Assembly (NCBI RefSeq): GCF_001553545.1 | Contig: NZ_CP014227.1 | Span: forward strand, 1,966,501-2,030,500 | Direction: 5' to 3' | Origin: Capnocytophaga haemolytica | Lineage (GTDB): Bacteria > Bacteroidota > Bacteroidia > Flavobacteriales > Flavobacteriaceae | DNA: 64,000 nucleotides | Part shown: piece after piece, positions 1 to 64,000 of the stretch | Position numbering within the stretch: the first letter of the stretch is position 1 | Layout of the letters: each line of letters starts with the position of its first letter | Made by a program: the position numbers and the translations under genes | Notes under the pieces: generated by a model | Database searches by the model: none | Told to the model about the DNA's origin: nothing | What the model saw: the letters and a program-made list of their open reading frames with translations, nothing else

Positions 1-1024
1 TAAGAAGTCGATCTTTGAAGTGATGTACAACATCAACAAGCTTCCCGACTTACACATACAAAGCAATACAAAGCAGAAACTCACTGATTTTGTGGTGATG
101 ATACTCAACCTGCGGGCGTACAGCAAGGAGGCGAATGCCTTTGAGGTGGCTGAGCAGGTGGCGCGCAAAACGGGTTTGCTGCAAGAGTTTAAGAAGGATG
201 GTACGCCTGAGGGCATTGCGCGAATGGAGAATGTTGAGGAGATGCTCAATGGTATCAAGGACTTTGTTGAAGGGCAGGAAGATGTGGCAGACAGCACGGG
301 TAGCCTCAATGAGTACTTGGAAGATATTGCGCTGGCGACTGACTTGGATAAGGATGTGGACGACGATGACCGCGTTGCCTTGATGACCATACATTTGGCT
401 AAGGGTTTGGAGTTCCCCTACGTGTACATCGTAGGTATGGAAGAGGATTTGTTTCCGTCGGCACTAAGTGTAAACTCGCGGGCGGAGTTGGAGGAAGAGC
501 GGCGGCTTTTCTATGTGGCATTGACGCGTGCCGAAAAGCAGGCTTATCTGACTTATGCCGAGAACCGTTACCGCTGGGGAAAGCTGAGTGAATCGGAGCC
601 CAGCAGGTTTATCGACGAGATTGACGACCGCTATTTGGAGTACCTAACCCCTATGCTGCAGAATGCAAATTACCGCTATAAGCCTTTGATAGACAGAGAT
701 GTTTTTGGCGAGGTGGACAAGAGCAAGTTGCGTTTGCAGAAGCCTATCAGTGGTACGCCACCAGCCGCTAACGCCCCTACGGGTGAGCAAGCGGTGAAGC
801 TACGCAAGCTAAAGCCTGTGAACGGGTTGGCAGATAAGGGCAGCAATGACAGTGGCAGTGCAGGTGGGTTACAGGTAGGGACCATAGTGGAACACGCACG
901 TTTTGGGCGCGGGAAAGTGCTCTCGGTAGAAGGCGCAGGCAACGACCGCAAGGCACAGATACAGTTTGAAGTCGGCGGTATTAAGAACATACTATTGCGC
1001 TTTGCTAGATTGGAGATTGTGTAA
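1..1024 (+). CDS. uvrD: UvrD/PcrA-type DNA helicase, C-terminal part (5' end outside window)
   Basis: The frame is open from base 2, so the gene starts before the window; about 340 C-terminal residues are present. It is the 2A/2B end of a superfamily I 3'-5' helicase that unwinds DNA in excision and mismatch repair. Visible motifs are VALMTIHLAKGLEFPYV (motif V region), EEERRLFYVALTRAE (motif VI with the arginine finger) and a C-terminal tail ending in the small domain beginning GTIVEHARFGRGKVLSVEG that PcrA/UvrD proteins use for RNA polymerase contact. A strong bidirectional hairpin follows the stop. PcrA versus UvrD naming is not decidable here. Confidence 0.93.
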   Translation, partial: KKSIFEVMYNINKLPDLHIQSNTKQKLTDFVVMILNLRAYSKEANAFEVAEQVARKTGLLQEFKKDGTPEGIARMENVEEMLNGIKDFVEGQEDVADSTGSLNEYLEDIALATDLDKDVDDDDRVALMTIHLAKGLEFPYVYIVGMEEDLFPSALSVNSRAELEEERRLFYVALTRAEKQAYLTYAENRYRWGKLSESEPSRFIDEIDDRYLEYLTPMLQNANYRYKPLIDRDVFGEVDKSKLRLQKPISGTPPAANAPTGEQAVKLRKLKPVNGLADKGSNDSGSAGGLQVGTIVEHARFGRGKVLSVEGAGNDRKAQIQFEVGGIKNILLRFARLEIV

Positions 1025-1031
1025 GTATCAA

Positions 1032-1079
1032 ATAATAGCGAAGGCTGTGCTTTAAATAAAGCACAGCCTTCGCTATTAT
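1032..1079. terminator. Bidirectional hairpin terminator between convergent genes
   Basis: A perfect 23-bp inverted repeat (1032-1054 with 1057-1079) with a 2-base loop, between the helicase stop and the stop of the leftward glutaminyl cyclase gene. Confidence 0.85.
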
Positions 1080-1092
1080 CTATTCTACTTTT

Positions 1093-2133
1093 TTATTTAA
1101 TAAATACTACTTCAAATATTTTGCTCCAGCGTTTGCCTGTAATGAAGAAGGTTTTGCGCTGTGGGTGATAAGCGATACCATTAAGGACATCAAGATTAGG
1201 AGTTTGCTCTACTTTGTCCTTTAAGCCTCGCACGTCTACTACACCTTCAATAGCACCGTTGTGCGGGTTGATAATCATTATACCATCTTTGAGAAAGGTA
1301 TTGGCGTAGATTTTACCTTCGGCGTACTCTAACTCATTAGCATTAGAGAAGATAGAGGTATTAGTACAGAGTTGTAGACTATCAACCTCGCTAAAAGTCT
1401 CTGGATGGAGTATCCATATTTTCTCAGAGCCATCACTCTTGTAGAGCTTGTCTTTACCATTATGACAGAGCCCCCAGCCTTCTTTGCTTTTGTGATAAGG
1501 GAACGAGCGCAGGTAGTTTAAGTTCTTATCATAGATAAAGCCTACTGCTTCTCGCCAAGTGAGCTGCAGCACTTGGTCGTTAAATACAGTTGCCCCTTCA
1601 CCAAAGTACTGCGCTTTCAAAGGAACGTTCTTATAAACCTGCCCTGTGAAAGGGTTCCATTTACGTATTACTGACTCGCCATATTCGCCTGTACTTTCTA
1701 CCAACGTATCGCCGATAAACTCCAATCCTTGGGTAAAAGCGGTTTTATCGTGTGGATATTCTGCAATGATTTTGTAGTGATAAATCTCAGGAGCGGCTTT
1801 TGCTAATACTGTAATTTCTTTCTGAGCCGTAAAACGTTTGCCATCGGTAGTTAATAGATCTACTTTAAGTTTTTGTTTGCCAAGAGGTATATCTTTGAGC
1901 ACTACTTTATCTGCTTTTGAGGGCAGTGAAATAGTGTGTAGCGTATGCAATTCTTGCTTGATGTCTTCACTAAATTGCTTATTGGTAAGATATACCTCAA
2001 TAGTATCTCCCTCATGATATTCGCTTTGTATAGGTCTCAACTGTATCGTAAAGGCTGCCTGTGCTGTTGTAGTTTTCTTGCAGCTATTTAAGACAGATAG
2101 TATTAAAGTGATATAAAGTATCTTTTTCAGCAT
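1093..2133 (-). CDS. Glutaminyl-peptide cyclotransferase, lipoprotein
   Basis: 346 aa. A lipoprotein signal (hydrophobic stretch, then SVLNSCKK with the lipidated Cys at about 18) puts it in the periplasm or outer membrane. After an Ig-like N-terminal domain of about 110 residues comes the beta-propeller of the plant-type glutamine cyclotransferase family: FTQGLEF, STGEYGESVIRKW, FGEGATVFND, LTWRE, EGWGLCHNG, SDGSEKIWILHP, NANELEYAEGKIYAN and LNGIAYHP. It would convert N-terminal Gln of exported proteins to pyroglutamate, a known modification of flavobacterial T9SS and secreted proteins. It is the last gene of the leftward queH-truB run, 12 bases after the TonB-like gene. Confidence 0.88.
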   Translation of the reverse strand: MLKKILYITLILSVLNSCKKTTTAQAAFTIQLRPIQSEYHEGDTIEVYLTNKQFSEDIKQELHTLHTISLPSKADKVVLKDIPLGKQKLKVDLLTTDGKRFTAQKEITVLAKAAPEIYHYKIIAEYPHDKTAFTQGLEFIGDTLVESTGEYGESVIRKWNPFTGQVYKNVPLKAQYFGEGATVFNDQVLQLTWREAVGFIYDKNLNYLRSFPYHKSKEGWGLCHNGKDKLYKSDGSEKIWILHPETFSEVDSLQLCTNTSIFSNANELEYAEGKIYANTFLKDGIMIINPHNGAIEGVVDVRGLKDKVEQTPNLDVLNGIAYHPQRKTFFITGKRWSKIFEVVFIK

Positions 2134-2145
2134 AGTTCTCTTAAT

Positions 2146-3129
2146 CTACCTCTTACTTTGGAAGGTATATGTAATGGTTCCTGTTTGTTCCTTTTTGCCA
2201 GTTACTGCATTAAATCGTGCGCGTTGAGCATACTGCAAGGAGTTTTCTATAAGACAGTCATCAGTAGTGGTTGAATTGATCTTGTCAAGAGCTGTACGTA
2301 TCACCCTACCTGTGTCATCTACGGTAATAATCACCACCACAGTACCTTGTTTTTCACAAGTAAATATAGGATTAGGTATATTTCCTGTCCTTCCTGTGAG
2401 TGCGTATTTCACTAAGGTATTTTTGTTAGCCTTATTGGATTGTTGAGGTTTTTCTAAGGTCTTTTGCATATCGTTATCAGCAGGCAATACAATATTCGTA
2501 TTAGGACTCTTAACATTTACTAACTCTTCCTTAGCTGATTCCATTTCTTGTGCTGCTCGCTCAGCCATTAATTCGTCGAGCGACTTAAACATATCGGAGT
2601 GCTGCAACTCAGCATTCGCTTCGTTATATGCACTGGTAGTCAGGCGGGCAGTGCTATGCTCCAAGGGTAGATCTGCCTGAGGTTGTTCTTCAAGTTTTGG
2701 AGGCTCATAAGGCAGATCTTCGGGAGTAAGCGCCATCTCTATCATTATCTCCTTAGGCATATTATTGAGCTGCATTGCCATTAGTGTTACTACGGTGCCA
2801 AAGAGTATCAATAGCGTTAGTATCAGCGCTTTATCTGAACTTGAGAACATTGAGAAGAAGTAACGAAACTCTTTTTTAACTGCTGACTGTCTTTTCTTTC
2901 GGCGCCTACCAAAGATAGCCTCCATATTCAGATCTGATATAGGTTTAGGTCGCTGATGTGATGCAGCGCGTTCTTGTTCACGCTCTTCATAGAACTCATT
3001 TACACTCTTGCGCTTTGTGAGTTTCTCATTGAGTGTAGTTTTCCCACTACCGAAACGGTCATTAAGTGTCTGCCCACTTTTGCGGAGAAATCTATCAACG
3101 ATTGTTGTGAGAATAATAGGTCGTATCAT
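2146..3129 (-). CDS. TonB-like single-span membrane protein
   Basis: 327 aa. About 100 basic cytoplasmic residues (rich in KRK near 74-85) precede one transmembrane span (about 100-121), then a proline/glutamate-rich periplasmic linker and a C-terminal region ending GTVVVIITVDDTGRVI...GTITYTF, which fits the C-terminal fold of TonB-family energy transducers. Its ATG overlaps the truB stop (ATGA), so the two are translationally coupled. The long N-terminal tail is unusual for TonB, where about 10-30 residues is normal; a later start at Met69 is possible. No exbBD is nearby. Function is inferred from the C-terminal pattern only. Confidence 0.7.
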   Translation of the reverse strand: MIRPIILTTIVDRFLRKSGQTLNDRFGSGKTTLNEKLTKRKSVNEFYEEREQERAASHQRPKPISDLNMEAIFGRRRKKRQSAVKKEFRYFFSMFSSSDKALILTLLILFGTVVTLMAMQLNNMPKEIMIEMALTPEDLPYEPPKLEEQPQADLPLEHSTARLTTSAYNEANAELQHSDMFKSLDELMAERAAQEMESAKEELVNVKSPNTNIVLPADNDMQKTLEKPQQSNKANKNTLVKYALTGRTGNIPNPIFTCEKQGTVVVIITVDDTGRVIRTALDKINSTTTDDCLIENSLQYAQRARFNAVTGKKEQTGTITYTFQSKR

Positions 3130-3824
3130 AGTCGTGGTATATGTTTTATTATGAATTCATCAGGTGAGAGGGCTTCTGCCACATCGTAATCCCCTATCTT
3201 AGTACGTCTGAGCGCTGATAGGTATGCCCCTGAACCAAGCACCTTACCCATATCATTTGCCAAGGAACGCACGTAAGTACCTTTGCTGCATTCCACTTCA
3301 AAATGCAAAAGCGGAAACTCAGTGGTATCAAGTTCAAATCGGTGTACCTGCACTTTGCGTGTGGGCACTTCGATGGCTTCTCCCTCGCGAGCAAACTCAT
3401 ACAGCCTTTTACCTGCACGCTTAATTGCTGAGAACACAGGTGGTACTTGCTCTATTTCACCTACAAACTGCTGCCGTACAATCTCTATCTTCTCAGGGGT
3501 AATATGCTCGGTGGGGTAATGAACTTCCACCTCAGTCTCCATATCATACGAAGGGGTGGTTGCCCCCACAGTGATCGTACCTGTATAGGTCTTTACAGCG
3601 TCTTGTATCTCTGTTATTTTCTTAGTAAACTTACCCGTGCAAACCACTAATAGCCCCGATGCCAAAGGATCAAGCGTGCCTGCGTGTCCTATCTTTATTT
3701 TCTTCTGCTTGTAGTGCCTGAGGATCGCCCATTTAATCTTGTTGACTGCTTGAAATGACGACCAGCCCAGCGGCTTATCAATCAGCAATATGCGTCCTTC
3801 GGCAAACTCTTCTGCTGTGATCAT
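3126..3824 (-). CDS. truB: tRNA pseudouridine(55) synthase TruB
   Basis: 232 aa, normal for flavobacterial TruB. It makes pseudouridine 55 in the T-loop of tRNAs. Family motifs: LLIDKPLGWSSFQAVNKIK at the N terminus, GHAGTLDPLASGLLVVCTGKFTK with the catalytic Asp, and CSKGTYVRSLANDMG. It follows queH with 1 base between and overlaps the TonB-like gene by 4 bases, so it is in one transcription unit driven from the promoter near 4.53 kb. Confidence 0.95.
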   Translation of the reverse strand: MITAEEFAEGRILLIDKPLGWSSFQAVNKIKWAILRHYKQKKIKIGHAGTLDPLASGLLVVCTGKFTKKITEIQDAVKTYTGTITVGATTPSYDMETEVEVHYPTEHITPEKIEIVRQQFVGEIEQVPPVFSAIKRAGKRLYEFAREGEAIEVPTRKVQVHRFELDTTEFPLLHFEVECSKGTYVRSLANDMGKVLGSGAYLSALRRTKIGDYDVAEALSPDEFIIKHIPRL

Positions 3825-3825
3825 C

Positions 3826-4494
3826 TTATTTAGCTTCTTTTAAAGGTGTAACTTCACCGTAGAACTTCTCTCCGATGCGTATGCGCTCTTGCCCGTTCTC
3901 TACTCTTCGCCTATTGGCATCACGCAGCGAATACGCACAACCACAATACTCCTGCATATAAAACTTCTCACGCTTGCAGATATTGAGCATACACGCCTGC
4001 CCACCTTTCTTACGCCAATTATAATCCCAGTAGGTCAATCCTTCATACCTCGAAACTGCTTTCTGCCCACTTTGGGTTACTTGGTCAAAGTTCTTCCAAC
4101 GTGAAATTCCCAGCGAGCTACTCATCACATCAAAGCCGTGTTCGTAGGCATACAAAGCCGCACGCTCTAAGCGCATATCAAAGCATACCTCACAGCGCTT
4201 GCCGCGTTCAGGCTCAAACTCCATCCCCTTCACACGTGCATACCAGATATCAGGGTCATAGTCCGCATCAATGATAGGCACACCACACTGCTCAGCAAAG
4301 CGTATATTCTCATCCTTGCGCAAGTCGTACTCCTTACGTGGGTGGATATTAGGGTTATAGAAGTAAATTGTAAAGTCAATCCCCGAAGCGATAATCGCCT
4401 CTATAATCCCCCCAGAACAAGGAGCACAACAGGTGTGCAGCAGTAAACGCTTCCCTTCATTGGGCAACGTCAATTTCTCATAAGCTAATTCCAT
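3826..4494 (-). CDS. queH: Epoxyqueuosine reductase QueH
   Basis: 222 aa. QueH carries out the last step of queuosine synthesis in tRNA, reducing epoxyqueuosine. The sequence shows [14 protein letters not shown] (adjacent cysteines at 22-23 and C26), [16 protein letters not shown], the second cysteine pair in [31 protein letters not shown], and C-terminal cysteines in [23 protein letters not shown]. These cysteines fit the Fe-S cluster and neighbouring metal site known for QueH. First gene of the leftward queH-truB operon; a TATCTTTG -7 element lies 30 bases upstream. Confidence 0.93.
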
Positions 4495-4523
4495 ACAAAT
4501 ATCTAAGCTCTACTTTTCGGTGG

Positions 4524-4531
4524 CAAAGATA
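4524..4531 (-). promoter_or_regulatory. -7 element (TATCTTTG) for queH operon
   Basis: On the minus strand TATCTTTG matches the Bacteroidota TAnnTTTG element and lies 30 bases upstream of the queH ATG. The remaining spacer to the HlyD-type gene stop (4652) shows no other feature. Confidence 0.6.
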
Positions 4532-4651
4532 TAACAAAATCACAAAACAGCATTCATTTCACCTTGTAAAAATACTGTAAAAAGTATTATTACCTATATT
4601 ACAAGCGCCTTTTAGCAATTATTCCTTATCAAATATAGAGACTCGATCACT

Positions 4652-5893
4652 TTATTTATTCCCCGTTTGAACAGGGTCGTTATTCTTTAGCAATTTAGTA
4701 ATGGTGCTATACGGACCTGTGATGATCGTCTCCCCTTTGCTCACCCCCGAGATGATTTCTATATTCACATTATCCTGAATACCAGTATCAACTGCTCTTA
4801 GTTCAGCTTTGCCATTCTTCAACACATACACTGCCTCAGTTCGCTTATCTGCCTCTGCTTTTGGAGTCTTGGGGTCAATCTCCGAGCGCTTCTTTATAAT
4901 AATAGCACTGATAGGTACTGCCACCACATCCTTTTTGGTATTGGTAAGGATATCCACCGTTGCAGTCATCCCTGGTCGGAAAGGCGAATAACCTTCAGGC
5001 TTGCCTACCAAAAGGTCTTTGTACGAATCCTCCTCAATATGGATCTTCACCTTGAAGTTCGTCACCTGATCCACGCTCGTAGTCGAGTTGGCTGTATTGG
5101 CAATATTAGTCACTCTCCCCTTAAAAACACGCTTCAGGTAAGCATCTACCTCAATATTAACACTGTCGCCTATCTTTACTTTAACGATATCATTTTCATT
5201 AACATCTACCTCTACCTCCATACTTCGCAAGTTCGCCAGGCGCATAATTTCAGTCCCCGACATCTGTATTGTACCTACTACGCGCTCACCAAGCTCTACA
5301 CTCAGCTTAGAAATCGTTCCATTCGTAGGGGCATAAATCACCGTCTTCTTCAAATTATCTTGAGCTTCTGATACAGTTGCCATCGCACTTTGCACATTAA
5401 AGCGCGCCGACTCGCGATTTGCCTTTGCCCCTTCGTAAGTAGCTACAACCTTATCCCAATCCGACTTTGAGATGACCCCCTTATCATACAAAGTCTTACT
5501 GCGTTTATAGCTTTCCTCAGCCTCTTTCAGGGTCGCTTCTGTTTGCTGTTGCGAAGCTCGTGTCGTCTGAAGGCTCGCAATACTACGCTTCACACCCGAC
5601 TGGTAAATATCAGGATTGATGCGCACCAAAAGGTCACCCTTCTTCACTTGCTGTCCTTCCTTTACAGGGAGCTCAATAATCTCACCCGACACTTCCGACG
5701 ATAGCTTTACCTCAAGCTCAGGCTGTATCTTACCCGTAGCCGACACCTTCTGCGTCAATGTAGAAAGCTCCACTTGTGCTACCTCCACCTGCAAAGCATC
5801 GTTATTTCCTCCAAAAACACCCGCTTTTTTAAGAATAATAAGCAATAATATCACTGCCGCAATAGCGATGATAATAATAGTCCTTTTCTTCAT
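4652..5893 (-). CDS. Periplasmic adaptor (HlyD/MacA/AcrA family) of an efflux system
   Basis: 413 aa. A short cytoplasmic start and one N-terminal hydrophobic span (about 5-22) anchor it in the inner membrane. The split lipoyl/barrel-sandwich halves are VKLSSEVSGEIIELPVKEGQQVKKGDLLVRIN and IYAPTNGTISKLSVELGERV, separated by a coiled-coil hairpin (about 95-185), followed by a beta-barrel domain. MacA-like proteins join an ABC or RND pump to TolC. It lies 34 bases downstream of a tolC-type gene, so the two are probably cotranscribed, but no pump gene follows: the next leftward gene is queH with its own promoter. The substrate cannot be told. Confidence 0.88.
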   Translation of the reverse strand: MKKRTIIIIAIAAVILLLIILKKAGVFGGNNDALQVEVAQVELSTLTQKVSATGKIQPELEVKLSSEVSGEIIELPVKEGQQVKKGDLLVRINPDIYQSGVKRSIASLQTTRASQQQTEATLKEAEESYKRSKTLYDKGVISKSDWDKVVATYEGAKANRESARFNVQSAMATVSEAQDNLKKTVIYAPTNGTISKLSVELGERVVGTIQMSGTEIMRLANLRSMEVEVDVNENDIVKVKIGDSVNIEVDAYLKRVFKGRVTNIANTANSTTSVDQVTNFKVKIHIEEDSYKDLLVGKPEGYSPFRPGMTATVDILTNTKKDVVAVPISAIIIKKRSEIDPKTPKAEADKRTEAVYVLKNGKAELRAVDTGIQDNVNIEIISGVSKGETIITGPYSTITKLLKNNDPVQTGNK

Positions 5894-5927
5894 ATATAAA
5901 ATACTTTTATTTACTGATTATCAACCT

Positions 5928-7223
5928 CTAATGAGCAAAATAATACTCCAACACCTTCACTTTGAATAGGTATTTATATTTAGCCGCAATGGCATCTGTC
6001 TCAGCCTTTTCCTCCTGATATTTCGCTTGATTATAGTCAAAAGTAGTCATCAGCCCTACTTTGTGGCGCTCCTCAGCGTATGCAAACGACTGTCGTTTTG
6101 CCTCTGCCGTCTTTTCACTTGCCTCATACAGCTTCTTAGCACTGGCTGCATCCGTATAAGCTTCATAGATATTCTTCTCCATCGTCAATTCAGCCTGCTC
6201 TTTAGCAAACTGGCTCTTCAACAGATTGAGCTGCTGCCTCTTCACACTCCCCAATGTATTAAATCCATTGAGTATCGGGATATTCAGTGAAAGCCCCGCA
6301 AACATCCCCTTATTCGCATCCAATTGCTTCCAGAACTCCTCAGGCTGGCTCTTCGACCAACGCGTATTATAGCCCCACTGAGCCGAAAGACGCGGTGTAT
6401 AGCCCGAACGCGACACCTTCAAACTGCTCTCCGCCAGCGCTACATTTGCCTCAGCGATCTTCACCTCACGCATCACCTCCTTTGCCTTAGCGTAAATCTC
6501 TTGTGGCGAACGGTTTAAGATATCCGTATGCTCTCCCTCAAGAGGTAAATCAGCAACGTCAAAACTCTGATACTCTTTCAAAAGCAACAGCTGCGCAAGC
6601 CCCATCTTAGCGATGAACAAAGCATTTTCAGTGGCAATAATCTCCTGCTCTTGCCCCAGTACCGTCGCATCCGCCTCATAGACGTCCCCTTTCGGCAATG
6701 AACCCGCTGCAATCAAATCACGCGTACGAGCAGCACTCTGCTTCGAAACCTCCAATTGCGCTTGCAGCACTTTGAGTTTCTCCTTCTGCGAAAGCACCTC
6801 TAAATAAGCATTGATCAGCGAAAGCACTATGTCATCCTTCATCTTATCAAGCTGATACTGAGCTGCAACCCCATTGAGCTTCGCCTGTTGCAATTTGCGC
6901 CAGTTCTGCAAACCGTTAAAAAGCGTCAGCTCCACATTCACACCCCCCGAAGCCGACTGAAAGAACTGATTCTCATACTGGTTCGTCACAGGGTTCACAT
7001 TCTTCCCCTCATTGAGCCCATACTGAGCGCTCGCGTTTACCGAAGGCAGAAAAGCCCCACGCGCCTGCAACAAATCAATATCCGTAGCCTTCAAATCCAC
7101 TGCCGACCGCTGCACCGAAATATTGTGCTCAAGCGCATAACTAATACATTCATCAAGCGTCCAAAGGTGCTGTGAATACCCTATCGCAGGTAGTAAAAAT
7201 AAGTAAATCAGTCTCTTCATCAT
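5928..7223 (-). CDS. TolC-family outer membrane efflux protein
   Basis: 431 aa with a signal peptide ending near GYSQ (about 18). Two repeats of the TolC fold are present, each with the coiled-coil and barrel-strand pattern: TLDECISYALEHNISVQRS at the start, NVELTLFNGLQNWRKLQQAK and LSLNIPILNGFNTLGSVKRQ for the membrane strands, and AEERHKVGLMTTFDYNQAK near the end. It would form the outer-membrane duct for the adaptor encoded just downstream. Two Met codons are adjacent at the start; either could be used. Confidence 0.9.
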   Translation of the reverse strand: MMKRLIYLFLLPAIGYSQHLWTLDECISYALEHNISVQRSAVDLKATDIDLLQARGAFLPSVNASAQYGLNEGKNVNPVTNQYENQFFQSASGGVNVELTLFNGLQNWRKLQQAKLNGVAAQYQLDKMKDDIVLSLINAYLEVLSQKEKLKVLQAQLEVSKQSAARTRDLIAAGSLPKGDVYEADATVLGQEQEIIATENALFIAKMGLAQLLLLKEYQSFDVADLPLEGEHTDILNRSPQEIYAKAKEVMREVKIAEANVALAESSLKVSRSGYTPRLSAQWGYNTRWSKSQPEEFWKQLDANKGMFAGLSLNIPILNGFNTLGSVKRQQLNLLKSQFAKEQAELTMEKNIYEAYTDAASAKKLYEASEKTAEAKRQSFAYAEERHKVGLMTTFDYNQAKYQEEKAETDAIAAKYKYLFKVKVLEYYFAH

Positions 7224-7269
7224 ATACTATTGGGCTCCTGACCCTTTCTTTTACAACAAAATGTGAGCA

Positions 7270-7304
7270 CAAAGATAAACAATATTTTTCAATCTACGCA
7301 CAAA
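7270..7304 (-). promoter_or_regulatory. Promoter of the tolC-hlyD unit
   Basis: Minus-strand TATCTTTG (7270-7277) with TTTG at 7301-7304 as a possible -33 element; the 23-base spacer is slightly longer than usual. Confidence 0.6.
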
Positions 7305-7461
7305 AATACTATTTTTTAACTTTTTTTAAAATTCTCACACAAAAAAATCACTGCTCCCAATCCTAATATAATTGCCATTTTTAAACCAAAAATTCAGAAA
7401 ACAATACCGCATCATTTCTCTCAAAAAGAAAATCACACTGAAAAACAAAACTATTTTCAAA

Positions 7462-7494
7462 CGGTTCCCTATCGGATTCACTTCGGATCACCTC
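7462..7494. repeat. Undecad array: CG every 11 bp, three units
   Basis: CGG recurs at 7462, 7473 and 7484, exactly 11 bases apart, with partly similar units (CGGATTCACTT, CGGATCACCTC). It lies about 65-95 bases upstream of the prmA -7 element. Confidence 0.5.
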
Positions 7495-7556
7495 TGAAGA
7501 AAACCCCTTCAGAAAATATTTCTATTCATCTTCCGCACTGTTTAAGCAAAAATACG

Positions 7557-7564
7557 TACCTTTG
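7557..7564 (+). promoter_or_regulatory. -7 element (TACCTTTG) for prmA-clpS
   Basis: TACCTTTG 18 bases upstream of the prmA ATG fits the Bacteroidota -7 consensus; no clear -33 TTTG is seen. Confidence 0.6.
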
Positions 7565-7582
7565 TAGCCTCAATATAAGTAT

Positions 7583-8416
7583 ATGCAGAACTATATAGAA
7601 TACGACTTTACCATCACCCCCCGCGAGGTAGGTGCTGAGATATTAGTGGCTGAGCTCGCCGAGGTGGGCTTTGAAAGCTTCGTAGATACCGAGGGCGGAC
7701 TCTTAGCCTATATCCAAGAGCCCTTGTGGAACGAGGCAATCCTCAGTGATATTTACATCCTGCAAAACCCTGATTTCACCGTCTCCTACACCTATAAGAC
7801 CATTCCACAAGTCAATTGGAATGAGGAGTGGGAAAAGAACTTCGACCCTATCGTAGTCGAGGGAGCCTGCACCGTGCGCGCCTCCTTCCACCCTGCGGCA
7901 ACCACCCCTTATGAGATTGTCATCACCCCGAAGATGAGTTTCGGCACAGGCCACCACGAGACTACCTATATGATGCTCCAATTCCTGCTCACACTCGACC
8001 TGAAGGACAAGGGCGTGCTTGATATGGGCTGTGGCACCAGTGTGCTCGCCATTATGGCAGAAAAGCGCGGCGCAGCAGAAGTGTTGGCAGTGGACATTGA
8101 CGACTGGTGCGTTGAAAACTCCCTTGAGAACATAGCGCACAACGCCTGCGAGCACATTTCCGTATTGCTGGGCGACGCCTCACAACTCAACGGACGCACC
8201 TTCGACCTTATTATTGCCAATATCAACCGCAATATCCTCCTTGCCGACATCCCTCACTATGCTGCCTCACTCACCCACGGCGGCACCCTATTGCTCAGCG
8301 GCTTCTACACCGAAGATATACCCGCCATCACCGAGCAATGCACCGCCCACGCACTTCGTTTTGTACAAAACTTAGAGCGCAACAACTGGGCAGCCGTTCA
8401 ATTTACAAAACAATAA
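7583..8416 (+). CDS. prmA: Ribosomal protein L11 methyltransferase
   Basis: 277 aa. PrmA trimethylates ribosomal protein L11 using S-adenosylmethionine. The N-terminal L11-recognition domain (1 to about 95) leads by a linker to a Rossmann methyltransferase: MSFGTGHHETTYMML, then motif I LDMGCGTSVLAIMAEKRGA, an acidic ribose-binding end in VLAVDIDDW, and motif IV LIIANINRNIL. It is followed by clpS after 4 bases, a pairing common in flavobacteria. Confidence 0.94.
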   Translation: MQNYIEYDFTITPREVGAEILVAELAEVGFESFVDTEGGLLAYIQEPLWNEAILSDIYILQNPDFTVSYTYKTIPQVNWNEEWEKNFDPIVVEGACTVRASFHPAATTPYEIVITPKMSFGTGHHETTYMMLQFLLTLDLKDKGVLDMGCGTSVLAIMAEKRGAAEVLAVDIDDWCVENSLENIAHNACEHISVLLGDASQLNGRTFDLIIANINRNILLADIPHYAASLTHGGTLLLSGFYTEDIPAITEQCTAHALRFVQNLERNNWAAVQFTKQ

Positions 8417-8420
8417 CCCT

Positions 8421-8708
8421 ATGGTAATCAGCAACCACTCCGAAGAAACCCTTACCCAAACAGTCGTGAAAGAGGCCATTGACGAGGTCAGCACCTTAGT
8501 ACTCTACAACGACGATGTGCACACCTTTGATTATGTGATAGAGACCTTAGTGCGTGTATGCGAACACACTTACGAGCAGGCAGAGCAATGTGCCATTATC
8601 GTGCACTACAAAGGCAAGTGCGACGTGAAAAGCGGCAGTTACGACTACCTCAGTCCTCTCTGCGAAGCCCTCCTCGAGGCAGGTCTCACCGCAATGATCG
8701 AAGGTTGA
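8421..8708 (+). CDS. clpS: ClpS, adaptor of the Clp protease
   Basis: 95 aa, normal for ClpS. It delivers N-degron substrates to ClpA/ClpC-ClpP. The core LVLYNDDVHTFDYVIETL is the family signature (NDDxxxxxxV), with the N-degron-binding residues in the same segment and the helix EQAEQCAIIVHYKGKCDV matching the conserved A..I...G.C.V pattern. It starts 4 bases after prmA and shares its promoter. After the stop, CT falls at 8710, 8717 and 8724 in a short C/T-rich stretch. Confidence 0.93.
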   Translation: MVISNHSEETLTQTVVKEAIDEVSTLVLYNDDVHTFDYVIETLVRVCEHTYEQAEQCAIIVHYKGKCDVKSGSYDYLSPLCEALLEAGLTAMIEG

Positions 8709-8810
8709 GCTGTCCCCTCTACCCTACTCCACCCTCGGCAAAAGTTGTAGAGAGTTCCCCTTAGGTTAAATTTTTTCTCCCTTTCCGCTTTCTATTTGCC
8801 AAAAACTTTG

Positions 8811-8818
8811 TACCTTTG
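8811..8818 (+). promoter_or_regulatory. -7 element (TACCTTTG) for the exonuclease gene
   Basis: TACCTTTG lies 21 bases upstream of the ATG at 8840; no convincing -33 partner was found. Confidence 0.55.
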
Positions 8819-8839
8819 CCCCATTAATAACAACAAAGT

Positions 8840-9613
8840 ATGGAACTGAAATTAACACGCCCCATCGTCTTTTTTGACTTAGAAACCACAGGTATTGACA
8901 TCATCCGCGACCGCATCGTGGAGATTTCCATCCTCAAGGTATACCCCAACGGCAATAAGGAGAGCAAAACCTGGCTCGTCAATCCGATGATGCCCATCCC
9001 TAAGCAGGCGTCAGAGGTGCATGGCATCACCGACGAGCGTGTGGCGGGCGAGCCCACCTTCCGCGAGCTGGCAAAACAAATCCACGGGATGATCAAAGAT
9101 GCTGATTTGGCAGGCTACAACTCCGACCGCTTCGATATCCCACTGCTGGCTGAGGAGATGCTCCGTGCCGACATTGATTTCGACCTCAAGAACCGTGTAG
9201 CCGTTGATGTGCAGACGATCTTCCACAAGATGGAACAGCGCACCCTCAGTGCCGCTTATAAGTTCTACTGTGGTAAGGAACTCGTAAACGCACACTCGGC
9301 AAGTGCTGATACCAATGCAACTTACGAAATACTAAAAGCCCAGCTGGATCGTTACCCCGAGCTTGAGAACAACATTAAAGCCCTGAGCGAATTCACCTAC
9401 CGCAAGCAGGCAGTCGATTTTGCTGGCTTCATCGTCTATAATGATAAAGGTGAGGAAGTGTTTAGTTTTGGAAAGCACAAAGGCAGGCGCGTGGAGGACA
9501 TCTTTAGCGAGGAACCTGGCTACTTCGGTTGGCTGCTCGGTGCCGATTTCCCACTGTACACCAAGAAGGTACTAACAGCCATACGACTAAAAAAGTTAGG
9601 ACTTAAACAATAA
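8840..9613 (+). CDS. DnaQ-like 3'-5' exonuclease (DEDDh family)
   Basis: 257 aa. ExoI motif IVFFDLETTGID carries the first Asp and Glu; motif II is in LAGYNSDRFDIPLL; motif III is NAHSASADTNATYEIL, whose H(x)4D fits the DEDDh type. It resembles the epsilon/PolC exonuclease domain. The C-terminal 60 residues (VFSFGKHKGRRVEDI...YFGWLL) form a small domain often seen after the nuclease in Bacteroidota and probably aids DNA binding. It could be the proofreading subunit or a repair nuclease; the sequence does not decide. Confidence 0.88.
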   Translation: MELKLTRPIVFFDLETTGIDIIRDRIVEISILKVYPNGNKESKTWLVNPMMPIPKQASEVHGITDERVAGEPTFRELAKQIHGMIKDADLAGYNSDRFDIPLLAEEMLRADIDFDLKNRVAVDVQTIFHKMEQRTLSAAYKFYCGKELVNAHSASADTNATYEILKAQLDRYPELENNIKALSEFTYRKQAVDFAGFIVYNDKGEEVFSFGKHKGRRVEDIFSEEPGYFGWLLGADFPLYTKKVLTAIRLKKLGLKQ

Positions 9614-9665
9614 GAGGAAAGCCCTACAACAAATAATTTGATAAGTTAAAAACTAATTGATTACT

Positions 9666-10121
9666 ATGTCAAACTATGAAAGATACGATTACACTACTCA
9701 GGAAGGATACTTTGCCTTTAAATTTGAAAGTGTAGGAAGAAATGGCATTATCAAAAAACTTGTTGAGTATGTACAATTAGGAGAGTTTGAACTGGGAAAA
9801 ATTTATAACTTAGGATTTGGAGATTATAACGAAGAAACAGGAGAAGTAGACGACAAAATAGTATCTGACAACGGAGATATGACAAAAGTACTCGCTACAG
9901 TAGCAGCTACTTTATATGTATTCACAGAACATTATCCTGACGCTATTGTATATGCAGAAGGAAGCAGTAAATCTCGGACTCGCCTATACCGTTGGAATAT
10001 TGCTAAGAACTTAGAAGAGTTGAAACAAGACTTTTATGTGTTTGGAGTGATACGAAATATAGGCTATGAAGAATTTATAAAAGATAAGAACTACGATGGT
10101 TTTTTTGTAAAAAGAAAATAG
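9666..10121 (+). CDS. DUF6934-like protein of unknown function
   Basis: 151 aa from the ATG at 9666; an in-frame TTG three codons earlier is less likely. The core KIYNLGFGDYNEETGEVDDKIVSDNGD, followed by KVLATVAATLYVFTEHYPDA and EGSSKSRTRLYRW, resembles my recollection of DUF6934, a Bacteroidota family without known function. No signal or membrane segment. Codon use is clearly AT-richer than in the flanking exonuclease and spoT genes. A 64-aa gene follows after 2 bases. The family name is from memory and would need a profile search. Confidence 0.75.
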   Translation: MSNYERYDYTTQEGYFAFKFESVGRNGIIKKLVEYVQLGEFELGKIYNLGFGDYNEETGEVDDKIVSDNGDMTKVLATVAATLYVFTEHYPDAIVYAEGSSKSRTRLYRWNIAKNLEELKQDFYVFGVIRNIGYEEFIKDKNYDGFFVKRK

Positions 10122-10123
10122 AT

Positions 10124-10318
10124 ATGAGAACAAGCAAAACAAACAGCATTGACCTTTCCAATGAAAGGTTTGACGAGAGCTTAAATAAAATCAAAGGAAA
10201 AACGATGTTTCCCGAGAAAGCCAAAAGAGCTACGGAGACTCTCAAAAGCATTAACTTTTCACTTGATACTTTCAATAAGTCTATCAAGAAGAAAGAGCAG
10301 GAAGCAATTAGTTTGTAG
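10124..10318 (+). CDS. Small protein of unknown function paired with the DUF6934-like gene
   Basis: 64 aa, lysine/serine rich, predicted soluble and mostly helical. It starts 2 bases after the preceding stop, so the two are surely cotranscribed. Its base composition matches that gene rather than the GC-richer neighbours. I do not recognise it. The arrangement, a small charged protein beside a 150-aa partner, would fit a toxin-antitoxin-like or other two-protein module, but nothing in the sequence proves that. Confidence 0.65.
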   Translation: MRTSKTNSIDLSNERFDESLNKIKGKTMFPEKAKRATETLKSINFSLDTFNKSIKKKEQEAISL

Positions 10319-10342
10319 CGAACCACTAACCACAAAGGGCGG

Positions 10343-10370
10343 CTCCCCGCTCCCCCCTAAAAGCTAATAA
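10343..10370. repeat. CT heptad array (four units) before spoT
   Basis: CT recurs at 10343, 10350, 10357 and 10364, giving four 7-base units (for example CTCCCCG and CTAATAA) that end 4 bases before the spoT ATG. Confidence 0.4.
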
Positions 10371-10374
10371 CACT

Positions 10375-12570
10375 ATGACTGAAATGACCCCAGAGGAGGA
10401 AAACAAAGCATTAGCGCAGGCTTACAAGGACCTGCTGCGCATCAGCTACCAAACCCTTACCGAGGACGACGCCAAACTCATCCGTCTGGCGTTCGACACT
10501 GCCATTGACGCCCACAAAGGGCAACGCAGGCGTAGTGGCGAGGCGTATGTTTTCCACCCGATAGCCGTCGCCAAGATAGTCGCCGAGCAGATCGGGCTGG
10601 ACGCCATTGCTATCGCCGCAGCCCTCCTCCACGACGTGGTCGAGGACACTGCTTACACCTCGGAAGATATGGAGAGACTCTTCGGAAAAACTGTCGCGCA
10701 CATAGTCGATGGGCTTACTAAGATCTCACATCTTACCAAGGAGAATGACATATCGCTGCAAGCCGAGAACTTCCGCAAATTGCTCCTGACAATGAACGAC
10801 GACGTGCGCGTGATACTTATAAAGATCGCAGACCGCCTCCATAATATGCAGACGATGGGTTCGATGGCGGAGCACAAACAAGTGAAAATCGCCTCCGAAA
10901 CCCTCTACATCTACGCACCTATAGCGCATCGCATCGGGCTATATAATATTAAGACCGAACTCGAGGACTTGGCACTTAAATACATCAATCCGGAGCAGTA
11001 TCAAAGCATACTTAGCAAGATGGAAGAATCGCGCGAGGAGCAGCAAGAATACATTAAAGCCTTCTCCGACATCGTCGCCACCTCGCTCAACCAGCAGCGC
11101 ATCTCCTACTACATCAAGGGGCGTCCGAAATCTATCTATTCCATCTACCGAAAAATGGAGGCGCAGGGGGTCAGCTTTGAGGAAGTCTACGACAAATTCG
11201 CCATCCGCATCATCTACAAGTGCGAACCCGAAGAAGAAAAGTTTCTGGCGTGGAAAATCTATTCGATAGTTACCGACCACTTCCGCCCAAACCCCACGCG
11301 ACTACGCGATTGGATCTCCTCACCAAAGTCCACAGGCTACGAAGCACTACATATCACCGTAATGGGACCCAAGGGTAAGTGGGTCGAAGTACAGATACGA
11401 AGCGAACGAATGCACGAGATCGCCGAGAAAGGGTACGCTGCACACTTCAAATACAAACACGGCAACCAAAGCGAAGAAGGGATCGAGACGTGGCTGAACC
11501 GTTTGCAGGAGATCTTCGAGAATAGCGACACCAACGCAGTCGATTTCGTGGAGGACTTCAAGCTGAACCTCTACTCCAAAGAAATTTTCGTCTTTACCCC
11601 CAATGGGGAAATCAAGTCGCTGCCCAAAGGCGCCACAGCCCTCGACTTTGCCTTCGCTATTCACACAGGCGTGGGGATGAAAACCCGCGGGGCTAAGGTG
11701 AACCATCGCCTCGTACCCCTGAACTACGTGCTGAAAAGCGGCGACACAGTCGAAATCATCACAGCCGAAGGAGCGAAACCCACCAAAAACTGGCTCAACT
11801 ACGCTACCACAGCACGGGCTCGCACCAAAATAAAATCCGCCCTCAAAGAAGAGGTAAAGGCAGTGGCTGCCGACGGAAAAGAACAGCTCGTTCGAAAGCT
11901 TAAACAGCTCAAAATAAATCTTACGGAAGAGGTTATGAACGACTTGGTGGCTTACTTCAAAACCAAGACAAGCCTCGACATATACTATCAAACGGGCACA
12001 GGAGAAATCAACAGCCAAATGCTCAAAGAGTTCGCCTCCGAGCGCGCCTCGCTCGCGGCAGCCGCTAAGGCGAAAGCCGCGAAAAAACCCGTCGAGGAGT
12101 TTACCTACGCCCCCGACAAGCACTACGACAGTATCGTTTTTGGTAAAGAAGAGGAAACCCTCGACTACACCTTTTCAAAATGCTGCAATCCCATACCGGG
12201 AGACCCTATATTCGGATTTGTGACTATCAATGAAGGGGTGAAGGTTCATAAGAAAACTTGCCCCAACGCCGTGTCAATGCAAGCGAACTACGCCTACCGA
12301 ATTATCCCCGCCAAGTGGGTGAGGCAGGACGAGCGCGATTTCAAAGTCTCACTACGAATCAGCGGCTTGGATCGCGAGGGAATCTTTGCGGATATATCCG
12401 CCGCAATCAGCGGAAACAAGTACATCAAACTCACTAATATCAAAATCGATACGGAAGGGGACGTATTCACAGGCAAGGTATCGGTCTCCATCAACAATAA
12501 CGCGACCCTGAAAAAGCTAATGCAGGACATCAAAGCCATTAAAGGGGTCGACAAAGTAACGCGACTATAA
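10375..12570 (+). CDS. spoT: Bifunctional (p)ppGpp synthetase/hydrolase, RelA/SpoT family
   Basis: 731 aa, full length. Domains in order: HD hydrolase (about 35-190; H61 and the LLHDVVEDT motif with H86-D87), (p)ppGpp synthetase (about 240-360; STGYEALHITV and VEVQIRSERMHEIAEKGYAAH), TGS (about 400-465; VFTPNGEIKSLPKGATALDFAF), zinc-finger/CC region (about 595-640; FSKCCNPIPGDPIFGFV) and C-terminal ACT (about 655-731; RISGLDREGIFADISAAI). Both catalytic domains look intact, so it should make and degrade the stringent alarmone. The TrmH-type gene follows after 5 bases. The gene name relA or spoT is arbitrary in this phylum. Confidence 0.95.
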   Translation: MTEMTPEEENKALAQAYKDLLRISYQTLTEDDAKLIRLAFDTAIDAHKGQRRRSGEAYVFHPIAVAKIVAEQIGLDAIAIAAALLHDVVEDTAYTSEDMERLFGKTVAHIVDGLTKISHLTKENDISLQAENFRKLLLTMNDDVRVILIKIADRLHNMQTMGSMAEHKQVKIASETLYIYAPIAHRIGLYNIKTELEDLALKYINPEQYQSILSKMEESREEQQEYIKAFSDIVATSLNQQRISYYIKGRPKSIYSIYRKMEAQGVSFEEVYDKFAIRIIYKCEPEEEKFLAWKIYSIVTDHFRPNPTRLRDWISSPKSTGYEALHITVMGPKGKWVEVQIRSERMHEIAEKGYAAHFKYKHGNQSEEGIETWLNRLQEIFENSDTNAVDFVEDFKLNLYSKEIFVFTPNGEIKSLPKGATALDFAFAIHTGVGMKTRGAKVNHRLVPLNYVLKSGDTVEIITAEGAKPTKNWLNYATTARARTKIKSALKEEVKAVAADGKEQLVRKLKQLKINLTEEVMNDLVAYFKTKTSLDIYYQTGTGEINSQMLKEFASERASLAAAAKAKAAKKPVEEFTYAPDKHYDSIVFGKEEETLDYTFSKCCNPIPGDPIFGFVTINEGVKVHKKTCPNAVSMQANYAYRIIPAKWVRQDERDFKVSLRISGLDREGIFADISAAISGNKYIKLTNIKIDTEGDVFTGKVSVSINNNATLKKLMQDIKAIKGVDKVTRL

Positions 12571-12575
12571 AACCT

Positions 12576-13106
12576 ATGCGAAAGTTAGCCAATAGCGAGT
12601 TGCACCGCTTGGATGTGCAGCACTTTAAAAGCGCGCCAAAAACCCCGTTGGTGGTCGTCTTGGACAACGTGCGCAGCCTCAACAATGTCGGTTCGGTGTT
12701 TCGCACTGCGGACGCGTTCCGCATCGAAAAGCTGGTGCTATGTGGCATCACCGCGACGCCCCCCAACAAAGAAATCCACAAGACCGCCTTGGGGGCTGAA
12801 GAGAGCGTCGCTTGGGAGTATGCCCCCGACACCCTATCGGCAGTGCGCGCCCTACAATCCACGGGGGTGTGTGCCATAGCCGTTGAGCAAGCTGAGGGCG
12901 CCACAATGCTCACCGACTTGCACCTCGAACGCGGCAAAACCTACGCCCTTGTGTTCGGCAACGAGGTGAAGGGGGTCGCCCAAGAGGTCGTTTCCGCCTG
13001 CGACAACACCGTTGAAATCCCCCAATACGGCACCAAGCACTCGCTCAACGTCGCGGTAAGTGCGGGCGTGGTGATCTGGGAATGCTTCAAGCAGTTGCAC
13101 ACCTAA
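12576..13106 (+). CDS. SpoU/TrmH-family RNA 2'-O-methyltransferase
   Basis: 176 aa. The knotted SPOUT fold is shown by three motifs: VVVLDNVRSLNNVGSVFRTADAF (motif 1, with the conserved Asn and Arg), LVFGNEVKGVAQEV (motif 2) and IPQYGTKHSLNVAVSAGVVIWE (motif 3). It methylates a ribose 2'-OH in tRNA or rRNA; the target is not predictable. It lacks the N-terminal substrate-binding domain seen in the other SpoU protein of this window (45984-46709). It sits 5 bases after spoT, so it is likely cotranscribed. Confidence 0.9.
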   Translation: MRKLANSELHRLDVQHFKSAPKTPLVVVLDNVRSLNNVGSVFRTADAFRIEKLVLCGITATPPNKEIHKTALGAEESVAWEYAPDTLSAVRALQSTGVCAIAVEQAEGATMLTDLHLERGKTYALVFGNEVKGVAQEVVSACDNTVEIPQYGTKHSLNVAVSAGVVIWECFKQLHT

Positions 13107-13196
13107 GCCAACGATCTACGGCGAGGTTTCCCCATAGAAAATATTTCCCCCCACAACTATAATTCATCATTTAAAAACTATATTACACATATCAAA

Positions 13197-14666
13197 ATGG
13201 AATTTCAGGATAAAATCATCAGCGAGGGACTCACCTACGACGACGTCCTTCTCATTCCCAACTACTCGGAAGTGTTGCCGCGCGAAGTGAGCATCACATC
13301 CAAGTTCAGCAGAAACATCACCCTAAACGTGCCCGTGATTTCCGCCGCTATGGACACCGTCACCGAAGCCGATATGGCCATCGCAATGGCACGCGAAGGG
13401 GGCATCGGCGTTTTGCACAAGAATATGACTATTGAGCAACAGGCCGCCCAAATTCGCAAAGTAAAGCGCGCAGAGAGTGGAATGATTATCGACCCCATCA
13501 CGCTGCCCCTCAACGCTACGGTGGGGCAAGCCCAACAAAGTATGAGGGAGAATCATATAGGTGGGATCCCCATCGTGGATAATGCTGGCATCCTAAAAGG
13601 TATTGTTACCAACCGCGACCTGCGTTTCGAGCAAGACCCCAATCGCCCGATAGTGGAAGTAATGACTTCGAAAAACTTGGTTACCACCAATGAGGGCACC
13701 TCGATGAAAGAAGCTGAGAAGATACTCCAACGCTCGAAAATCGAGAAACTACCTGTTGTGGACAAGTCCTACAAGCTCGTAGGGCTTATCACCTTTCGCG
13801 ATATAGCCAACCTGCAGGAGAAGTCGGCAGCAAATAAAGACCATTTGGGGCGTCTGCGGGTAGCGGCAGCCTTGGGCGTAACTTCCGACGCGGTAGCACG
13901 TGCCGAAGCACTCGTGGCCGCAGGGGTGGATGCAGTGGTGATCGATACGGCGCACGGGCATACGCAAGGCGTGGTAAGCGTTCTTAAGGCAGTGAAAGGC
14001 GCCTTTGCCGATCTCGACGTGGTAGTCGGCAATATTGCCACCGCCGAAGCCGCACGCTACTTGGTAGCCAACGGCGCGGACGGGGTGAAAGTAGGTATCG
14101 GGCCTGGATCCATCTGCACTACACGCGTAGTCGCTGGTGTGGGTTACCCCCAACTCTCAGCGGTGATGAACGTAGCGGGAGCGTTGAGGGGCAGTCAAGT
14201 GCCCGTGATTGCCGACGGCGGTATTCGCTACACGGGAGACATCGTGAAGGCTATCGCCGCGGGAGCTGACAGCGTGATGCTCGGCTCTATGTTAGCTGGC
14301 ACCAAGGAATCGCCTGGGGAGACCATCATATATGAGGGACGTAAATACAAATCGTATCGGGGGATGGGATCAGTAGAGGCGATGACCAAAGGAAGTAAGG
14401 ACAGGTATTTCCAAGATGTGGAAGACGACGTCAAGAAACTCGTTCCTGAGGGCATCGTAGGGCGGGTGGCTTACAAAGGTGAGCTGCAAGAGAGTATGCA
14501 TCAGTTCATTGGCGGACTGAGAGCTGGGATGGGCTATTGTGGGGCTAAGGACATCGCCACGCTACAATCGGTGGGCACGTTCGTACGTATTACCTCCAGC
14601 GGAATCACTGAGAGTCATCCCCACAACATAACGATAACGAAAGAAGCACCTAATTATTCGCGATAA
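13197..14666 (+). CDS. guaB: Inosine-5'-monophosphate dehydrogenase
   Basis: 489 aa. It oxidises IMP to XMP, the committed step of GMP synthesis. TIM-barrel start EGLTYDDVLLIPNYSEVLP; two CBS domains (about 95-205) that sense adenine or guanine nucleotides; GVDAVVIDTAHGH; the catalytic loop GIGPGSICTTRVVAGVGYPQL with the nucleophilic Cys; DGGIRYTGDIVKAIAAGAD; and the flap YRGMGSVEAM. A strong hairpin terminator follows. Confidence 0.97.
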   Translation: MEFQDKIISEGLTYDDVLLIPNYSEVLPREVSITSKFSRNITLNVPVISAAMDTVTEADMAIAMAREGGIGVLHKNMTIEQQAAQIRKVKRAESGMIIDPITLPLNATVGQAQQSMRENHIGGIPIVDNAGILKGIVTNRDLRFEQDPNRPIVEVMTSKNLVTTNEGTSMKEAEKILQRSKIEKLPVVDKSYKLVGLITFRDIANLQEKSAANKDHLGRLRVAAALGVTSDAVARAEALVAAGVDAVVIDTAHGHTQGVVSVLKAVKGAFADLDVVVGNIATAEAARYLVANGADGVKVGIGPGSICTTRVVAGVGYPQLSAVMNVAGALRGSQVPVIADGGIRYTGDIVKAIAAGADSVMLGSMLAGTKESPGETIIYEGRKYKSYRGMGSVEAMTKGSKDRYFQDVEDDVKKLVPEGIVGRVAYKGELQESMHQFIGGLRAGMGYCGAKDIATLQSVGTFVRITSSGITESHPHNITITKEAPNYSR

Positions 14667-14692
14667 TCCCCTATAGCGAACACCTACAAATA

Positions 14693-14730
14693 AATGCGCT
14701 GCGAGAGAATCTCTCGCAGCGCATTCTTTT
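14693..14730 (+). terminator. Terminator of guaB
   Basis: A 15-bp perfect stem (14693-14707 with 14711-14725) with a 3-base loop, followed by CTTTTT. Confidence 0.9.
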
Positions 14731-14794
14731 TAATGACAAAAAATTAAAACAAGCTGTTATAAAGAATACCAGCTTTTACTTTTTATTCATAACG

Positions 14795-15075
14795 TTCTCT
14801 AACCGTTGAAACCTCACCAATATTTTTGGTTACCCATTAACGTACCGTTGAACCTTCCAAAACACTTTTTGAGTAACCGTCCCCATACCGTTGAACCCTC
14901 CCCAACAATTTCTGACTAAGTATTCCCATACCTTTGATAGGTCGCCAACATTTTTGGGTAGGCGTCCCCATACCGTTGATGTATTCAAAATAATTTTGGG
15001 TAGATATTCTCATATAGTTGATGTCTTCAAAATAATTTTGGGTAGGCGTTCTCATATAGTTGATGCGTTGAAAAC
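14795..15075. repeat. Seven-copy 42-43 bp tandem array with internal dyads
   Basis: The core (C)CGTTGA or its variant recurs at 14805, 14847, 14890, 14933, 14975, 15017 and 15059, spacings 42, 43, 43, 42, 42 and 42. Units 5 and 6 are nearly identical; outer ones are more diverged. About 10-20 bases after the core most units carry a small inverted repeat whose arms differ but still pair: ACCAA/TTGGT in unit 1, CAAAA/TTTTG in unit 2, CCAA/TTGG in unit 4, and CAAAAT/ATTTTG in units 5 and 6. The 42-base step is close to four helical turns. Confidence 0.85.
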
Positions 15076-15176
15076 AGATTGTAACAACATTTCCACAGTT
15101 ATAGACTTCTTACAAATATTTATTGTCTTTCTATCAGTGATATGGTGCTATCTCCAAAATAAAATGTAGTTAAATA

Positions 15177-15210
15177 GAAAATCTGCTGACAGGTTAGCCA
15201 GCAGATTTTC
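15177..15210 (-). terminator. Terminator of the giant adhesin gene
   Basis: 12-bp perfect stem (15177-15188 with 15199-15210), 10-base loop; on the minus strand it is followed by CTATTTAAC. It lies 46 bases past the stop codon. Confidence 0.8.
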
Positions 15211-15255
15211 ATAAGACAATTATTTAAATTAATTACATAGCCGTAATTTGTTGGC

Positions 15256-18200
15256 TTAACGATACAGTGTAAAGTTGCCGTAGAACTCACGTTTGTCGTA
15301 GAGTTCGTCGTTCAATTCTACGATGTACCAGTAGTCGCCCGAAGGCATCTCTTTGCCGTCGTACTTACCGTCCCAACCTTCACCAGGCTTCAACGTCTTG
15401 AGGCGACGTCCATAACGATCGTAAATATGGATTCGAGTATTCATATTATTCTCGACGTTTTCTGGTTTCCAAGTGTCGTTCTCGCCGTCTCCGTTCGGAG
15501 TAAAGTTGTTCGGGATGAAAAGGTCGATGTACGGCTGCTCGATAGTCATCGTGCGCGTGCAACCTTCGGCGTCTTCGACCTTCACTTCGATGATCTTGAT
15601 GTGAACATCGCCGACTACACGCTCAGGATCTCTTGGGCGCAGTTTATACACAGGGTTTCCATCCTGACTTACTCCGTTGAAGTAGTAAGTGTATCCTTTA
15701 ACTGCGGTCGTGATTCCGCCAGTAGCCTTCACCTCTATGGTGTTCATCGTAGTGTTACTTACTTGGGTGAGTGCCAATGCCGTCATTGTCACCACGGAGA
15801 AGTCTTTGGTGGAAGTACATACCCCTGTAAGTGGCGCCACAGCTGTGTAAGTAACCTCTATCGTTTGCGATCTTACGCCACGGTTATAGTTGTCGATGTA
15901 GGCAATGTTGCCGACGGTTCGAGTGAACGTTGTGGCGGGACCTCCATTGAGGCTGTAGGTGATGTTGGTAAAGTCGATGTTCTTATTCCTAAAGCTTACC
16001 ACCAAGAAATCTTTGAAATTGTTGGTGTTCGCCTCGCAGGTTCCTTCCTGCTCAACGTAATTGATGGCAATATCAGGGAATTCCTGTACGGTAAACGATA
16101 GGGTTCGGGTCATCGTACACTTGTTGGTATCAACAATCACTACTTGGTAGAAGGTTCCTGCTGGTGTTGGAGACAAGTTGTCAAACAGTTCGGACGAGCC
16201 CGCAGCCACGCCTGTGTGGCCAGTGGTTATCTTCTGCTTGGTATCTGCCCTTATGATGTCGACAGTGTAGCTGCCCGTACCGCCCGCGATGTTGTGTACC
16301 ACCACCGAGCCGTTGTTGGTGCCGTAGCAAGTGTAGAACGACGAAGCCGTAGTGTTGATATCTGCCGTGATAGGCGTTGGATTATCAAACTGATAAGTGC
16401 CTGCTAAGGTGATCGAGCAGTTCTTAGCATCAACGATATCGATGCGGTAAGTGCCTGGCTCGATGCCTGTGAACTCAGCGTGGTCGTCGTTGGTTGCCAC
16501 AGGTGGGAGCTGGCTGCCCGTAGCTGATGTGCGTACCAAAATGTAGTGGTAAGGTCTTGTGCCACCTTGTACGCCTTCTATCCTCAGCTTGCCGTCCTTA
16601 GCATCCACACAAGTGATCGACTGTGTCGTTACCGAGATGGTGCTGGTGTTGATGCCGTTGTACGGATCAATGGTCACTGAAAGTGTCCCCGTTACTTGTG
16701 TACAGCCCAGCGCATCTTTGATGGTGATATTATACGTACCTGCGTCTAAGCCGCCGAACTCTACGCCAGGCGAACCCGTAGTGACGTCGCTCTGGGTATG
16801 TGCTACACCCGTTGCAGCGTTAGTAAGGGTGATGGTGTACGTTTCTTGGCCACCTACCACATATACTGAGGCTACACCGTTCTGATTAGCGCAATCCACG
16901 GAAACTTTCTGTTTGGCTTCGATCTTCATCTCGGCTGGGTTGCTTGGGATGGTGAACCTTGTAGCAGGGATGTTGCATCCTACGCCACTAACGGTTGCCA
17001 CGATGTCATACGAGCCTCCTTTGAGCTGACCAGTGATGGTGGTGACATTTCCTGCCACAGTGCCTGTAAGCGGCGTCATCGATGGATTGCTTACCGATGT
17101 GATGGTGTAAGTAAATCCATTGGTGCTTTGGTCGCCATTAGAAAGGTCTTTATCAACCACTCTCAAAGTGATCGCGCCGAAGTCGTTGTGACATTGTGCA
17201 CGCACTGGGTTGAGCGCTTCCACCTCGAAGGTGTTAGGATTCTTCACTTGGTAGACACCTGTAATAGAGCAGCCTGTCTTCTCATTGACTACTTCGATGG
17301 TGTAATTACCCACTGGCAAGCCCTTAGCACCTGTCAGGTTGATAGTCGTAGCGCTTACTGTCCTCACCTCGGAGTAGCCGTTGTTGCTACTGATCATAAA
17401 CCTGAGCGGCGTACCTGCGATATAGGTAGGCGCTACGTTGGCTGTGATGGTTACTTCTTCTAACTGCGAGCAAGTAATCGATTGCGTGCTGGTAACACTT
17501 ACGGTCTTCAATTCGAATGCTGGGGCTACCGTCACGCTCTTCGTATTGGTCGTACAAGCGCCTGAGGCATCCTTGACAGTCACGTAGAAGGTTCCACCGT
17601 TAAGGTCAGTAAGGGTGTATTCAGTGCCTGTACCCACGAGCGTACCACCTTTGTAGAACTCAGTAATGTAAGGCGCCTTACCACCTTTGATTTTCGCAGT
17701 GTCGACAGTGATCTTAGGCATTGCCATAGCTCCTGCTCCTGCGCATTCGTATTGTGTGGCAGTAATCACACCTTCTTCTAAGGTGAGTGGCTCTGCTGAG
17801 TATAGTACCTTGGTTACTAACGCCTCGCAACCTGTTGCTGCCGAAGTTACCTTGATGGTGTATTCCACGCCGATAACTGTGCCGTGCAAGTTATTGAAGG
17901 TTGCTTGGTGCGAAGCCGAAGTACTTGGAGCCATCGGTAGGGTAAAGCCTGCAAGCGGAGTGCCTGTGGTGTTATCTACCGCATTAGTGATCTGGAAGGT
18001 GTAACTATCGGCATCGGTAGGCATTGTTATTTGAATGCTTCCCGTACCTGCTACGCCTAAGCCTAAGTTACATTGCTCGTCAGTACCATCTACTACGGCA
18101 TCTGCAACATTTGGCTGAACAGGATCTCTGAGTTCCACTTCCTTAACGATTGGGCAATTTTCTGTTTCGCTGTCGTACAAGCTGATGCGGTATCTGCCTT

Positions 18201-21200
18201 CGGTAGCTGGTGCTGCTATTGGGATGATACCCCCTGCTGGCAGGGCAACATCTTGATAAAGCGTTTCTGTTGGGTTAGAGCCGTTGTCCAAACGTTCTAA
18301 TGTAAATTTATAGTTGCCTGTACCTCCTGTGGCTGCTACGGTAATCTGTGCCGTAGGTGCCGCACAAGTTTTCACCTTGGTGACGGTAGCCGTAGCCGTG
18401 ATGAGCGTTGTAGTGGTAAAGGTAATTGTATCGGCACAGCCGTTAACATCTTTTACTACTACGGTATGGCTTACCACTGGGGTTACTTTAAGTTCGAAGG
18501 CACGGTTTGCTTCTGTCCATACGATAGGCTGATCGGCAGCACCATCTAAACTGTAATAGTGTGAGCCTTGACCTACTTGGCTGAGAGTGATCTTCACTGG
18601 TACTAAGCCTGAAGGATCGCCGTAAGCCTCGCACATCATCGCTGTAGCACTCACTACATCAGGTGTAAGTTCTTTACCGATAACTACATTTGCCATCTGG
18701 CGACAACCGTAAGCATCCTCTACATATACATCCCAAGTGCCATCAGGCATATTGATGTACTGCGATTGTGTAGTAGTGCGGGTCATCACACTTGGCGTAT
18801 AAGGTGCACCTGAAGCTACCCAACCGTAGGTATAGGTTGCTGTACCACCTTCAATATTGAGCCAAGCCTTACCAAGGGTATTGCAAGTAGCCTTGTCGAA
18901 CGCCTTCATCTGTACCTTCAACTGTACGGCTGACTTCTTCACATCGAAGTGGTAAGCGTTGGTACAGTTGCTTGGTGACTCAGTAAAGACTATATAATAG
19001 CTACCTGCTGCCAAATTACTTGGGGTGGTATGTGCCGCTGTCAGTGGTGCTGGCACATTGCCCACGCCACCTGCTACTATATTATTGGTATTCTTATCGT
19101 AGATAGACCACGAAACTCCTGTAGTGCCTGCCTGCAAGCCGCTCAATGTGTAGGTCACCTTACCATCATTAGCCCCCGCACAAGTAGTATTGCTGCTAGT
19201 AGCGTTGATCACTAAGGTCGACTTAGTAGCCACTGGCATTGTAGCCTCTTGAGTATAGCGACACTTCGTATCGGCATTGTACATCACAAAGGTGTATTTT
19301 ACACCAGGGATAAGGTTTAGTATCTCAGCTTCTAATCCGCCGCCTGCTGTCTGACCTTTGTACCAAGTATCAACACCACCCGCGATCACGGTGTTGTTGG
19401 TAGTAAGTACGTTGCCGTGAGGTGGCGTTACAGGGTTCTGCAAGCCTGCACGGTATACAGTGAAGTATACGTTGGAAGTAAGAGATACATTTGCGGTACC
19501 TGCTGAGATTCCTACGAACATACTGTTGGTAGTCGCACAACTGTTTTGTGGGTTTGCACGGAAGGTCATTGTAGCTACATTAGGGTTCACTATAAGATCC
19601 GTATGGGTTTCGCAACCATTGGCATCAACTACTGTGATACTGTAAGTACCGTAGTTCAAGCCTGTGAATGGCACGTCAAAGCCTGAAGCCTGTGTAGGTA
19701 TATTCTGCGTCTTGACACCACCAAAGGTCTTATTCTCAATAGTAACCTCATAAGGTGCCTTACCACCACTGATCAGTTTCACAGCGATATCGGCATCGTT
19801 AGATGCACAGCCTATCTCCTTAGTAACTCTCGCACTTATCTGAAGCATTGGGTCGCTACCGATAGTGAAGGTTTGCGTCATCACACAGCCGCGGTCGTCA
19901 GTGATGCGGAGTGTGTAGGTACCTGCTGCTAAGGCTGTAGCGCTTTGTACCGCTCCACCACCGTCGAGCACCTCTACAGTATGCGACTGTGTACCTACGT
20001 GGTAATCTGACTTAGTAAGCTGCAATTCCCCGTTGGCTTTGCCACAAGTAGCGTTCTTAGTGCGGAGCGCTCCTATGGTAAGACGTGGTGGATCGGATTG
20101 CAGGGTTACAAAGTTCTCAGCCTTACACTCTGAACCGTCAGGCTGGTAAGTCACTTGGAACCTGAATTGTGTAGTACCTACCGCCGTAGTATTATAAGTT
20201 GCTGTGCTTGGGTGGGTTGCTATATTTGTCCACGTCAAGCCGTTATCAGTACTTACCCTAAAGGTCTTCGCCATTGTAGTAATACCGCCCTTGGCTGTAA
20301 GGGTATAGCTTACTGGCGTACCTTTACAGCTTGCGTACTGCTGTGAGGTAGGCGATACAGTGAGCTCAAGCACATCGTATATCTCGGTGCTTACCGTAGT
20401 AGTACAGCCGAAGCCGTCGGTTACTACAAAGGTATGTGCCCCTGCTGCTAAATCCTCAGGGAAGGTATAGCTATTACCTGCAAATACGTAGTTGTTCAAG
20501 CCGCCTACGCGTTTTACAGAATAGTTGCCATTACCGCTCAGTACGTTGATAAGCACTTGCTTTTGAGCACCTGTCGCGTAGCAATAGCTCAATGGCTCAG
20601 CAGTAGCAGAAAGGATTGCTTTATCCTTAATTTCAAAAGTGGTAGTGGTAGCACAGTTATTGCTATCGGTTACCGTTAGGGTGTAAACCCCTGCCGCTAA
20701 ACCAGTAGCATCTACTGGGTTCACACTTGGTCCTGCATTGCCTGTTACAGGCCCTGTCCAGTTGTATTTGTAGCCTGTAGAAGCTGGTGTACCACCGCTG
20801 GCTGACAAACGAACAACTGCAGTACCTGCTGCAAAGCAAGTTACCTTTTGCGTTTGCACTACCTTAGGCGTGATAGCTGAAGGCTCGCCTACTTTATAGC
20901 CGTTGTTAAGGGCAACCACACAGGCAGGGTTGGTAGCATCTTGTACGGCAAGAGTACCTGTTTGGGTAGCCGACAAGCCTGTTACAGTAAATACCCCTTG
21001 TGCATTAAGGGTTGTGGTACTCCAAGTGGCTTGGAGAGGGTCAATGCTGTACTTAATGCTGTTAGAGCTTGGGTTTACCACCCTTACAAGCATTGTACCA
21101 TCATTACCGCCGTGGCAAGTAGGTGGCGTTGGTGTGCCATACGCCTCTAAACGCATTTCCTTACCACGCTCTATATTGATGATCTTCTCTACTTTATTTT

Positions 21201-24200
21201 CGCAATAACGTGTAGGCTGACTTACTGCAATGTTATCTAACATATAAGTGAAAGATGTAGCCCCCATAACAGTAGAGGAGATCTTGATGCGTACCTTATT
21301 ATCAGTGATACCTGCCATTTCTGCGGCTGTAAAATTGAATTCTTTCTTAGTCCAGCCGTTCAAATAAGCATTACCATATAATCCTGATATATTCTTACTT
21401 GTAATAAATGTCCCATCGGATTTATAAAGTCCTGCTGAAAGGTTAAAGGAAGAAGCCGAAGTATGATTATAAGCTGATATATCAAAACTAATCTTCAATG
21501 GTTGATTCGGTTGTATATTATCTATATCCTTATTATAAGATAATTGCGAATCATAGTAAGCATATCTACCTCCTGTAGGATCTGTAAAGTTGATACTTCC
21601 AAGTGAAGTAGAAACGACTTTTACTATTACATCTGATATTGCCTTTTGTGGTAATACATCCAAATCAACTCCTTTGCCAAAATCTTCTCTAAATATTGCA
21701 TTATAAGCAGCATTGGTAGATACTGCCTCATAGTATACTGTTAAAGTATGGGTACCAGGGGTCAACTCACGGGTAAAGGTAGTACCTGTAAGGGTCTGGC
21801 GTGGGTCGCTGTCAATAGTATACTCGTAGGTTTGGCTTGCAGTGGTGTTGGTTATGGTCACCGTTACCACCCCGCTGCCCGTGTCGCACCTATAGGTAGG
21901 TACACTCACATCAACAGTAGGCTCTACATTAGGGGTCATCACCACTGAAAGTTCTACCCTACAACCATTATTATCTTTCACATATACAGTGCCTGAGCTA
22001 CCCATATAGCCTATGTTAGCAGCTCCATAGTTAGCTTCGCCATCAAAGCTATAGGTGTAAGGAGGGGTGCCACCGTGTACATTAGTAACTGCCACCTTGT
22101 ACATCTTAGGTGTTCGGGTACTGCACGACTTGTCCTCTAATATAGTTACATAAGCTTTTAATGGGTCTTTAGGGGGTGCTATGGTAATAGGCTTCTTGGT
22201 GTAGGTACACATCGTACCCCCTACTGGGGCAAGTATCTCTACCTCGTAGGTACCTGCTGCAAGGCCTGTAAAGAGTCCACCGCTGCTTGTTTTATAAGCG
22301 GTAGTGGTGCTACGGGTACCGTCAGCCTTTAATTGGTAGAGGTTTACGGTACGGTTCTGGTTAGGCACATCAAATATCACATTGATATTACCTGCGTTCG
22401 GACTGCTTTCGCACTTGATCTCTTGTGTAGCCGAGATAGTAAAGCTGTGTGGGCTTGGGGGAGTTACGGTTACAGGGTTAGAGATCGCAAAAGCACCATT
22501 TTGGGTATCACCCACGATAAATTTGTATTCGCCCACTTGGGTAATCCCTGGTACATCTGCCTCAGCATAGGTGTCAGTAACCCCTTGGGTAGCTATTGGT
22601 GTGTTAGATGGTGCTACAGCCGTTGTGCCATTGGCATAACGTTGTACGCCATCAACCGCCCAAATAAAGAAGCGGTAAGTAGGTTTACCTCCTTCAGCCT
22701 CAAAGCGGAAGCGGGCAGTGTTACAATCCTTCCAGCTAATGAACTTAGCCTTCATCGTCATTGTGGTACGCTTCTCTATGGTAAAGTTATCAGTGTACTC
22801 ACAGTTAGGTATCTGTGGTGAGGTCACCACAATGCGGTAAGTACCTTCTGCCAAGTCTGTAATACGCGTTTCGTTGGTAGTGATATTGAGCGTCTTATAA
22901 GGAGAGCCTCCTGATGTGTACACCTTAATATTATAGGTAACCCCAGTACTATTGAGCTGCAACTTCACTGATCCTCGTGAGAAGTTAGTCTCGTGGATAA
23001 TATCACTCACCGAACCTGATAAGCCATTATTGAATACCTCGAAGTAATAGTACTGAGTACAACCTGCATTGTCAAACTTGAGGCGGTATTTACCCACACT
23101 CGAGCTATTGATGGTAAAAGTAGGGTTGCTATGGAGGTCGCCCCAGCAGCCGTCGTTAGTATTTCGGCAGTTAGCTGAGGACTCAGTACAGCTACCATTC
23201 CATTTTTGCCATTTGTACTGTGTATTGACATAGCTTACAGTGAGGTTCTTGCTACCGCCGTTGCAGAGGTAGAAGTGGCTTGTCCAGCTGCCATCACCAG
23301 CACACTCAGCCCCTACTCCACCTGCTTGTGCACGGATAGGGTCGGTAGTAGTGGATACCGTGTCAAACTGTATGGTCTCAGTGCTTGTAAGGTTGCGACC
23401 GTTGCAGTTCTTAGTCTTCACTACGGAGTAAGTGCCTGCTGTGTTAGCACCTATAAACTGGTAAGTAGTTTGTGCAGCATCGAGGGTGCCATTCACATAC
23501 CACTGATAGCTATCAAAGCCTTGCTCAGCGGTGAGGTTCATTGGGCTACCACAGAACACCTCTTGGCGTGTACAGCCTGAGGTATCAATATTCATAGGGT
23601 TAGTGCCTTGCTTTGCCTGTGGTGCTACACTACAAGCAGGAGTGCTGCTACCATAGCTCAAGCTATAAGCTGCCTCGAAGTAGTTACCACAAGGCTTCTG
23701 AGCATCAGCACAGCTGCCTTTATGCTTGAGCGGTATCTTGATAACACGCTCAGCTGTGCCTGTGCCCAAAGTAGCTGCAGGGATCGTAATGATATAGCTG
23801 TTGGTGCCTGCATTGTAAGAGGCTGTTGGCTCAGCTGAGCCTTGCTTAGCCCCGCTGGTATTGACATTGCCATTACGCTGAATGATAGTAGCATCAGGCA
23901 AGGTAACGGTAAGCGAAGCAGCGCCAATAGCTTGTGCACCTGTATTGCGATATCTTATTTCGTAGATAAACTCTTCACCTGGGGTAAGCGCTGTAATAGG
24001 TGCTCCCGAGGTATTGGTGTAACGTGCAGAAGCATCCATCTTCAAGGCTGAAGAATTCACAGTAACCGCAAATGAGCAAGTAGCTACATTACCTGCTGGG
24101 TCAGTGAAGGTATATACTACAGTAGTTACCCCCACAGGGAATTCATAGCCTGAAGCATAGTTGCGCGAAACAGTTATCGGCTGGCAAGTATCGGTAGCAG

Positions 24201-26913
24201 TAGGCTCACCCCAGCTTGCCTTAGCACTACACTTGCCTGCAGTGGCTACCAGCGTAATATTAGCAGGGCAGCGCGAAATAGTAGGTGGTGTAGTATCAAC
24301 AGGTAGGTTGACAGTAACGCGCTTATTGCGAGGAGTTGTAGCCCCACAGCCTACATTAGCACGCATCTGGTACTCTACCTCGAAGGTAGTAGTCTCGCTG
24401 ATCACCTGCGAGTAAGAGCGACCTGTAGCAATAGGTGTAGAGGTCTTGCGCGTGCCACCAGCAGTAAGCTCAAACCAACGGATATCAAACAAGTTCTCCG
24501 ACAAACCAACATTGAGTACTGCGTTATCACCTTTACAACGGGGTTGAGAGCTGATGGTTATAGGAGGATTAAAGGCTGCATTGATCTTTACTTCCACATT
24601 AGCCCCTGGAGATACTTGACATTGGTGTTGCGCCTGTACAATATATTGTCCATCAGCTAAGTTATTAAATGCCCAAAAAGTATTATCAGGATCAGTAGCC
24701 TGTAATGTCTTTGTTCTAAAAATAGTGGTAGGAGCTGATGCCTTATATAAATTAAAGGTGAGTGGGTAAACTACATTTTGCCCCGTAACATCAGCAACAA
24801 TAATACCTGAACCACTTGAGGCACTACAAGCCGTAGAGGTGATAACGGGCTCAAGTGGATTGGTACGCTTTATTTCAAAAGGCTTTTGTGCACTATGGTT
24901 ATACACTTTTCCATTTACCCCTACCCCATTAATGGCAGTGGTTTCCAATTGCATAAACAGATCGCCATTAGCCAGTTCGTAATAAAGGTTTTTTACTTTT
25001 AAGGCGTACTTTCCTGCCAATATGTTGTTAAACGCACTCTTAGGGTTCTTTATAATCTGCCCTGTTGATATATAAACACCTGGACTACTTTCTTTCATCA
25101 ACTCAACGTGAACACGATCAGGTATTTTATAAAGGAAACCTACATCATATGTCACTGACCCATTAGAGCAGTTATGGCTTTCACTAAAGGTATCCTTCTG
25201 TGTTCTGAGTAGGTTAATATCAATTGTTTGTTGAACAGTATTGTTACAATTATCTTTTATCTCAATGATATATTTACCTGCAGGGAGATCACCCCAACCA
25301 AAGCGATTTCGCCCAGAAGCATTAGCAGTCTGCGTAAGTGGGAAAGTAATAGTCTTAGTTTCTGTTTCACCAAAAGGTAAGCGTGTAGCAAAAGAGTATG
25401 ACGTCTTGCCATCAGCACGCTTGAGGTTTATAGTCAGTGGGAAATTAAATTCAGTAGAAAGGGCCTCAATGACGAAACCTCCTGTACCTTCAAAGACACC
25501 TCTTACTTGCTTCAGATCGTCAAAAACTCTATTGAGGGTCGTACTAGCTGGCTTTACATTATATTCTCTTGTACAAATCTCGTAACAGCCATTAGGGTGC
25601 CTAAACTTAAATCGATAAGTACCTGCTCCTGATGCGGTGAGGTCAACCACATCACGGCTTACCCAGGTACCTACTGGGCCTACAAACTGACCTGCTGCAT
25701 TTTTCTTCTCAGCTACAAAGTTTCCATTAGCATAAGCGTATTGGAAATAGTACATATAATTAAGTATAGGAGAGCCTGTTCTCATATCAGTTAAGTCTTT
25801 CCTTACAAAATCACGGAACATTTCCCACTTGAGTGTAGGAGTAGTTCCACAGGTATTTACGCTTCTATCCTGTGCTGACATACCAAAGCCACAAGTAGTA
25901 GGCTTAAATATTGATTGAGGAAACTCTATCTCGTGAACGATGGTATTTTTTCCACCATTAATAGTAATACGAATCTTATCGCCTGGTTCAAATACATAAC
26001 CTGTATTATATGTAGAACCACTGAAAGGTGGGTTGAAAGATCCTTTACTTGCTGGGTTAAGATATTCTATTTTAGCTCTATTATTGAAATAAGTATTCAC
26101 TGCCGTCTTATTAGTTACATCTTCGTCGACAGACTTATTATCCGATTTTCTATCAAGAGTAATACCGAGTTTGTATTTACAATTCAGGTCAGGCTCGAGT
26201 GTAGTAAAACGGATTTTTATTTCATAACAGCTTGGTGCTTTCCCGTCAACTGCGGGAATGACTACATCTGTAATTCTGCGTTCCTCACCACATAAAGAGG
26301 TAGGACCTCCTTGGTCTTTAACCACCACAACCACTGTTTTATTTGCCTCCAAACGCTCAGAGGCTGTACCTTGAATAGTGATATAATTACTACCTGAAGG
26401 ACGTGTTTTTGAGACAGGAGCTACCAATTGATGCCCTGCTCCATCTTCAACACTTACCAAGAATGGCCCAATACCCCCCGAAGGAATTTTGAACTGTATC
26501 TGCCCATCGTATTGTGCTGCACAAGAGGGGGCTATGGTTTTCAGGTCAGTGATATTCATCAACTTATATGAAGAGTTGATATAGACAGATTTTACCGCTG
26601 TGGCTGAACCACTTGGGTCAGTAACGGTAACTGTATACATTCCCTCCGCTAAGTCGTTGAACTGATAGGTAGCTGGTGATCCACTCATCGCTTGATAAGT
26701 AGGCGCTCCCTTAGGCTTAGTGAGTTCGACCATATAGCTACCCGAAAGTGCACAACCTGCTGGTGCAGGACTCTTAGGGGTTGCTACCACCTTGAGCGTT
26801 GCATCGCTATAGCAAGTACCTGCTGTAGGAGTCAGCTGTACATCAATACACTGCTGAGCGTACCCTACACCCGCTAAAATAAAAAATGAAATTGCAGTAA
26901 GAAACCTTTTCAT
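15256..26913 (-). CDS. Giant (3885 aa) T9SS-exported repeat adhesin, SprB-like
   Basis: Signal peptide ending at about 19 (GVGYAQ). Residues 1 to about 860 hold divergent Ig-like modules. A HYR domain lies at about 873-955 (TTPPTISRCPANITL; VTTVVYTFTDPAGNVATCSF), then a DUF11-like region (about 958-1090). Most of the rest is SprB-like repeats of 70-100 residues, at least 16 of them, each ending in a form of LAAGTYTLTVTDxNGC. One foreign-looking jelly-roll domain interrupts them at about 1738-1908. The last 85 residues are a T9SS type B sorting domain (FIPNNFTPNGDGENDTW; IYDRYGRRLKTL; PSGDYWYIVEL). It should be a cell-surface adhesin, with gliding or attachment likely. No porP/sprF partner is adjacent. 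Single-gene unit with its own promoter and terminator. Confidence 0.92.
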   Translation of the reverse strand: MKRFLTAISFFILAGVGYAQQCIDVQLTPTAGTCYSDATLKVVATPKSPAPAGCALSGSYMVELTKPKGAPTYQAMSGSPATYQFNDLAEGMYTVTVTDPSGSATAVKSVYINSSYKLMNITDLKTIAPSCAAQYDGQIQFKIPSGGIGPFLVSVEDGAGHQLVAPVSKTRPSGSNYITIQGTASERLEANKTVVVVVKDQGGPTSLCGEERRITDVVIPAVDGKAPSCYEIKIRFTTLEPDLNCKYKLGITLDRKSDNKSVDEDVTNKTAVNTYFNNRAKIEYLNPASKGSFNPPFSGSTYNTGYVFEPGDKIRITINGGKNTIVHEIEFPQSIFKPTTCGFGMSAQDRSVNTCGTTPTLKWEMFRDFVRKDLTDMRTGSPILNYMYYFQYAYANGNFVAEKKNAAGQFVGPVGTWVSRDVVDLTASGAGTYRFKFRHPNGCYEICTREYNVKPASTTLNRVFDDLKQVRGVFEGTGGFVIEALSTEFNFPLTINLKRADGKTSYSFATRLPFGETETKTITFPLTQTANASGRNRFGWGDLPAGKYIIEIKDNCNNTVQQTIDINLLRTQKDTFSESHNCSNGSVTYDVGFLYKIPDRVHVELMKESSPGVYISTGQIIKNPKSAFNNILAGKYALKVKNLYYELANGDLFMQLETTAINGVGVNGKVYNHSAQKPFEIKRTNPLEPVITSTACSASSGSGIIVADVTGQNVVYPLTFNLYKASAPTTIFRTKTLQATDPDNTFWAFNNLADGQYIVQAQHQCQVSPGANVEVKINAAFNPPITISSQPRCKGDNAVLNVGLSENLFDIRWFELTAGGTRKTSTPIATGRSYSQVISETTTFEVEYQMRANVGCGATTPRNKRVTVNLPVDTTPPTISRCPANITLVATAGKCSAKASWGEPTATDTCQPITVSRNYASGYEFPVGVTTVVYTFTDPAGNVATCSFAVTVNSSALKMDASARYTNTSGAPITALTPGEEFIYEIRYRNTGAQAIGAASLTVTLPDATIIQRNGNVNTSGAKQGSAEPTASYNAGTNSYIITIPAATLGTGTAERVIKIPLKHKGSCADAQKPCGNYFEAAYSLSYGSSTPACSVAPQAKQGTNPMNIDTSGCTRQEVFCGSPMNLTAEQGFDSYQWYVNGTLDAAQTTYQFIGANTAGTYSVVKTKNCNGRNLTSTETIQFDTVSTTTDPIRAQAGGVGAECAGDGSWTSHFYLCNGGSKNLTVSYVNTQYKWQKWNGSCTESSANCRNTNDGCWGDLHSNPTFTINSSSVGKYRLKFDNAGCTQYYYFEVFNNGLSGSVSDIIHETNFSRGSVKLQLNSTGVTYNIKVYTSGGSPYKTLNITTNETRITDLAEGTYRIVVTSPQIPNCEYTDNFTIEKRTTMTMKAKFISWKDCNTARFRFEAEGGKPTYRFFIWAVDGVQRYANGTTAVAPSNTPIATQGVTDTYAEADVPGITQVGEYKFIVGDTQNGAFAISNPVTVTPPSPHSFTISATQEIKCESSPNAGNINVIFDVPNQNRTVNLYQLKADGTRSTTTAYKTSSGGLFTGLAAGTYEVEILAPVGGTMCTYTKKPITIAPPKDPLKAYVTILEDKSCSTRTPKMYKVAVTNVHGGTPPYTYSFDGEANYGAANIGYMGSSGTVYVKDNNGCRVELSVVMTPNVEPTVDVSVPTYRCDTGSGVVTVTITNTTASQTYEYTIDSDPRQTLTGTTFTRELTPGTHTLTVYYEAVSTNAAYNAIFREDFGKGVDLDVLPQKAISDVIVKVVSTSLGSINFTDPTGGRYAYYDSQLSYNKDIDNIQPNQPLKISFDISAYNHTSASSFNLSAGLYKSDGTFITSKNISGLYGNAYLNGWTKKEFNFTAAEMAGITDNKVRIKISSTVMGATSFTYMLDNIAVSQPTRYCENKVEKIINIERGKEMRLEAYGTPTPPTCHGGNDGTMLVRVVNPSSNSIKYSIDPLQATWSTTTLNAQGVFTVTGLSATQTGTLAVQDATNPACVVALNNGYKVGEPSAITPKVVQTQKVTCFAAGTAVVRLSASGGTPASTGYKYNWTGPVTGNAGPSVNPVDATGLAAGVYTLTVTDSNNCATTTTFEIKDKAILSATAEPLSYCYATGAQKQVLINVLSGNGNYSVKRVGGLNNYVFAGNSYTFPEDLAAGAHTFVVTDGFGCTTTVSTEIYDVLELTVSPTSQQYASCKGTPVSYTLTAKGGITTMAKTFRVSTDNGLTWTNIATHPSTATYNTTAVGTTQFRFQVTYQPDGSECKAENFVTLQSDPPRLTIGALRTKNATCGKANGELQLTKSDYHVGTQSHTVEVLDGGGAVQSATALAAGTYTLRITDDRGCVMTQTFTIGSDPMLQISARVTKEIGCASNDADIAVKLISGGKAPYEVTIENKTFGGVKTQNIPTQASGFDVPFTGLNYGTYSITVVDANGCETHTDLIVNPNVATMTFRANPQNSCATTNSMFVGISAGTANVSLTSNVYFTVYRAGLQNPVTPPHGNVLTTNNTVIAGGVDTWYKGQTAGGGLEAEILNLIPGVKYTFVMYNADTKCRYTQEATMPVATKSTLVINATSSNTTCAGANDGKVTYTLSGLQAGTTGVSWSIYDKNTNNIVAGGVGNVPAPLTAAHTTPSNLAAGSYYIVFTESPSNCTNAYHFDVKKSAVQLKVQMKAFDKATCNTLGKAWLNIEGGTATYTYGWVASGAPYTPSVMTRTTTQSQYINMPDGTWDVYVEDAYGCRQMANVVIGKELTPDVVSATAMMCEAYGDPSGLVPVKITLSQVGQGSHYYSLDGAADQPIVWTEANRAFELKVTPVVSHTVVVKDVNGCADTITFTTTTLITATATVTKVKTCAAPTAQITVAATGGTGNYKFTLERLDNGSNPTETLYQDVALPAGGIIPIAAPATEGRYRISLYDSETENCPIVKEVELRDPVQPNVADAVVDGTDEQCNLGLGVAGTGSIQITMPTDADSYTFQITNAVDNTTGTPLAGFTLPMAPSTSASHQATFNNLHGTVIGVEYTIKVTSAATGCEALVTKVLYSAEPLTLEEGVITATQYECAGAGAMAMPKITVDTAKIKGGKAPYITEFYKGGTLVGTGTEYTLTDLNGGTFYVTVKDASGACTTNTKSVTVAPAFELKTVSVTSTQSITCSQLEEVTITANVAPTYIAGTPLRFMISSNNGYSEVRTVSATTINLTGAKGLPVGNYTIEVVNEKTGCSITGVYQVKNPNTFEVEALNPVRAQCHNDFGAITLRVVDKDLSNGDQSTNGFTYTITSVSNPSMTPLTGTVAGNVTTITGQLKGGSYDIVATVSGVGCNIPATRFTIPSNPAEMKIEAKQKVSVDCANQNGVASVYVVGGQETYTITLTNAATGVAHTQSDVTTGSPGVEFGGLDAGTYNITIKDALGCTQVTGTLSVTIDPYNGINTSTISVTTQSITCVDAKDGKLRIEGVQGGTRPYHYILVRTSATGSQLPPVATNDDHAEFTGIEPGTYRIDIVDAKNCSITLAGTYQFDNPTPITADINTTASSFYTCYGTNNGSVVVHNIAGGTGSYTVDIIRADTKQKITTGHTGVAAGSSELFDNLSPTPAGTFYQVVIVDTNKCTMTRTLSFTVQEFPDIAINYVEQEGTCEANTNNFKDFLVVSFRNKNIDFTNITYSLNGGPATTFTRTVGNIAYIDNYNRGVRSQTIEVTYTAVAPLTGVCTSTKDFSVVTMTALALTQVSNTTMNTIEVKATGGITTAVKGYTYYFNGVSQDGNPVYKLRPRDPERVVGDVHIKIIEVKVEDAEGCTRTMTIEQPYIDLFIPNNFTPNGDGENDTWKPENVENNMNTRIHIYDRYGRRLKTLKPGEGWDGKYDGKEMPSGDYWYIVELNDELYDKREFYGNFTLYR

Positions 26914-26951
26914 AAGAACACGTAATTAGTGTATATAATTCTCTTAGGTTG

Positions 26952-26981
26952 CAAATGTATGAAGTTTTTTACAAATCGCAA
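26952..26981 (-). promoter_or_regulatory. Promoter of the giant adhesin gene
   Basis: Minus-strand TACATTTG (26952-26959) preceded by TTG (26979-26981) with a 19-base spacer, 38 bases upstream of the ATG. It fits both -7 and -33 of the Bacteroidota sigma factor. Confidence 0.75.
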
Positions 26982-27135
26982 TACCCTCAGGTTGTAAAAA
27001 AGTTACAATTACCTTCGAAATCAATTTAATTACCTTAGAAACAATGATTTATAAATGTGTTAAAATAAAGTTAAAGTGTGTAGTAGTGGTAAAAAATACA
27101 CAATTTATGTAAAATCTGTGAGTCAAAAAGCTAAA

Positions 27136-27166
27136 AAAGGCTGCTCAAAAATTATGAACAGCCTTT
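27136..27166 (-). terminator. Terminator downstream of the nucleotidase pair
   Basis: 12-bp stem with one mismatch (27136-27147 with 27155-27166), A/T-rich on both sides, 63 bases past the metallophosphatase stop. Confidence 0.7.
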
Positions 27167-27193
27167 CATTTTTTTAGGGTAAGGTTATCCCTT

Positions 27194-27226
27194 CGATACG
27201 TCTTCGTTACCTATCCGTTGTGACAC
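27194..27226. repeat. Undecad array: CG every 11 bp, three units
   Basis: CG at 27194, 27205 and 27216 with TTCG joining the first two units. It lies directly after the metallophosphatase stop. Its middle segment (CTTCGTTAC, then ATCCGTT) recurs in the array at 54947-54979. Confidence 0.5.
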
Positions 27227-27228
27227 TC

Positions 27229-28137
27229 TTACACCTCAATAGCTACGGCTTTATTCTTCACCAATTGCTCTTCCTCAAAGAAGAAATCGATGCGCCCTAA
27301 GTTAAGTCCGAAGCAACCTACTTGGTTTACTAAGGTGGTGTTACCTTTTTTATTGGTAACTAAGGTAGGGCGTGGTAGGAAGGTATGCGTATGCCCGCCG
27401 ATGATCAGGTTGAGGTATGAGGTTTGTTCGGCTACTTTTAGGTCGCTAACTTTATCCTCATTTTTGTACTCATAACCTAAGTGGGAGAGAGCGATGATCA
27501 AGTCGCACTTTTCCTCATCGTGGAGCTTGCGTTCCATATCTTGGGCAATGCCAATCGGGTCGAGGTAGACCGTCTCTTTATACATAGCTTTATTTACCAA
27601 GCCTTCCAGCTCGATGCCTAAGCCGAAAACACCTACTTTCACCCCGTCGACCATATAGGTTTTGTAAGGTTTGGTATGCCCGTTGAGCAGGGTTTTGCTT
27701 ACATCGTAATTAGAGATGATAAAATCGAAATCGGCATTAGGTAACTGTGCATAAAGCCCTTCGATGCCATTGTCGAAGTCGTGGTTACCAAAGGTAGCGG
27801 CGTCATATTTAAGCATCGACATCAGTTTGAACTCAAGGGCACCACCGTAGAAGTTGAAGTAAGGCGTACCTTGGAAGATGTCGCCTGCGTCAAAGAGCAG
27901 TGTGTTAGGGTTTTCCTTGCGTATCTCATTGATGAGCGTTGCGCGCCTTGCTACGCCTCCACGGTCGGGATTGCGTGTATCGGTGGCAGGGAAAGGGTCG
28001 ATATGGCTGTGCACATCATTGGTGTGCAAGATGGTGATCTGCTTTGCGTGGCTTGGTTTCATTGAGAGGGAGAAGCCGCCCATCCCTACTAAGAGCGAAG
28101 TTGCTCCTATATTCTTTAAAAATGTTCTTCTTTCCAT
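27229..28137 (-). CDS. 5'-nucleotidase-type metallophosphatase, N-terminal half of a split enzyme
   Basis: 302 aa from the ATG at 28137, 4 bases after the upstream stop; an in-frame start seven codons earlier would overlap that gene. The N terminus MERRTFLKNIGATSLLVGMG is a Tat-like twin-Arg signal. Metal motifs of the calcineurin-like UshA/5'-nucleotidase family are present: ILHTNDVHSHID, FDAGDIFQGTPY, TFGNHDFDNG, ALSHLGYEY and IIGGHTHTFL. The catalytic His-Asp dyad loop GNHD is intact. The substrate-binding C-terminal domain is encoded by the preceding gene, so the pair probably forms one periplasmic nucleotidase. Confidence 0.9.
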   Translation of the reverse strand: MERRTFLKNIGATSLLVGMGGFSLSMKPSHAKQITILHTNDVHSHIDPFPATDTRNPDRGGVARRATLINEIRKENPNTLLFDAGDIFQGTPYFNFYGGALEFKLMSMLKYDAATFGNHDFDNGIEGLYAQLPNADFDFIISNYDVSKTLLNGHTKPYKTYMVDGVKVGVFGLGIELEGLVNKAMYKETVYLDPIGIAQDMERKLHDEEKCDLIIALSHLGYEYKNEDKVSDLKVAEQTSYLNLIIGGHTHTFLPRPTLVTNKKGNTTLVNQVGCFGLNLGRIDFFFEEEQLVKNKAVAIEV

Positions 28138-28141
28138 CGTG

Positions 28142-28924
28142 TTATGGTTTATATTCAAATCGGTTGTCTTTTTTAGCTTCTAAGGTGCCTACTTTTTTAA
28201 AGTAATCTATTAGTACGTTGCGGGCTAAGTAGCCTGTTTCAAACGCTTCTGCTCCTTTGAAGAAATACATTGCATCGCCGCCGTTCATCAGGTAGTCGGA
28301 AGTGGCTACGATGTAGGTAGCGTTGGGGTCGAAGGGCTTGCCGCCGATGGTAAACTCAGTGATTTGCCCATCTTTGGTGATTTGCAAATGTACTTGTTTT
28401 GACAGCGGATGTGGCACACGCTTATCAATGAGGTACTGTGCGAGTTCTTTTACTTTCTCGCCTTTCATCGTCAGCACCACAATCTTATTCTCAAAGGGCA
28501 TCACCTCGTAAGCCGAGCCTACGGTGAGGTTTCCTTTGGGGAGTGAAGTGCGGATACCGCCCCAATTCAGTAGCACAAAGTCGATGTTCTTCCCTGTCTT
28601 TTTTGAGTACACAGGGTTGATAATCTCGTAAGTGGCGTCAGCCATAAAATTGCCGATGGCAGCGTTGAGTGATGGCTCATTTCTGTCCTTTGGCAGTTCT
28701 ACGGGGTTATACGCAAGCACTACGTCCATCTCTTTTTGGACGTGCTCACGGTACGGTTTCACAAAAGCATCTACTTCCGATGCCCCTGCAAGCGCATTTG
28801 TGATCTCAATGTTCTTCGCTTTAACCCTTGAGAGCTGAGTTTTTTTAGCTCCACAAGAACTTATAAAACAGACGGTTACAAATGCCAATAAAAAATAAGT
28901 CGATAATTTATGCAACTTTCTCAT
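28142..28924 (-). CDS. 5'-nucleotidase C-terminal-domain lipoprotein
   Basis: 260 aa. Lipoprotein signal with VCFISSCGAKK (Cys at about 24). The body is the 5'-nucleotidase C-terminal substrate-specificity domain: ESLNAAIGNFMADA-like segment (here EPSLNAAIGNFMADATYE), LLNWGGIRTSLPKGNLTVG, YEVMPFENKIVVLTMKGEKV, IVATSDYLMNGGDAMYFF. It contains no metallophosphatase half, which is the next gene, 4 bases downstream. In single-chain homologues the order is reversed (phosphatase first). Confidence 0.9.
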   Translation of the reverse strand: MRKLHKLSTYFLLAFVTVCFISSCGAKKTQLSRVKAKNIEITNALAGASEVDAFVKPYREHVQKEMDVVLAYNPVELPKDRNEPSLNAAIGNFMADATYEIINPVYSKKTGKNIDFVLLNWGGIRTSLPKGNLTVGSAYEVMPFENKIVVLTMKGEKVKELAQYLIDKRVPHPLSKQVHLQITKDGQITEFTIGGKPFDPNATYIVATSDYLMNGGDAMYFFKGAEAFETGYLARNVLIDYFKKVGTLEAKKDNRFEYKP

Positions 28925-28935
28925 AAAAAATGTTA

Positions 28936-28963
28936 TTGGTTTAAAAATTAATGTTTACCTTTG
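28936..28963 (+). promoter_or_regulatory. Promoter of the DUF6913-dapA unit
   Basis: TACCTTTG at 28956-28963 with TTG at 28936-28938 (17-base spacer). It overlaps the earliest in-frame TTG at 28961 and therefore decides against that start. Confidence 0.65.
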
Positions 28964-28987
28964 CAAACACGCAAAATTACAACTATT

Positions 28988-29506
28988 TTGGAAATAATAA
29001 AGAATTATAACATAAAAAATAAAATTCGCAAGAATTTGAAGGTGCTTGAGAGCTATCGAAAACCCGTGAGTGACGAGCTTGTAAAAGTGGGCTGCATCAT
29101 TGATATGGACGCAGTTAGGAAGGTTGACCCCTTGCTTGAACTGATAAAATTCTACGGTATCCGACCAGAGAATTATATTGTGCTCGGTTACAAAAAAGAG
29201 TCGGAGGAAACGCACGCCGATGGCACTCCTTTTCTGATTGATAAAGAAATCAATTGGCAGGGGAAGATACGCAATTATCACGCCGACCGCTTGGCTGAGC
29301 AGGAGTACGACCTGCTGATCAACTACTTTAACGAACCTAAGTTACCGCTGCTGCTGCTCTCTTCGTCCATCAGGGCTAAGTTGCGCATTGGCTTTCAAGG
29401 GATTGACTTGGTTTACAACGATATTATCATCGCTTGTAATTTGCAAGAGGAGGTGGTCTTTGCCGAGGAGGTGAAGAAGGTGATGAATACCATTATACAC
29501 AAATAA
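28988..29506 (+). CDS. DUF6913-like protein of unknown function
   Basis: 172 aa from a TTG at 28988. The earlier TTG at 28961 lies inside the -7 element and so ahead of transcription. No ATG is available near the N terminus. Sequence: basic helical start (EIIKNYNIKNKIRKN), VGCIIDMD, a central ENYIVLGYK, and LLINYFNEPKLPLLLLSSSIRAKLRIGF. It resembles the flavobacterial DUF6913 family that commonly precedes dapA (recollection, not searched). No membrane span. dapA starts 3 bases after it. Confidence 0.78.
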   Translation: MEIIKNYNIKNKIRKNLKVLESYRKPVSDELVKVGCIIDMDAVRKVDPLLELIKFYGIRPENYIVLGYKKESEETHADGTPFLIDKEINWQGKIRNYHADRLAEQEYDLLINYFNEPKLPLLLLSSSIRAKLRIGFQGIDLVYNDIIIACNLQEEVVFAEEVKKVMNTIIHK

Positions 29507-29509
29507 GAT

Positions 29510-30379
29510 ATGAAAAAAATAATTGAAGGAACAGGGGTGGCGTTGGTTACTCCTTTTACGGCAGACAATCGGGTGGACACTGAGGCACTTGTGCGCTTGG
29601 TGGACTACGTAAGCACGGAGGGTGTGGAGTTTTTGGTGGCTTTGGGCACTACCAGCGAGGCACCTACGCTCACCGCTGAGGAAAAAGCCTTAGTGCGCGA
29701 GACAATCATTAAAGCAAATAAGAAGCAATTGCCTTTGGTGGTAGGCATCGGTGGCAATAATACCCAGAGCGTTATTGACGAAATCAAACGCACTGACCTC
29801 TCTGCTTTTGATGCGATACTTTCGGTAGTGCCTTACTACAACAAGCCTTCGCAAGCGGGTATGTATGAGCACTTTGCGGCCATTGCGCGCAGCACTGAGT
29901 TACCTATCATTCTCTATAATGTGCCTGGACGTGTGGGGGTAACGATGCAGGCAGAAACGACTTTGCGCTTGGCAAGAGATTTTAAGAATATTGTAGCCAT
30001 CAAAGAGGCATCGGGCAATATGGTGCTGAATATGCAGCTGTTGCGCGACAAGCCTGAGGGCTTTAGCGTGCTTTCGGGTGATGATATGACGGCTTTGCTC
30101 ACTACGTATCTTGGTGGGAAAGGAGTCATCTCAGTGATCGCGATGGCTTATCCACGTGAGTTTTCTGAAATGATACGCTTGGCACTCAAGGGCGAAGTAG
30201 CGAAAGCCAATGCGCTGCACTACTGCCTGATGAACGCTACAACGCTTGCCTTTAAGGAAGGAAATCCCGCAGGTGTAAAAGCCTTCTTAGCTGAAAGGGG
30301 CATTTGCGCACCTTATGTGCGTTTGCCATTGGTAGCAGCTTCAGCAGCACTTACTGATGAGATAAAAGCAACTTTGTAG
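29510..30379 (+). CDS. dapA: 4-hydroxy-tetrahydrodipicolinate synthase
   Basis: 289 aa. It condenses pyruvate and aspartate semialdehyde on the way to diaminopimelate and lysine. Key features: GVALVTPFTADNRVD, GTTSEAPTLTAEEK (pyruvate-binding TT pair), VVGIGGNNT, PYYNKPSQAGMYEHF, the catalytic Tyr in ILYNVPGRVG, the Schiff-base Lys in VAIKEASGN, and LSGDDMTAL. Diaminopimelate also feeds the peptidoglycan substrates of the transpeptidase encoded next door. Confidence 0.96.
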   Translation: MKKIIEGTGVALVTPFTADNRVDTEALVRLVDYVSTEGVEFLVALGTTSEAPTLTAEEKALVRETIIKANKKQLPLVVGIGGNNTQSVIDEIKRTDLSAFDAILSVVPYYNKPSQAGMYEHFAAIARSTELPIILYNVPGRVGVTMQAETTLRLARDFKNIVAIKEASGNMVLNMQLLRDKPEGFSVLSGDDMTALLTTYLGGKGVISVIAMAYPREFSEMIRLALKGEVAKANALHYCLMNATTLAFKEGNPAGVKAFLAERGICAPYVRLPLVAASAALTDEIKATL

Positions 30380-30541
30380 ATAGTTACACCTATATATTAT
30401 ATTTAGCTTCGAGCTTTTAGGGCTAACGCGAGTTTTCCGACTTGTTGTCAATAGGTTAGCATAGTAATATATTTTCTAATCCTCTATTGTAGAGTGAGAT
30501 AGTTAGTTGAAGTGGATAGTTTTACTGATTATAGAATAGAA

Positions 30542-30578
30542 AAAGAGCCTGTCTTGAAAAAATTAAGACAGGCTCTTT
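30542..30578. terminator. Bidirectional terminator between dapA and the L,D-transpeptidase gene
   Basis: 14-bp perfect stem (30542-30555 with 30565-30578), 9-base loop, A-rich before and T-rich after. Confidence 0.88.
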
Positions 30579-30608
30579 CTTTATAAAGTTGTTTAAGGAG
30601 AGTCTACA

Positions 30609-32303
30609 TTATGAACCGAAGCGTTTTAGTTCTTTAAGTTGCTCACCATCAATACCGTAAATATCATTTTTGAGTTCTATTTCGCCACGGTCGTTTACCT
30701 CTGTGGTGTAATAGAGCACATTGATCATATATTTTGTTTTCGGAGTGATGCGGTATTGGTTGTGCTTCTCGTTGGTCATTGCCTCTTTGATTTTGTCTTC
30801 CGTCCACTTCACATTTCCCCCTTGATTGCGCAATATAATGCGTGCGAGCTGTGTGGGCTGTTCAAGGCGTATGCACCCGTGGCTCAGGGCTCTATCTTGG
30901 CGGGCAAATAAGTATTTGGTAGGGGTATCGTGCAAGTAGATGCTCATACCGTTGTTCAGGGCGAATTTCACCAATCCGAGCGAGTTGCGTTCGGAAGGCT
31001 CTTCGATGAAGTAAAAAGAGCGTTTTCTGATGTTGGGGTCAGCCCAATTGACTTGGTTGGGCTCAATTTTTTTGCCGTTTTCAAAGAGGGAATAGCCGCG
31101 TTTTTTATAGCGTTCAGGGTCTTCTTTGGATATCATCTCAGGGATCATCTCTTTGTGAATGATGCTCTGCGGCACTGACCAAGTAGGGCGAAACTCCACA
31201 AAGCGGATGGAATCAGTGAAGATGGGGGTAGGTGTTTCGGCTTTGCCTACCACGATGCGCATTTGCCCTATCACACTGTTTTTATGATAGATACGCAGTT
31301 TGTAATCAGGGATATTTACGATGAGGTAATCGTCGCCTAAGTGGTTGTTGAAAGCACGCATACGCTCAATATTGAGCCATACGATATCCTTTTTGAAGGA
31401 AGCGGTCATATTCATTCGGCGTATGGTAGCATCGGTTAGGCGACCGTTTGCCAGCAGTCCCTTATCGCGCTGAAAGCGAATGAGGGTGCGAATGAGTGTA
31501 CTATCGACCTCCATATCATCGATTTCGGGCTCAGCTTTGTAGCCACGTTGCTCGAGGTTGCGGCGCACTTTTAGCACCACAGGGTCGGTGTAGCCATAGC
31601 GAAACAGCTTAGGCTCTTCCATATACACTATTTCCACCGACTCATCAGGGATAGCTTTTAGGGTTTTGTACTTAGCCAGCAATTGTTTGTATTGAGCTGT
31701 CTTTGGGTGCAACGCACCAACCACTGTTGCCAGCGCATCGTCATCGCCAATACCCAGCAGTATATTCGGATTGTTTTTTGGTTTGGGTTTTAACCAGATG
31801 TGCGTTCCATAGTAAGAACGTGCCAATCGCCCTGAGGTTAAGTGCTTGGTAAAGAGTAGAAAAGAAGCTGTTATTTGTCGGTCGAGAGCTACTTTTTCCT
31901 CATCGCTTTTTTCGTTTGTATAAAGGCTATCGACTGCTTTTTTGAGTGTATGTTGCCGATAGGTTTTAGGGTTTAAGCCGTAATTGCTCACACTATCGAG
32001 CACAGCCATATATTCAGTAAAAAGGCGTGAAGGCTTATGGGAGAAGAGCCAGCGGGTTTTCATTCCGTTGCGGGTGTAATACTCCTTAGCCTCGCGCTGA
32101 ATGATGCGCTTGTAATGGCTGTCAGCCACAGGTATCACCTCAAAAGTAATCTGGGCAGTATCCACAGTGAGCGTCTTGGCATTCGCGTAGATTTCTTTGC
32201 CATCGACATATTCAGGCTTGGGAGCAGGAGGCTCAGCTTGCTTGCGCTTGCAGCACAGCACTACTGCCAAGAGCCCTAAGAGGACAAAAAGTTTTACCTT
32301 CAT
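30609..32303 (-). CDS. L,D-transpeptidase, YcbB/LdtD type, lipoprotein
   Basis: 564 aa from the ATG at 32303; a start nine codons upstream would add a charged prefix before the signal. Lipoprotein signal LLAVVLCCKRK. An N-terminal scaffold domain is followed by a peptidoglycan-binding-like segment (about 265-300; LIRFQRDKGLLANGRL) and the YkuD catalytic domain (about 330-510) with IYLHDTPTKYLFAR and the nucleophile motif ALSHGCIRLEQP. It should form 3-3 or lipoprotein crosslinks in the periplasmic peptidoglycan. Confidence 0.92.
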   Translation of the reverse strand: MKVKLFVLLGLLAVVLCCKRKQAEPPAPKPEYVDGKEIYANAKTLTVDTAQITFEVIPVADSHYKRIIQREAKEYYTRNGMKTRWLFSHKPSRLFTEYMAVLDSVSNYGLNPKTYRQHTLKKAVDSLYTNEKSDEEKVALDRQITASFLLFTKHLTSGRLARSYYGTHIWLKPKPKNNPNILLGIGDDDALATVVGALHPKTAQYKQLLAKYKTLKAIPDESVEIVYMEEPKLFRYGYTDPVVLKVRRNLEQRGYKAEPEIDDMEVDSTLIRTLIRFQRDKGLLANGRLTDATIRRMNMTASFKKDIVWLNIERMRAFNNHLGDDYLIVNIPDYKLRIYHKNSVIGQMRIVVGKAETPTPIFTDSIRFVEFRPTWSVPQSIIHKEMIPEMISKEDPERYKKRGYSLFENGKKIEPNQVNWADPNIRKRSFYFIEEPSERNSLGLVKFALNNGMSIYLHDTPTKYLFARQDRALSHGCIRLEQPTQLARIILRNQGGNVKWTEDKIKEAMTNEKHNQYRITPKTKYMINVLYYTTEVNDRGEIELKNDIYGIDGEQLKELKRFGS

Positions 32304-32374
32304 TTTGTTGTATTTATTGAAAAAAGTCATTGTGAAAGAGAAACCTAAAAGTACATTTCTCTATTAAAATCGCG

Positions 32375-32382
32375 CAAAGGTA
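32375..32382 (-). promoter_or_regulatory. -7 element (TACCTTTG) for the L,D-transpeptidase
   Basis: Minus-strand TACCTTTG 71 bases upstream of the chosen start. Confidence 0.55.
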
Positions 32383-32493
32383 ATCATTTTTAGAGATATA
32401 AGCGTCATTCCACGAAGAAAAAAATAATGATGCTATAAAATGAATTGATAATAGCCAAATACTACCACAACGGCTGAACTGGGAAAAATCTTC

Positions 32494-32934
32494 TTACTGA
32501 ATAATCTTTTTTAACTCTTCGAGAATACTTTGTACCACGACCGTCTTATTTTCCTGTATGATAGGTAGCATTTTCCATTGCCCATCTTCTGAGTATGATA
32601 CACTTATCTGTGTTGCGGTAACAAGTACACTCGCTTTATATGAAGTGAGCATAAACTCCTTAATTGTATCAATCGGGATAACAAAATCAGGCTGACCAAA
32701 AGCTAATTTACCACGTATTTCCCGTCGTTGCATATCTACTTCTAACTTACGCTGCTTATCAGCTACATAGATAAATACTGCCAATGACAGCATAACCACT
32801 CCCGCTATCCACAGTTGGATATAGAAGCTAAATACAGTGAATAGTAAAAGTGAAAAAATAAGTATAAAAACCGACTTATTACGTATTTTTGCCTTGTAAA
32901 GTGTTCCTTCTTGAGTAAAATAATTATAATCCAT
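32494..32934 (-). CDS. Small membrane protein of unknown function
   Basis: 146 aa. Two closely spaced hydrophobic spans (about 22-40 and 43-60) are followed by about 85 soluble residues with alternating beta-like pattern (KLEVDMQRREIRGKLAFG, VIPIDTIKEFML, ISVSYSEDGQWKMLPI), resembling a small PH-like domain, and a charged C-terminal helix. I do not recognise it. It follows nadD by 16 bases in the same direction, so it is probably the last gene of the yicC-gmk-nadD unit. Confidence 0.75.
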   Translation of the reverse strand: MDYNYFTQEGTLYKAKIRNKSVFILIFSLLLFTVFSFYIQLWIAGVVMLSLAVFIYVADKQRKLEVDMQRREIRGKLAFGQPDFVIPIDTIKEFMLTSYKASVLVTATQISVSYSEDGQWKMLPIIQENKTVVVQSILEELKKIIQ

Positions 32935-32950
32935 ATCCTATTTTGCTTAT

Positions 32951-33535
32951 CTATTTATAAAGTGAAGCTCTATCAATATAGTCCCATACTTTCTCAGGAA
33001 GTAACGGTTGAACATTACGTCTTTCCCTGATCTCATTGCGTATAAAAGTAGCCGAAAGTTCTATTATTGGTGCCATTACACGAGTAATATGAGGGTGATC
33101 AGCAAATTTTTCAGGGATTACTCCTTCTGAAATACGTGGATAGACATATATAGTGTAATTTTCCAGTATATACTCATAATTCTTCCACTTGTGAAGTGTT
33201 TTTAGATTGTCTTCCCCCATAATTAGTGAAAAAGTTGCCTCTGGGTATTTTTCTTCTAAGTATAAAAGTGTCTGAACGGTATAGTTAGGCTGAGGCAGGT
33301 GAAACTCAATATCCGATGGACGCAATTTATCATAGGGCTCTAAAGCTAGGTGCACCATTTCTAAGCGCTGGTAATTATTGAGTAAAGAGGGCTTCTCTTT
33401 CAGCGGATTCTGAGGTGTTACTACCATCCAAAGCTCCTCTATATCAGAGTGCTCCACTAAGTGGTTTGCAATGATAAGATGCCCTATATGAATAGGATTA
33501 AACGAACCAAAATACAGACCTATATGCTTTTTCAT
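32951..33535 (-). CDS. nadD: Nicotinate-nucleotide adenylyltransferase
   Basis: 194 aa. It adenylates nicotinate mononucleotide in NAD synthesis. Motifs: GLYFGSFNPIHIGHLIIAN (the (H/T)xGH nucleotidyl-transfer motif), MVVTPQNPLKEK, FSLIMGEDNL and the C-terminal LSATFIRNEIRE in place of ISSTxIR. The ATG at 33535 shares one base with the gmk stop (TGATG); an in-frame TTG one codon earlier is not needed. With pncA elsewhere in the window it covers part of the NAD salvage route. Confidence 0.93.
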   Translation of the reverse strand: MKKHIGLYFGSFNPIHIGHLIIANHLVEHSDIEELWMVVTPQNPLKEKPSLLNNYQRLEMVHLALEPYDKLRPSDIEFHLPQPNYTVQTLLYLEEKYPEATFSLIMGEDNLKTLHKWKNYEYILENYTIYVYPRISEGVIPEKFADHPHITRVMAPIIELSATFIRNEIRERRNVQPLLPEKVWDYIDRASLYK

Positions 33536-34098
33536 CAACGTAAAAATTCTTCAACTACTCTCTCTGCTTCCTTCAAAGCATCAGAAAGATGATCATTACG
33601 GATAATCACATCAAATTTGTAAGCTACTGCAAGCTCTTGAGCAGCCTTATTTAAACGCATTTGTATCTTCTCTTCACTCTCGGTATGACGCTGACGTAAA
33701 CGCTCTTCCAAAGCTGCCATACTCGGTGGCTCAACAAAGATAGCTAAACTCTGCTCAGGATATAACTTCTTCACATTGAGTCCTCCCACAACATCTATAT
33801 CAAACACTACATTCTTACCCAAAGCCCAAAGTCGTTCAACTTCTGAGCGAAGCGTACCATAAAAATTGTCTTTATACACCTCTTCCCATTCCAAAAAAGC
33901 TCCCTGAGCTATTTGCTCTTTGAAGGCTTCGACAGTCATAAAATAATAGTCCTTTCCGTGTTCTTCCTTTCCTCGTGGTGCACGCGAAGTAGCTGAAATC
34001 GAGAAGGCTAAATTTAGCTGAGGCAGCGATAGTAAATGCCTCATAATAGTAGTCTTCCCACTACCAGAAGGCGCCGACAAGATAACTAACTTATTCAT
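33535..34098 (-). CDS. gmk: Guanylate kinase
   Basis: 187 aa. It phosphorylates GMP to GDP. P-loop LSAPSGSGKTTIMRHLL, the GMP-binding segment SATSRAPRGKEEHGKDYYFMT, FLEWEEVYKDNFYGT and DIDVVGGLNVKKLYP, and the lid Arg residues in LRQRHTESEEKIQMRL. It overlaps nadD by one base and starts 23 bases after the yicC stop, so the order yicC-gmk-nadD is a unit. Confidence 0.96.
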   Translation of the reverse strand: MNKLVILSAPSGSGKTTIMRHLLSLPQLNLAFSISATSRAPRGKEEHGKDYYFMTVEAFKEQIAQGAFLEWEEVYKDNFYGTLRSEVERLWALGKNVVFDIDVVGGLNVKKLYPEQSLAIFVEPPSMAALEERLRQRHTESEEKIQMRLNKAAQELAVAYKFDVIIRNDHLSDALKEAERVVEEFLR

Positions 34099-34121
34099 TA
34101 TTGATATATCTAAAATAAAAC

Positions 34122-34973
34122 CTACAACACATTGAGTACTTGCTCTTTAATCTTCTCAAGCTCATCCTTCATCTGCACTACCAATTGCTGCATCGGTGCA
34201 AAGTTAGCCTTCGAACCTAAGGTATTGATTTCACGCCCTATTTCCTGCGAAATAAAGCCTAACTTACGTCCATTCGATTCGTTCATCAAGGTCTCTAAAA
34301 AGTAATCTAAGTGCTTCTTCAAGCGGATCTTTTCCTCAGTGATATCCAACTTCTCTAAATAGAAAATAAGCTCTTGCTCAAACCTGTTAGGGTCTACATT
34401 CTTTACCTCTATAACCGCTTTTTCCAAGCGTTCACGGATAGAAGCTAAGCGCTCTGCATCAATTAATTGCACCTCAATGAGCAACTGCTGTAGGTTCTCA
34501 ATACGCAGTGTAAAATCCTTTGCCAGCACTTTGCCTTCCTGCTCGCGGAACGACTGTAAATCCTTAACAGCAATCGCAAGGTGCTCAGCCACTGTGGAAA
34601 ACTCCTCATCACTTACCTCCTCTATTGAGGTCTGCAACGCATCAGGCATACGTACAGCCATCTTAAGTAGCTCCGTCAGATCGCCCTCTACAATACCCAG
34701 CATCTGCTCTATGTACGACTTCACAATAGACTGATTAATCTTAGCAGGAGTCTGATTACCAATATTCTCCACAAAAATATTGAAATCAATCTTACCGCGC
34801 TGTAACTGCTCAGCTATAAACTTTCTAAAGTCGAGCTCCTTCTTCCTATACGCCAACGGAATGCGCGTACTTATATCTATCGTTTTGCTATTCAGTGATT
34901 TAATCTCAATACTAATATGCTTATCGGCAAGCGACAGCGTGCTTTTCCCAAAGCCTGTCATTGACTGTATCAT
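34122..34973 (-). CDS. yicC: YicC/YloC-family endoribonuclease
   Basis: 283 aa from the ATG at 34973. The open frame continues 26 codons upstream, but that part crosses the promoter and lacks family similarity, whereas MIQSMTGFG is the standard YicC start. Further motifs: IEIKSLNSKTIDISTRIP, FRKFIAEQLQRGKID, IYLEKLDITEEKIRLKKHLD-like segment (here FYLEKLDITEEKIRL) and the C-terminal GRKLGFISQEIGREINTLGSKA. The family includes RNases that cleave structured RNAs; the target here is unknown. Confidence 0.93.
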   Translation of the reverse strand: MIQSMTGFGKSTLSLADKHISIEIKSLNSKTIDISTRIPLAYRKKELDFRKFIAEQLQRGKIDFNIFVENIGNQTPAKINQSIVKSYIEQMLGIVEGDLTELLKMAVRMPDALQTSIEEVSDEEFSTVAEHLAIAVKDLQSFREQEGKVLAKDFTLRIENLQQLLIEVQLIDAERLASIRERLEKAVIEVKNVDPNRFEQELIFYLEKLDITEEKIRLKKHLDYFLETLMNESNGRKLGFISQEIGREINTLGSKANFAPMQQLVVQMKDELEKIKEQVLNVL

Positions 34974-34998
34974 ATAAACTATCCTTTTAAAAATTGCG

Positions 34999-35030
34999 CA
35001 AAGATACACAAAAAAACGTATACACACCAA
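34999..35030 (-). promoter_or_regulatory. Promoter of the yicC-gmk-nadD unit
   Basis: Minus-strand TATCTTTG (34999-35006) and TTG (35028-35030) with a 21-base spacer, 25 bases before the yicC ATG. Confidence 0.7.
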
Positions 35031-35134
35031 ATTTGTTTCATATTTATACATTTAATCTAATAAATAGCGAACAAAAACCGAGCTAAAAAACCAAATGCTT
35101 TACACTGAAACAGCTCATATTACAAAATATTTAC

Positions 35135-35142
35135 TACCTTTG
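35135..35142 (+). promoter_or_regulatory. -7 element (TACCTTTG) for the phosphatase gene
   Basis: TACCTTTG 32 bases upstream of the ATG at 35175. Confidence 0.6.
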
Positions 35143-35174
35143 CCGCCCGAAATACAAACCATTTATTATTACAA

Positions 35175-35648
35175 ATGAGCAGAATAAAGATTCTAACAGT
35201 ATGCTTAGGCAATATCTGTCGTTCACCTCTGGCAGAAGGCGTATTACGCAGCAAATTAGATACTGGACACTTTGAAGTAGACTCTGCTGGTACTGCCAAT
35301 TATCACGTAGGTGAGGCTCCTGACCCCCGTGCCATTGCCGTGGGACGCAAGAATGGCGTAGACATCTCCAACCTCAGAGGGCGACAGTTTACTGCCAAGG
35401 ACTTCTCCTCCTTTGATTATATCTTCGTGATGGACAAGAGCAACTATCAGAATGTACTACGCTTAGCCAAAAACGATCGCGAACGCAGCAAGGTTCACTT
35501 CTTGCTCGACACTCTCAGCGGAATGGCTGCCAAAGAGTTACCCGACCCTTACTACGGCGATGAAAAAGCTTTTGACGACACCTACGCAATGGTCGATGCC
35601 GCCTGTGAGCTTATTGCTAAAAAACTCCAAAAACAGATTGATAACTAA
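35175..35648 (+). CDS. Low-molecular-weight protein-tyrosine phosphatase
   Basis: 157 aa. The P-loop VCLGNICRSPLAEG gives the C(X)5R catalytic motif close to the N terminus, and the general acid Asp is in ELPDPYYGDEKAFDD. FVMDKSNYQNVLRLA is the substrate-side helix. It acts in the cytoplasm on phosphotyrosine proteins or small phosphate esters; the target is unknown. The next gene begins inside its stop codon (TAATG), indicating coupling. Confidence 0.93.
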   Translation: MSRIKILTVCLGNICRSPLAEGVLRSKLDTGHFEVDSAGTANYHVGEAPDPRAIAVGRKNGVDISNLRGRQFTAKDFSSFDYIFVMDKSNYQNVLRLAKNDRERSKVHFLLDTLSGMAAKELPDPYYGDEKAFDDTYAMVDAACELIAKKLQKQIDN

Positions 35649-36343
35649 TGGCAAACGTCTACTTAATACCTTGTACCTTAGGCGATAGCTCTTTGGAAGT
35701 ACTCTCTCCACAAATCAAAGCCACTATCCTATCTCTCAGCTACTTTATCGTCGAAAATGAGAAGTCTGCACGGCGCTTTATCAAGCAGGTAGCCCCTGAG
35801 AAGGAACAGTCCACTTTACACATTGCAGTCATCGACAAGCACAACGCCGCTGCTGATGTATCAACCCTGCTCCAACCTTGCTCTGAAGAACACTCAGTGG
35901 GCATTATCTCCGAGGCAGGTTGCCCAGGGGTAGCTGATCCAGGTGCCGAGGTAGTGCGCCTCGCCCATCAACGAGGCTTGCGTGTTATTCCCCTCGTAGG
36001 TCCTTCTTCTATCCTCTTAGCGCTGATGGCAAGCGGTATGAGCGGACAACATTTTGCCTTCAATGGCTACCTTCCTATTGACAAAAGCGAACGCAAACGC
36101 ACCTTCAAAGCCTTAGAACGCAAAGCTCACGAAGGGCAAACGCAAGTATGCATCGAAACACCCTATCGCAATGAGAAGCTCCTCACCGATATGCTGGGAA
36201 CCTTACAGCCCAGCACCCTCGTATGTGTAGCACTAGATATCACCTTGCCTACGGAAGAAATATACACACTCCCCGTATCACAATGGCGCAAAAAGGCACT
36301 GAACCTACAAAAGCGCCCTGCTATCTTTATCATCGGAAAGTAA
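35648..36343 (+). CDS. RsmI-like tetrapyrrole-methylase-fold methyltransferase
   Basis: 231 aa, shorter than classical RsmI (about 280). It shows the tetrapyrrole methylase fold with SEAGCPGVADPGAEVVRLAHQ, VIPLVGPSSILLALMASGM, FNGYLPIDKSERKRTF and QVCIETPYRNEKLLTDML, matching the RsmI branch that 2'-O-methylates C1402 of 16S rRNA. In Bacteroidota a short paralogue of this type is common, so the rRNA target is only probable. The C-terminal extension of RsmI is missing. Confidence 0.87.
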   Translation: MANVYLIPCTLGDSSLEVLSPQIKATILSLSYFIVENEKSARRFIKQVAPEKEQSTLHIAVIDKHNAAADVSTLLQPCSEEHSVGIISEAGCPGVADPGAEVVRLAHQRGLRVIPLVGPSSILLALMASGMSGQHFAFNGYLPIDKSERKRTFKALERKAHEGQTQVCIETPYRNEKLLTDMLGTLQPSTLVCVALDITLPTEEIYTLPVSQWRKKALNLQKRPAIFIIGK

Positions 36344-36354
36344 ATCAATCAACA

Positions 36355-37230
36355 TTACCCAACAAGTCGTACCCTCCAATCTTTCCACTTATATTTCTTA
36401 GCATAAATCCACAAAAGCAGCGGAAAGCACACTAACAAAGGCAGGAACATATTCCACCCCAAAGTGGGTTCTGATACATCGCGGAGCACTGAGGGCGTTT
36501 GGAAGACTGTCCACGTGGAGGTTACCCACAGTGCTGTAAAGAGATTGTTGGCAGCGTGGAAACCCAAGCTGAGTTCTATGCCATCGTCCATAATCGCGGT
36601 AATCCCTAAGAAAAATCCGGTGCCGATGTAATAGATGAGCAAGCCATAGCCGAGCTTTTCCACTTCGGGATTGGCAATGTGCATTAGTCCGAAAAGCACA
36701 GAAGTAATCACAAGGGGCACCCACGCTCTTTTGAAGACTAAGGCTAAGCCCTGCATCAGATAGGCGCGGAAGAAATACTCCTCAAAAGCTGTCTGTAAGG
36801 GTACGAGCACTATGGCAATAGCCAAGAGTTTCAGGAAAGGCACGAGCTGAAAGTCCCACTGGTAATCCTGCGGATTGATGAGGTAATCAGCGGCTATGAG
36901 TGCAGTAGAAATTCCACCCCAAAGGAAGAAAGCAAAGAAGAACCGCCGCCAGCTGATACGGGGACGGGCTGTAGTAAGTGCTGTAAGCGACTGGCGATGC
37001 ACGAACTTCACCCATAGCAGCAATAGCCCCAGCAGCACTGCGAAGGGCAACAAGTTCATCACCAAGAAGGGCAATTCACCCATCTCGGCTATCTGTTCTG
37101 CCATTACCGCTTCGGTATCCATTGTCTGTAAAGCGATATAGTTCAGCCATACAAAGCCAAAAAATAATATTGGCACTACTGCATAAAGCCATTTGGATGC
37201 CTTGGATAAGTTTGCGTTATTGATGTACAT
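36355..37230 (-). CDS. CPBP-family intramembrane protease
   Basis: 291 aa with about seven hydrophobic spans. The abi/CPBP catalytic motifs are FEEYFFRAYLMQG (EExxxR, about 147-155), FGLMHIANPE (His, about 189-192) and a later His/Asn in GFHAANNLF. The family covers Rce1-type prenyl-protein proteases and bacteriocin-immunity-like proteins; the substrate is unknown. Upstream of its start lies the 180-base heptad array rather than a recognisable promoter, so transcription may come from the fucosidase unit through the array. Confidence 0.9.
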   Translation of the reverse strand: MYINNANLSKASKWLYAVVPILFFGFVWLNYIALQTMDTEAVMAEQIAEMGELPFLVMNLLPFAVLLGLLLLWVKFVHRQSLTALTTARPRISWRRFFFAFFLWGGISTALIAADYLINPQDYQWDFQLVPFLKLLAIAIVLVPLQTAFEEYFFRAYLMQGLALVFKRAWVPLVITSVLFGLMHIANPEVEKLGYGLLIYYIGTGFFLGITAIMDDGIELSLGFHAANNLFTALWVTSTWTVFQTPSVLRDVSEPTLGWNMFLPLLVCFPLLLWIYAKKYKWKDWRVRLVG

Positions 37231-37277
37231 CTTTTTTTAATGGTTAATGAGTAGAGAGTAAATTGCTAACGCGCTGA

Positions 37278-37460
37278 ACTCTCTACTCTTTACTCTCTAC
37301 TCTTTACTCTCTACTCTTTACTCTCTACTCTTTACTCTCTACTCTTTACTCTCTACTCTTTACTCTCTACTCTCTACTCTTTACTCTCTACTCTTTACTC
37401 TCTACTCTTTACTCTCTACTCTTTACTCTCTACTCTTTACTCTCTACTCTTTACTCTCTA
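37278..37460. repeat. Long heptad array, about 26 units of TACTCTC/TACTCTT
   Basis: Heptamers TACTCTC and TACTCTT alternate almost perfectly over about 180 bases; one slip gives two TACTCTC units in a row near 37365-37380. On the minus strand the unit is GAGAGTA/AAGAGTA. It fills the space between the CPBP gene start and the 82-aa gene, whose last two sense codons and stop lie inside it. Near-identity of units suggests recent slippage and likely length variation. Confidence 0.97.
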
Positions 37461-37699
37461 AAAAAGTAATAGGCTGCTAAAAATAGGGAAGCAATGGCTC
37501 CGATAGCAAAGCCTATCCCTTGATAACGGCGCACAGCGTCCCTGCCTTGTGAGGCAATATGCCAATGCAGTCCTGAGTTCCTGATGATGAACACCGCCCA
37601 ATCCTTGTCTAAGATAATGCCGATAAGCATCACAATACATACCCCTGCCGCAATTAGGCAAGCTAAGGCAGGGGATATCAAGTCTTTTAAAAAATCCAT
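37451..37699 (-). CDS. Small two-span membrane protein of unknown function
   Basis: 82 aa from the ATG at 37699, one base after the fucosidase stop; a start six codons earlier would overlap. Two hydrophobic spans (about 8-29 and 60-78) flank a polar loop with RNSGLHWHIASQGRDAVRRYQG. Unrecognised. Its C terminus (FRE, stop) is formed by the heptad array at 37278-37460, so the array border sets the protein end. Confidence 0.7.
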   Translation of the reverse strand: MDFLKDLISPALACLIAAGVCIVMLIGIILDKDWAVFIIRNSGLHWHIASQGRDAVRRYQGIGFAIGAIASLFLAAYYFFRE

Positions 37700-37700
37700 A

Positions 37701-39695
37701 TTACTGTGTAATGACACCTATCTCACCATACGAAGCTCCTTTTGCCTCATCAACTAATTTATCGGCAGTAAGCCTGATGTAGCGTGCTTTGGCTGCAGGG
37801 AAAGCAATGCGTTGCTCAATAGGGTTGTTCTTGATATTGCCAAACTCACCAGCGGATACCTTCTTAAAGTGCTGTCCATCGGTGCTCACCTCAAAGGTAT
37901 AATGACTGATAGTGCCCTCAGCCCAACGGTCTTGCGAAGGCAGATAGGTAAAGCCTTTGAGGGTCAGTTCGCTGCCCAAATCAATAGTAACAACTGGTGC
38001 TGATGTGCCCTCCCGCTTATTGGTGTACCAATTATTGGGGTTCTCATCAATGAGTGCCTCTGCACCCTTCATATCACCAGAACTTACCGCTACTACCTTC
38101 CATTGCGTTTTAGGCACATCGAGGGTATAGGCGGCTACTTCACTGTATTTCTTAGTAGCTGGGTCGTAGGCTAGCGCTTTCAGCTGCGCGGGTTTCTCCA
38201 CTGCAAAAGGAGCGGTATACGCCTTGCTCTGCACCGTTGGGGCACTGCCATCGGTGGTGTAGTAAATCGCAAGTCCTGCCTCATCGGTAGCGAGACTTAC
38301 CACGCCCTCTTTGGTGCGCGTGAGCTGTGGTGCGGTGAGCAATGCAGGGGCATCATACGCCTTTAGTGCTACTACCTTAGGCTCGGCAATGGAGCTGAGC
38401 ACTTTCAGCCGTACGGCTGTTGCTTCCACTGTTGGGAAGCGCAACACACGTTTATAGCCGATAGTGGTTTCTGTAGCGAGCTTTTGCCACTGTCCATCCT
38501 TTTGGTATAATACCTCAAAGCCGCTCACACGTTGCCCTTGGGTGATGTCCTCACCGAGCACCAAGCGATTGAGCTTAGTAGGTTTTGCAAATTGCAGGGT
38601 AAGCGCATTGTCCTTCTCACTCAACTTGCCCTTCACTTCATTGGCAAAATCGGCTGCGATCACCTGCTTAAACTCCATAAGGCGACGGGCGTCCACCTCT
38701 GGGATATGTCCGCGCCTATCGACAGGCAGATTGAGCAACAGGTTCGCATTACGCCCAATCGACTTATAGTAAATATCCACCAACGCCGCTACCGACTTCA
38801 CTTGATGATCCTCTCTTGCGTGGTAATACCACCCTGGGCGAATAGAAACGTCAGCCTCTGCGGGCGTCCAATTCTTGCCATTAGGGTCGCCCTCTTGTAG
38901 GTGCCTGATGTGCTCCTTGCCGTAGGGCAGATCGTTAGGGGTGAAAGTAGCCCAATTGGTCTCACTGCCAAAGCCTTTTTCGTTGCCTATCCAGCGAATA
39001 TCAGGTCCGTCATCACCAAAAATCACTGCCTTGGGTTGCAACTCGCGCACTATGGCATACGTCTTATCCCACTGGTAATAGGTCTTAGCATCAATAGTGC
39101 GGGTTTCGTTAGCACCCCCGTAATAGCCCGAACCACCATTGGCACCATCGAACCACACTTCAAAAATCTCACCGTAATTGGTGAGCAACTCGCGCAATTG
39201 GTTGTGGAAATAGCTGACATACTCAGGCTTGCCGTAATCCTTATGGTTGCGATCCCAAGGTGAGAGATAGACCCCAAACTTCAAGCCCTCGCGCTTGCAA
39301 GCCTCAGCGAGCTCTTTGACGATATCGCCCTTACCATTCTTATAGGGTGAATGCTTGATGGAGTGCTCGCCGTAAGCCGTTGGCCAAAGGCAGAAGCCAT
39401 CGTGGTGCTTAGCGGTGATGATAACCCCCGTCATTCCTGCTTCTTTAATCACGTGAACCCATTGGTTCACATCGAGGTCAGTAGGGTTAAACAGCGCAGG
39501 GTCTTCGCCCCCTGTGCCCCACTCCATATCCGAAAACGTATTCATATTGAAGTGGATAAAAGCGTAATACTGCATAGCGTGCCACGCCACTTGTCGGGGG
39601 GCAGGCACTGTGATTTTCATCTCCGAAGAAGATGTACCTTTACAAGAAACTAACAACACAAATGTTAGTAATGATAAAAAACGGATAGTTTTCAC
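37701..39695 (-). CDS. Alpha-L-fucosidase (GH29), lipoprotein
   Basis: 664 aa. Lipoprotein signal LLVSCKGTSSSE (Cys18), so probably surface or periplasmic. GH29 catalytic barrel (about 30-345): AFIHFNMNTFSDMEWG, ITAKHHDGFCLWPT, YLSPWDRNH and the nucleophile D183 in EVWFDGANGGSG. Then a beta-sandwich, a chitobiase/beta-hexosaminidase-type C-terminal module (about 455-520; IYYTTDGSAPT) and a F5/8 discoidin-like module (about 530-660; YTNKREGT, LPSQDRWAEGTISHYTFEVS, ARYIRLT). It would release fucose from host glycans. The 82-aa gene follows by 1 base. Confidence 0.94.
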   Translation of the reverse strand: MKTIRFLSLLTFVLLVSCKGTSSSEMKITVPAPRQVAWHAMQYYAFIHFNMNTFSDMEWGTGGEDPALFNPTDLDVNQWVHVIKEAGMTGVIITAKHHDGFCLWPTAYGEHSIKHSPYKNGKGDIVKELAEACKREGLKFGVYLSPWDRNHKDYGKPEYVSYFHNQLRELLTNYGEIFEVWFDGANGGSGYYGGANETRTIDAKTYYQWDKTYAIVRELQPKAVIFGDDGPDIRWIGNEKGFGSETNWATFTPNDLPYGKEHIRHLQEGDPNGKNWTPAEADVSIRPGWYYHAREDHQVKSVAALVDIYYKSIGRNANLLLNLPVDRRGHIPEVDARRLMEFKQVIAADFANEVKGKLSEKDNALTLQFAKPTKLNRLVLGEDITQGQRVSGFEVLYQKDGQWQKLATETTIGYKRVLRFPTVEATAVRLKVLSSIAEPKVVALKAYDAPALLTAPQLTRTKEGVVSLATDEAGLAIYYTTDGSAPTVQSKAYTAPFAVEKPAQLKALAYDPATKKYSEVAAYTLDVPKTQWKVVAVSSGDMKGAEALIDENPNNWYTNKREGTSAPVVTIDLGSELTLKGFTYLPSQDRWAEGTISHYTFEVSTDGQHFKKVSAGEFGNIKNNPIEQRIAFPAAKARYIRLTADKLVDEAKGASYGEIGVITQ

Positions 39696-39722
39696 GGTTC
39701 AATTCATTTAGTTAAAGAGAGG

Positions 39723-39730
39723 CAAAGATA
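39723..39730 (-). promoter_or_regulatory. -7 element (TATCTTTG) for the fucosidase unit
   Basis: Minus-strand TATCTTTG 27 bases upstream of the fucosidase ATG. Confidence 0.6.
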
Positions 39731-39767
39731 TAAAAAGTTTTTTGAATAATAAAATTTTGATAGTTCT

Positions 39768-40409
39768 TTACTTCACCCGTGAGAGGGTAATCCCGTCGCG
39801 GATGGGTAGAAGGACGGTCTCAAGGCGTGGGTCGTCCTTTAGTTTTTGGTTGTAGGCAAGCAGTGCTTGGGTGTGTTTATCGCTGGGTTTTACTTCTTCG
39901 ACTACCTTGCCACTCCACAACACATTGTCCGAGAGGATGACCCCACCGCGGTTCATCTTCTCTATGATGAGGTCGAAATAGAGGGCGTAGTTGCGCTTAT
40001 CGGCGTCGATAAACACCAAATCGAAGCGGTCGGTAAGGGTGGGAATGACGGTGGCTGCCTCGCCCAAGTGCTGAACGATTTGGGCTCCATAGCCACTGCG
40101 GTCGAAGAACTCGCGTTGTAGGTCTTGGAGTTCCTCCTTAATGTCGATGGTGTGCAGCGTGCCCCCTTGCTGTAATCCTTCGGCAAGGCAAAGGGTAGCA
40201 TAGCCCGTATAGGTGCCTATCTCAAGGATGGTTTTTGGGGCAATGAGCTTTGAGATAAGGCTTAGGAAACGCCCTTGCAGGTGTCCACTGAGCATACGCG
40301 GTTGCAATACGCTTAGGTGGGTACGGCGACTGAGTTCGCTCAGCAAAGGTGGCTCGCTATCAGTGTGTTGTGAGGCGTAATCCTCTAAATCTTCAGATAT
40401 AAAGTGCAT
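39768..40409 (-). CDS. SAM-dependent O-methyltransferase (catechol-type fold)
   Basis: 213 aa from the ATG at 40409; the frame is open seven codons further but that overlaps the -7 element at 40428-40435. Motif I ILEIGTYTGYATLCLAEGL, VFIDADKRNYALYF (metal-binding Asp), and GGVILSDNVLWSGKV with the second metal ligands are those of the class I O-methyltransferase family containing TrmR/YrrM and CCoAOMT. It might modify tRNA U34 (TrmR) or a small molecule; not decidable. Confidence 0.88.
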   Translation of the reverse strand: MHFISEDLEDYASQHTDSEPPLLSELSRRTHLSVLQPRMLSGHLQGRFLSLISKLIAPKTILEIGTYTGYATLCLAEGLQQGGTLHTIDIKEELQDLQREFFDRSGYGAQIVQHLGEAATVIPTLTDRFDLVFIDADKRNYALYFDLIIEKMNRGGVILSDNVLWSGKVVEEVKPSDKHTQALLAYNQKLKDDPRLETVLLPIRDGITLSRVK

Positions 40410-40427
40410 TGACTTGTTATTTTTCGG

Positions 40428-40435
40428 CAAAAGTA
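40428..40435 (-). promoter_or_regulatory. -7 element (TACTTTTG) for the O-methyltransferase
   Basis: Minus-strand TACTTTTG 18 bases before the chosen ATG; divergent from the pncA promoter 45 bases away. Confidence 0.6.
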
Positions 40436-40479
40436 AAAAGATTTTGGGAATAAGAAGCCTATTGTTCCCAAAAAAGTAG

Positions 40480-40487
40480 TATCTTTG
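40480..40487 (+). promoter_or_regulatory. -7 element (TATCTTTG) for pncA
   Basis: TATCTTTG, 71 bases before the pncA ATG; the leader contains the heptad repeat at 40493-40527. Confidence 0.6.
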
Positions 40488-40492
40488 CCAAG

Positions 40493-40527
40493 TTTTTAGG
40501 AGTTAGGGAGTAGGGAGTAACGGACAG
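40493..40527. repeat. AG heptad array in the pncA leader, five units
   Basis: Heptamers closed by AG (or AA) follow each other from 40493, for example GAGTTAG and GGAGTAG. They sit in the predicted transcribed leader of pncA. Confidence 0.5.
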
Positions 40528-40558
40528 CATACGGAACGAAAACGAATAGACAGTAGAT

Positions 40559-41134
40559 ATGAAAGCACTTGTAATTATCGACGTACAGAATGACTTTATG
40601 CCCAGCGGGGCTTTGCCTGTGCCTAAGGGCGATGAGGTGGTCGCTGCAATCAACCGTGAGCTACATAAGGATTACGCTACGGTAGTGGCTACGCAGGATT
40701 GGCACCCTGCTGACCATCTGAGTTTTGCTGCTAACCACAAGGGGAAGCAAGCCTTTGAGGTGATTGACTTAAACGGCATCGCACAGGTGTTGTGGCCTAC
40801 GCATTGCGTGCAAGGAAGTCTTGGTGCAGCCCTTCACCCTGAGCTCGATACGCGCCCCATTGCGGCGATCTTCCGCAAGGGAATGCAGCGTGAGGTGGAT
40901 AGTTATAGTGCCTTCTTCGACAACCAGCGGCAGCACCCCACGGGGCTTCACGGTTACTTGCAGGAGAAGGGCATCACCGAGCTTACTTTCTGCGGCTTGG
41001 CAGGCGACTATTGTGTGGCTTACAGCGTGAACGATGCGCTCTCATTAGGCTACAAAGTGCGGTTGCTCACTGAGGGCATCCGCGCCATCAACGCTGAGGA
41101 CTTTGACCGCTACCGCAGGCAGTGGGGATTTTGA
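40559..41134 (+). CDS. pncA: Nicotinamidase
   Basis: 191 aa. It hydrolyses nicotinamide to nicotinate for NAD salvage. The catalytic Asp is in ALVIIDVQNDFMPSGALPVP, metal-site residues in TQDWHPADHLSF, the catalytic Lys in AIFRKGMQREVDSYSAF, the cis-peptide region and nucleophilic Cys in TFCGLAGDYCVAYSVNDAL. Full length. Confidence 0.94.
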   Translation: MKALVIIDVQNDFMPSGALPVPKGDEVVAAINRELHKDYATVVATQDWHPADHLSFAANHKGKQAFEVIDLNGIAQVLWPTHCVQGSLGAALHPELDTRPIAAIFRKGMQREVDSYSAFFDNQRQHPTGLHGYLQEKGITELTFCGLAGDYCVAYSVNDALSLGYKVRLLTEGIRAINAEDFDRYRRQWGF

Positions 41135-41228
41135 AGCCCGTGTTGCTAAATGAAATGCTACTTTACAGCTATATAAACTAATGAATTATCTAACTATGAG
41201 AGAGAATCTACCCTGTGCGTTAGCTCTG

Positions 41229-41263
41229 AAAGCTCAAGGCTCAAAGCTGAAAGCTGTACGCAG
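41229..41263. repeat. Heptad array immediately before the M14-like gene
   Basis: Five 7-base units (AAAGCTC, AAGGCTC, then AAAGCTG twice and TACGCAG) in perfect register, ending 4 bases before the ATG at 41268. Confidence 0.7.
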
Positions 41264-41267
41264 GATT

Positions 41268-42848
41268 ATGAAAAAATACATACTTTACAGCCTTGGACTA
41301 CTGCTTTGGGCTTGCGATACGCCTTTCTTCTCAAAGAAAGACAGCTTTGTAACGCGCTTTGAGGAGAGCAATGGCAGCGAAAGTGCTACCTACGCCGAGG
41401 TGATCGACTTCTACAAAGGGCTATCGAAGGAATATAGCACCATCAGCCTGAAAACCATCGGGATGACCGATAGCGGCGAGTCATTGCATTTAGTGATATA
41501 CAGTCCTACGGCAGAGTTTAACTTACAGAAATTGCAAAGGAGCAAGACGATAGTGCTCATCAACAACGGTAGCGATGCAGCGGCATCTGAGGGAGTAGAT
41601 GCTACGATGCTATTATTTCGCAACTTGGCACAGAAGCAAGTCACCACGCCTAAGAATGTGGTGGTGGTAACCATCCCTGTGTACAATATAGGGGCAGCAC
41701 AGCGGCGCGATTTGGCAGCGACACACAAAGGGGGTGCTGCCACAGAGGAGCCTCAGCAGGGCAATGCGGTGCAGGTAGACCTCAATGCGGACTTTATAAA
41801 GGCGGATAGCGAGAATGCGCTGTCGTTTGCGGCTATTTTCCACAAAGTGCAGCCCGACCTCTTTATCGATAACCAAGCCAGCAGTGGGGTGGACTCGCAG
41901 CACGTGCTTATGTATAGCACTTCACAACTGAATAAATTGGGGAGTTACTTGGGTAACTATCTGCGCAATAACTTCATACCACGCCTGTCGGACTCGTTGG
42001 TGAAGCGCGAAGAGGCGTTTGTGAGCGATACCTTGCCCAAGCCTTTTTGGCGATTGATTCCGCTGAGTGCTGGGGTGCAAACGCCTACCGCTAAGGGCTA
42101 CACCGCCGTAGATGCTTTGCCGCACACTGCTACGGGCTATGCGGGCTTGTGGAACTGTATGGGAATCACCATTGCTACACAGCCTTCGAAGCCTTATAAG
42201 GCGCGAGTAGAGGCTTGCTATGAGGTGATGAAGTCCGTAGTGGAGATTGCTGGTGCTGATCAGAAATACATCAAAGAGCTGAAAGTGAAGCAGCGCGAGA
42301 GCGATTTGGCACAACGGCAATACCCTGTGGCGTGGGCAATCGATAGCACCCAGCACAGTACCGTTAGCTTCTACGGTTATAAAAAGCTCAATACTGCCAC
42401 CGATAGTCTACAGACGTACACTGAGGAAGTGCCTTATTACAACAGCTTCAAGGCAGTGCGTAGGGTGGCAGTGCCTAAGGCGTATATCGTGCCACGTGTG
42501 TGGAAGGGAGTAGTAGCACGCCTGCAAGCCAACGAGGTGGAGATGAAAGAGATAGAGAAGGACACGCTGATGAGCCTGACTTATTACACTATCGACAGCT
42601 ACAAGACACTGCCTCAACCTTATGCAGGGCACTACTTGCATTACGACACTGAGACAAGCACTCACAGCGGGACAGTGCAATTGCGCAAAGGCGATTACCT
42701 CATCGAGGTGCAACAGCCCGCCAAGCGTTACCTCCTTGAAGTGCTTGAGCCCTCAGCTCCTGACTCGTTCTTTAACTGGAACTTCTTTGATGCGATACTG
42801 CGAAAAGAAGGTGGGGAGCGGTATCCTGTGTACATCGATTATCCGTAA
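41268..42848 (+). CDS. M14-like zinc carboxypeptidase lipoprotein with altered active site
   Basis: 526 aa from the ATG at 41268, which begins the lipoprotein signal (LGLLLWACDTPF, Cys16); the open frame reaches back to 41181 but that stretch crosses the heptad repeat. The core fold follows the flavobacterial M14 family, e.g. VVVVTIPVYNIGAAQRR and DxNxDFIKADSENALSFAAIFHKV. At the places where I expect the zinc-binding HPGE, the DLNRD Arg, the DNH ligand and the ETH catalytic Glu, it reads SDAAASEG (102-109), DLNADF (171-176), DNQ (201-203) and ATQ (303-305). It is probably a surface-exposed non-catalytic relative. Confidence 0.75.
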   Translation: MKKYILYSLGLLLWACDTPFFSKKDSFVTRFEESNGSESATYAEVIDFYKGLSKEYSTISLKTIGMTDSGESLHLVIYSPTAEFNLQKLQRSKTIVLINNGSDAAASEGVDATMLLFRNLAQKQVTTPKNVVVVTIPVYNIGAAQRRDLAATHKGGAATEEPQQGNAVQVDLNADFIKADSENALSFAAIFHKVQPDLFIDNQASSGVDSQHVLMYSTSQLNKLGSYLGNYLRNNFIPRLSDSLVKREEAFVSDTLPKPFWRLIPLSAGVQTPTAKGYTAVDALPHTATGYAGLWNCMGITIATQPSKPYKARVEACYEVMKSVVEIAGADQKYIKELKVKQRESDLAQRQYPVAWAIDSTQHSTVSFYGYKKLNTATDSLQTYTEEVPYYNSFKAVRRVAVPKAYIVPRVWKGVVARLQANEVEMKEIEKDTLMSLTYYTIDSYKTLPQPYAGHYLHYDTETSTHSGTVQLRKGDYLIEVQQPAKRYLLEVLEPSAPDSFFNWNFFDAILRKEGGERYPVYIDYP

Positions 42849-43169
42849 GAAAGCCATCAATTAAAATAGAAAATCCCTTTCACGTTAGCTACTCGTGAAA
42901 GGGATTTCTTTTTCTTCAATCGATGATAGGTGATACATCACATCAAGGCATACTTTTGTTCAACTATTACAATATTAAATCTTAGAACCCATATCCTTGA
43001 ACATTATCAAACGAACCTATCGGATTGGATAGTAATTAGATAGTAAATCTGTAATGAGTTATTGTCCTATGGCTACTCATCAGTTACTATCGGTGCTTTC
43101 AGTTAGGCTTTTTACTATTATATATTCATCACTGAGCCACTGAAAAGCGTATTAGCCATTTACTTAAAG
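42849..43169. other. Convergent spacer between the M14-like gene and an unknown gene
   Basis: Contains the terminator above and an isolated TACTTTTG at 42951-42958 without -33 partner. Two similar 11-base segments (ATAGTAATTAG-type) occur near 43028-43050. No gene is seen. Confidence 0.6.
42870..42915 (+). terminator. Terminator of the M14-like gene
   Basis: 15-bp stem (42870-42884 with 42894-42908), 9-base loop, then TTTTTC. Confidence 0.88.
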
Positions 43170-43727
43170 TCAGAGGATGATTTCCTTTTCGGTTACGTTA
43201 CCTGGTGTATCTGTGACGGATACAGTGAGTTTTGTATCTGAAAGGGCAGCGTTGGCGACTGTGATGGGATAAACCCATTGCAATCCTTCAAGCACTGCGT
43301 TACCTTCCTCTAAGAGGTTGCCATCATCCTTATTGATTCTGACCGATACCGAAGTTATTTGGAAGTTATCAGAAGCTATGATGAATAGCTTAGATCCGAC
43401 CCTTCCGTCGTAGCTTTTGGTATTGACCCTGTCAATTTTAGGAGGCAGCAAGTAATCAGCCAAGGCGAGATTGTGAGGTGAGAGTTTTAGCTCTTTTGCT
43501 CGCTCTGTGTACCTAAGCCACAGATCACTGTCCTTGGCGGCTCGTTTTGCATAGTCGCAACCTTCTTTAAACTTCTCTTGCTGCATCTTTTGTGCAGCTG
43601 AATACTTAGCTGATCTCTCTGGGGCTATTGCCGCGATCAACTCTCCTCGATATTTGCGAAAGACTACTTGCTTTCCAAACATCCCTGAGGCGCCATACAT
43701 TACTGCATTGCCTTTAATCTTTGTCAT
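43170..43727 (-). CDS. Protein of unknown function
   Basis: 185 aa from the ATG at 43727 (MTKIKGNAVMYGASGMFG). The open frame continues 34 codons upstream, but that part has no family-like start and the spacing looks leader-like. A glycine-rich beginning with VVFRKYRGELIAAIAP, a helical middle (KYSAAQKMQQEKFKEG...SDLWLRYTERAKE), then a beta-rich C-terminal domain (about 115-185; ITSVSVRINKDDGNLLEEG, LTVSVTDTPGNVTEK), Ig/FN3-like. No signal or membrane span. The family is found in other Bacteroidota by my recollection, without function. Confidence 0.65.
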   Translation of the reverse strand: MTKIKGNAVMYGASGMFGKQVVFRKYRGELIAAIAPERSAKYSAAQKMQQEKFKEGCDYAKRAAKDSDLWLRYTERAKELKLSPHNLALADYLLPPKIDRVNTKSYDGRVGSKLFIIASDNFQITSVSVRINKDDGNLLEEGNAVLEGLQWVYPITVANAALSDTKLTVSVTDTPGNVTEKEIIL

Positions 43728-44189
43728 AAAAAATGTTTTTTTAAAAGATTTTCTACACAATTTGTCAAAGAACTTGTCGTTCTTCAACGCCCATCGTTCC
43801 TTGGCCATTGGAACTGAATTGCGTTGCAACGTCTATTAGCTATAGGCAATAGATATGCCAAAATATCTTACACCTGACAAAATGGCAGGTTTTTTAACAG
43901 AGTGTTGTATGAGTGTTGTTGTTTTACAACATTTCAGCGGTCGAAGTTATGTCAAAATGACAGACGTATGACAGGGGTGACAGGTGGGGTGGCTACAAGG
44001 GGAATTACGCACCACCCAAAAGGAATTTTAACGTTTTTCTATATTCATTCAATTATAAAGTTTAATTTTTTGCATTTCGTGAGTATTATAGTTTTTGAGG
44101 TATCGGAAAAATGGGTGAGATATGTTCGAGATGTGTTCGAGATGTGTTCGAGCAGTGTTCGAGATGAGCTCGACAGAAAATTTTTCTGT
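43728..44189. other. Spacer between bioD and the unknown 185-aa gene
   Basis: 462 bases. Holds the five-unit 11-bp array (44117-44171) and AT-rich sequence. Short ORFs on both strands look like chance. Confidence 0.6.
44117..44171. repeat. Undecad array: TTCG every 11 bp, five units
   Basis: Five 11-base units; the second and third are identical (GAGATGTGTTC), the others differ at 1-3 positions. CG falls at 44127, 44138, 44149, 44160 and 44171. It begins 19 bases after the bioD stop (minus strand). Confidence 0.9.
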
Positions 44190-44810
44190 TTAGAGGTTGG
44201 GCAGAAACTGCTCGGCATAGTCGCGGATGACTGCTGGGTCGAAGTAAGGTTCTTCGGCGATGGTACCGATGTGCTTAGCGCCTGTTTTGGCGAGGATAAG
44301 TCGCTCGGTATCAGGGGCGGGGGTGCCGCTGAAAATAATACCATAGAGGGGCAACCCGCGGCTTTGGAGTGCCTCGTAAGTGAGGAGGGTGTGGTTGATG
44401 CTGCCGAGATAGTGGCGCGATACGAGCACGATGCGATCGGTAGGGAGGATGAGATCGGCGATGGTGTCGCGGTCGTTGAGGGGCACTAAGAGTCCGCCTG
44501 CTGCCTCAATCACCAAGGGGCGGTCGGTGGCGGGGCGCACGATTTTCTCAAGGGCAATCTCAATGCCGTCAAGGGCTGCCGAGAGGTGCGGACTGGCGGG
44601 GGTGTTGAGGGCATAGGCGTTGGGGTGGAAAGTGGTATGGGGGTTGCTGATGAGCTTTTGCACCTTGTCGGTATCGGTGTAATGGAGGTCGCCCGACTGT
44701 ATGGGTTTCCAATAATCAGCCTCGAGGGCTTGGGTGATGATGGCGGCGGCGATGGTTTTGCCTACTTCGGTAGAGGTGCCAATAATGAAATAAGTGCTTG
44801 ATTTTTGCAT
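44190..44810 (-). CDS. bioD: Dethiobiotin synthetase
   Basis: 206 aa. It closes the ureido ring of dethiobiotin from DAPA, CO2 and ATP. P-loop YFIIGTSTEVGKTIAAA, YWKPIQSGD (substrate-binding Lys and CO2 site), VIEAAGGLLVPLNDRDT, and ILVSRHYLGSINHTLLTYEAL (here VLVSRHYLGSINHTL). Single gene with its own TACTTTTG promoter; other biotin genes bioB and bioF lie 6.3 and 10.2 kb away. Confidence 0.95.
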   Translation of the reverse strand: MQKSSTYFIIGTSTEVGKTIAAAIITQALEADYWKPIQSGDLHYTDTDKVQKLISNPHTTFHPNAYALNTPASPHLSAALDGIEIALEKIVRPATDRPLVIEAAGGLLVPLNDRDTIADLILPTDRIVLVSRHYLGSINHTLLTYEALQSRGLPLYGIIFSGTPAPDTERLILAKTGAKHIGTIAEEPYFDPAVIRDYAEQFLPNL

Positions 44811-44835
44811 TTTTATAAGTGTTTTTTACGGGGGG

Positions 44836-44843
44836 CAAAAGTA
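44836..44843 (-). promoter_or_regulatory. -7 element (TACTTTTG) for bioD
   Basis: Minus-strand TACTTTTG followed by a run of C (CCCCCC), 25 bases before the bioD ATG. The same TACTTTTG-C-run arrangement is found before bioB. Confidence 0.65.
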
Positions 44844-44881
44844 GGTAGTTTTGTATTAAATTAAAAATATTTTGGAATTTA

Positions 44882-44913
44882 TTTGTCAGTTTATTGGAAA
44901 ATGTGTACTTTTG
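44882..44913 (+). promoter_or_regulatory. Promoter of mdh
   Basis: TTTG (44882-44885), 20-base spacer, TACTTTTG (44906-44913). The leader contains a G-C rich dyad GGGCAC/GTGCCC near 44936-44948. Confidence 0.7.
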
Positions 44914-44970
44914 TGGCTTGAAAATAACCATCAGGGGCACGGTGCCCTTGTGTAAAATATATTTGATTAT

Positions 44971-45903
44971 ATGAAAGTTACAGTAGTAGGTGCTGGTGCA
45001 GTAGGTGCCAGCTGTGCAGAGTACATTGCAATTAAGAACTTTGCATCGGAAGTAGTGCTTATCGACATCAAGGAGGGCTTTGCGGAAGGTAAGGCGATGG
45101 ACTTGATGCAGACAGCGTCATTGAATGGATTTGACACCCGTATCGTAGGTGTTACCAACGATTATTCAAAGACTACGGGCAGTGATGTAGCGGTGATCAC
45201 TTCGGGTATTCCGCGTAAACCAGGGATGACTCGTGAGGAGCTTATCGGTACGAATGCCAACATCGTAAAGTCGGTAGTAGAGCAATTGGTAAAGTACTCG
45301 CCTAACGTGATCGTGATCGTGGTGAGCAACCCTATGGATACGATGGCTTACTTGGTTCATAAGGCTACTAAATTGCCTAAGAATCGTGTGATTGGTATGG
45401 GTGGTGCGCTGGATAGTGCGCGCTTCAGATACCGCTTGGCTGAGGCATTGGAAAGCCCTATCTCGGATGTAGATGGTATGGTGATCGGTGCTCACAGCGA
45501 CACGGGCATGATTCCGCTAACTCGCTTGGCTACACGTCGTGGAGTGCCTGTAAGTGATTGCCTCAGCGCAGAACGCCTTGAAAAAGTGGCTGAAGAAACG
45601 AAAGTTGGGGGCGCTACCCTTACTAAACTGCTTGGCACTTCGGCTTGGTATGCCCCAGGGGCTGCGGTATCGGCATTGGTACAAGCTATCGCTTGCGACC
45701 AGAAGAAGTTGTTCCCTTGCTCAGTGCTCTTAGAGGGTGAATACGGTCAGAAGGATATCAGCTATGGTGTGCCTGTGATCATTGGACGCAACGGGGTTGA
45801 GAAGATTGTAGAGATTAAACTCAACGAGGCTGAAAAGGCAACCTTCGCTAAGAATGCAGAGGCTGTAAGAGAGGTAAACAAGGCTCTTAACGGGGTGTTG
45901 TAA
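44971..45903 (+). CDS. mdh: Malate dehydrogenase
   Basis: 310 aa, NAD-dependent, LDH-like type. Rossmann motif VTVVGAGAVGASCAEY, DIKEGFAEGKAMDL, TSGIPRKPGMTREELIGTNA with substrate Args, VSNPMDTMAYLVHK, GMGGALDSARFRY and the catalytic His in VIGAHSDTGMIPL. A TCA-cycle enzyme in the cytoplasm. Own promoter and terminator. Confidence 0.96.
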   Translation: MKVTVVGAGAVGASCAEYIAIKNFASEVVLIDIKEGFAEGKAMDLMQTASLNGFDTRIVGVTNDYSKTTGSDVAVITSGIPRKPGMTREELIGTNANIVKSVVEQLVKYSPNVIVIVVSNPMDTMAYLVHKATKLPKNRVIGMGGALDSARFRYRLAEALESPISDVDGMVIGAHSDTGMIPLTRLATRRGVPVSDCLSAERLEKVAEETKVGGATLTKLLGTSAWYAPGAAVSALVQAIACDQKKLFPCSVLLEGEYGQKDISYGVPVIIGRNGVEKIVEIKLNEAEKATFAKNAEAVREVNKALNGVL

Positions 45904-45931
45904 AGAGGATAAGCTCAATAAGTATACAAAA

Positions 45932-45967
45932 AGAAAAGCTACTCATCACTGTATGAGTAGCTTTTCT
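45932..45967. terminator. Bidirectional terminator between mdh and the rRNA methyltransferase
   Basis: 15-bp perfect stem (45932-45946 with 45953-45967), 6-base loop, with A-run before and T-run within the right arm. Confidence 0.88.
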
Positions 45968-45983
45968 GATTTATAGAGCACTA

Positions 45984-46709
45984 CTATCTACGGCGGAACT
46001 CACTAAGTAGAATAGCGGTAGCTGTTGCTACATTAAGGCTTTCGGTGCGAGTAGTCTGCGAAAAGCGTGGAATAGTAATGGTTTTGGTAGATAGTTGAAG
46101 TATTGACTGTGAAATGCCGTTTGCCTCATTGCCCATAACAAGAATGGCATCGGTAGGGAGTGAGGCTGTGTAGAGGTTTTCGCCCTGCATAGTTGTGGTG
46201 ATAATAGGCAGCGAGGTGCGAGCGAGAAAGTCAGCAAGAGGGAGGTAATATAGTTTTACTCGGGCAAGAGAACCCATTGAGGCTTGCACGACCTTTGGGT
46301 TGTAGCAATCCACCGTATCGGTGTTGCAGATGAGCTGTGTGATGCCAAACCAATCGCAAAGTCGAATAATAGTGCCTAAATTGCCTGGGTCCTGCAAATT
46401 ATCTAAGGCGAGGAGTAATCCTCTTTCGTCAATAGGAGCAAGGATAGGCATAGAGAATACAGCTAAGCCATCATCGGGATTGGTAAGGCTGCTTATCTTT
46501 CGGAGCTCTTCTTTGGCAACGAGTGTATATTGCTCTTTATCAATAGTTTTAGCAAAGGTTTCTGTAACAAATAGCTCCTGAGCGGCATAGCCTTCTGTGA
46601 GGAATTCTAGGATGCTTTTTTTGCCTTCAACGACGAACTTTTGCAGCTGATTGCGATGCTTCTTCTGCTGCAACTTTTGAATAAATTTGATTTGGTTCTT
46701 GCTAATCAT
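45984..46709 (-). CDS. SpoU/TrmH-family RNA methyltransferase with substrate-binding domain
   Basis: 241 aa. An N-terminal SpoU substrate-binding domain (about 1-90; FVVEGKKSILEFL) is followed by the SPOUT domain: LLALDNLQDPGNLGTIIRLCDWFG (motif 1), ILVMGNEANGISQ (motif 2), ITIPRFSQTTRTESLNVATATAIL (motif 3). It probably 2'-O-methylates 23S rRNA (RlmB/TsnR-like). It is divergent from tamL, a pairing often seen in flavobacteria. Confidence 0.92.
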   Translation of the reverse strand: MISKNQIKFIQKLQQKKHRNQLQKFVVEGKKSILEFLTEGYAAQELFVTETFAKTIDKEQYTLVAKEELRKISSLTNPDDGLAVFSMPILAPIDERGLLLALDNLQDPGNLGTIIRLCDWFGITQLICNTDTVDCYNPKVVQASMGSLARVKLYYLPLADFLARTSLPIITTTMQGENLYTASLPTDAILVMGNEANGISQSILQLSTKTITIPRFSQTTRTESLNVATATAILLSEFRRR

Positions 46710-46720
46710 AAAAAAATATG

Positions 46721-46728
46721 TAATTTTG
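46721..46728 (+). promoter_or_regulatory. -7 element (TAATTTTG) for tamL
   Basis: TAATTTTG 21 bases before the chosen GTG start; it lies inside the long open frame and so excludes the TTG at 46687. Confidence 0.6.
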
Positions 46729-46749
46729 AGCCCTGAAAAACAAAACTTT

Positions 46750-49322
46750 GTGAAACGATATCATTTACATATAGCTGTTATTGCTTTATTCATCGGGCTA
46801 TTTGCACTACTGACAGCCTGTGATGCCACTAAGCGCGTGCCTAAAAACGAGTACCTTCTGAGGGAAAATCGCACTTACCTCAACGGAACAAGGACTGAGG
46901 ATGCAAAGGTAAATAATTTTATTTTACAAAAGCCTAATTCATACATTTTAGGTATGCCTGTGAGTCTTTATATCTACAATTTGGGTAATCCTAAGGCTGA
47001 GCAAGAATATTGGCAATGGCTTGACAATCACCCTCGTTGGCATAACTTCCTAAATAAAACACTCTCTAAAAAACAAGTGGGGCGCTTAGGCAAATCTTTC
47101 TTAGTATCTGGGCTTAGCAAACAGTTACAACGTATTGGTGAAGCCCCAGCTATATTGGATACTGCTAAGGTAAGCAACTCAAGTAAGCGCTTGGGGGCTT
47201 ACTACAACAGCATTGGCTATTTTAATGCAAAAGTGAAGGATACGATCGTGCTAAACCCCAAGGGGCAGGAAAGAAGAGCGGAAGTAGACTACTATATCCA
47301 GTCGGGAGATAGGTACTATATTGATAGTCTCAGTACTGCGATTAGTTCCGCTGAGATTGACTCAATATACGAGCTTCATCAGAATAAATCGCTATTAAAG
47401 AGGGGAGAGCATTACCAGTTGACTAACTTCGCTGGGGAACGCTCAAGGCTTTACGAGCTATTCCGCAATAATGGGTTCTATACCTTTCAGCAAAACTCTA
47501 TTAACTTTGAGGTGCAACGCGACACTGTGCAGAAGCAAGGCGACCGTAAGATCAATGTAAAGACAACTATAGGCGACCTTGTGGAGCGCGATGGCGATGT
47601 TATCACTACAAAACCCTATAAGATTCACTATATCAATAGGGTGTATCTCCACACTGACTACGATGCTAAGGAGGACCCTTCAAAGCTCGACTCCATTGTT
47701 TACAGCAACTTAGTAGTTTACTACAAGGATAAGCTACACTACCGCATTAAGATCCTCGCCCACGCAGCTGCAATGCGTGCTGGGCGTCTGTACTCAGATA
47801 CTGACCGCAGTAACACCTATCGACAAATCAACAACTTACGGATATTTCGCTATCCTACTATTGAATACAAATACACCAAAGGCGATAGCCTTCAAAATAA
47901 GCTGGATGCACACATTTACCTTACTCCTTTAGAGAAGTTCTCACTCAGGCTTACTCAAGAGGTGAAGCGCTCAGAGATAGAAGCTATTGGTTTTGGCTTA
48001 GGGACTACCTTCTCTGCTCGCAATGTATTCCGTGGGGCTGAAATATTAGAGGTAGGTTTGCAGGGTGCTTTTGCCTCGCAACCGACCCTTAGAGACACTC
48101 GCTTTTTCAACACCTCTGAGATTAGTGGTGATGTCAAGCTCATTTTTCCCTCTATTCTTTTTCCCATCAATACGGGTAGACTCATTCCTTACTATATGAC
48201 CCCACAGACCATCTTCCAAGTGGGGATGAGCTACCAAACGAATATTGGGCTGGATAAGCGTACGACCTCAGGGGTGCTGCGCTATGTTTGGAATCCACGC
48301 AAACGTAAAGACAGAGTGATTTTCGACCTTTTCAACGTGCAGTACGTGAACAACCTGAACCCAGGGAACTTTTTTAATATCTACCAAAGTACCTATGAAC
48401 GGCTTAATGATATTGCTCGCAACTACAACTTAGGTAGTACTTATGTAGATGCTCGCGGTGACCTTACGCCTAATGAGGGAACTTTCCGCTTTATGCAAGA
48501 TGTTTTTAATGGAAATATCACTCTGCAGACCGCTGACTATCGCCCGACTCTTGGGGTGCTTGAGCGCTATAACCGCCTTACTAATAACGACTTTATTGTA
48601 TCGACCAGTTTTACGTATATCTTCAACAATAGCTCTCAGTTCTTCCAGAATGACTTTTGGCAGTTCCGTATGAAGGCAGAGGCTGCAGGTGGGTTGCTCA
48701 ACGCCTTGGCAACTACGTACAACGTGGTGAAAACCGATAACAACAAGAATAAGCTCCTCGGGGTGGAATACGCACAATTCGTAAAAGGTGAGCTCGACTA
48801 TATCAAGCACTTGCCTGTGGGGCGACAGAGCTATATGGCTTTCCGTACGTTCTTTGGGATTGCTATTCCGTATGGTAACTCGAGCAATATTCCCTTTTCA
48901 CAGAGTTACTTTGCAGGGGGACGAGTGATAACCGTGGATGGAGAGCCTACCGCTTGGGTCCTGGGTCGAGCAACTCTATACTTGATTACAACGAAGCCAA
49001 TATGAAACTTACTCTTAATGCAGAATTTCGCTTCCCTATATTAGGGCAACTCAAAGGAGCGCTTTTTGCCGATGCAGGTAACATCTGGAATGTAGCTGAT
49101 GACACTCGTTTTGAGGAATTTAAGTTCAAAGGACTCTCATCACTGAAGGACATAGGGGTGAGCAGTGGTTTAGGTTTTCGATATGATTTTAATTTCTTTG
49201 TGATACGCTTAGATATTGGCAACAAAATCTATGATCCTGCTTATGAATTAGGCAATAGATGGTTTAAAAGTATGAATCTCAAAGATATGGTATTTAACTT
49301 TGGCATTAACTATCCATTCTAA
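46750..49322 (+). pseudogene. tamL: TamL-type BamA-family outer membrane lipoprotein, frame broken at a G5 tract
   Basis: About 857 codons, the family's usual size. Start GTG at 46750 gives a lipoprotein signal (LFALLTACDATKRVP). POTRA-like region to about residue 380, then the BamA/TamA barrel. At the five G at 48916-48920 the frame shifts: upstream frame ends 48905-49005 in unrelated residues, whereas the other frame continues exactly as the family does, FAGG then TSDNRGWRAYRLGPGSSNS and on to the terminal barrel strand ending in Phe (GINYPF) at 49322. One extra G would restore it. TamL with TamB takes part in outer-membrane assembly and is believed essential in a related flavobacterium, so a sequencing error or a slipping tract is likelier than true loss. 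Confidence 0.88.
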
Positions 49323-49389
49323 GCAAGGGCAAAAGCAGTGTGTTTTTCACTATGTCAAAGAACTTAGGTATACCCTTTATTTCACGTTG

Positions 49390-49422
49390 CAAAGGTACAT
49401 CAATAAGCCCATAAGGTACAAA
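49390..49422 (-). promoter_or_regulatory. Promoter-like pair pointing into the tamL 3' end
   Basis: Minus-strand TACCTTTG (49390-49397) with TTTG (49419-49422), 21-base spacer. No ORF follows; it would give RNA antisense to tamL. Confidence 0.4.
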
Positions 49423-49487
49423 TATAAAGTTGTAAATATATTGTAAAGTTTTGTAGCTAATAACTAATACACTCATTTATAAACTAT

Positions 49488-49517
49488 AAAAGTCCGCCGA
49501 AGTTGGCGGACTTTTTT
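49488..49517 (+). terminator. Terminator downstream of tamL
   Basis: 11-bp stem (49488-49498 with 49505-49515), 6-base loop, followed by T residues; about 165 bases after the tamL stop. Confidence 0.85.
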
Positions 49518-49534
49518 ACTTAAAACTAACTAAT

Positions 49535-49597
49535 TCACTTATGAAGAGGAAGAATAATAACAACGATTAAAAACACTAAAAAGGATATTTTCTTCAT
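49535..49597 (-). CDS. Possible 20-residue hydrophobic peptide
   Basis: ATG at 49597 encodes MKKISFLVFLIVVIILPLHK then TGA. It looks like a signal-peptide-like or membrane peptide. It has no family, no clear promoter and may be chance. Confidence 0.2.
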   Translation of the reverse strand: MKKISFLVFLIVVIILPLHK

Positions 49598-49830
49598 AGT
49601 GAATCTGCAAAGGGAATATAAAAACACTACATATATTACTCTTTGCTGCAAACAGAAACACCTCACGGCACTGGTTTGCTTACTAACAACGATGCAAAGG
49701 TAATAATCTTTTTTATTCTGACAAGGACTATTTAGAATTATTTTAAACTTTATTTTCTAAGCATTGTTAATCAAGTATTTACAAAGTAATATTTTTCTAC
49801 TAAAAATATATTTCATTTACTTTAACGCTG

Positions 49831-50337
49831 CTATTCAATCCACGAAGCGTATTTGGGGTAGTTCTCCGCAGTGCGTTCGATGAGGCTTCGTTGTGCATCG
49901 CTTACCTCTTTTACTTTTTTAGCGGGTACACCTGCATAGATACTACCACGCTCAATGTGTGTACCCTCGGTAACTACGGCTCCTGCAGCAACAATACTGC
50001 CTTCTTCCACCAAACAACCGTCCATTACGATGCTACCCATACCTATGAGTACCTCATCTTCAATAGTGCAGCCGTGCACAATTGCCCCGTGACCAATAGA
50101 GACATTATTGCCAATGGAGGTAGCGTGCTTCTGATAGGTAGCGTGGATAATCACCCCATCTTGGATATTGGTGTTGTTGCCAATGGTGATGCTATTGACA
50201 TCGCCACGGATGACGGCATTATACCACACGGTGCAGTTATCGCCTAAGCTGACGTCGCCTGTGAGGATGGCATTCTCAGCAAAAAAGCAACCTTCCCCGA
50301 AGGTTGGTTGCTTTCCATTTACTTTCTTGATTAACAT
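49831..50337 (-). CDS. Gamma-carbonic anhydrase-like hexapeptide-repeat protein
   Basis: 168 aa. Left-handed beta-helix with hexapeptide repeats from about 25 to 140: GDVSLGDNCTVWYNAVIRGD, IGNNTNIQDGVIIHATYQKH, IGNNVSIGHGAIVHGC, IEDEVLIGMGSIVMDGC, VEEGSIVAAGAVVTEGT. The three His zinc ligands expected in gamma-CA (H in IIHA, H in IGHG, H in IVHG) are present. It may be a carbonic anhydrase or a PaaY/YrdA-like relative. Confidence 0.9.
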   Translation of the reverse strand: MLIKKVNGKQPTFGEGCFFAENAILTGDVSLGDNCTVWYNAVIRGDVNSITIGNNTNIQDGVIIHATYQKHATSIGNNVSIGHGAIVHGCTIEDEVLIGMGSIVMDGCLVEEGSIVAAGAVVTEGTHIERGSIYAGVPAKKVKEVSDAQRSLIERTAENYPKYASWIE

Positions 50338-50345
50338 TTTCTTAA

Positions 50346-50483
50346 TGATTAGTGGTTAGGGATTAGAGCGTAGGAGTCAGAAATCAGAGGGGAGAGATCA
50401 GAAAGTGTGGGAGGCGTATTCTGATTATTTATTGCTAATTTCTGCCCTCTGATTACTAATTCCTTATTTCTCACTTCTTAATT
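50346..50483. repeat. Inverted pair of heptad arrays between the gamma-CA and bioB genes
   Basis: Eight consecutive 7-base units ending in AG run from 50346 to 50401 (TGATTAG, GGATTAG, AAATCAG and others), then 19 bases, then nine units mostly beginning with CT run from 50421 to 50483 (CTGATTA, CTAATTT, CTTATTT and others). CT is the complement of AG, so the halves face each other and part of them (AATCAGAGGGGAGA against its near complement) could pair. The bioB stop lies inside the right half. Confidence 0.75.
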
Positions 50484-51559
50484 TTATATTTCTCCTGATT
50501 GCGCTCAATGGTATGCGTAGGGCGCGACCATTTAGGCTTTTCACCCAATGAAGGGAACTGTGAGTCGCAAGCCTCAACAGTGGTGGGGTGTGGATGCGTC
50601 TCAAATGGCTTTTGCAAGCGCATACCGAGTGCTTTGAGCATCTGCATATCGGCGTTGATGTCGGGGTTGGGCGTGGTGAGCAGCTTATCACCTGCGAAGA
50701 TGGAGTTTGCCCCTGCGAAGAAGCACATCGCTTGTCCCTCAGGGCTCATCTGGGTACGACCTGCCGATAGGCGCACTTGGGTTTCGGGCATTACGATACG
50801 GGCTGTGGCAATCATTCGCACTAAGTCCCACACCTCTACGGGAGGAAGCTCCTCTAAAGGTGTCCCCTCAATAGGCACTAAGGCGTTAATGGGCACCGAC
50901 TCTGGTTGTGGGTTGAGCGTGGAGAGGGCAACGAGCATACTCGCCCTATCTTCAAGGCTTTCACCCATACCAATGATGCCGCCGCTACACACCGTGATGC
51001 TCGTCTTACGGACGTTCTCAATGGTTTTGAGGCGGTCTTCATAACTACGGGTTGAGATAATTTCCTTATAATAATCCTCAGAGGTATCGAGATTGTGGTT
51101 ATAGGCGTATAGTCCCGCTTCGGCGAGGCGTTGTGCTTGGTTCTCAGTGATCATACCAAGGGTGCAGCACACTTCCATATCGAGCTTGTTGATGGTGCGC
51201 ACCATCTCGAGCACATCTTCGAACTCGGGTCCATCTTTTACGTTGCGCCAAGCGGCACCCATACACACACGCGAGGCACCTGATGCCTTAGCGCGTAGGG
51301 CTTGCGCCTTTACGTGAGGGACGGTCATCATATCGTGCTCAACCTTTACGCTGGTGTCGTAGCGTGCCGATTGCGAGCAATAGGCGCAGTCCTCAGAGCA
51401 GCCGCCCGTTTTAATAGAAAGCAGGGTTGATACCTGTACTGTATTGGGATCATGATATTTACGGTGGACTGTAGCAGCCTCGTAGAGCAAGTCCATCAGA
51501 GGGCGGTTGTAGATTTCCATCACCTCTTCTTTTGTCCAGTTATGACGTGTTTCACTCAT
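50471..51559 (-). CDS. bioB: Biotin synthase
   Basis: 362 aa from the ATG at 51559 (MSETRHNWTKEEV); the open frame reaches further but crosses the -7 element. Radical-SAM CxxxCxxC in GGCSEDCAYCSQSARYDT, VCMGAAWRN, GIIGMGESLEDRASML, LVPIEGTPLE and the C-terminal FAGANSIFAGDKLLTT. It inserts sulphur into dethiobiotin. Single gene with its own promoter; its stop codon lies within the heptad array. Confidence 0.95.
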   Translation of the reverse strand: MSETRHNWTKEEVMEIYNRPLMDLLYEAATVHRKYHDPNTVQVSTLLSIKTGGCSEDCAYCSQSARYDTSVKVEHDMMTVPHVKAQALRAKASGASRVCMGAAWRNVKDGPEFEDVLEMVRTINKLDMEVCCTLGMITENQAQRLAEAGLYAYNHNLDTSEDYYKEIISTRSYEDRLKTIENVRKTSITVCSGGIIGMGESLEDRASMLVALSTLNPQPESVPINALVPIEGTPLEELPPVEVWDLVRMIATARIVMPETQVRLSAGRTQMSPEGQAMCFFAGANSIFAGDKLLTTPNPDINADMQMLKALGMRLQKPFETHPHPTTVEACDSQFPSLGEKPKWSRPTHTIERNQEKYKIKK

Positions 51560-51581
51560 AATTCTTCTTATTTTTCGGGGG

Positions 51582-51589
51582 CAAAAGTA
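51582..51589 (-). promoter_or_regulatory. -7 element (TACTTTTG) for bioB
   Basis: Minus-strand TACTTTTG followed by CCCCC, 22 bases before the bioB ATG, like the bioD promoter. Confidence 0.65.
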
Positions 51590-51772
51590 CAAAATTATTT
51601 ATAATGGACAATGCAGATTATGTAATTTAGAAACGAATAAGCATTCAACCATCGGCAATAAAATAGCACATTTAAGCATTTCGTACCTCCTGTTGCCTGT
51701 TTATCACTGAAAATTGTATAATGATGCAAGGTGCATTTATCACCATTTTACAACAGTAAAAAATACTTTTCC

Positions 51773-51827
51773 ATAGGATCAGTATAGGAAGAGTGTAGGA
51801 TGAGTATAGGAACAGTATAGGATGAAA
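51773..51827. repeat. Five-unit 11-bp tandem array (ATAGGAWSAGT type)
   Basis: Five contiguous 11-base units starting at 51773, 51784, 51795, 51806 and 51817, for example ATAGGATCAGT and ATAGGAAGAGT. TAGGA is invariant; positions 7-8 vary. It lies about 210 bases upstream of bioB and 300 upstream of the lipoprotein cluster. Confidence 0.93.
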
Positions 51828-52056
51828 CTACCTATTTTAGAAGGTGCTTATCTATAAAAATCAGGGAAAGTAAAAATTAATTCCAATGTAAAGAATATTT
51901 ATTAGAAAATATACATTTATCCATATATAGATTACAACAATGTAATACAAAAATGGATTGTAATTTAATATAGTTTGTAAAATAGGCTTTTGCGATTCCT
52001 GCTATCTAACTAAAATACTGATTCACTTATATTTGTGAAATATAACAAAATTTTCT

Positions 52057-52098
52057 TTGCAAAACGTTTGTGTTTTGCAAGCGTTTTTTGTACCTTTA
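52057..52098 (+). promoter_or_regulatory. Promoter of the lipoprotein cluster with overlapping palindrome
   Basis: TTTG (52067-52070), 20-base spacer, TACCTTTA (52091-52098), 25 bases before the first ATG. A perfect dyad, TTGCAAAAC (52057-52065) against GTTTTGCAA (52072-52080), brackets the -33 element and could be an operator. Confidence 0.6.
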
Positions 52099-52123
52099 CA
52101 GCAAATTTTAGCATTTTAGATTT

Positions 52124-52444
52124 ATGAAAAGAGTAATATTGATAGCACTACTGATTGCGGCAGCAATGGGGTGCAAGAAGGATGAAGATTGTTCGTGTAA
52201 CAATATACGGACTTTTACAACTGAGGCTACTGTAATAGATGGTGGTGACCCAAGAGTAGATTTGTGCGGTTGGCTTATAGATATCAATAATGAAAAGGTC
52301 TATGCAGAAAGATTAGAAGAAGGTTTTAAGATTGATAACTTAAGAGTACGTATTACATATATTGAAGGAGAGGAACCTTATTTTTGTAGCAGAAATCGTG
52401 TAGGATTTCGTAGAATAATCATTTTAAAAATTAAAAAGATATGA
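52124..52444 (+). CDS. Small lipoprotein 1 of a tandem family
   Basis: 106 aa. Signal MKRVILIALLIAAAMGCKK with lipidation Cys17. Mature part: ATVIDGGDPRVDLCGWLIDI, KVYAERLEEGFKIDNLRVRITYI, EPYFC. This pattern is repeated in the first half of the third gene. Four mature cysteines may form disulphides. Unknown function; envelope location. It overlaps the second gene by 4 bases. AT-rich codon use. Confidence 0.82.
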   Translation: MKRVILIALLIAAAMGCKKDEDCSCNNIRTFTTEATVIDGGDPRVDLCGWLIDINNEKVYAERLEEGFKIDNLRVRITYIEGEEPYFCSRNRVGFRRIIILKIKKI

Positions 52445-52902
52445 AAAGAGTAATATTGATAGCACTACTGATTGCGGCAGCAATGGGGTGCGGTTGTAGT
52501 AAAAATGATACCTTTACAGAAAAGGAACCTACTCCTGTAATCATTGGAAAAGGACAGCTATATAGCAATGGCAGGGAAGGAATTGCCCAACAAGAATTAA
52601 TTGTTACCTCACAAAAGGAGCTTGATGAACTTATCAAAAAGATGAGTACAAATAACGATGTCTCAAAGTATTTTTCAGAAACAAAGGTCAATTTTGAGCA
52701 GTATAGCGTTGTGGCAATATTTTGGAAGGTATTAGGCTCAGGACCCTCTGACATTGAAATTACAAAAGTGATAGAAACAGAGCATCAGATAAAGATTTCA
52801 GGAAAAATATTGCATAGAATAGGAGCTGTTATGAATCAGCCTTTTTGTGTTCTAAAACTGCCTAAGACAACTAAGAAAATAGAATATACGTTTAATGATT
52901 AA
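52441..52902 (+). CDS. Small lipoprotein 2 of a tandem family
   Basis: 153 aa. The first 51 bases are identical to those of lipoprotein 1, but the mature part is different: a beta-rich domain with LIVTSQKELDELIKKM, VNFEQYSVVAIFWKVLGSGPSDIEI, KISGKILHRIGAVMNQPFCVLKLPK. It resembles protease-complex or lipocalin-like small domains only in outline. Unknown function; envelope lipoprotein (GCGCSKN at the lipobox). Its C-terminal pattern seems to recur, weakly, in the second half of the third gene. Confidence 0.8.
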   Translation: MKRVILIALLIAAAMGCGCSKNDTFTEKEPTPVIIGKGQLYSNGREGIAQQELIVTSQKELDELIKKMSTNNDVSKYFSETKVNFEQYSVVAIFWKVLGSGPSDIEITKVIETEHQIKISGKILHRIGAVMNQPFCVLKLPKTTKKIEYTFND

Positions 52903-52913
52903 ATTATAGTATT

Positions 52914-53594
52914 ATGAAAAGATTAGTTTTGATAGCACTGTTGATTGCTACGGCAATGGGGTGCAAGAAAGAGTATACCCCTGAGTATGTATATACAACT
53001 ACTGCGAAAGTAATAGATGGTGGAAGCCCTGCAGTGGATGGTTGCGGTTGGCTTCTGAAAATAGAATCTAATTATGTATATGCTGATAATTTACCAAGTG
53101 AATATAAGATTAATAAGCAAAAAGTGATAATCACATATACAAAATTGATAGAACCTTATCGATGTGGATTTCGAGGAGAAGTAAATTATGACCAAATACA
53201 CTTAAAAAGTATTAGGAATTTAACTAAAGAGGAAGATCTTATCATCAAAGAATTGCCTAAAATGTATCCTGACACAATTAATTTTCCACTTGGCAGGGTG
53301 ATGGTAATAAATGAAGAAGAATATTTGTATAATTTGTTATCAAAAAAATGGGTGAATGCCTCAAAAGACTTAAAGGATATAGATTTTTCAACACAAACTT
53401 TGATTTTGGGTTATGACAGCTATCCAAATTTGGCTAATTTTGACTTTAATTTCAAGAAAGAAACAGAAGGAAAATATATTTTTACTGTTGAAATTAGTGG
53501 ATTGGCTACTCAGCCCGATGAATTTGTATATGGTATTGTAGTTAAAAAATTACCTGAGAGATCTTGGGTAATAAAAGAAGTTCATAGGTTTTAA
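52914..53594 (+). CDS. Lipoprotein 3, apparently a fusion of types 1 and 2
   Basis: 226 aa. Signal MKRLVLIALLIATAMGCKKE. Residues about 28-90 match lipoprotein 1 (KVIDGGSPAVDGCGWLLKI, NYVYADNLPSEYKINKQKVIITY, EPYRC). Residues about 120-226 carry a pattern like lipoprotein 2 (VINEEEYLYNLLSK, LILGYDSYPNLANFDF, GLATQPDEFVYGIVVKKLPE), with an N-terminal HLKSIRNLTKEEDLIIKEL linker. Unknown function. It follows lipoprotein 2 by 11 bases. Confidence 0.82.
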   Translation: MKRLVLIALLIATAMGCKKEYTPEYVYTTTAKVIDGGSPAVDGCGWLLKIESNYVYADNLPSEYKINKQKVIITYTKLIEPYRCGFRGEVNYDQIHLKSIRNLTKEEDLIIKELPKMYPDTINFPLGRVMVINEEEYLYNLLSKKWVNASKDLKDIDFSTQTLILGYDSYPNLANFDFNFKKETEGKYIFTVEISGLATQPDEFVYGIVVKKLPERSWVIKEVHRF

Positions 53595-53606
53595 TTTTTT
53601 TGATTT

Positions 53607-54012
53607 ATGAAAAGATTAGTTTTGATAGCACTAATGATTGCGGCAGCAATGGGGTGCAAGAAAGAGAATGATAGCACCACACCTACCGACCTATTAGGAA
53701 CGTGACGGTTAGTAGGTTTTGTAGAGAACGGGGCTTTGCGCGAGGCAACACCTTCAGAAAAGGAATGCCCTGAGTGCTTTACAATAACCTTCAAGCAAGA
53801 TAAAACTTTTCAAGGAAAGAGTTCTGCGAATATATTGATTGGGTCAATACGAATTTGATTACATTAAAAAGACTTTCTCAACATCGAATGTAGGGGGTAC
53901 AGAAATAAGTGAATTAGACGATGGGAGAATTTTTGTTGATATGCTTGGCAAAGTTAACCGATACGAGGTAAAGGAAAATCAACTCAGACAGTACCGCAAT
54001 GAGGGAAAATAG
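53607..54012 (+). pseudogene. Fourth lipoprotein gene, inactivated by a stop and a frameshift
   Basis: Signal MKRLVLIALMIAAAMGCKKE as in the neighbours. The frame stops at TGA 53703-53705, where the text LLGT-stop-RLVGFVENG suggests a TGG Trp codon changed to TGA. Reading on, the same frame gives TPSEKECPECFTITFKQDK; near 53844 one extra base shifts it, and the other frame continues with QYEFDYIKKTFSTSN to a stop at 54010-54012. The whole would be about 134 codons of a lipocalin/META-like small domain. The two lesions make it a decaying copy. Confidence 0.85.
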
Positions 54013-54043
54013 CTGTTATTTCAGAAGAAATAATGGCTTAAAA

Positions 54044-54084
54044 AAAGCAAAGCCCATAGGTTAATAGCTTATGGGCTTTGCTTT
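54044..54084. terminator. Bidirectional terminator after the lipoprotein cluster and cmk
   Basis: 15-bp perfect stem (54044-54058 with 54070-54084), 11-base loop, A-run before and T-run at the end. Confidence 0.88.
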
Positions 54085-54122
54085 ATAAGGGATTGGGTAG
54101 CTGCTCAAATTATCTATGGGTA

Positions 54123-54839
54123 TTAGGCTTGTGCTTTATTGAGTATTGCCTGTACCTGCTCGTCGATAGTCATATTGGAGTTGTCGATCACTACGGCATC
54201 GGGAGCTTTGCGCAAGGGCGACTCTATGCGAGTGGAATCGAGGTGGTCGCGGTGCTGAATGTTGGCAAGCACATCGGCAAAGTGCACCGAAGGGTCTTTA
54301 GCTTGGAGCTCCTTAAAACGGCGCTCGGCACGGATTTGCTCAGAGGCGGTCATAAAGATCTTCAATTCGGCATCGGGGAATACTACTGTGCCTATATCAC
54401 GCCCGTCCATCACTACGCCTTTGGCTTTGCCCATCTCGCGCTGTAGGTCTACCAGAAAAGCGCGCACCGCAGGCAGCTTGGCTACTTCACTCACGGCGTT
54501 GGCTACCTCGAGACTGCGGATTTCTTTCTCTATGTTCTCTCCATCTAAAAAGAGTTCGGCATAGCCCAAATCGGGATTGTACTTGAAGGTAAGCTGCGAT
54601 TTTTTTAATGCGGCAAGCAGGCTGTCGGCATCGATGTGAGTGAAGGTCTCGGTGGAGCCATCAGGTTGTGCTACCCCAGCGAGGGCGATGAGCCCTTTGC
54701 GGATAGCAATCAGTGTAGCAGCACGATACATCGCACCTGTATCAATATAGACGTAGCCCAAGGCTTTTGCCACCGCCTTAGCAGTGGTACTCTTGCCCGT
54801 TGATGAATGCCCATCAATGGCGATAATAATTTTGTTCAT
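54123..54839 (-). CDS. cmk: Cytidylate kinase
   Basis: 238 aa. It phosphorylates CMP and dCMP. P-loop IAIDGHSSTGKSTTAKAVAK, YIDTGAMYRAATLIAI, VMDGRDIGTVVFPDAELKIF with the CMP-binding Arg-Asp, and the lid ASEQIRAERRFKELQAK. The 40-residue CMP-binding insert is present. It is divergent from bioF across a 209-base spacer with a palindromic promoter. Confidence 0.95.
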   Translation of the reverse strand: MNKIIIAIDGHSSTGKSTTAKAVAKALGYVYIDTGAMYRAATLIAIRKGLIALAGVAQPDGSTETFTHIDADSLLAALKKSQLTFKYNPDLGYAELFLDGENIEKEIRSLEVANAVSEVAKLPAVRAFLVDLQREMGKAKGVVMDGRDIGTVVFPDAELKIFMTASEQIRAERRFKELQAKDPSVHFADVLANIQHRDHLDSTRIESPLRKAPDAVVIDNSNMTIDEQVQAILNKAQA

Positions 54840-54890
54840 TAGCTATAAATTCTTTACTTTTGCAAAAGTAATACTTTTTTGCAAACCCAA
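54832..54890. promoter_or_regulatory. Palindromic double promoter between cmk and bioF
   Basis: An 18-base perfect palindrome, TTACTTTTGCAAAAGTAA (54854-54871), contains a -7 element on each strand (54855-54862 and 54863-54870). The rightward one has TTTG at 54832-54835 with a 19-base spacer; the leftward one has TTG (54888-54890) with a 17-base spacer. It could drive both cmk and bioF, but not both at once. Confidence 0.6.
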
Positions 54891-54946
54891 AGGCTGCTTG
54901 TCAAAATTATTTTTAGGATTGAAATGCGTCTGAACGTGTAAGGCTT

Positions 54947-54979
54947 CGTTACGCATCCGTTATCGGTTCGTTAGGGCAG
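54947..54979. repeat. Undecad array: CGTTA every 11 bp, three units
   Basis: CGTTA at 54947, 54958 and 54969, exactly 11 apart. It lies in the predicted bioF leader and shares a segment with the array at 27194-27226. Confidence 0.55.
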
Positions 54980-55048
54980 TGCTTTCGAATTTATTTTTTA
55001 GGCAAGGCGAAAGAGTGGGTTTGCAATAAGTCAATAAGCAGTATATCA

Positions 55049-56176
55049 ATGTGTATGGAACATATTTCAAGAAAGTTGGCTGAGCGCAAGGCACACAATG
55101 CGCTCCGCAGGTTGCAAGTGCGCGATTTTGCAGTAGATTTTTACTCAAATGACTATATTGGGTTTTCAGCATCGGATGAGCTAAGAGGCTTATCATCAAT
55201 GATTCTGGAGGGGTATAAGCAGGCGAACGGTGCGACAGGCTCGCGATTGCTTTCAGGGAATGCGCCTATATTTGAGGATACGGAGGCGTATATCGCTGGG
55301 GCGCACAAGGCGGAGGCGGCGCTGTTGTACAACTCTGGCTACGATGCGAATGTGGGGTTCTTCTCGTGTATCTTGCAGCGGGGTGATGTGTTGCTGTACG
55401 ACAGTTATAGCCACGCTTCGATCCGCGATGGGATTTCACTCAGCCAAGCCCAGTCGTACAAGTTCAGGCACAACGATTTGGATCATTTAGAGGCTTTGTT
55501 GCAGAAGTTTGCAGGAGGAGGCAAGTCGGTGCTCATCGCCACAGAGAGTGTATTCTCGATGGACGGCGATAGCCCTGACCTACTGAGAATGTGTGAATTA
55601 GCCTCACAATATGGGGCGCACATCGCTATAGACGAAGCCCACGCAATAGGTGTTTTCGGCGAAAACGGCTCGGGTTTGGTACAGGCATTAGGGTTGGAGG
55701 ACAGGGTGCTGGCGCGTATCGTCACCTTTGGGAAAGGCTTGGGAGCCCACGGGGCAGCGGTAGTTTCTACAAAGGAAGTGAAGGAGTACTTAGTGAATTT
55801 TTCGAGGTCGTTTATCTACACTACAGCGATGGCACCGCACGCTGTCGCTACGATTTTAGCGGGCTACCAGCTGCTGAGGACAACAACTGCATCGGAGGCA
55901 TTGAAGGGGAATATTCACTACTTCAAATCGGAGTTGGAGAAGCGTCAATTACCTCGCTTTATACCCTCAGAATCAGCCATTCAGGCGGTTGTACTCTCTG
56001 GTAATGACTACGTAAAGGGTGTTGCTACACAGTTGCAAGCAAAGGGCTTAGGTGTACTGCCCATCCTCTCGCCAACAGTGCCGAAGGGAGAGGAACGGCT
56101 ACGAGTTTGTCTACACAGCTACAACACTATGCAAGAGATTGATTTACTAATAGATACACTATCAAAAGCGGTATAG
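55049..56176 (+). CDS. bioF: 8-amino-7-oxononanoate synthase-type PLP enzyme
   Basis: 375 aa (an alternative ATG two codons later). PLP fold type I, alpha-oxoamine synthase family: FYSNDYIGFS, NGATGSRLLSGN, SYSHASIRDGISLS, ESVFSMDGDSPDL, AIDEAHAIGVFGENGSGL and the PLP Lys in VTFGKGLGAHGAAVVST. It would condense pimeloyl thioester with alanine in biotin synthesis; KBL or SPT-like activity is possible but bioB and bioD nearby favour BioF. Promoter: rightward half of the palindrome at 54854-54871. Confidence 0.9.
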   Translation: MCMEHISRKLAERKAHNALRRLQVRDFAVDFYSNDYIGFSASDELRGLSSMILEGYKQANGATGSRLLSGNAPIFEDTEAYIAGAHKAEAALLYNSGYDANVGFFSCILQRGDVLLYDSYSHASIRDGISLSQAQSYKFRHNDLDHLEALLQKFAGGGKSVLIATESVFSMDGDSPDLLRMCELASQYGAHIAIDEAHAIGVFGENGSGLVQALGLEDRVLARIVTFGKGLGAHGAAVVSTKEVKEYLVNFSRSFIYTTAMAPHAVATILAGYQLLRTTTASEALKGNIHYFKSELEKRQLPRFIPSESAIQAVVLSGNDYVKGVATQLQAKGLGVLPILSPTVPKGEERLRVCLHSYNTMQEIDLLIDTLSKAV

Positions 56177-56223
56177 CAAGTGTTTAGCTGAGTTGTTATT
56201 TTGTTGTTAAAATGTACTGAGTG

Positions 56224-56254
56224 TTTGCCGTTTAAACTAAAATACGTATCTTTG
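56224..56254 (+). promoter_or_regulatory. Promoter of the amidase-MCE unit
   Basis: TTTG (56224-56227), 19-base spacer, TATCTTTG (56247-56254), 58 bases before the ATG at 56313. Confidence 0.75.
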
Positions 56255-56312
56255 CGCCCTGATAGCTGTTGGTGTGGCTATTGGTTTTTGAAACATAAAA
56301 GTCTTGTATTGA

Positions 56313-57446
56313 ATGAGATTATTATATAATATACTTATCCTATTGTTGTGTGCGCCCCTCAGTGTGGGTTATGCGCAGAAAGCATCTGTGTTCAAAGTGG
56401 TTTTGGATGCGGGGCACGGTGGCAAGGATCCTGGTAAAGTAGCTAAAGGAAAAGTTTTTGAGAAAGATATAGCGCTGAAAATAGTGCTGCTCGTCGGTAA
56501 AAAGCTGGAGGAACACCCCGACATCAAAGTGATCTATACACGCAAGACGGATGTGTTTATCGACCTATATGAGCGGGGGGCAATTGCCAATAGGAACAAA
56601 GCGGACATCTTCGTATCGGTGCACTGTAACGCTCACGAAACGCAAGTGGATGGCGCCGAAACGTACGTGCTGGGGCTGCACGCCAACCGCCAGAACTTTG
56701 AGGTGGCGAAGGCTGAGAACTCGGTTATCTATTTGGAAGATGATTACAAGAAAAAGTACGCTAAGTATAATATCAATTCGCCAGAGTCAATTATCGGGCT
56801 TTCTATAATGCAAGAGGAGTTCTTAGAGCAGAGCATTCAGCTGGCGAAATTGGTGCAGAACAACCTCACTACGGTGATGAAACGCAGTAACCGAGGGGTG
56901 CGCCAAGCAGGGTTTATCGTTCTTCACCAGACGTATATGCCGAGCATCTTGATAGAGACGGCCTTCATAACCAATGACACGGAGCGCGCTTACCTGCTTT
57001 CGGCTAAAGGTCAAGAGGAGTTTGCTGAAAATATAGCCAATGCCATCATTGCTTACAAAAAATGGCTGGAGGCTAAGAGTTCGTACACCCCTTCTGATGA
57101 GGATATTTCATCAAGAGATAGCACTCGCAGCAGTGGCGTAAGGCAAGGCAGAGCTTCAGCTGGTAGAGAGGCTACCAAAGATAGCAACGTCATTTACAAA
57201 GTGCAAATATCATCAAGCCCTAAGCGCTTAGAGCTCAAGGGGTATAACTTCAGTGGGCTTGCACCTATCTCAGTAGAAAAGATGGGGAGGGTATTTGTGT
57301 ATTACTACGGAAAAGCCACCACCCATAGGGAAGCCTTAGCCTTGCTTGCTAAGGCAAAAAAAAAAGGGTATAAAGACGCTTACATAGCAGCCTATTCAGA
57401 GGGGAAGCGCATCACTGTGGAGGAAGCGAAACGTTTAGAAAAGTAA
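56313..57446 (+). CDS. N-acetylmuramoyl-L-alanine amidase
   Basis: 377 aa. Signal peptide ending about 21 (VGYAQ). Amidase_3 domain (about 28-250) with zinc ligands in VLDAGHGGKDPG, KVFEKDIALKI and IFVSVHCNAHE, and the catalytic Glu in SILIETAFITN. A serine-rich linker leads to a C-terminal SPOR-like segment (about 295-370; VYKVQISSSPKRLELKG; GKATTHREALALLAKAKKKGYKDAYI). It cuts peptide stems from peptidoglycan during division. Followed by the MCE gene after 18 bases. Confidence 0.94.
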   Translation: MRLLYNILILLLCAPLSVGYAQKASVFKVVLDAGHGGKDPGKVAKGKVFEKDIALKIVLLVGKKLEEHPDIKVIYTRKTDVFIDLYERGAIANRNKADIFVSVHCNAHETQVDGAETYVLGLHANRQNFEVAKAENSVIYLEDDYKKKYAKYNINSPESIIGLSIMQEEFLEQSIQLAKLVQNNLTTVMKRSNRGVRQAGFIVLHQTYMPSILIETAFITNDTERAYLLSAKGQEEFAENIANAIIAYKKWLEAKSSYTPSDEDISSRDSTRSSGVRQGRASAGREATKDSNVIYKVQISSSPKRLELKGYNFSGLAPISVEKMGRVFVYYYGKATTHREALALLAKAKKKGYKDAYIAAYSEGKRITVEEAKRLEK

Positions 57447-57464
57447 AACATTAATAATAAATCA

Positions 57465-58430
57465 ATGAAAATATCAAGAGAGATCAAAGTAGCCCTAATT
57501 GTAGTAGTTGGGATTGTTTGTTTTTTTATAGGATTTAACTTTCTGAAGTCAAAGTCATTATTCGGAAGGAGTAACACCTACTACGCCTACTTTGACCATT
57601 CGGGCGGGCTTAAGACAGGGACACAGATCACTGTGAACGGTGTGAAAGTGGGCTCGGTAGAGGCAGTGCAATTGGAAGAGAAGACAGCAAAGATAAAAAT
57701 AACAATGGAGTGCAGCACTGACTTTACATTCTCAAAGAACAGTGAGGCGCAGATTTATAGTAGCCTTTTAGGAGGTGCGGGATTGCAAATTATCCCTGCC
57801 TTTGACGACGCCCCTATAGCACAGTCGGGAGATGTGCTCAAATCATCCTTTGCTGAAGATATGTTAGCCTCAATAGGCTCAAAAATAGAGCCCACACAGG
57901 ACAAGCTCAATAGGCTATTATCGCAAGCAGACACTACCCTTACAGGAGTAAACAAAGTGCTTGACGCTGAAACAAGTGCTGAACTAAAGAAGGCTATCAA
58001 GGAGCTTAGCAGCACAATGCAGAACCTGAACAAAGCCTCAGCGGCGCTCAACAATATGATTGCCTCTAACCAAGGGAACTTACACGCTACTTTGCAGAAT
58101 GCCAATAAGATCACCACTGACCTAAGCAAAGTGTCGGAATCGCTCTCGCAAGCAGAACTCAACAAAGTGATTGCCGATGCACAGAAAACACTCACTGAAC
58201 TGAACACTATGCTCGCAAATATTGATGCTGGCAAGGGCACTATGGGCAAACTTATGAAAGACGAAGCACTCTACAAAAACTTAAACAATTCATCTAAACA
58301 ATTGGAATTGCTATTGCAGGATTTGCGCTTAAACCCTAAGCGCTATGTGCATATCTCTGTTTTCGGGAAGAAATCACAGCCGTATGAGCTTACCGATGAC
58401 CCAGCAACTAAAAAGCAACCTACTGAATAA
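57465..58430 (+). CDS. MCE/MlaD-family lipid-transport substrate-binding protein
   Basis: 321 aa. One N-terminal membrane span (about 7-26), then the MCE domain (about 35-115; YYAYFDHSGGLKTGTQITVNGVKVGSVE and EAQIYSSLLGGAGLQIIP), followed by long helical segments with heptad character (about 130-285) and a short tail. MlaD-like proteins pass phospholipids between membranes as part of an ABC system; no mlaE/mlaF is in the window. It lies in one unit with the amidase and the Fe-S protein. Confidence 0.9.
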   Translation: MKISREIKVALIVVVGIVCFFIGFNFLKSKSLFGRSNTYYAYFDHSGGLKTGTQITVNGVKVGSVEAVQLEEKTAKIKITMECSTDFTFSKNSEAQIYSSLLGGAGLQIIPAFDDAPIAQSGDVLKSSFAEDMLASIGSKIEPTQDKLNRLLSQADTTLTGVNKVLDAETSAELKKAIKELSSTMQNLNKASAALNNMIASNQGNLHATLQNANKITTDLSKVSESLSQAELNKVIADAQKTLTELNTMLANIDAGKGTMGKLMKDEALYKNLNNSSKQLELLLQDLRLNPKRYVHISVFGKKSQPYELTDDPATKKQPTE

Positions 58431-58444
58431 TAATCTCGTACAAA

Positions 58445-59773
58445 TTGATACGGCTTATCCCTAACATACTGTTTATAATATTGCTCTGTGCAGGGGTAGG
58501 CTTTTTTATTTTCAATATCCGCAAACTAATTCGGAATATCCGATTAGGGAAAGCAGAGGACGTATCAGATCACAAGGCTATACGACTGAAAAATATGCTC
58601 CGTATTGCTCTTGGGCAACGCAAGATGGTGGTGCGGCCTGTGGCTGGTGTGCTGCACATCTTTGTGTATGCTGGGTTCCTTATCATCAACATAGAGATGC
58701 TTGAAATCATCATTGACGGCATCTTCGGCACCCATAGAGTATTCGCCCCATTAGGCAGCCTTTACAATGGGCTGATCGCAGCATTTGAAGTACTTGCCCT
58801 ATTGGTAATCGTGGCAATCATAGTATTCTGGATACGGCGTTATGTATTAAAAATCAATCGCTTTCAAAAGAAAGAACTAAACGGTTGGGCTAAAAAAGAC
58901 GCTAGCCTCATTCTATATGCAGAAACCACCCTAATGCTCTGTTTTCTGGTGATGAATGCCGCTGACTACCGCTTGCAACAATTAGGCGTGAGTCATTATA
59001 TCACCGCTGGATACTTTCCTATAAGCAGCACCTTGATTACGCCACTGCTCAGCTCTCTCTCCTCCCCTACTCTAATAATCATTGAACGCACGTGCTGGTG
59101 GCTACATATTGCAGGGGTATTATGCTTTTTGAACTACCTTTATTACTCAAAGCACCTGCACATCATATTAGCTTTTCCAAACACCTATTTTGCCTCTGTA
59201 AAACCCTTAGGCGCTTTTAAGGTAAACGAGACTGTGACAAAGGAAGTGCGAATGATGCTCGACCCTAATACCGACCCATTTGCTACTCCTACTGAAGAAA
59301 CGACACTTCCCGATAAATTTGGTGCTTCGGAGGTTACAGACCTGAGCTGGGTGCAGCTCCTCAGCGCTTATACGTGCACAGAGTGTGGTAGATGTACCGA
59401 TGAGTGTCCTGCCAACCAGACAGGTAAACTGCTCTCTCCTCGTGCTATTATGATGAAAACACGCGATCGCTTAGAGGAAGTCGGCAGGAATATTGACACC
59501 CATAAGGGCACTTTTAAAGACGACGGCAAGCAATTGCTACACGACTACATTACCCCTGAAGAGCTATGGGCTTGCACTACCTGCAACGCTTGTGTGGAAG
59601 CCTGCCCTATCAGCATCAGTCCGCTTTCGATCATTATGGAGCTACGCCAGTACTTAGTTATGGAGCAATCTGCAGCTCCTACTGAACTCAACACAATGAT
59701 GAACAACATAGAGAATAACGGCGCTCCGTGGGCGTATAGTGCTGCCGACAGAGCCAATTGGATAAAAGAGTAA
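58445..59773 (+). CDS. Membrane (4Fe-4S) protein, heterodisulfide-reductase type
   Basis: 442 aa from a TTG at 58445, 14 bases after the MCE stop; no ATG exists near the N terminus. About five hydrophobic spans (to about 245) with buried His pairs like a quinone/heme-binding NarI-type module, then a cytoplasmic ferredoxin-like domain with TCTECGRCTDECPANQTGK and TCNACVEACPISISPL: two 4Fe-4S binding motifs. It probably moves electrons between quinones and a soluble partner. In related flavobacteria a CCG-domain Fe-S gene commonly follows (recollection); here there is a terminator and a convergent gene. Confidence 0.85.
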   Translation: MIRLIPNILFIILLCAGVGFFIFNIRKLIRNIRLGKAEDVSDHKAIRLKNMLRIALGQRKMVVRPVAGVLHIFVYAGFLIINIEMLEIIIDGIFGTHRVFAPLGSLYNGLIAAFEVLALLVIVAIIVFWIRRYVLKINRFQKKELNGWAKKDASLILYAETTLMLCFLVMNAADYRLQQLGVSHYITAGYFPISSTLITPLLSSLSSPTLIIIERTCWWLHIAGVLCFLNYLYYSKHLHIILAFPNTYFASVKPLGAFKVNETVTKEVRMMLDPNTDPFATPTEETTLPDKFGASEVTDLSWVQLLSAYTCTECGRCTDECPANQTGKLLSPRAIMMKTRDRLEEVGRNIDTHKGTFKDDGKQLLHDYITPEELWACTTCNACVEACPISISPLSIIMELRQYLVMEQSAAPTELNTMMNNIENNGAPWAYSAADRANWIKE

Positions 59774-59775
59774 AT

Positions 59776-59815
59776 AAAAAGGACTTTCAGAAAAAACTGA
59801 AAATCCTTTTTATAT
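59776..59815. terminator. Terminator between the Fe-S gene and the permease gene
   Basis: 15-bp stem with one mismatch (59776-59790 with 59797-59811), 6-base loop, A-run before and T-run after. Confidence 0.82.
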
Positions 59816-59836
59816 TTATAATCTTAGTTTGTAAAG

Positions 59837-61111
59837 CTAATCCATAGGGATATCTTTATTTACATTTTTACTACCAATAAGGGCAAAGTAAAGGATGAAT
59901 GCCATACCGATGAATATCACCCAGAAACTTTCCATATAGCCCGCTACGTCAGCAACTGCTCCTTGGATAGCAGGAAGGATACCACCACCACACACCATCA
60001 CCATAAAGATACCTGAAGCCGCAGCGGTGTATTTACCTAAGCCCTCAGTAGCGAGGTTAAAGATACCACCCCACATCACTGAGGTGCACAAACCGCAAAG
60101 CACCAAAAGCATCACTCCCAGCGGCACGTCAGCAAATCCAAATGAGATATCTGAACGAAATACAGGCATATCTACCATTGTTTCCTTTGGTAATGAAATC
60201 GCTAAAAGCACTAATACCATTCCTAAGCAAGACACAAAGGTAAGCATCGCCTTAGGTGATATTTTTGTACCTAATACCCCACCGAGCAAACGCCCACAGA
60301 GCATCAAAAACCAGTAAGTACCTACCACAGAACCCGCAATAGTAGTGTCTATACCGCGCTCACCAGTCATATACAAGTTAGAGATATTAGGTATCCCCAC
60401 TTCTACGCCCACATATATGAAAATAGCCACTGCACCAAGCACAAAGTGCCTAAATGAAAGTGGACTATGTGAACTCTTTTCCACTACCTTGTCCTTCACA
60501 ATATGAGGCTCAGGGATCTTTACCAAATAGAGCACAATGAAAGCCAATGCAAAAATAGCCATAGCTAAGTAAAGCACAGGGTTGGCATTTGCAATTGAAG
60601 TGTCTTGACTAATAGTACCAATTAAATAACCGCCGAGCACAGGTGCCAAGGTAGCCCCAGTAGAGTTAATCACTCCACCAAATTGCAACAGCTGGTTTCC
60701 CGATTTGCCACCACCACCAAGTGTGTTGAGCATTGGGTTTACCACAGTGTTAAGCATACACATTGAGAAGCCCGATACCAAAGCCCCCATAAGGTATACC
60801 CCAAAACTACCTGCTATACCCGAAAGGAAAGTAATCGCCACACCAACAAAGCCTATTAATATGGCTAATAAAGCGGTGGTCTTATAGCCTTTACGCTGCA
60901 ACAATAGCCCTGCTGGGATCCCCATAAAAGCATAAGCGATAAAGTTTGCCAAGTTACCCAACTGCGACAGCAAATTGCTGGTGTGGAATTGGTTCTTAAC
61001 AATCAACCCAAGTGGATTTTGCAAGCCTGTAACAAAGGCAATCATAAAAAATAACGCAAACATCATTGCGATAGGAAGCGCATAACTCTTCCTTTGAACT
61101 GCATCATTCAT
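59837..61111 (-). CDS. MFS sugar permease, FucP type
   Basis: 424 aa with about 12 hydrophobic spans. The FucP-like signatures are seen: FVTGLQNPLGLIVKNQF, LGNLANFIAYAFMGIPAGLLLQRKGYK, GFSMCMLNTVVNPMLNTLGGGG, NQLLQFGGVINSTGATLAPVLGG, MWGGIFNLATEGLGKYTAAASG. It should be a proton symporter for fucose, galactose or glucose in the inner membrane. With the GH29 fucosidase elsewhere it could serve fucose uptake, but it is not linked to it. Confidence 0.9.
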   Translation of the reverse strand: MNDAVQRKSYALPIAMMFALFFMIAFVTGLQNPLGLIVKNQFHTSNLLSQLGNLANFIAYAFMGIPAGLLLQRKGYKTTALLAILIGFVGVAITFLSGIAGSFGVYLMGALVSGFSMCMLNTVVNPMLNTLGGGGKSGNQLLQFGGVINSTGATLAPVLGGYLIGTISQDTSIANANPVLYLAMAIFALAFIVLYLVKIPEPHIVKDKVVEKSSHSPLSFRHFVLGAVAIFIYVGVEVGIPNISNLYMTGERGIDTTIAGSVVGTYWFLMLCGRLLGGVLGTKISPKAMLTFVSCLGMVLVLLAISLPKETMVDMPVFRSDISFGFADVPLGVMLLVLCGLCTSVMWGGIFNLATEGLGKYTAAASGIFMVMVCGGGILPAIQGAVADVAGYMESFWVIFIGMAFILYFALIGSKNVNKDIPMD

Positions 61112-61209
61112 AACTTTAATTTTATTTAATTACAATGTTAAAAAATTCTTATTATATTCAGAACACTTTGCCCTGAACCTTCTTACTATTTTTAGTAAGA
61201 AAAACTGCG

Positions 61210-61240
61210 CAAAGATAAAGATTACTTTTGATAAACCAAA
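61210..61240 (-). promoter_or_regulatory. Promoter of the sugar permease
   Basis: Minus-strand TATCTTTG (61210-61217), 19-base spacer, TTTG (61237-61240). The start codon is about 100 bases downstream, so the leader is long. Confidence 0.7.
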
Positions 61241-61410
61241 CATTTTGACAAAAAAACGAAATAAAAATTTCAATACTTTTTACAGTAATGTGATTAACAA
61301 CTATTTAGAGAGTTGCTCACTTTTTAACATTTTTTAAGAATACAGCGCATTTTCCTCTATCCCTCCCTATACAAAAAATACAAATAAAAACTGACAAAAA
61401 CACATCACAT

Positions 61411-61441
61411 TTTGCCATCTAAAAAAAATACATTACCTTTG
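61411..61441 (+). promoter_or_regulatory. Promoter of fur-purA
   Basis: TTTG (61411-61414), 19-base spacer, TACCTTTG (61434-61441), 25 bases before the ATG. Confidence 0.75.
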
Positions 61442-61466
61442 TCGCTCGAAAAAAGATTAATACTTT

Positions 61467-61931
61467 ATGAATAAAACTACCGAAGAGAATCTAGAAATCG
61501 TTAAGAAAGTATTTACCAAATACTTAGAGAGCAAGGGGCATCGCAAAACTCCTGAACGCTATGCTATTGTAAAGGAAATCTACGAGTATAACGACCACTT
61601 TGATATAGAGACACTCTATATCAATATGAAAAACAAGAAATACCGCGTCAGCCGAGCTACACTCTATAACACTATGGAGTTGCTACTCGAATGCGGGCTG
61701 GTACGCAAGCACCAATTTGGACAAAACCAAGCGTACTACGAGAAATCGTACTTTGATAAGCAACACGACCACGTTATCCTCACTGATACAGGCGAAGTAG
61801 TTGAGTTCTGCGATCCGAGAATCCAAGGTATACAGAAAACCATAGAAGAGGTGTTTAACATTGACATCACAGCGCACTCGCTTTACTTCTATGGCACTCG
61901 TAAAAAGGAAAAAGCAGAGGATAACCAATAA
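61467..61931 (+). CDS. Fur-family transcriptional regulator
   Basis: 154 aa. The winged helix is at about 10-90 ([35 protein letters not shown]), followed by the dimerisation domain with [19 protein letters not shown]. The HxH metal site is present, but the CxxC pair that holds the structural zinc in classical Fur is replaced by LTDT. Fur, PerR and Zur subtypes cannot be told apart here. purA follows after 12 bases, a conserved pairing in flavobacteria. Confidence 0.88.
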
Positions 61932-61943
61932 AGAACTAAGGAA

Positions 61944-63215
61944 ATGGCAGTAGATTTATTATTAGGACTCCAATGGGGAGACGAAGGAAAGGGAAAAATT
62001 GTAGATGTGCTTACCCAGAAATATGATGTGATCGCTCGTTTTCAAGGAGGACCTAATGCGGGGCATACTCTCGAATTCGACGGAATAAAGCACGTATTGC
62101 ACACCATACCTTCGGGTATCTTCCACCCAAGTGCTATCAACGTTGTTGGTAATGGGGTGGTCATTGACCCAATTATCTTTAAAAAGGAAGTCGACGAACT
62201 GGCAAAGTACATCAGTAATATCAAAGAACGCTTGGTGATTTCTCGCAAAGCCCACCTGATTCTACCTACTCACCGTTTGCTCGATGCTGCTTCCGAAGCC
62301 TCAAAAGGGAAGGCTAAGATAGGTTCAACCCTCAAAGGCATCGGACCTACTTATATGGATAAAACAGGGCGTAACGGTCTGCGTGTGGGCGACATTGAGC
62401 TCAATGATTTTGAAGAGCGCTATCGCAATCTGGCTAACAAACACGTGGAAATGCTTTCCCACTACAATGTCGATATTCAATATAATCTCGCTGAGCTCGA
62501 AAGTGAATTCTTTGAAGCTATCGCTCAGCTGAAAACCTTCTCCCTCATCGATAGTGAAGAGTATCTTTATCAAGCAATTAAAGCTGGTAAGAAAGTTTTA
62601 GCCGAAGGTGCTCAAGGTTCTTTGCTCGACATTGATTTTGGTACGTATCCTTTTGTTACTTCTTCCAATACGACTGCTGCAGGTGCCTGCACTGGCTTGG
62701 GGGTAGCTCCTTGCCATATCGGGGAAGTTTTCGGTATTTTTAAAGCCTATACCACCCGTGTAGGAAGCGGTCCTTTCCCAACTGAACTATTCGATGAAAT
62801 AGGCGAGAAAATGACCCAAATAGGTCGAGAATTTGGGGCAACAACTGGTAGACGCCGTCGTTGTGGTTGGCTCGACTTAGTCGCACTAAAATACGCTGTA
62901 CAAATAAGCGGAGTAACCCAATTAATGATGATGAAAGCTGATGTACTAAGTGGCTTCGACACTATCAAGGTGTGCACTTCCTATTCGTATCAAGGAGAGG
63001 AAATCACCCACCTTCCCTACAATATCGAAGAGCAAAATGTGACACCTATCTACACTGAAATGAAAGGTTGGAAGCAAGACTTAACCTCCATCAAGCAGTA
63101 CGAACAGCTACCCAAGGAACTTTTAAGCTACATCGAGTTCTTAGAAAAGAATTTAGAGGTACCTATCACACTCGTATCGGTAGGACCTGATAGAACCCAA
63201 ACAATTTTACGATAA
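61944..63215 (+). CDS. purA: Adenylosuccinate synthetase
   Basis: 423 aa. It joins IMP and aspartate using GTP. N-terminal LLLGLQWGDEGKGKIVDVL with the catalytic Asp, FQGGPNAGHTLEFDG with the catalytic His, STLKGIGPTYMDKTGRNGLRVGD, LLDIDFGTYPFVTSSNTTAAG, TRVGSGPFPTEL and GRRRRCGWLDLV. Together with guaB it partitions IMP. A strong hairpin follows. Confidence 0.97.
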   Translation: MAVDLLLGLQWGDEGKGKIVDVLTQKYDVIARFQGGPNAGHTLEFDGIKHVLHTIPSGIFHPSAINVVGNGVVIDPIIFKKEVDELAKYISNIKERLVISRKAHLILPTHRLLDAASEASKGKAKIGSTLKGIGPTYMDKTGRNGLRVGDIELNDFEERYRNLANKHVEMLSHYNVDIQYNLAELESEFFEAIAQLKTFSLIDSEEYLYQAIKAGKKVLAEGAQGSLLDIDFGTYPFVTSSNTTAAGACTGLGVAPCHIGEVFGIFKAYTTRVGSGPFPTELFDEIGEKMTQIGREFGATTGRRRRCGWLDLVALKYAVQISGVTQLMMMKADVLSGFDTIKVCTSYSYQGEEITHLPYNIEEQNVTPIYTEMKGWKQDLTSIKQYEQLPKELLSYIEFLEKNLEVPITLVSVGPDRTQTILR

Positions 63216-63220
63216 TCATA

Positions 63221-63266
63221 AAAAAGGAAAGGGCGGAAAGAATATTCTTTCCGCCCTTTCCTTTTT
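63221..63266. terminator. Terminator between purA and the small membrane gene
   Basis: Perfect 23-bp inverted repeat (63221-63243 with 63244-63266), A5 before and T5 after. Confidence 0.9.
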
Positions 63267-63285
63267 ACAAATAAGTGATCCCAAC

Positions 63286-63603
63286 TTATTTAATAGAAGT
63301 AATCCCTTCGAAATACTTCCCTATAAGTGGAATTGGTTTTTGATTTTGATTTATTGCATTGATCAAACCGATGATCCAGAACACAAATAGTACAAGAGCC
63401 AATAAGCCTACTACAAATCCTAAGCTTTCAGATACTCTTGCAAGTATTCTATATAGAACAACTAATACAAAATTTGCGACGATCAATCCAAAACTCTGTC
63501 TAAGATGATACACAGATTTCTCATCTTTTGTTCCTGCAAAAAATGCAATTAACCACCCAATAAGGGAAAAGTAACTAACAATTGAAGTAACTTTACTGTT
63601 CAT
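63286..63603 (-). CDS. Small membrane protein, DUF4870/Tic20-like
   Basis: 105 aa from the ATG at 63603; the open frame extends upstream across the -7 element and is not used. Three hydrophobic spans (about 9-24, 38-56, 61-83) with the family-like VYHLRQSFGLIV after the first span and IGLINAINQNQKPIPLIGKYF at the end. Function unknown. Confidence 0.82.
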   Translation of the reverse strand: MNSKVTSIVSYFSLIGWLIAFFAGTKDEKSVYHLRQSFGLIVANFVLVVLYRILARVSESLGFVVGLLALVLFVFWIIGLINAINQNQKPIPLIGKYFEGITSIK

Positions 63604-63632
63604 AATGTTATTAATTAATTTTAATTTCTCGG

Positions 63633-63640
63633 CAAAGGTA
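63633..63640 (-). promoter_or_regulatory. -7 element (TACCTTTG) for the small membrane gene
   Basis: Minus-strand TACCTTTG 29 bases before the ATG at 63603. Confidence 0.65.
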
Positions 63641-63729
63641 TAAAAAAATAAATTACCTCCAAACAAAACACTACTTTTTAACTAAAAGAGTATATTTACC
63701 CGAACCTTTTTCATATAAATATTACCCCC

Positions 63730-64000
63730 TCATCTCAAAAATTCAGCGGTGTAACTCTTTTTATTCTTGGCGACTTCCTCAGGGGTGCCTGTGGCTACTA
63801 CCTTGCCGCCGCCTTTGCCTCCTTCATAGCCTATATCAATGATGTAGTCTACTTTCCTTATCACATCTAAGTTGTGCTCTATCACCAGCACGGTGTTGCC
63901 TTTGTCCACAAGGCGGTCGAGGACGTCTAAGAGCACTTTTACGTCTTCAAAGTGTAGCCCTGTGGTGGGCTCGTCTAAGATGTAAAACGTGTTGCCCGTA
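63730..64000 (-). CDS. uvrA: Excinuclease ABC subunit A, C-terminal part (5' end outside window)
   Basis: About 90 C-terminal residues. The frame is open to the window end, giving [16 protein letters not shown] (Walker B and D-loop of the second ABC domain), [23 protein letters not shown] (H-loop His) and [18 protein letters not shown] near the end. UvrA recognises DNA damage in nucleotide excision repair. The start lies beyond base 64000. Confidence 0.93.

Follow-up and report, generated by a model that had tools for sequence, protein, structure and literature searches.

Short arrays in which a CG-bearing anchor returns every 11 bp recur in the window (the whole 64-kb stretch of DNA analysed here), and the evidence supports that such phased arrays form one family across its genome (G000). 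At the least, they are a large repeat family without a description among the open-access papers listed by our search; the first-pass annotation had likewise known no named element of this kind in flavobacteria. The set of arrays put forward in that annotation was confirmed to be real and larger than claimed, with well over a hundred copies in this genome. To our knowledge, a phased anchored array at more than 100 copies per genome, rewritten from species to species with the 11-bp step fixed, is unusual among bacterial repeats. We tentatively propose, with confidence just short of even, that the arrays belong to an intergenic repeat that is dispersed and lineage-specific, with a core that would be a phased docking site for a putative head-to-tail DNA-binding protein.

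Array loci in the window

The exact 11-base return of CG, reported earlier at four loci, was confirmed from the CG positions (7462/7473/7484, 27194/27205/27216, 44127/44138/44149/44160/44171, and 54947/54958/54969). The strict pattern TYCG-N7-TYCG-N7-TYCG gave six matches at five places in the window, whereas 100 shuffles averaged 0.01. Because the match at 49865 falls inside an ORF, the statement that the arrays sit only in spacers is not absolute. A strong tandem array at all four loci was rejected, since it fails for 7462 by Tandem Repeats Finder and by the strict pattern. This is the weakest of the four, with two TCCG anchors and one reverse-strand ACCG; Tandem Repeats Finder called an 11-bp array at 44117–44171 alone among them. 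The array at 40521, which may belong to a leader, lies directly before the ATG of ORF 40559–41134 and downstream of TATCTTTG, presumably a match to the Bacteroidetes -7 box TAnnTTTG. At 51773, Tandem Repeats Finder detected the 11-bp step of the TTCG arrays, with TTCC/TCCT replacing TTCG.

Table 1. Array loci in the window. Genes are those of a longest-ORF heuristic rather than of an annotation.
Position	Strand	Array	Setting
7462–7494	-	TCCG-N7-TCCG-N7-ACCG, imperfect three-anchor ladder; outside the strict-pattern matches	Divergent spacer, TolC-type gene (5928–7223, -) / prmA (7583–8416, +)
27192–27217	+	Three-anchor ladder TTCGATACGTC TTCGTTACCTA TCCG	Some 10 bp beyond the stop codon of a 5'-nucleotidase-like gene (27229–28158, -); upstream of a 3885-aa ORF (15256–26913, -)
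40521–40546	-	Three-anchor array TTCGTTTTCGT TCCGTATGCTG TCCG; overlooked in the first-pass annotation	Divergent spacer, O-methyltransferase-like gene (39768–40430, -) / ORF 40559–41134 (+)
44117–44173	+	Five to six TGTTCGAGATG units; the strongest of the arrays	About 17 bp past the stop of bioD (44190–44810, -)
51773–51825	-	11/22-bp array ..CTGTTCCTATA CTCATCCTACA..; anchor TTCC/TCCT, no CG; overlooked in the first-pass annotation	Divergent spacer adjoining a biotin-synthase-like radical SAM gene (50471–51592, -)
54945–54970	+	Three-anchor ladder TTCGTTACGCA TCCGTTATCGG TTCG	Divergent spacer, cmk (54123–54839, -) / bioF-like gene (55049–56176, +)

The 11-bp step and the anchor

The many further arrays expected in the genome were found, the strict pattern having 273 matches compared with 26 in the reversed control (one array can give several matches). 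The CG periodicity proposed for spacers was examined in 46,093 spacer bases out of 464 kb of G000. CG pairs at lag 11 numbered 119, compared with 27.4 ± 5.3 in 40 shuffles, and harmonics appeared at lag 22 (76 vs. 27.6) and lag 33 (41 vs. 24.1). The next largest deviations among lags 3–35 were at lag 10 (40 vs. 26.1, z 3.0) and lag 15 (11 vs. 27.9, z -3.2). CG pairs at lag 7 in the same spacers were at background (23 vs. 26.9), unlike a heptamer step; 7-bp arrays are abundant in the array-bearing genomes and are separate from the 11-bp arrays. The TYCG–TYCG distances in spacers were equally strict, with 10/11/12 bp counted 3/64/0 times in G000, 0/154/0 in G011, and 0/63/0 in G002. Arrays comprise about 3 to 6 units, rarely about 20.

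The filler agreement between neighbouring anchored units was just 0.49 in G000. Where the first two units agreed, the anchor T, C, and G were kept in the next unit more often than the filler (G000, 0.72 vs. 0.60; G011, 0.81 vs. 0.65; G002, 0.78 vs. 0.67), with nominal Fisher p values of 5e-4, 2e-16, and 3e-4, respectively, from rounded rates and overlapping, non-independent triplets. The gap is modest, which counts against our preferred explanation, as do the final units in G011 that fall off the step (31 TYCG pairs at 4 bp and 32 at 7 bp).

Eleven bases make about one helix turn. The 11-bp spacing is so strict that it is most simply read as the product of selection on helical phase. The repeat core would be a row of 11-bp units, each with a TTCG- or TCCG-type anchor and largely free filler, and the step would place all anchors on nearly one helix face. 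Such a core may act as a docking strip for a putative protein multimerising head to tail, CarH-like on 11-bp operators. Copies would be added to spacers, mostly between divergent genes, and would turn over between species, with step and anchor staying. We infer protein binding, its cooperativity, selection on phase, and spread by insertion.

Distribution among Capnocytophaga and other Bacteroidota

The host of the window is a mouth bacterium. Of 20 Capnocytophaga genomes, five carried the strict pattern in abundance, one carried it weakly, and 14 were near background; the four array-rich species other than that of the window gave matches/control of 226/23, 148/15, 483/135, and 469/6. The five species have step and anchor in common and different unit sequences, and the earlier view that the unit varies with period and anchor persisting was borne out genome-wide. 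Among other Bacteroidota genera, 394 genomes were sampled, and none exceeded 20 matches to a four-anchor form. Carriage by phages was considered and rejected, exact patterns of four array types having been found in 0, 0, 2, and 0 stretches of viral contigs (the two being L255 and L256). On the bioD tree, the genomes sharing the TYCG anchor and 11-bp step are G000 and a separate group. Arrays are absent from G014 and nearly absent from G013 despite the closeness of both to G011 on this tree, so the element is dispensable, a point against our preferred explanation. The flanks of bioD differ between species, and some of the compared loci lie in reverse orientation.

Placement relative to genes

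Arrays preferred divergent over other spacers in G000 (14/50 vs. 7/211), G011 (13/25 vs. 16/166), and G002 (11/39 vs. 7/152, in stretches partly picked with array places known), with odds ratios of 8–11. Of 32 arrays in 480 kb of G011, 31 lay outside ORFs of 90 aa or more, and 22 of the 29 counted in G000 were intergenic by crude ORF calls. In tandem spacers, the sense:antisense orientation was 20:2 in G011, 1:8 in G002, and 5:4 in G000. Opposite orientation in two species is unexpected for a directional regulatory site and counts against our preferred explanation. The arrays of G011 were mid-spacer (position sd 0.11 vs. 0.25) and those of G000 off-centre (sd 0.26). The distance from array to flanking gene in contiguous G011 ranged from about 80 to more than 400 bp.

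Dispersal and proposed turnover of copies

Array segments recur in unlinked spacers. The 44117 array with its flank (73 bp) was found again at 94.5% identity in a second spacer of the genome (L013), and TAACGGATNCGTAACG of the 54945 array had 8 genome matches with at most one mismatch, compared with 0 in the reversed control. The longer segment claimed for the 27.2 and 54.95 kb loci is CTTCGTTAC??ATCCGTT, common to 27202–27219 and 54944–54961 with 16 of 18 bases alike. One element, with a conserved core of 210 bp, is present 135 times in G017 and three times in G000, and a 46-bp core has 18 exact copies in 800 kb of G011. The shared segments and the core copies of G017 and G011 demonstrate dispersal.

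Array keeping at orthologous positions, examined between species, was not found. Among 29 pairs of orthologous promoters, both had an array in 5, one only in 13, and neither in 11 (p = 0.71), and array presence was thus uncorrelated in this small sample. The comparison used one genome per species and spacers of at least 100 bp, and counted 29 of 219 reciprocal pairs; 82 pairs of array-bearing species with a spacer below 100 bp and 108 with an array-poor species were left out, and 27 G017 loci and eleven small G000 loci (L001–L008, L165, L167, and L169) had been selected for array motifs. This result was counted against our preferred explanation. Of the 8 distinct orthologous pairs selected for alignment, every one had its array in the longer spacer; one exception is known (G011 L208 vs. 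G017 L066).

It is a genuine possibility, one that on balance we doubt, that the arrays are a selfish or neutral dispersed repeat (of MITE or REP type, or duplicated through recombination) carrying an 11-bp minisatellite, with period and anchor inherited from a founder, expansion by slippage, and no host function. The near-identical dispersed copies, the longer array-bearing spacers, the absence of positional conservation at orthologous promoters, the plentiful 7-bp arrays in the same genomes, and tandem runs that are almost exact (TCCGTTCTGAA in G000 near 1860099, for example) all favor it. However, spacings of 10 and 12 bp hardly occur though about half of the filler has diverged, the anchors outlive the filler, and G000 and the separate group have an identical TYCG anchor and 11-bp step. 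Neither inverted ends nor duplications appeared at the tested ends, a weak argument because the true ends are uncertain: the inverted-end score was 5.0 vs. a null mean of 3.7 for the 210-bp core of G017 (P = 0.096) and 3.0 vs. 3.3 for the 48-bp unit of G011 (P = 0.90). Beside that unit, the ends of which may not be real, a target-site duplication was lacking in 17 of 18 copies and was 2 bp in one; several copies have flank letters in common beyond it.

Spacing along the chromosome

The array density was one per 14.7–16.8 kb in three genomes. Gaps below 3 kb were fewer than expected from uniform placement in G011 (1 vs. 25.9), G017 (0 vs. 9.9), and G000 (4 vs. 16.5), and contiguous G011 had no gap below 4 kb vs. 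5.1 expected under a null matched for spacer class and length (P = 0.0007), none of the six or seven gap thresholds tried having been fixed in advance. Under the matched null, avoidance was seen neither in the G000 sample nor past about 6 kb in G011. The gap CV of G017 (0.88, P = 0.21) gave no sign of regular spacing, the short-gap deficit alone being significant.

Such avoidance brings to mind chromosome-organising sites, at which a protein filament nucleated on the phased array would form a topological or nucleoid boundary, mainly between divergent promoters; we consider this unlikely. The array density and the mid-spacer position in G011 also favor it, and the off-centre arrays of G000 limit it. 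Target immunity of some transposition system would also lead to mutual avoidance of arrays.

Regulatory readings and known repeat systems

That the arrays are operators of one classical transcription factor and mark a promoter regulon is improbable. They do lie on the promoter side, and CarH has known 11-bp tandem operators, bound on one DNA face (PMC9304148). As in that account, the Capnocytophaga arrays are 11-bp tandem direct repeats, with rows of 3–4 units. Unlike the CarH unit nnnnTnnACAn given there, the dominant G011 units TATCCTTCGTT/TATAGTTCGTT, placed end to end, have no ACA on either strand; minor variants with TTTACAG are present. The anchor is TYCG, copies exceed 100 compared with a few promoters for CarH, and no gene distance is fixed in G011, where the arrays lie mid-spacer. 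The drifting filler of so many copies also speaks against a regulon, and orthology led us to reject it: because arrays are not kept at specific positions between species, a dispersed element that turns over fits better.

An RNA-level leader or terminator element acting post-transcriptionally is very improbable: 40521 lies in a possible leader, 27192 and 44117 lie just past stops, and PMC4679880 proposes a translation role for the 7-bp TAACTGA repeats of Beggiatoaceae, but both orientations occur, and RNA structure was rejected since folding was not in excess (mean z per strand, G000 -0.38/-0.61 for 30 arrays, G011 0.43/0.28 for 31, and G002 -0.22/-0.59 for 20) and Rfam at gathering thresholds had no match in the window.

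PMC4679880 describes the TAACTGA heptamers as abundant short intergenic direct repeats, patchy among bacteria including a few Bacteroidetes, with shorter, repeat-free orthologous spacers in some relatives. The 11-bp arrays are likewise abundant, short, intergenic, and patchy, whereas the heptamers, with a 7-bp step and one fixed sequence as described, are nearer to the separate Capnocytophaga heptamer arrays. The STAR elements of staphylococci are interspersed intergenic direct repeats of locus-specific sequence, with loci that differ per species and a number independent of relatedness (PMC3532100). The Capnocytophaga arrays are also interspersed and intergenic with species-different locations (in the small sample of 29 ortholog pairs), and their sequence likewise varies by locus and their number does not track relatedness; compared with the description of STAR, they differ in the strict 11-bp step, short anchor, species-varying unit, and divergent-spacer preference. 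BrickBuilt, a MITE with a minisatellite from Porphyromonas gingivalis, is built of 23-nt units, has small inverted repeats at its ends, and is present 19 times in strain ATCC 33277 (PMC4596501). Like it, the Capnocytophaga arrays are dispersed, intergenic, tandem-unit elements in Bacteroidota; unlike it as described, they have an 11-bp unit, more than 100 copies, and inverted ends undetected at the tested, uncertain ends.

Significance

If the boundary reading were true, the cell would keep one site per about 15 kb and almost never a pair of them only a few kilobases apart, in dialects of each species' own that retain step and anchor. The arrays offer a concrete bait with which to seek a putative Bacteroidota DNA-binding protein, and they make it possible to ask if bacteria control the spacing of such sites on their chromosomes. 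The repeat family also matters when Capnocytophaga promoters are read.

Arrays in the window and in the Capnocytophaga haemolytica genome

The first-pass annotation had claimed that CG returns at every 11th base at four loci of the window, and this held at all four. We searched the window with the three-anchor pattern TYCG-N7-TYCG-N7-TYCG and found six matches at five places (mean 0.01 in 100 shuffles).

Tandem arrays in the window and at one further C. haemolytica locus (window positions, within bases 1,966,501-2,030,500 of the 2,688,484-bp single-contig genome, unless marked)
Position	Feature	Remark
7462	11-bp array	imperfect ladder
27192 (27194 in first pass)	11-bp array	three-anchor ladder
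44117-44171	11-bp array	the only one of the four first-pass loci reported by Tandem Repeats Finder
54945 (54947 in first pass)	11-bp array	three-anchor ladder
40521	11-bp array	overlooked in first pass
51773	11-bp array	overlooked in first pass
49865-49890	three-anchor 11-bp match	within hexapeptide acyltransferase-like ORF (49831-50337, -), close to C-terminal end
37278-37460	heptamer array, ~26 copies of ACTCTYT	longest heptamer array in the window
14843-15065	pair of tandem repeats with longer units (42-43 bp), each of ~3 copies	downstream of ORF 13197-14666
near 1,860,099-1,860,311 (genome)	long, nearly exact 11-bp array TCCGTTCTGAA, ~19 units with interruption	possibly a length-variable locus

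The genome-wide signal was determined in the window plus 20 evenly spaced 20-kb stretches (464 kb, 46,093 spacer bases). At lag 11 the spacers contained 28 self-matching segments (mean 0.82, maximum 4 in 40 dinucleotide shuffles), and lags 10 and 12 gave two each. The check proposed in the first pass, spacer CG periodicity at lag 11 against shuffles, was strongly positive: 119 CG pairs vs. 27.4, followed by 76 vs. 27.6 at lag 22 and 41 vs. 24.1 at lag 33. Lag 10 was slightly up (40 vs. 26.1) and lag 15 down (11 vs. 27.9).

A second peak, at lags 7, 14, 21 and 28 (69, 35, 19 and 10 segments in the same 464 kb), is a heptamer phenomenon separate from the 11-bp arrays; CG at lag 7 gave no signal in these spacers (23 vs. 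26.9 in shuffles). Such 7-bp arrays, whose units drift, were commoner still than the 11-bp arrays and occurred in all three spacer classes. In another Capnocytophaga genome (G001), three loci (L031-L033) have heptamer arrays of the TGACTAA/TGACTAG type, which resemble in kind the TAACTGA repeats described for Beggiatoaceae (PMC4679880).

Distribution among species

Across 20 Capnocytophaga genomes, three-anchor matches were compared with those of the reversed pattern; one array may give several matches. C. haemolytica (G000) had 273 vs. 26, and its congeners G002, G007, G011 and G017 had 226 vs. 23, 148 vs. 15, 469 vs. 6 and 483 vs. 135. G013 gave 19 vs. 4, and the remaining 14 genomes 0-7 vs. 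0-5. The high control in G017 probably arises because its element also has AAGCT at 11-bp steps. With the same anchors at a 10-bp step, the counts were 5 vs. 7 (G000), 0 vs. 4 (G002), 0 vs. 7 (G007) and 0 vs. 3 (G011); the 73 vs. 5 of G017 come from another part of its element. In 60-100 kb stretches of array-poor species, lag-11 segments numbered none (G001, G004, G014), one (G003) or two (G016).

In a tree of one gene only, bioD, G002, G007, G011, G017, G013 and G014 formed one group (97/96) and C. haemolytica stood separately on a long branch; the array label requires at least two changes on this gene. Within the group, G014 is without arrays and G013 nearly so.

Among 395 Bacteroidota genomes (C. 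haemolytica and 394 from other genera), a four-anchor pattern was matched in 23 and absent from 372. C. haemolytica was highest with 48 matches (control 7), followed by a genome with 20. A genome of another Bacteroidota family (G253) had 30 matches to the reversed control, with GCTT-type anchors at 11-bp steps, and none to the TTCG pattern; these are possibly 11-bp arrays with a different anchor in another lineage. Two contigs of a viral collection, which may be either phage or host DNA, bear an array of the G002/G007 type.

Units and phase

Among the matches listed, the dominant unit was TTCGCTYAWCC in G002, TTCGCTYATYS in G007, TATCCTTCGTT/TATAGTTCGTT in G011 (289 matches at ≤2 mismatches, control 0) and TCGTATAAGCT in G017 (135 copies); the C. 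haemolytica units were a mixture. Four pairs of C. haemolytica spacers had array segments of 37-73 bp in common.

TYCG pairs in spacers at 10, 11 and 12 bp numbered 3, 64 and 0 in C. haemolytica, 0, 154 and 0 in G011, and 0, 63 and 0 in G002. The filler between the anchors agreed between adjacent units at only 0.49, 0.57 and 0.65, respectively. Neutral divergence of such size should have produced indels; we therefore infer that phase and anchor are under selection, and thus that the arrays have a docking function at the DNA level. Anchors also persisted into the next unit more often than filler (0.72 vs. 0.60 in C. haemolytica, 0.81 vs. 0.65 in G011, 0.78 vs. 0.67 in G002). This effect is real but modest, because the filler positions used as the control were those already identical in the first two units. 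The step is broken at the G011 array end by an extra TTCG, which lies at a distance of 4 bp from one anchor (31 pairs) and of 7 bp from another (32 pairs).

Placement in spacers and mutual avoidance

Spacers between divergent genes were enriched in arrays: 14/50 vs. 7/211 other spacers in C. haemolytica, 13/25 vs. 16/166 in G011 (17/35 vs. 14/141 in its contiguous part) and 11/39 vs. 7/152 in G002, whose stretches were partly picked with array places known. Array densities per kb, for divergent, tandem and convergent spacers in that order, were 0.98, 0.24 and 0.16 in C. haemolytica, 1.58, 0.53 and 0.92 in G011, and 1.29, 0.33 and 0 in G002; convergent G011 spacers are thus not depleted. Taking the G017 element with its three C. 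haemolytica copies, 18/30 lay in divergent spacers. Spacers with arrays were longer (464 vs. 273 bp among the divergent ones of contiguous G011). The 31 arrays of contiguous G011 sat in mid-spacer, at a mean of 0.52 with an sd of 0.11 (null 0.25, P<1/5000). G002 had a weaker tendency of this kind (sd 0.19, n=23), and C. haemolytica had none (sd 0.26, n=22).

In tandem spacers the sense:anti ratio was 20:2 in G011, biased the opposite way at 1:8 in G002 (p=0.04), and even, 5:4, in C. haemolytica. Such a pattern argues against a promoter element with a direction. A classical operator keeps a small share of the probability. So does an RNA element, and the RNA folding of the arrays was no higher than in shuffles.

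Arrays were rarely close together. Among the matches listed, within the genome part complete on both strands, gaps <3 kb numbered 1 vs. 25.9 under uniform placement in G011 (140 arrays), 0 vs. 9.9 in G017 (64) and 4 vs. 16.5 in C. haemolytica (101), a deficit that stems in part from the location of spacers. We therefore re-dealt arrays among spacers of equal class and length. In contiguous G011, gaps <2 kb were 0 vs. 2.3 (P=0.08), <4 kb 0 vs. 5.1 (P=0.0007), <5 kb 1 vs. 6.1 (P=0.0007) and <6 kb 5 vs. 7.7 (P=0.12), with no difference beyond 6 kb. The 20-kb samples agreed weakly for gaps <4 kb in G011 (2 vs. 6.0, P=0.008) and G002 (0 vs. 2.0, P=0.086), and those of C. haemolytica had no avoidance (5 vs. 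3.4). Transposition immunity, selection against nearby repeats, or a spacing function would each fit.

Dispersed copies and turnover

In G011 a 46-bp core recurred exactly at 18 places within 800 kb, preceded by AC in 16. The flanks differ, and the ends of the repeat are uncertain because several copies share flank letters (e.g., CAGCT before or AGGGG after); with such ends, 17/18 copies had no duplication beside the unit. The G017 intergenic element consists of an 11-bp array, then a 10-bp TCCG ladder, in a 210-bp conserved core whose inverted ends were not significant (P=0.096, 27 copies aligned). It occurs at 135 places in G017 (e.g., L168), in three copies in C. haemolytica (L165, L167, L169) and, at ≤3 mismatches, in none of 18 other congeners. 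Some array spacers of G002 and G017 (e.g., L223, L067) have a mosaic structure, in which the array is combined with further dispersed segments that are hairpin-like (CTCGCTGGCGCAAGCTTG.., CCCCCTCTCCTTGGGAGAG..).

At 29 orthologous promoters (reciprocal-best pairs of array-bearing species, both spacers ≥100 bp), arrays were in both spacers of 5 pairs, one of 13 and neither of 11 (p=0.71); the number of pairs is small, and the G017 loci, like some of those from C. haemolytica, were picked for array motifs. The array-bearing spacer was the longer one in 8/8 distinct pairs picked for alignment, which is consistent with insertion; the spacers are too diverged for a clean empty site to be discerned. 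An exception to the length trend is G011 L208 (496 bp, with array) against G017 L066 (559 bp, without).

Such copies would be explained by a repeat that has a minisatellite core and is selfish or neutral, and we give this reading about one chance in three; the retained phase and anchor argue for docking. The closest type of genomic element found is the STAR element of staphylococci, as excerpted in PMC3532100, and no description of an 11-bp TYCG array family was among the matches listed in the open-access literature. The CarH system provides a case in which tandem repeats of 11 bp, few of whose bases are fixed, can be bound on a single face of the DNA (excerpt of PMC9304148); the TnnACA anchor given there is missing from the dominant units of the present arrays. 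Our favored reading, held at nearly even odds, is that the arrays belong to a dispersed intergenic repeat whose core may be a phased docking strip for a protein binding head to tail.
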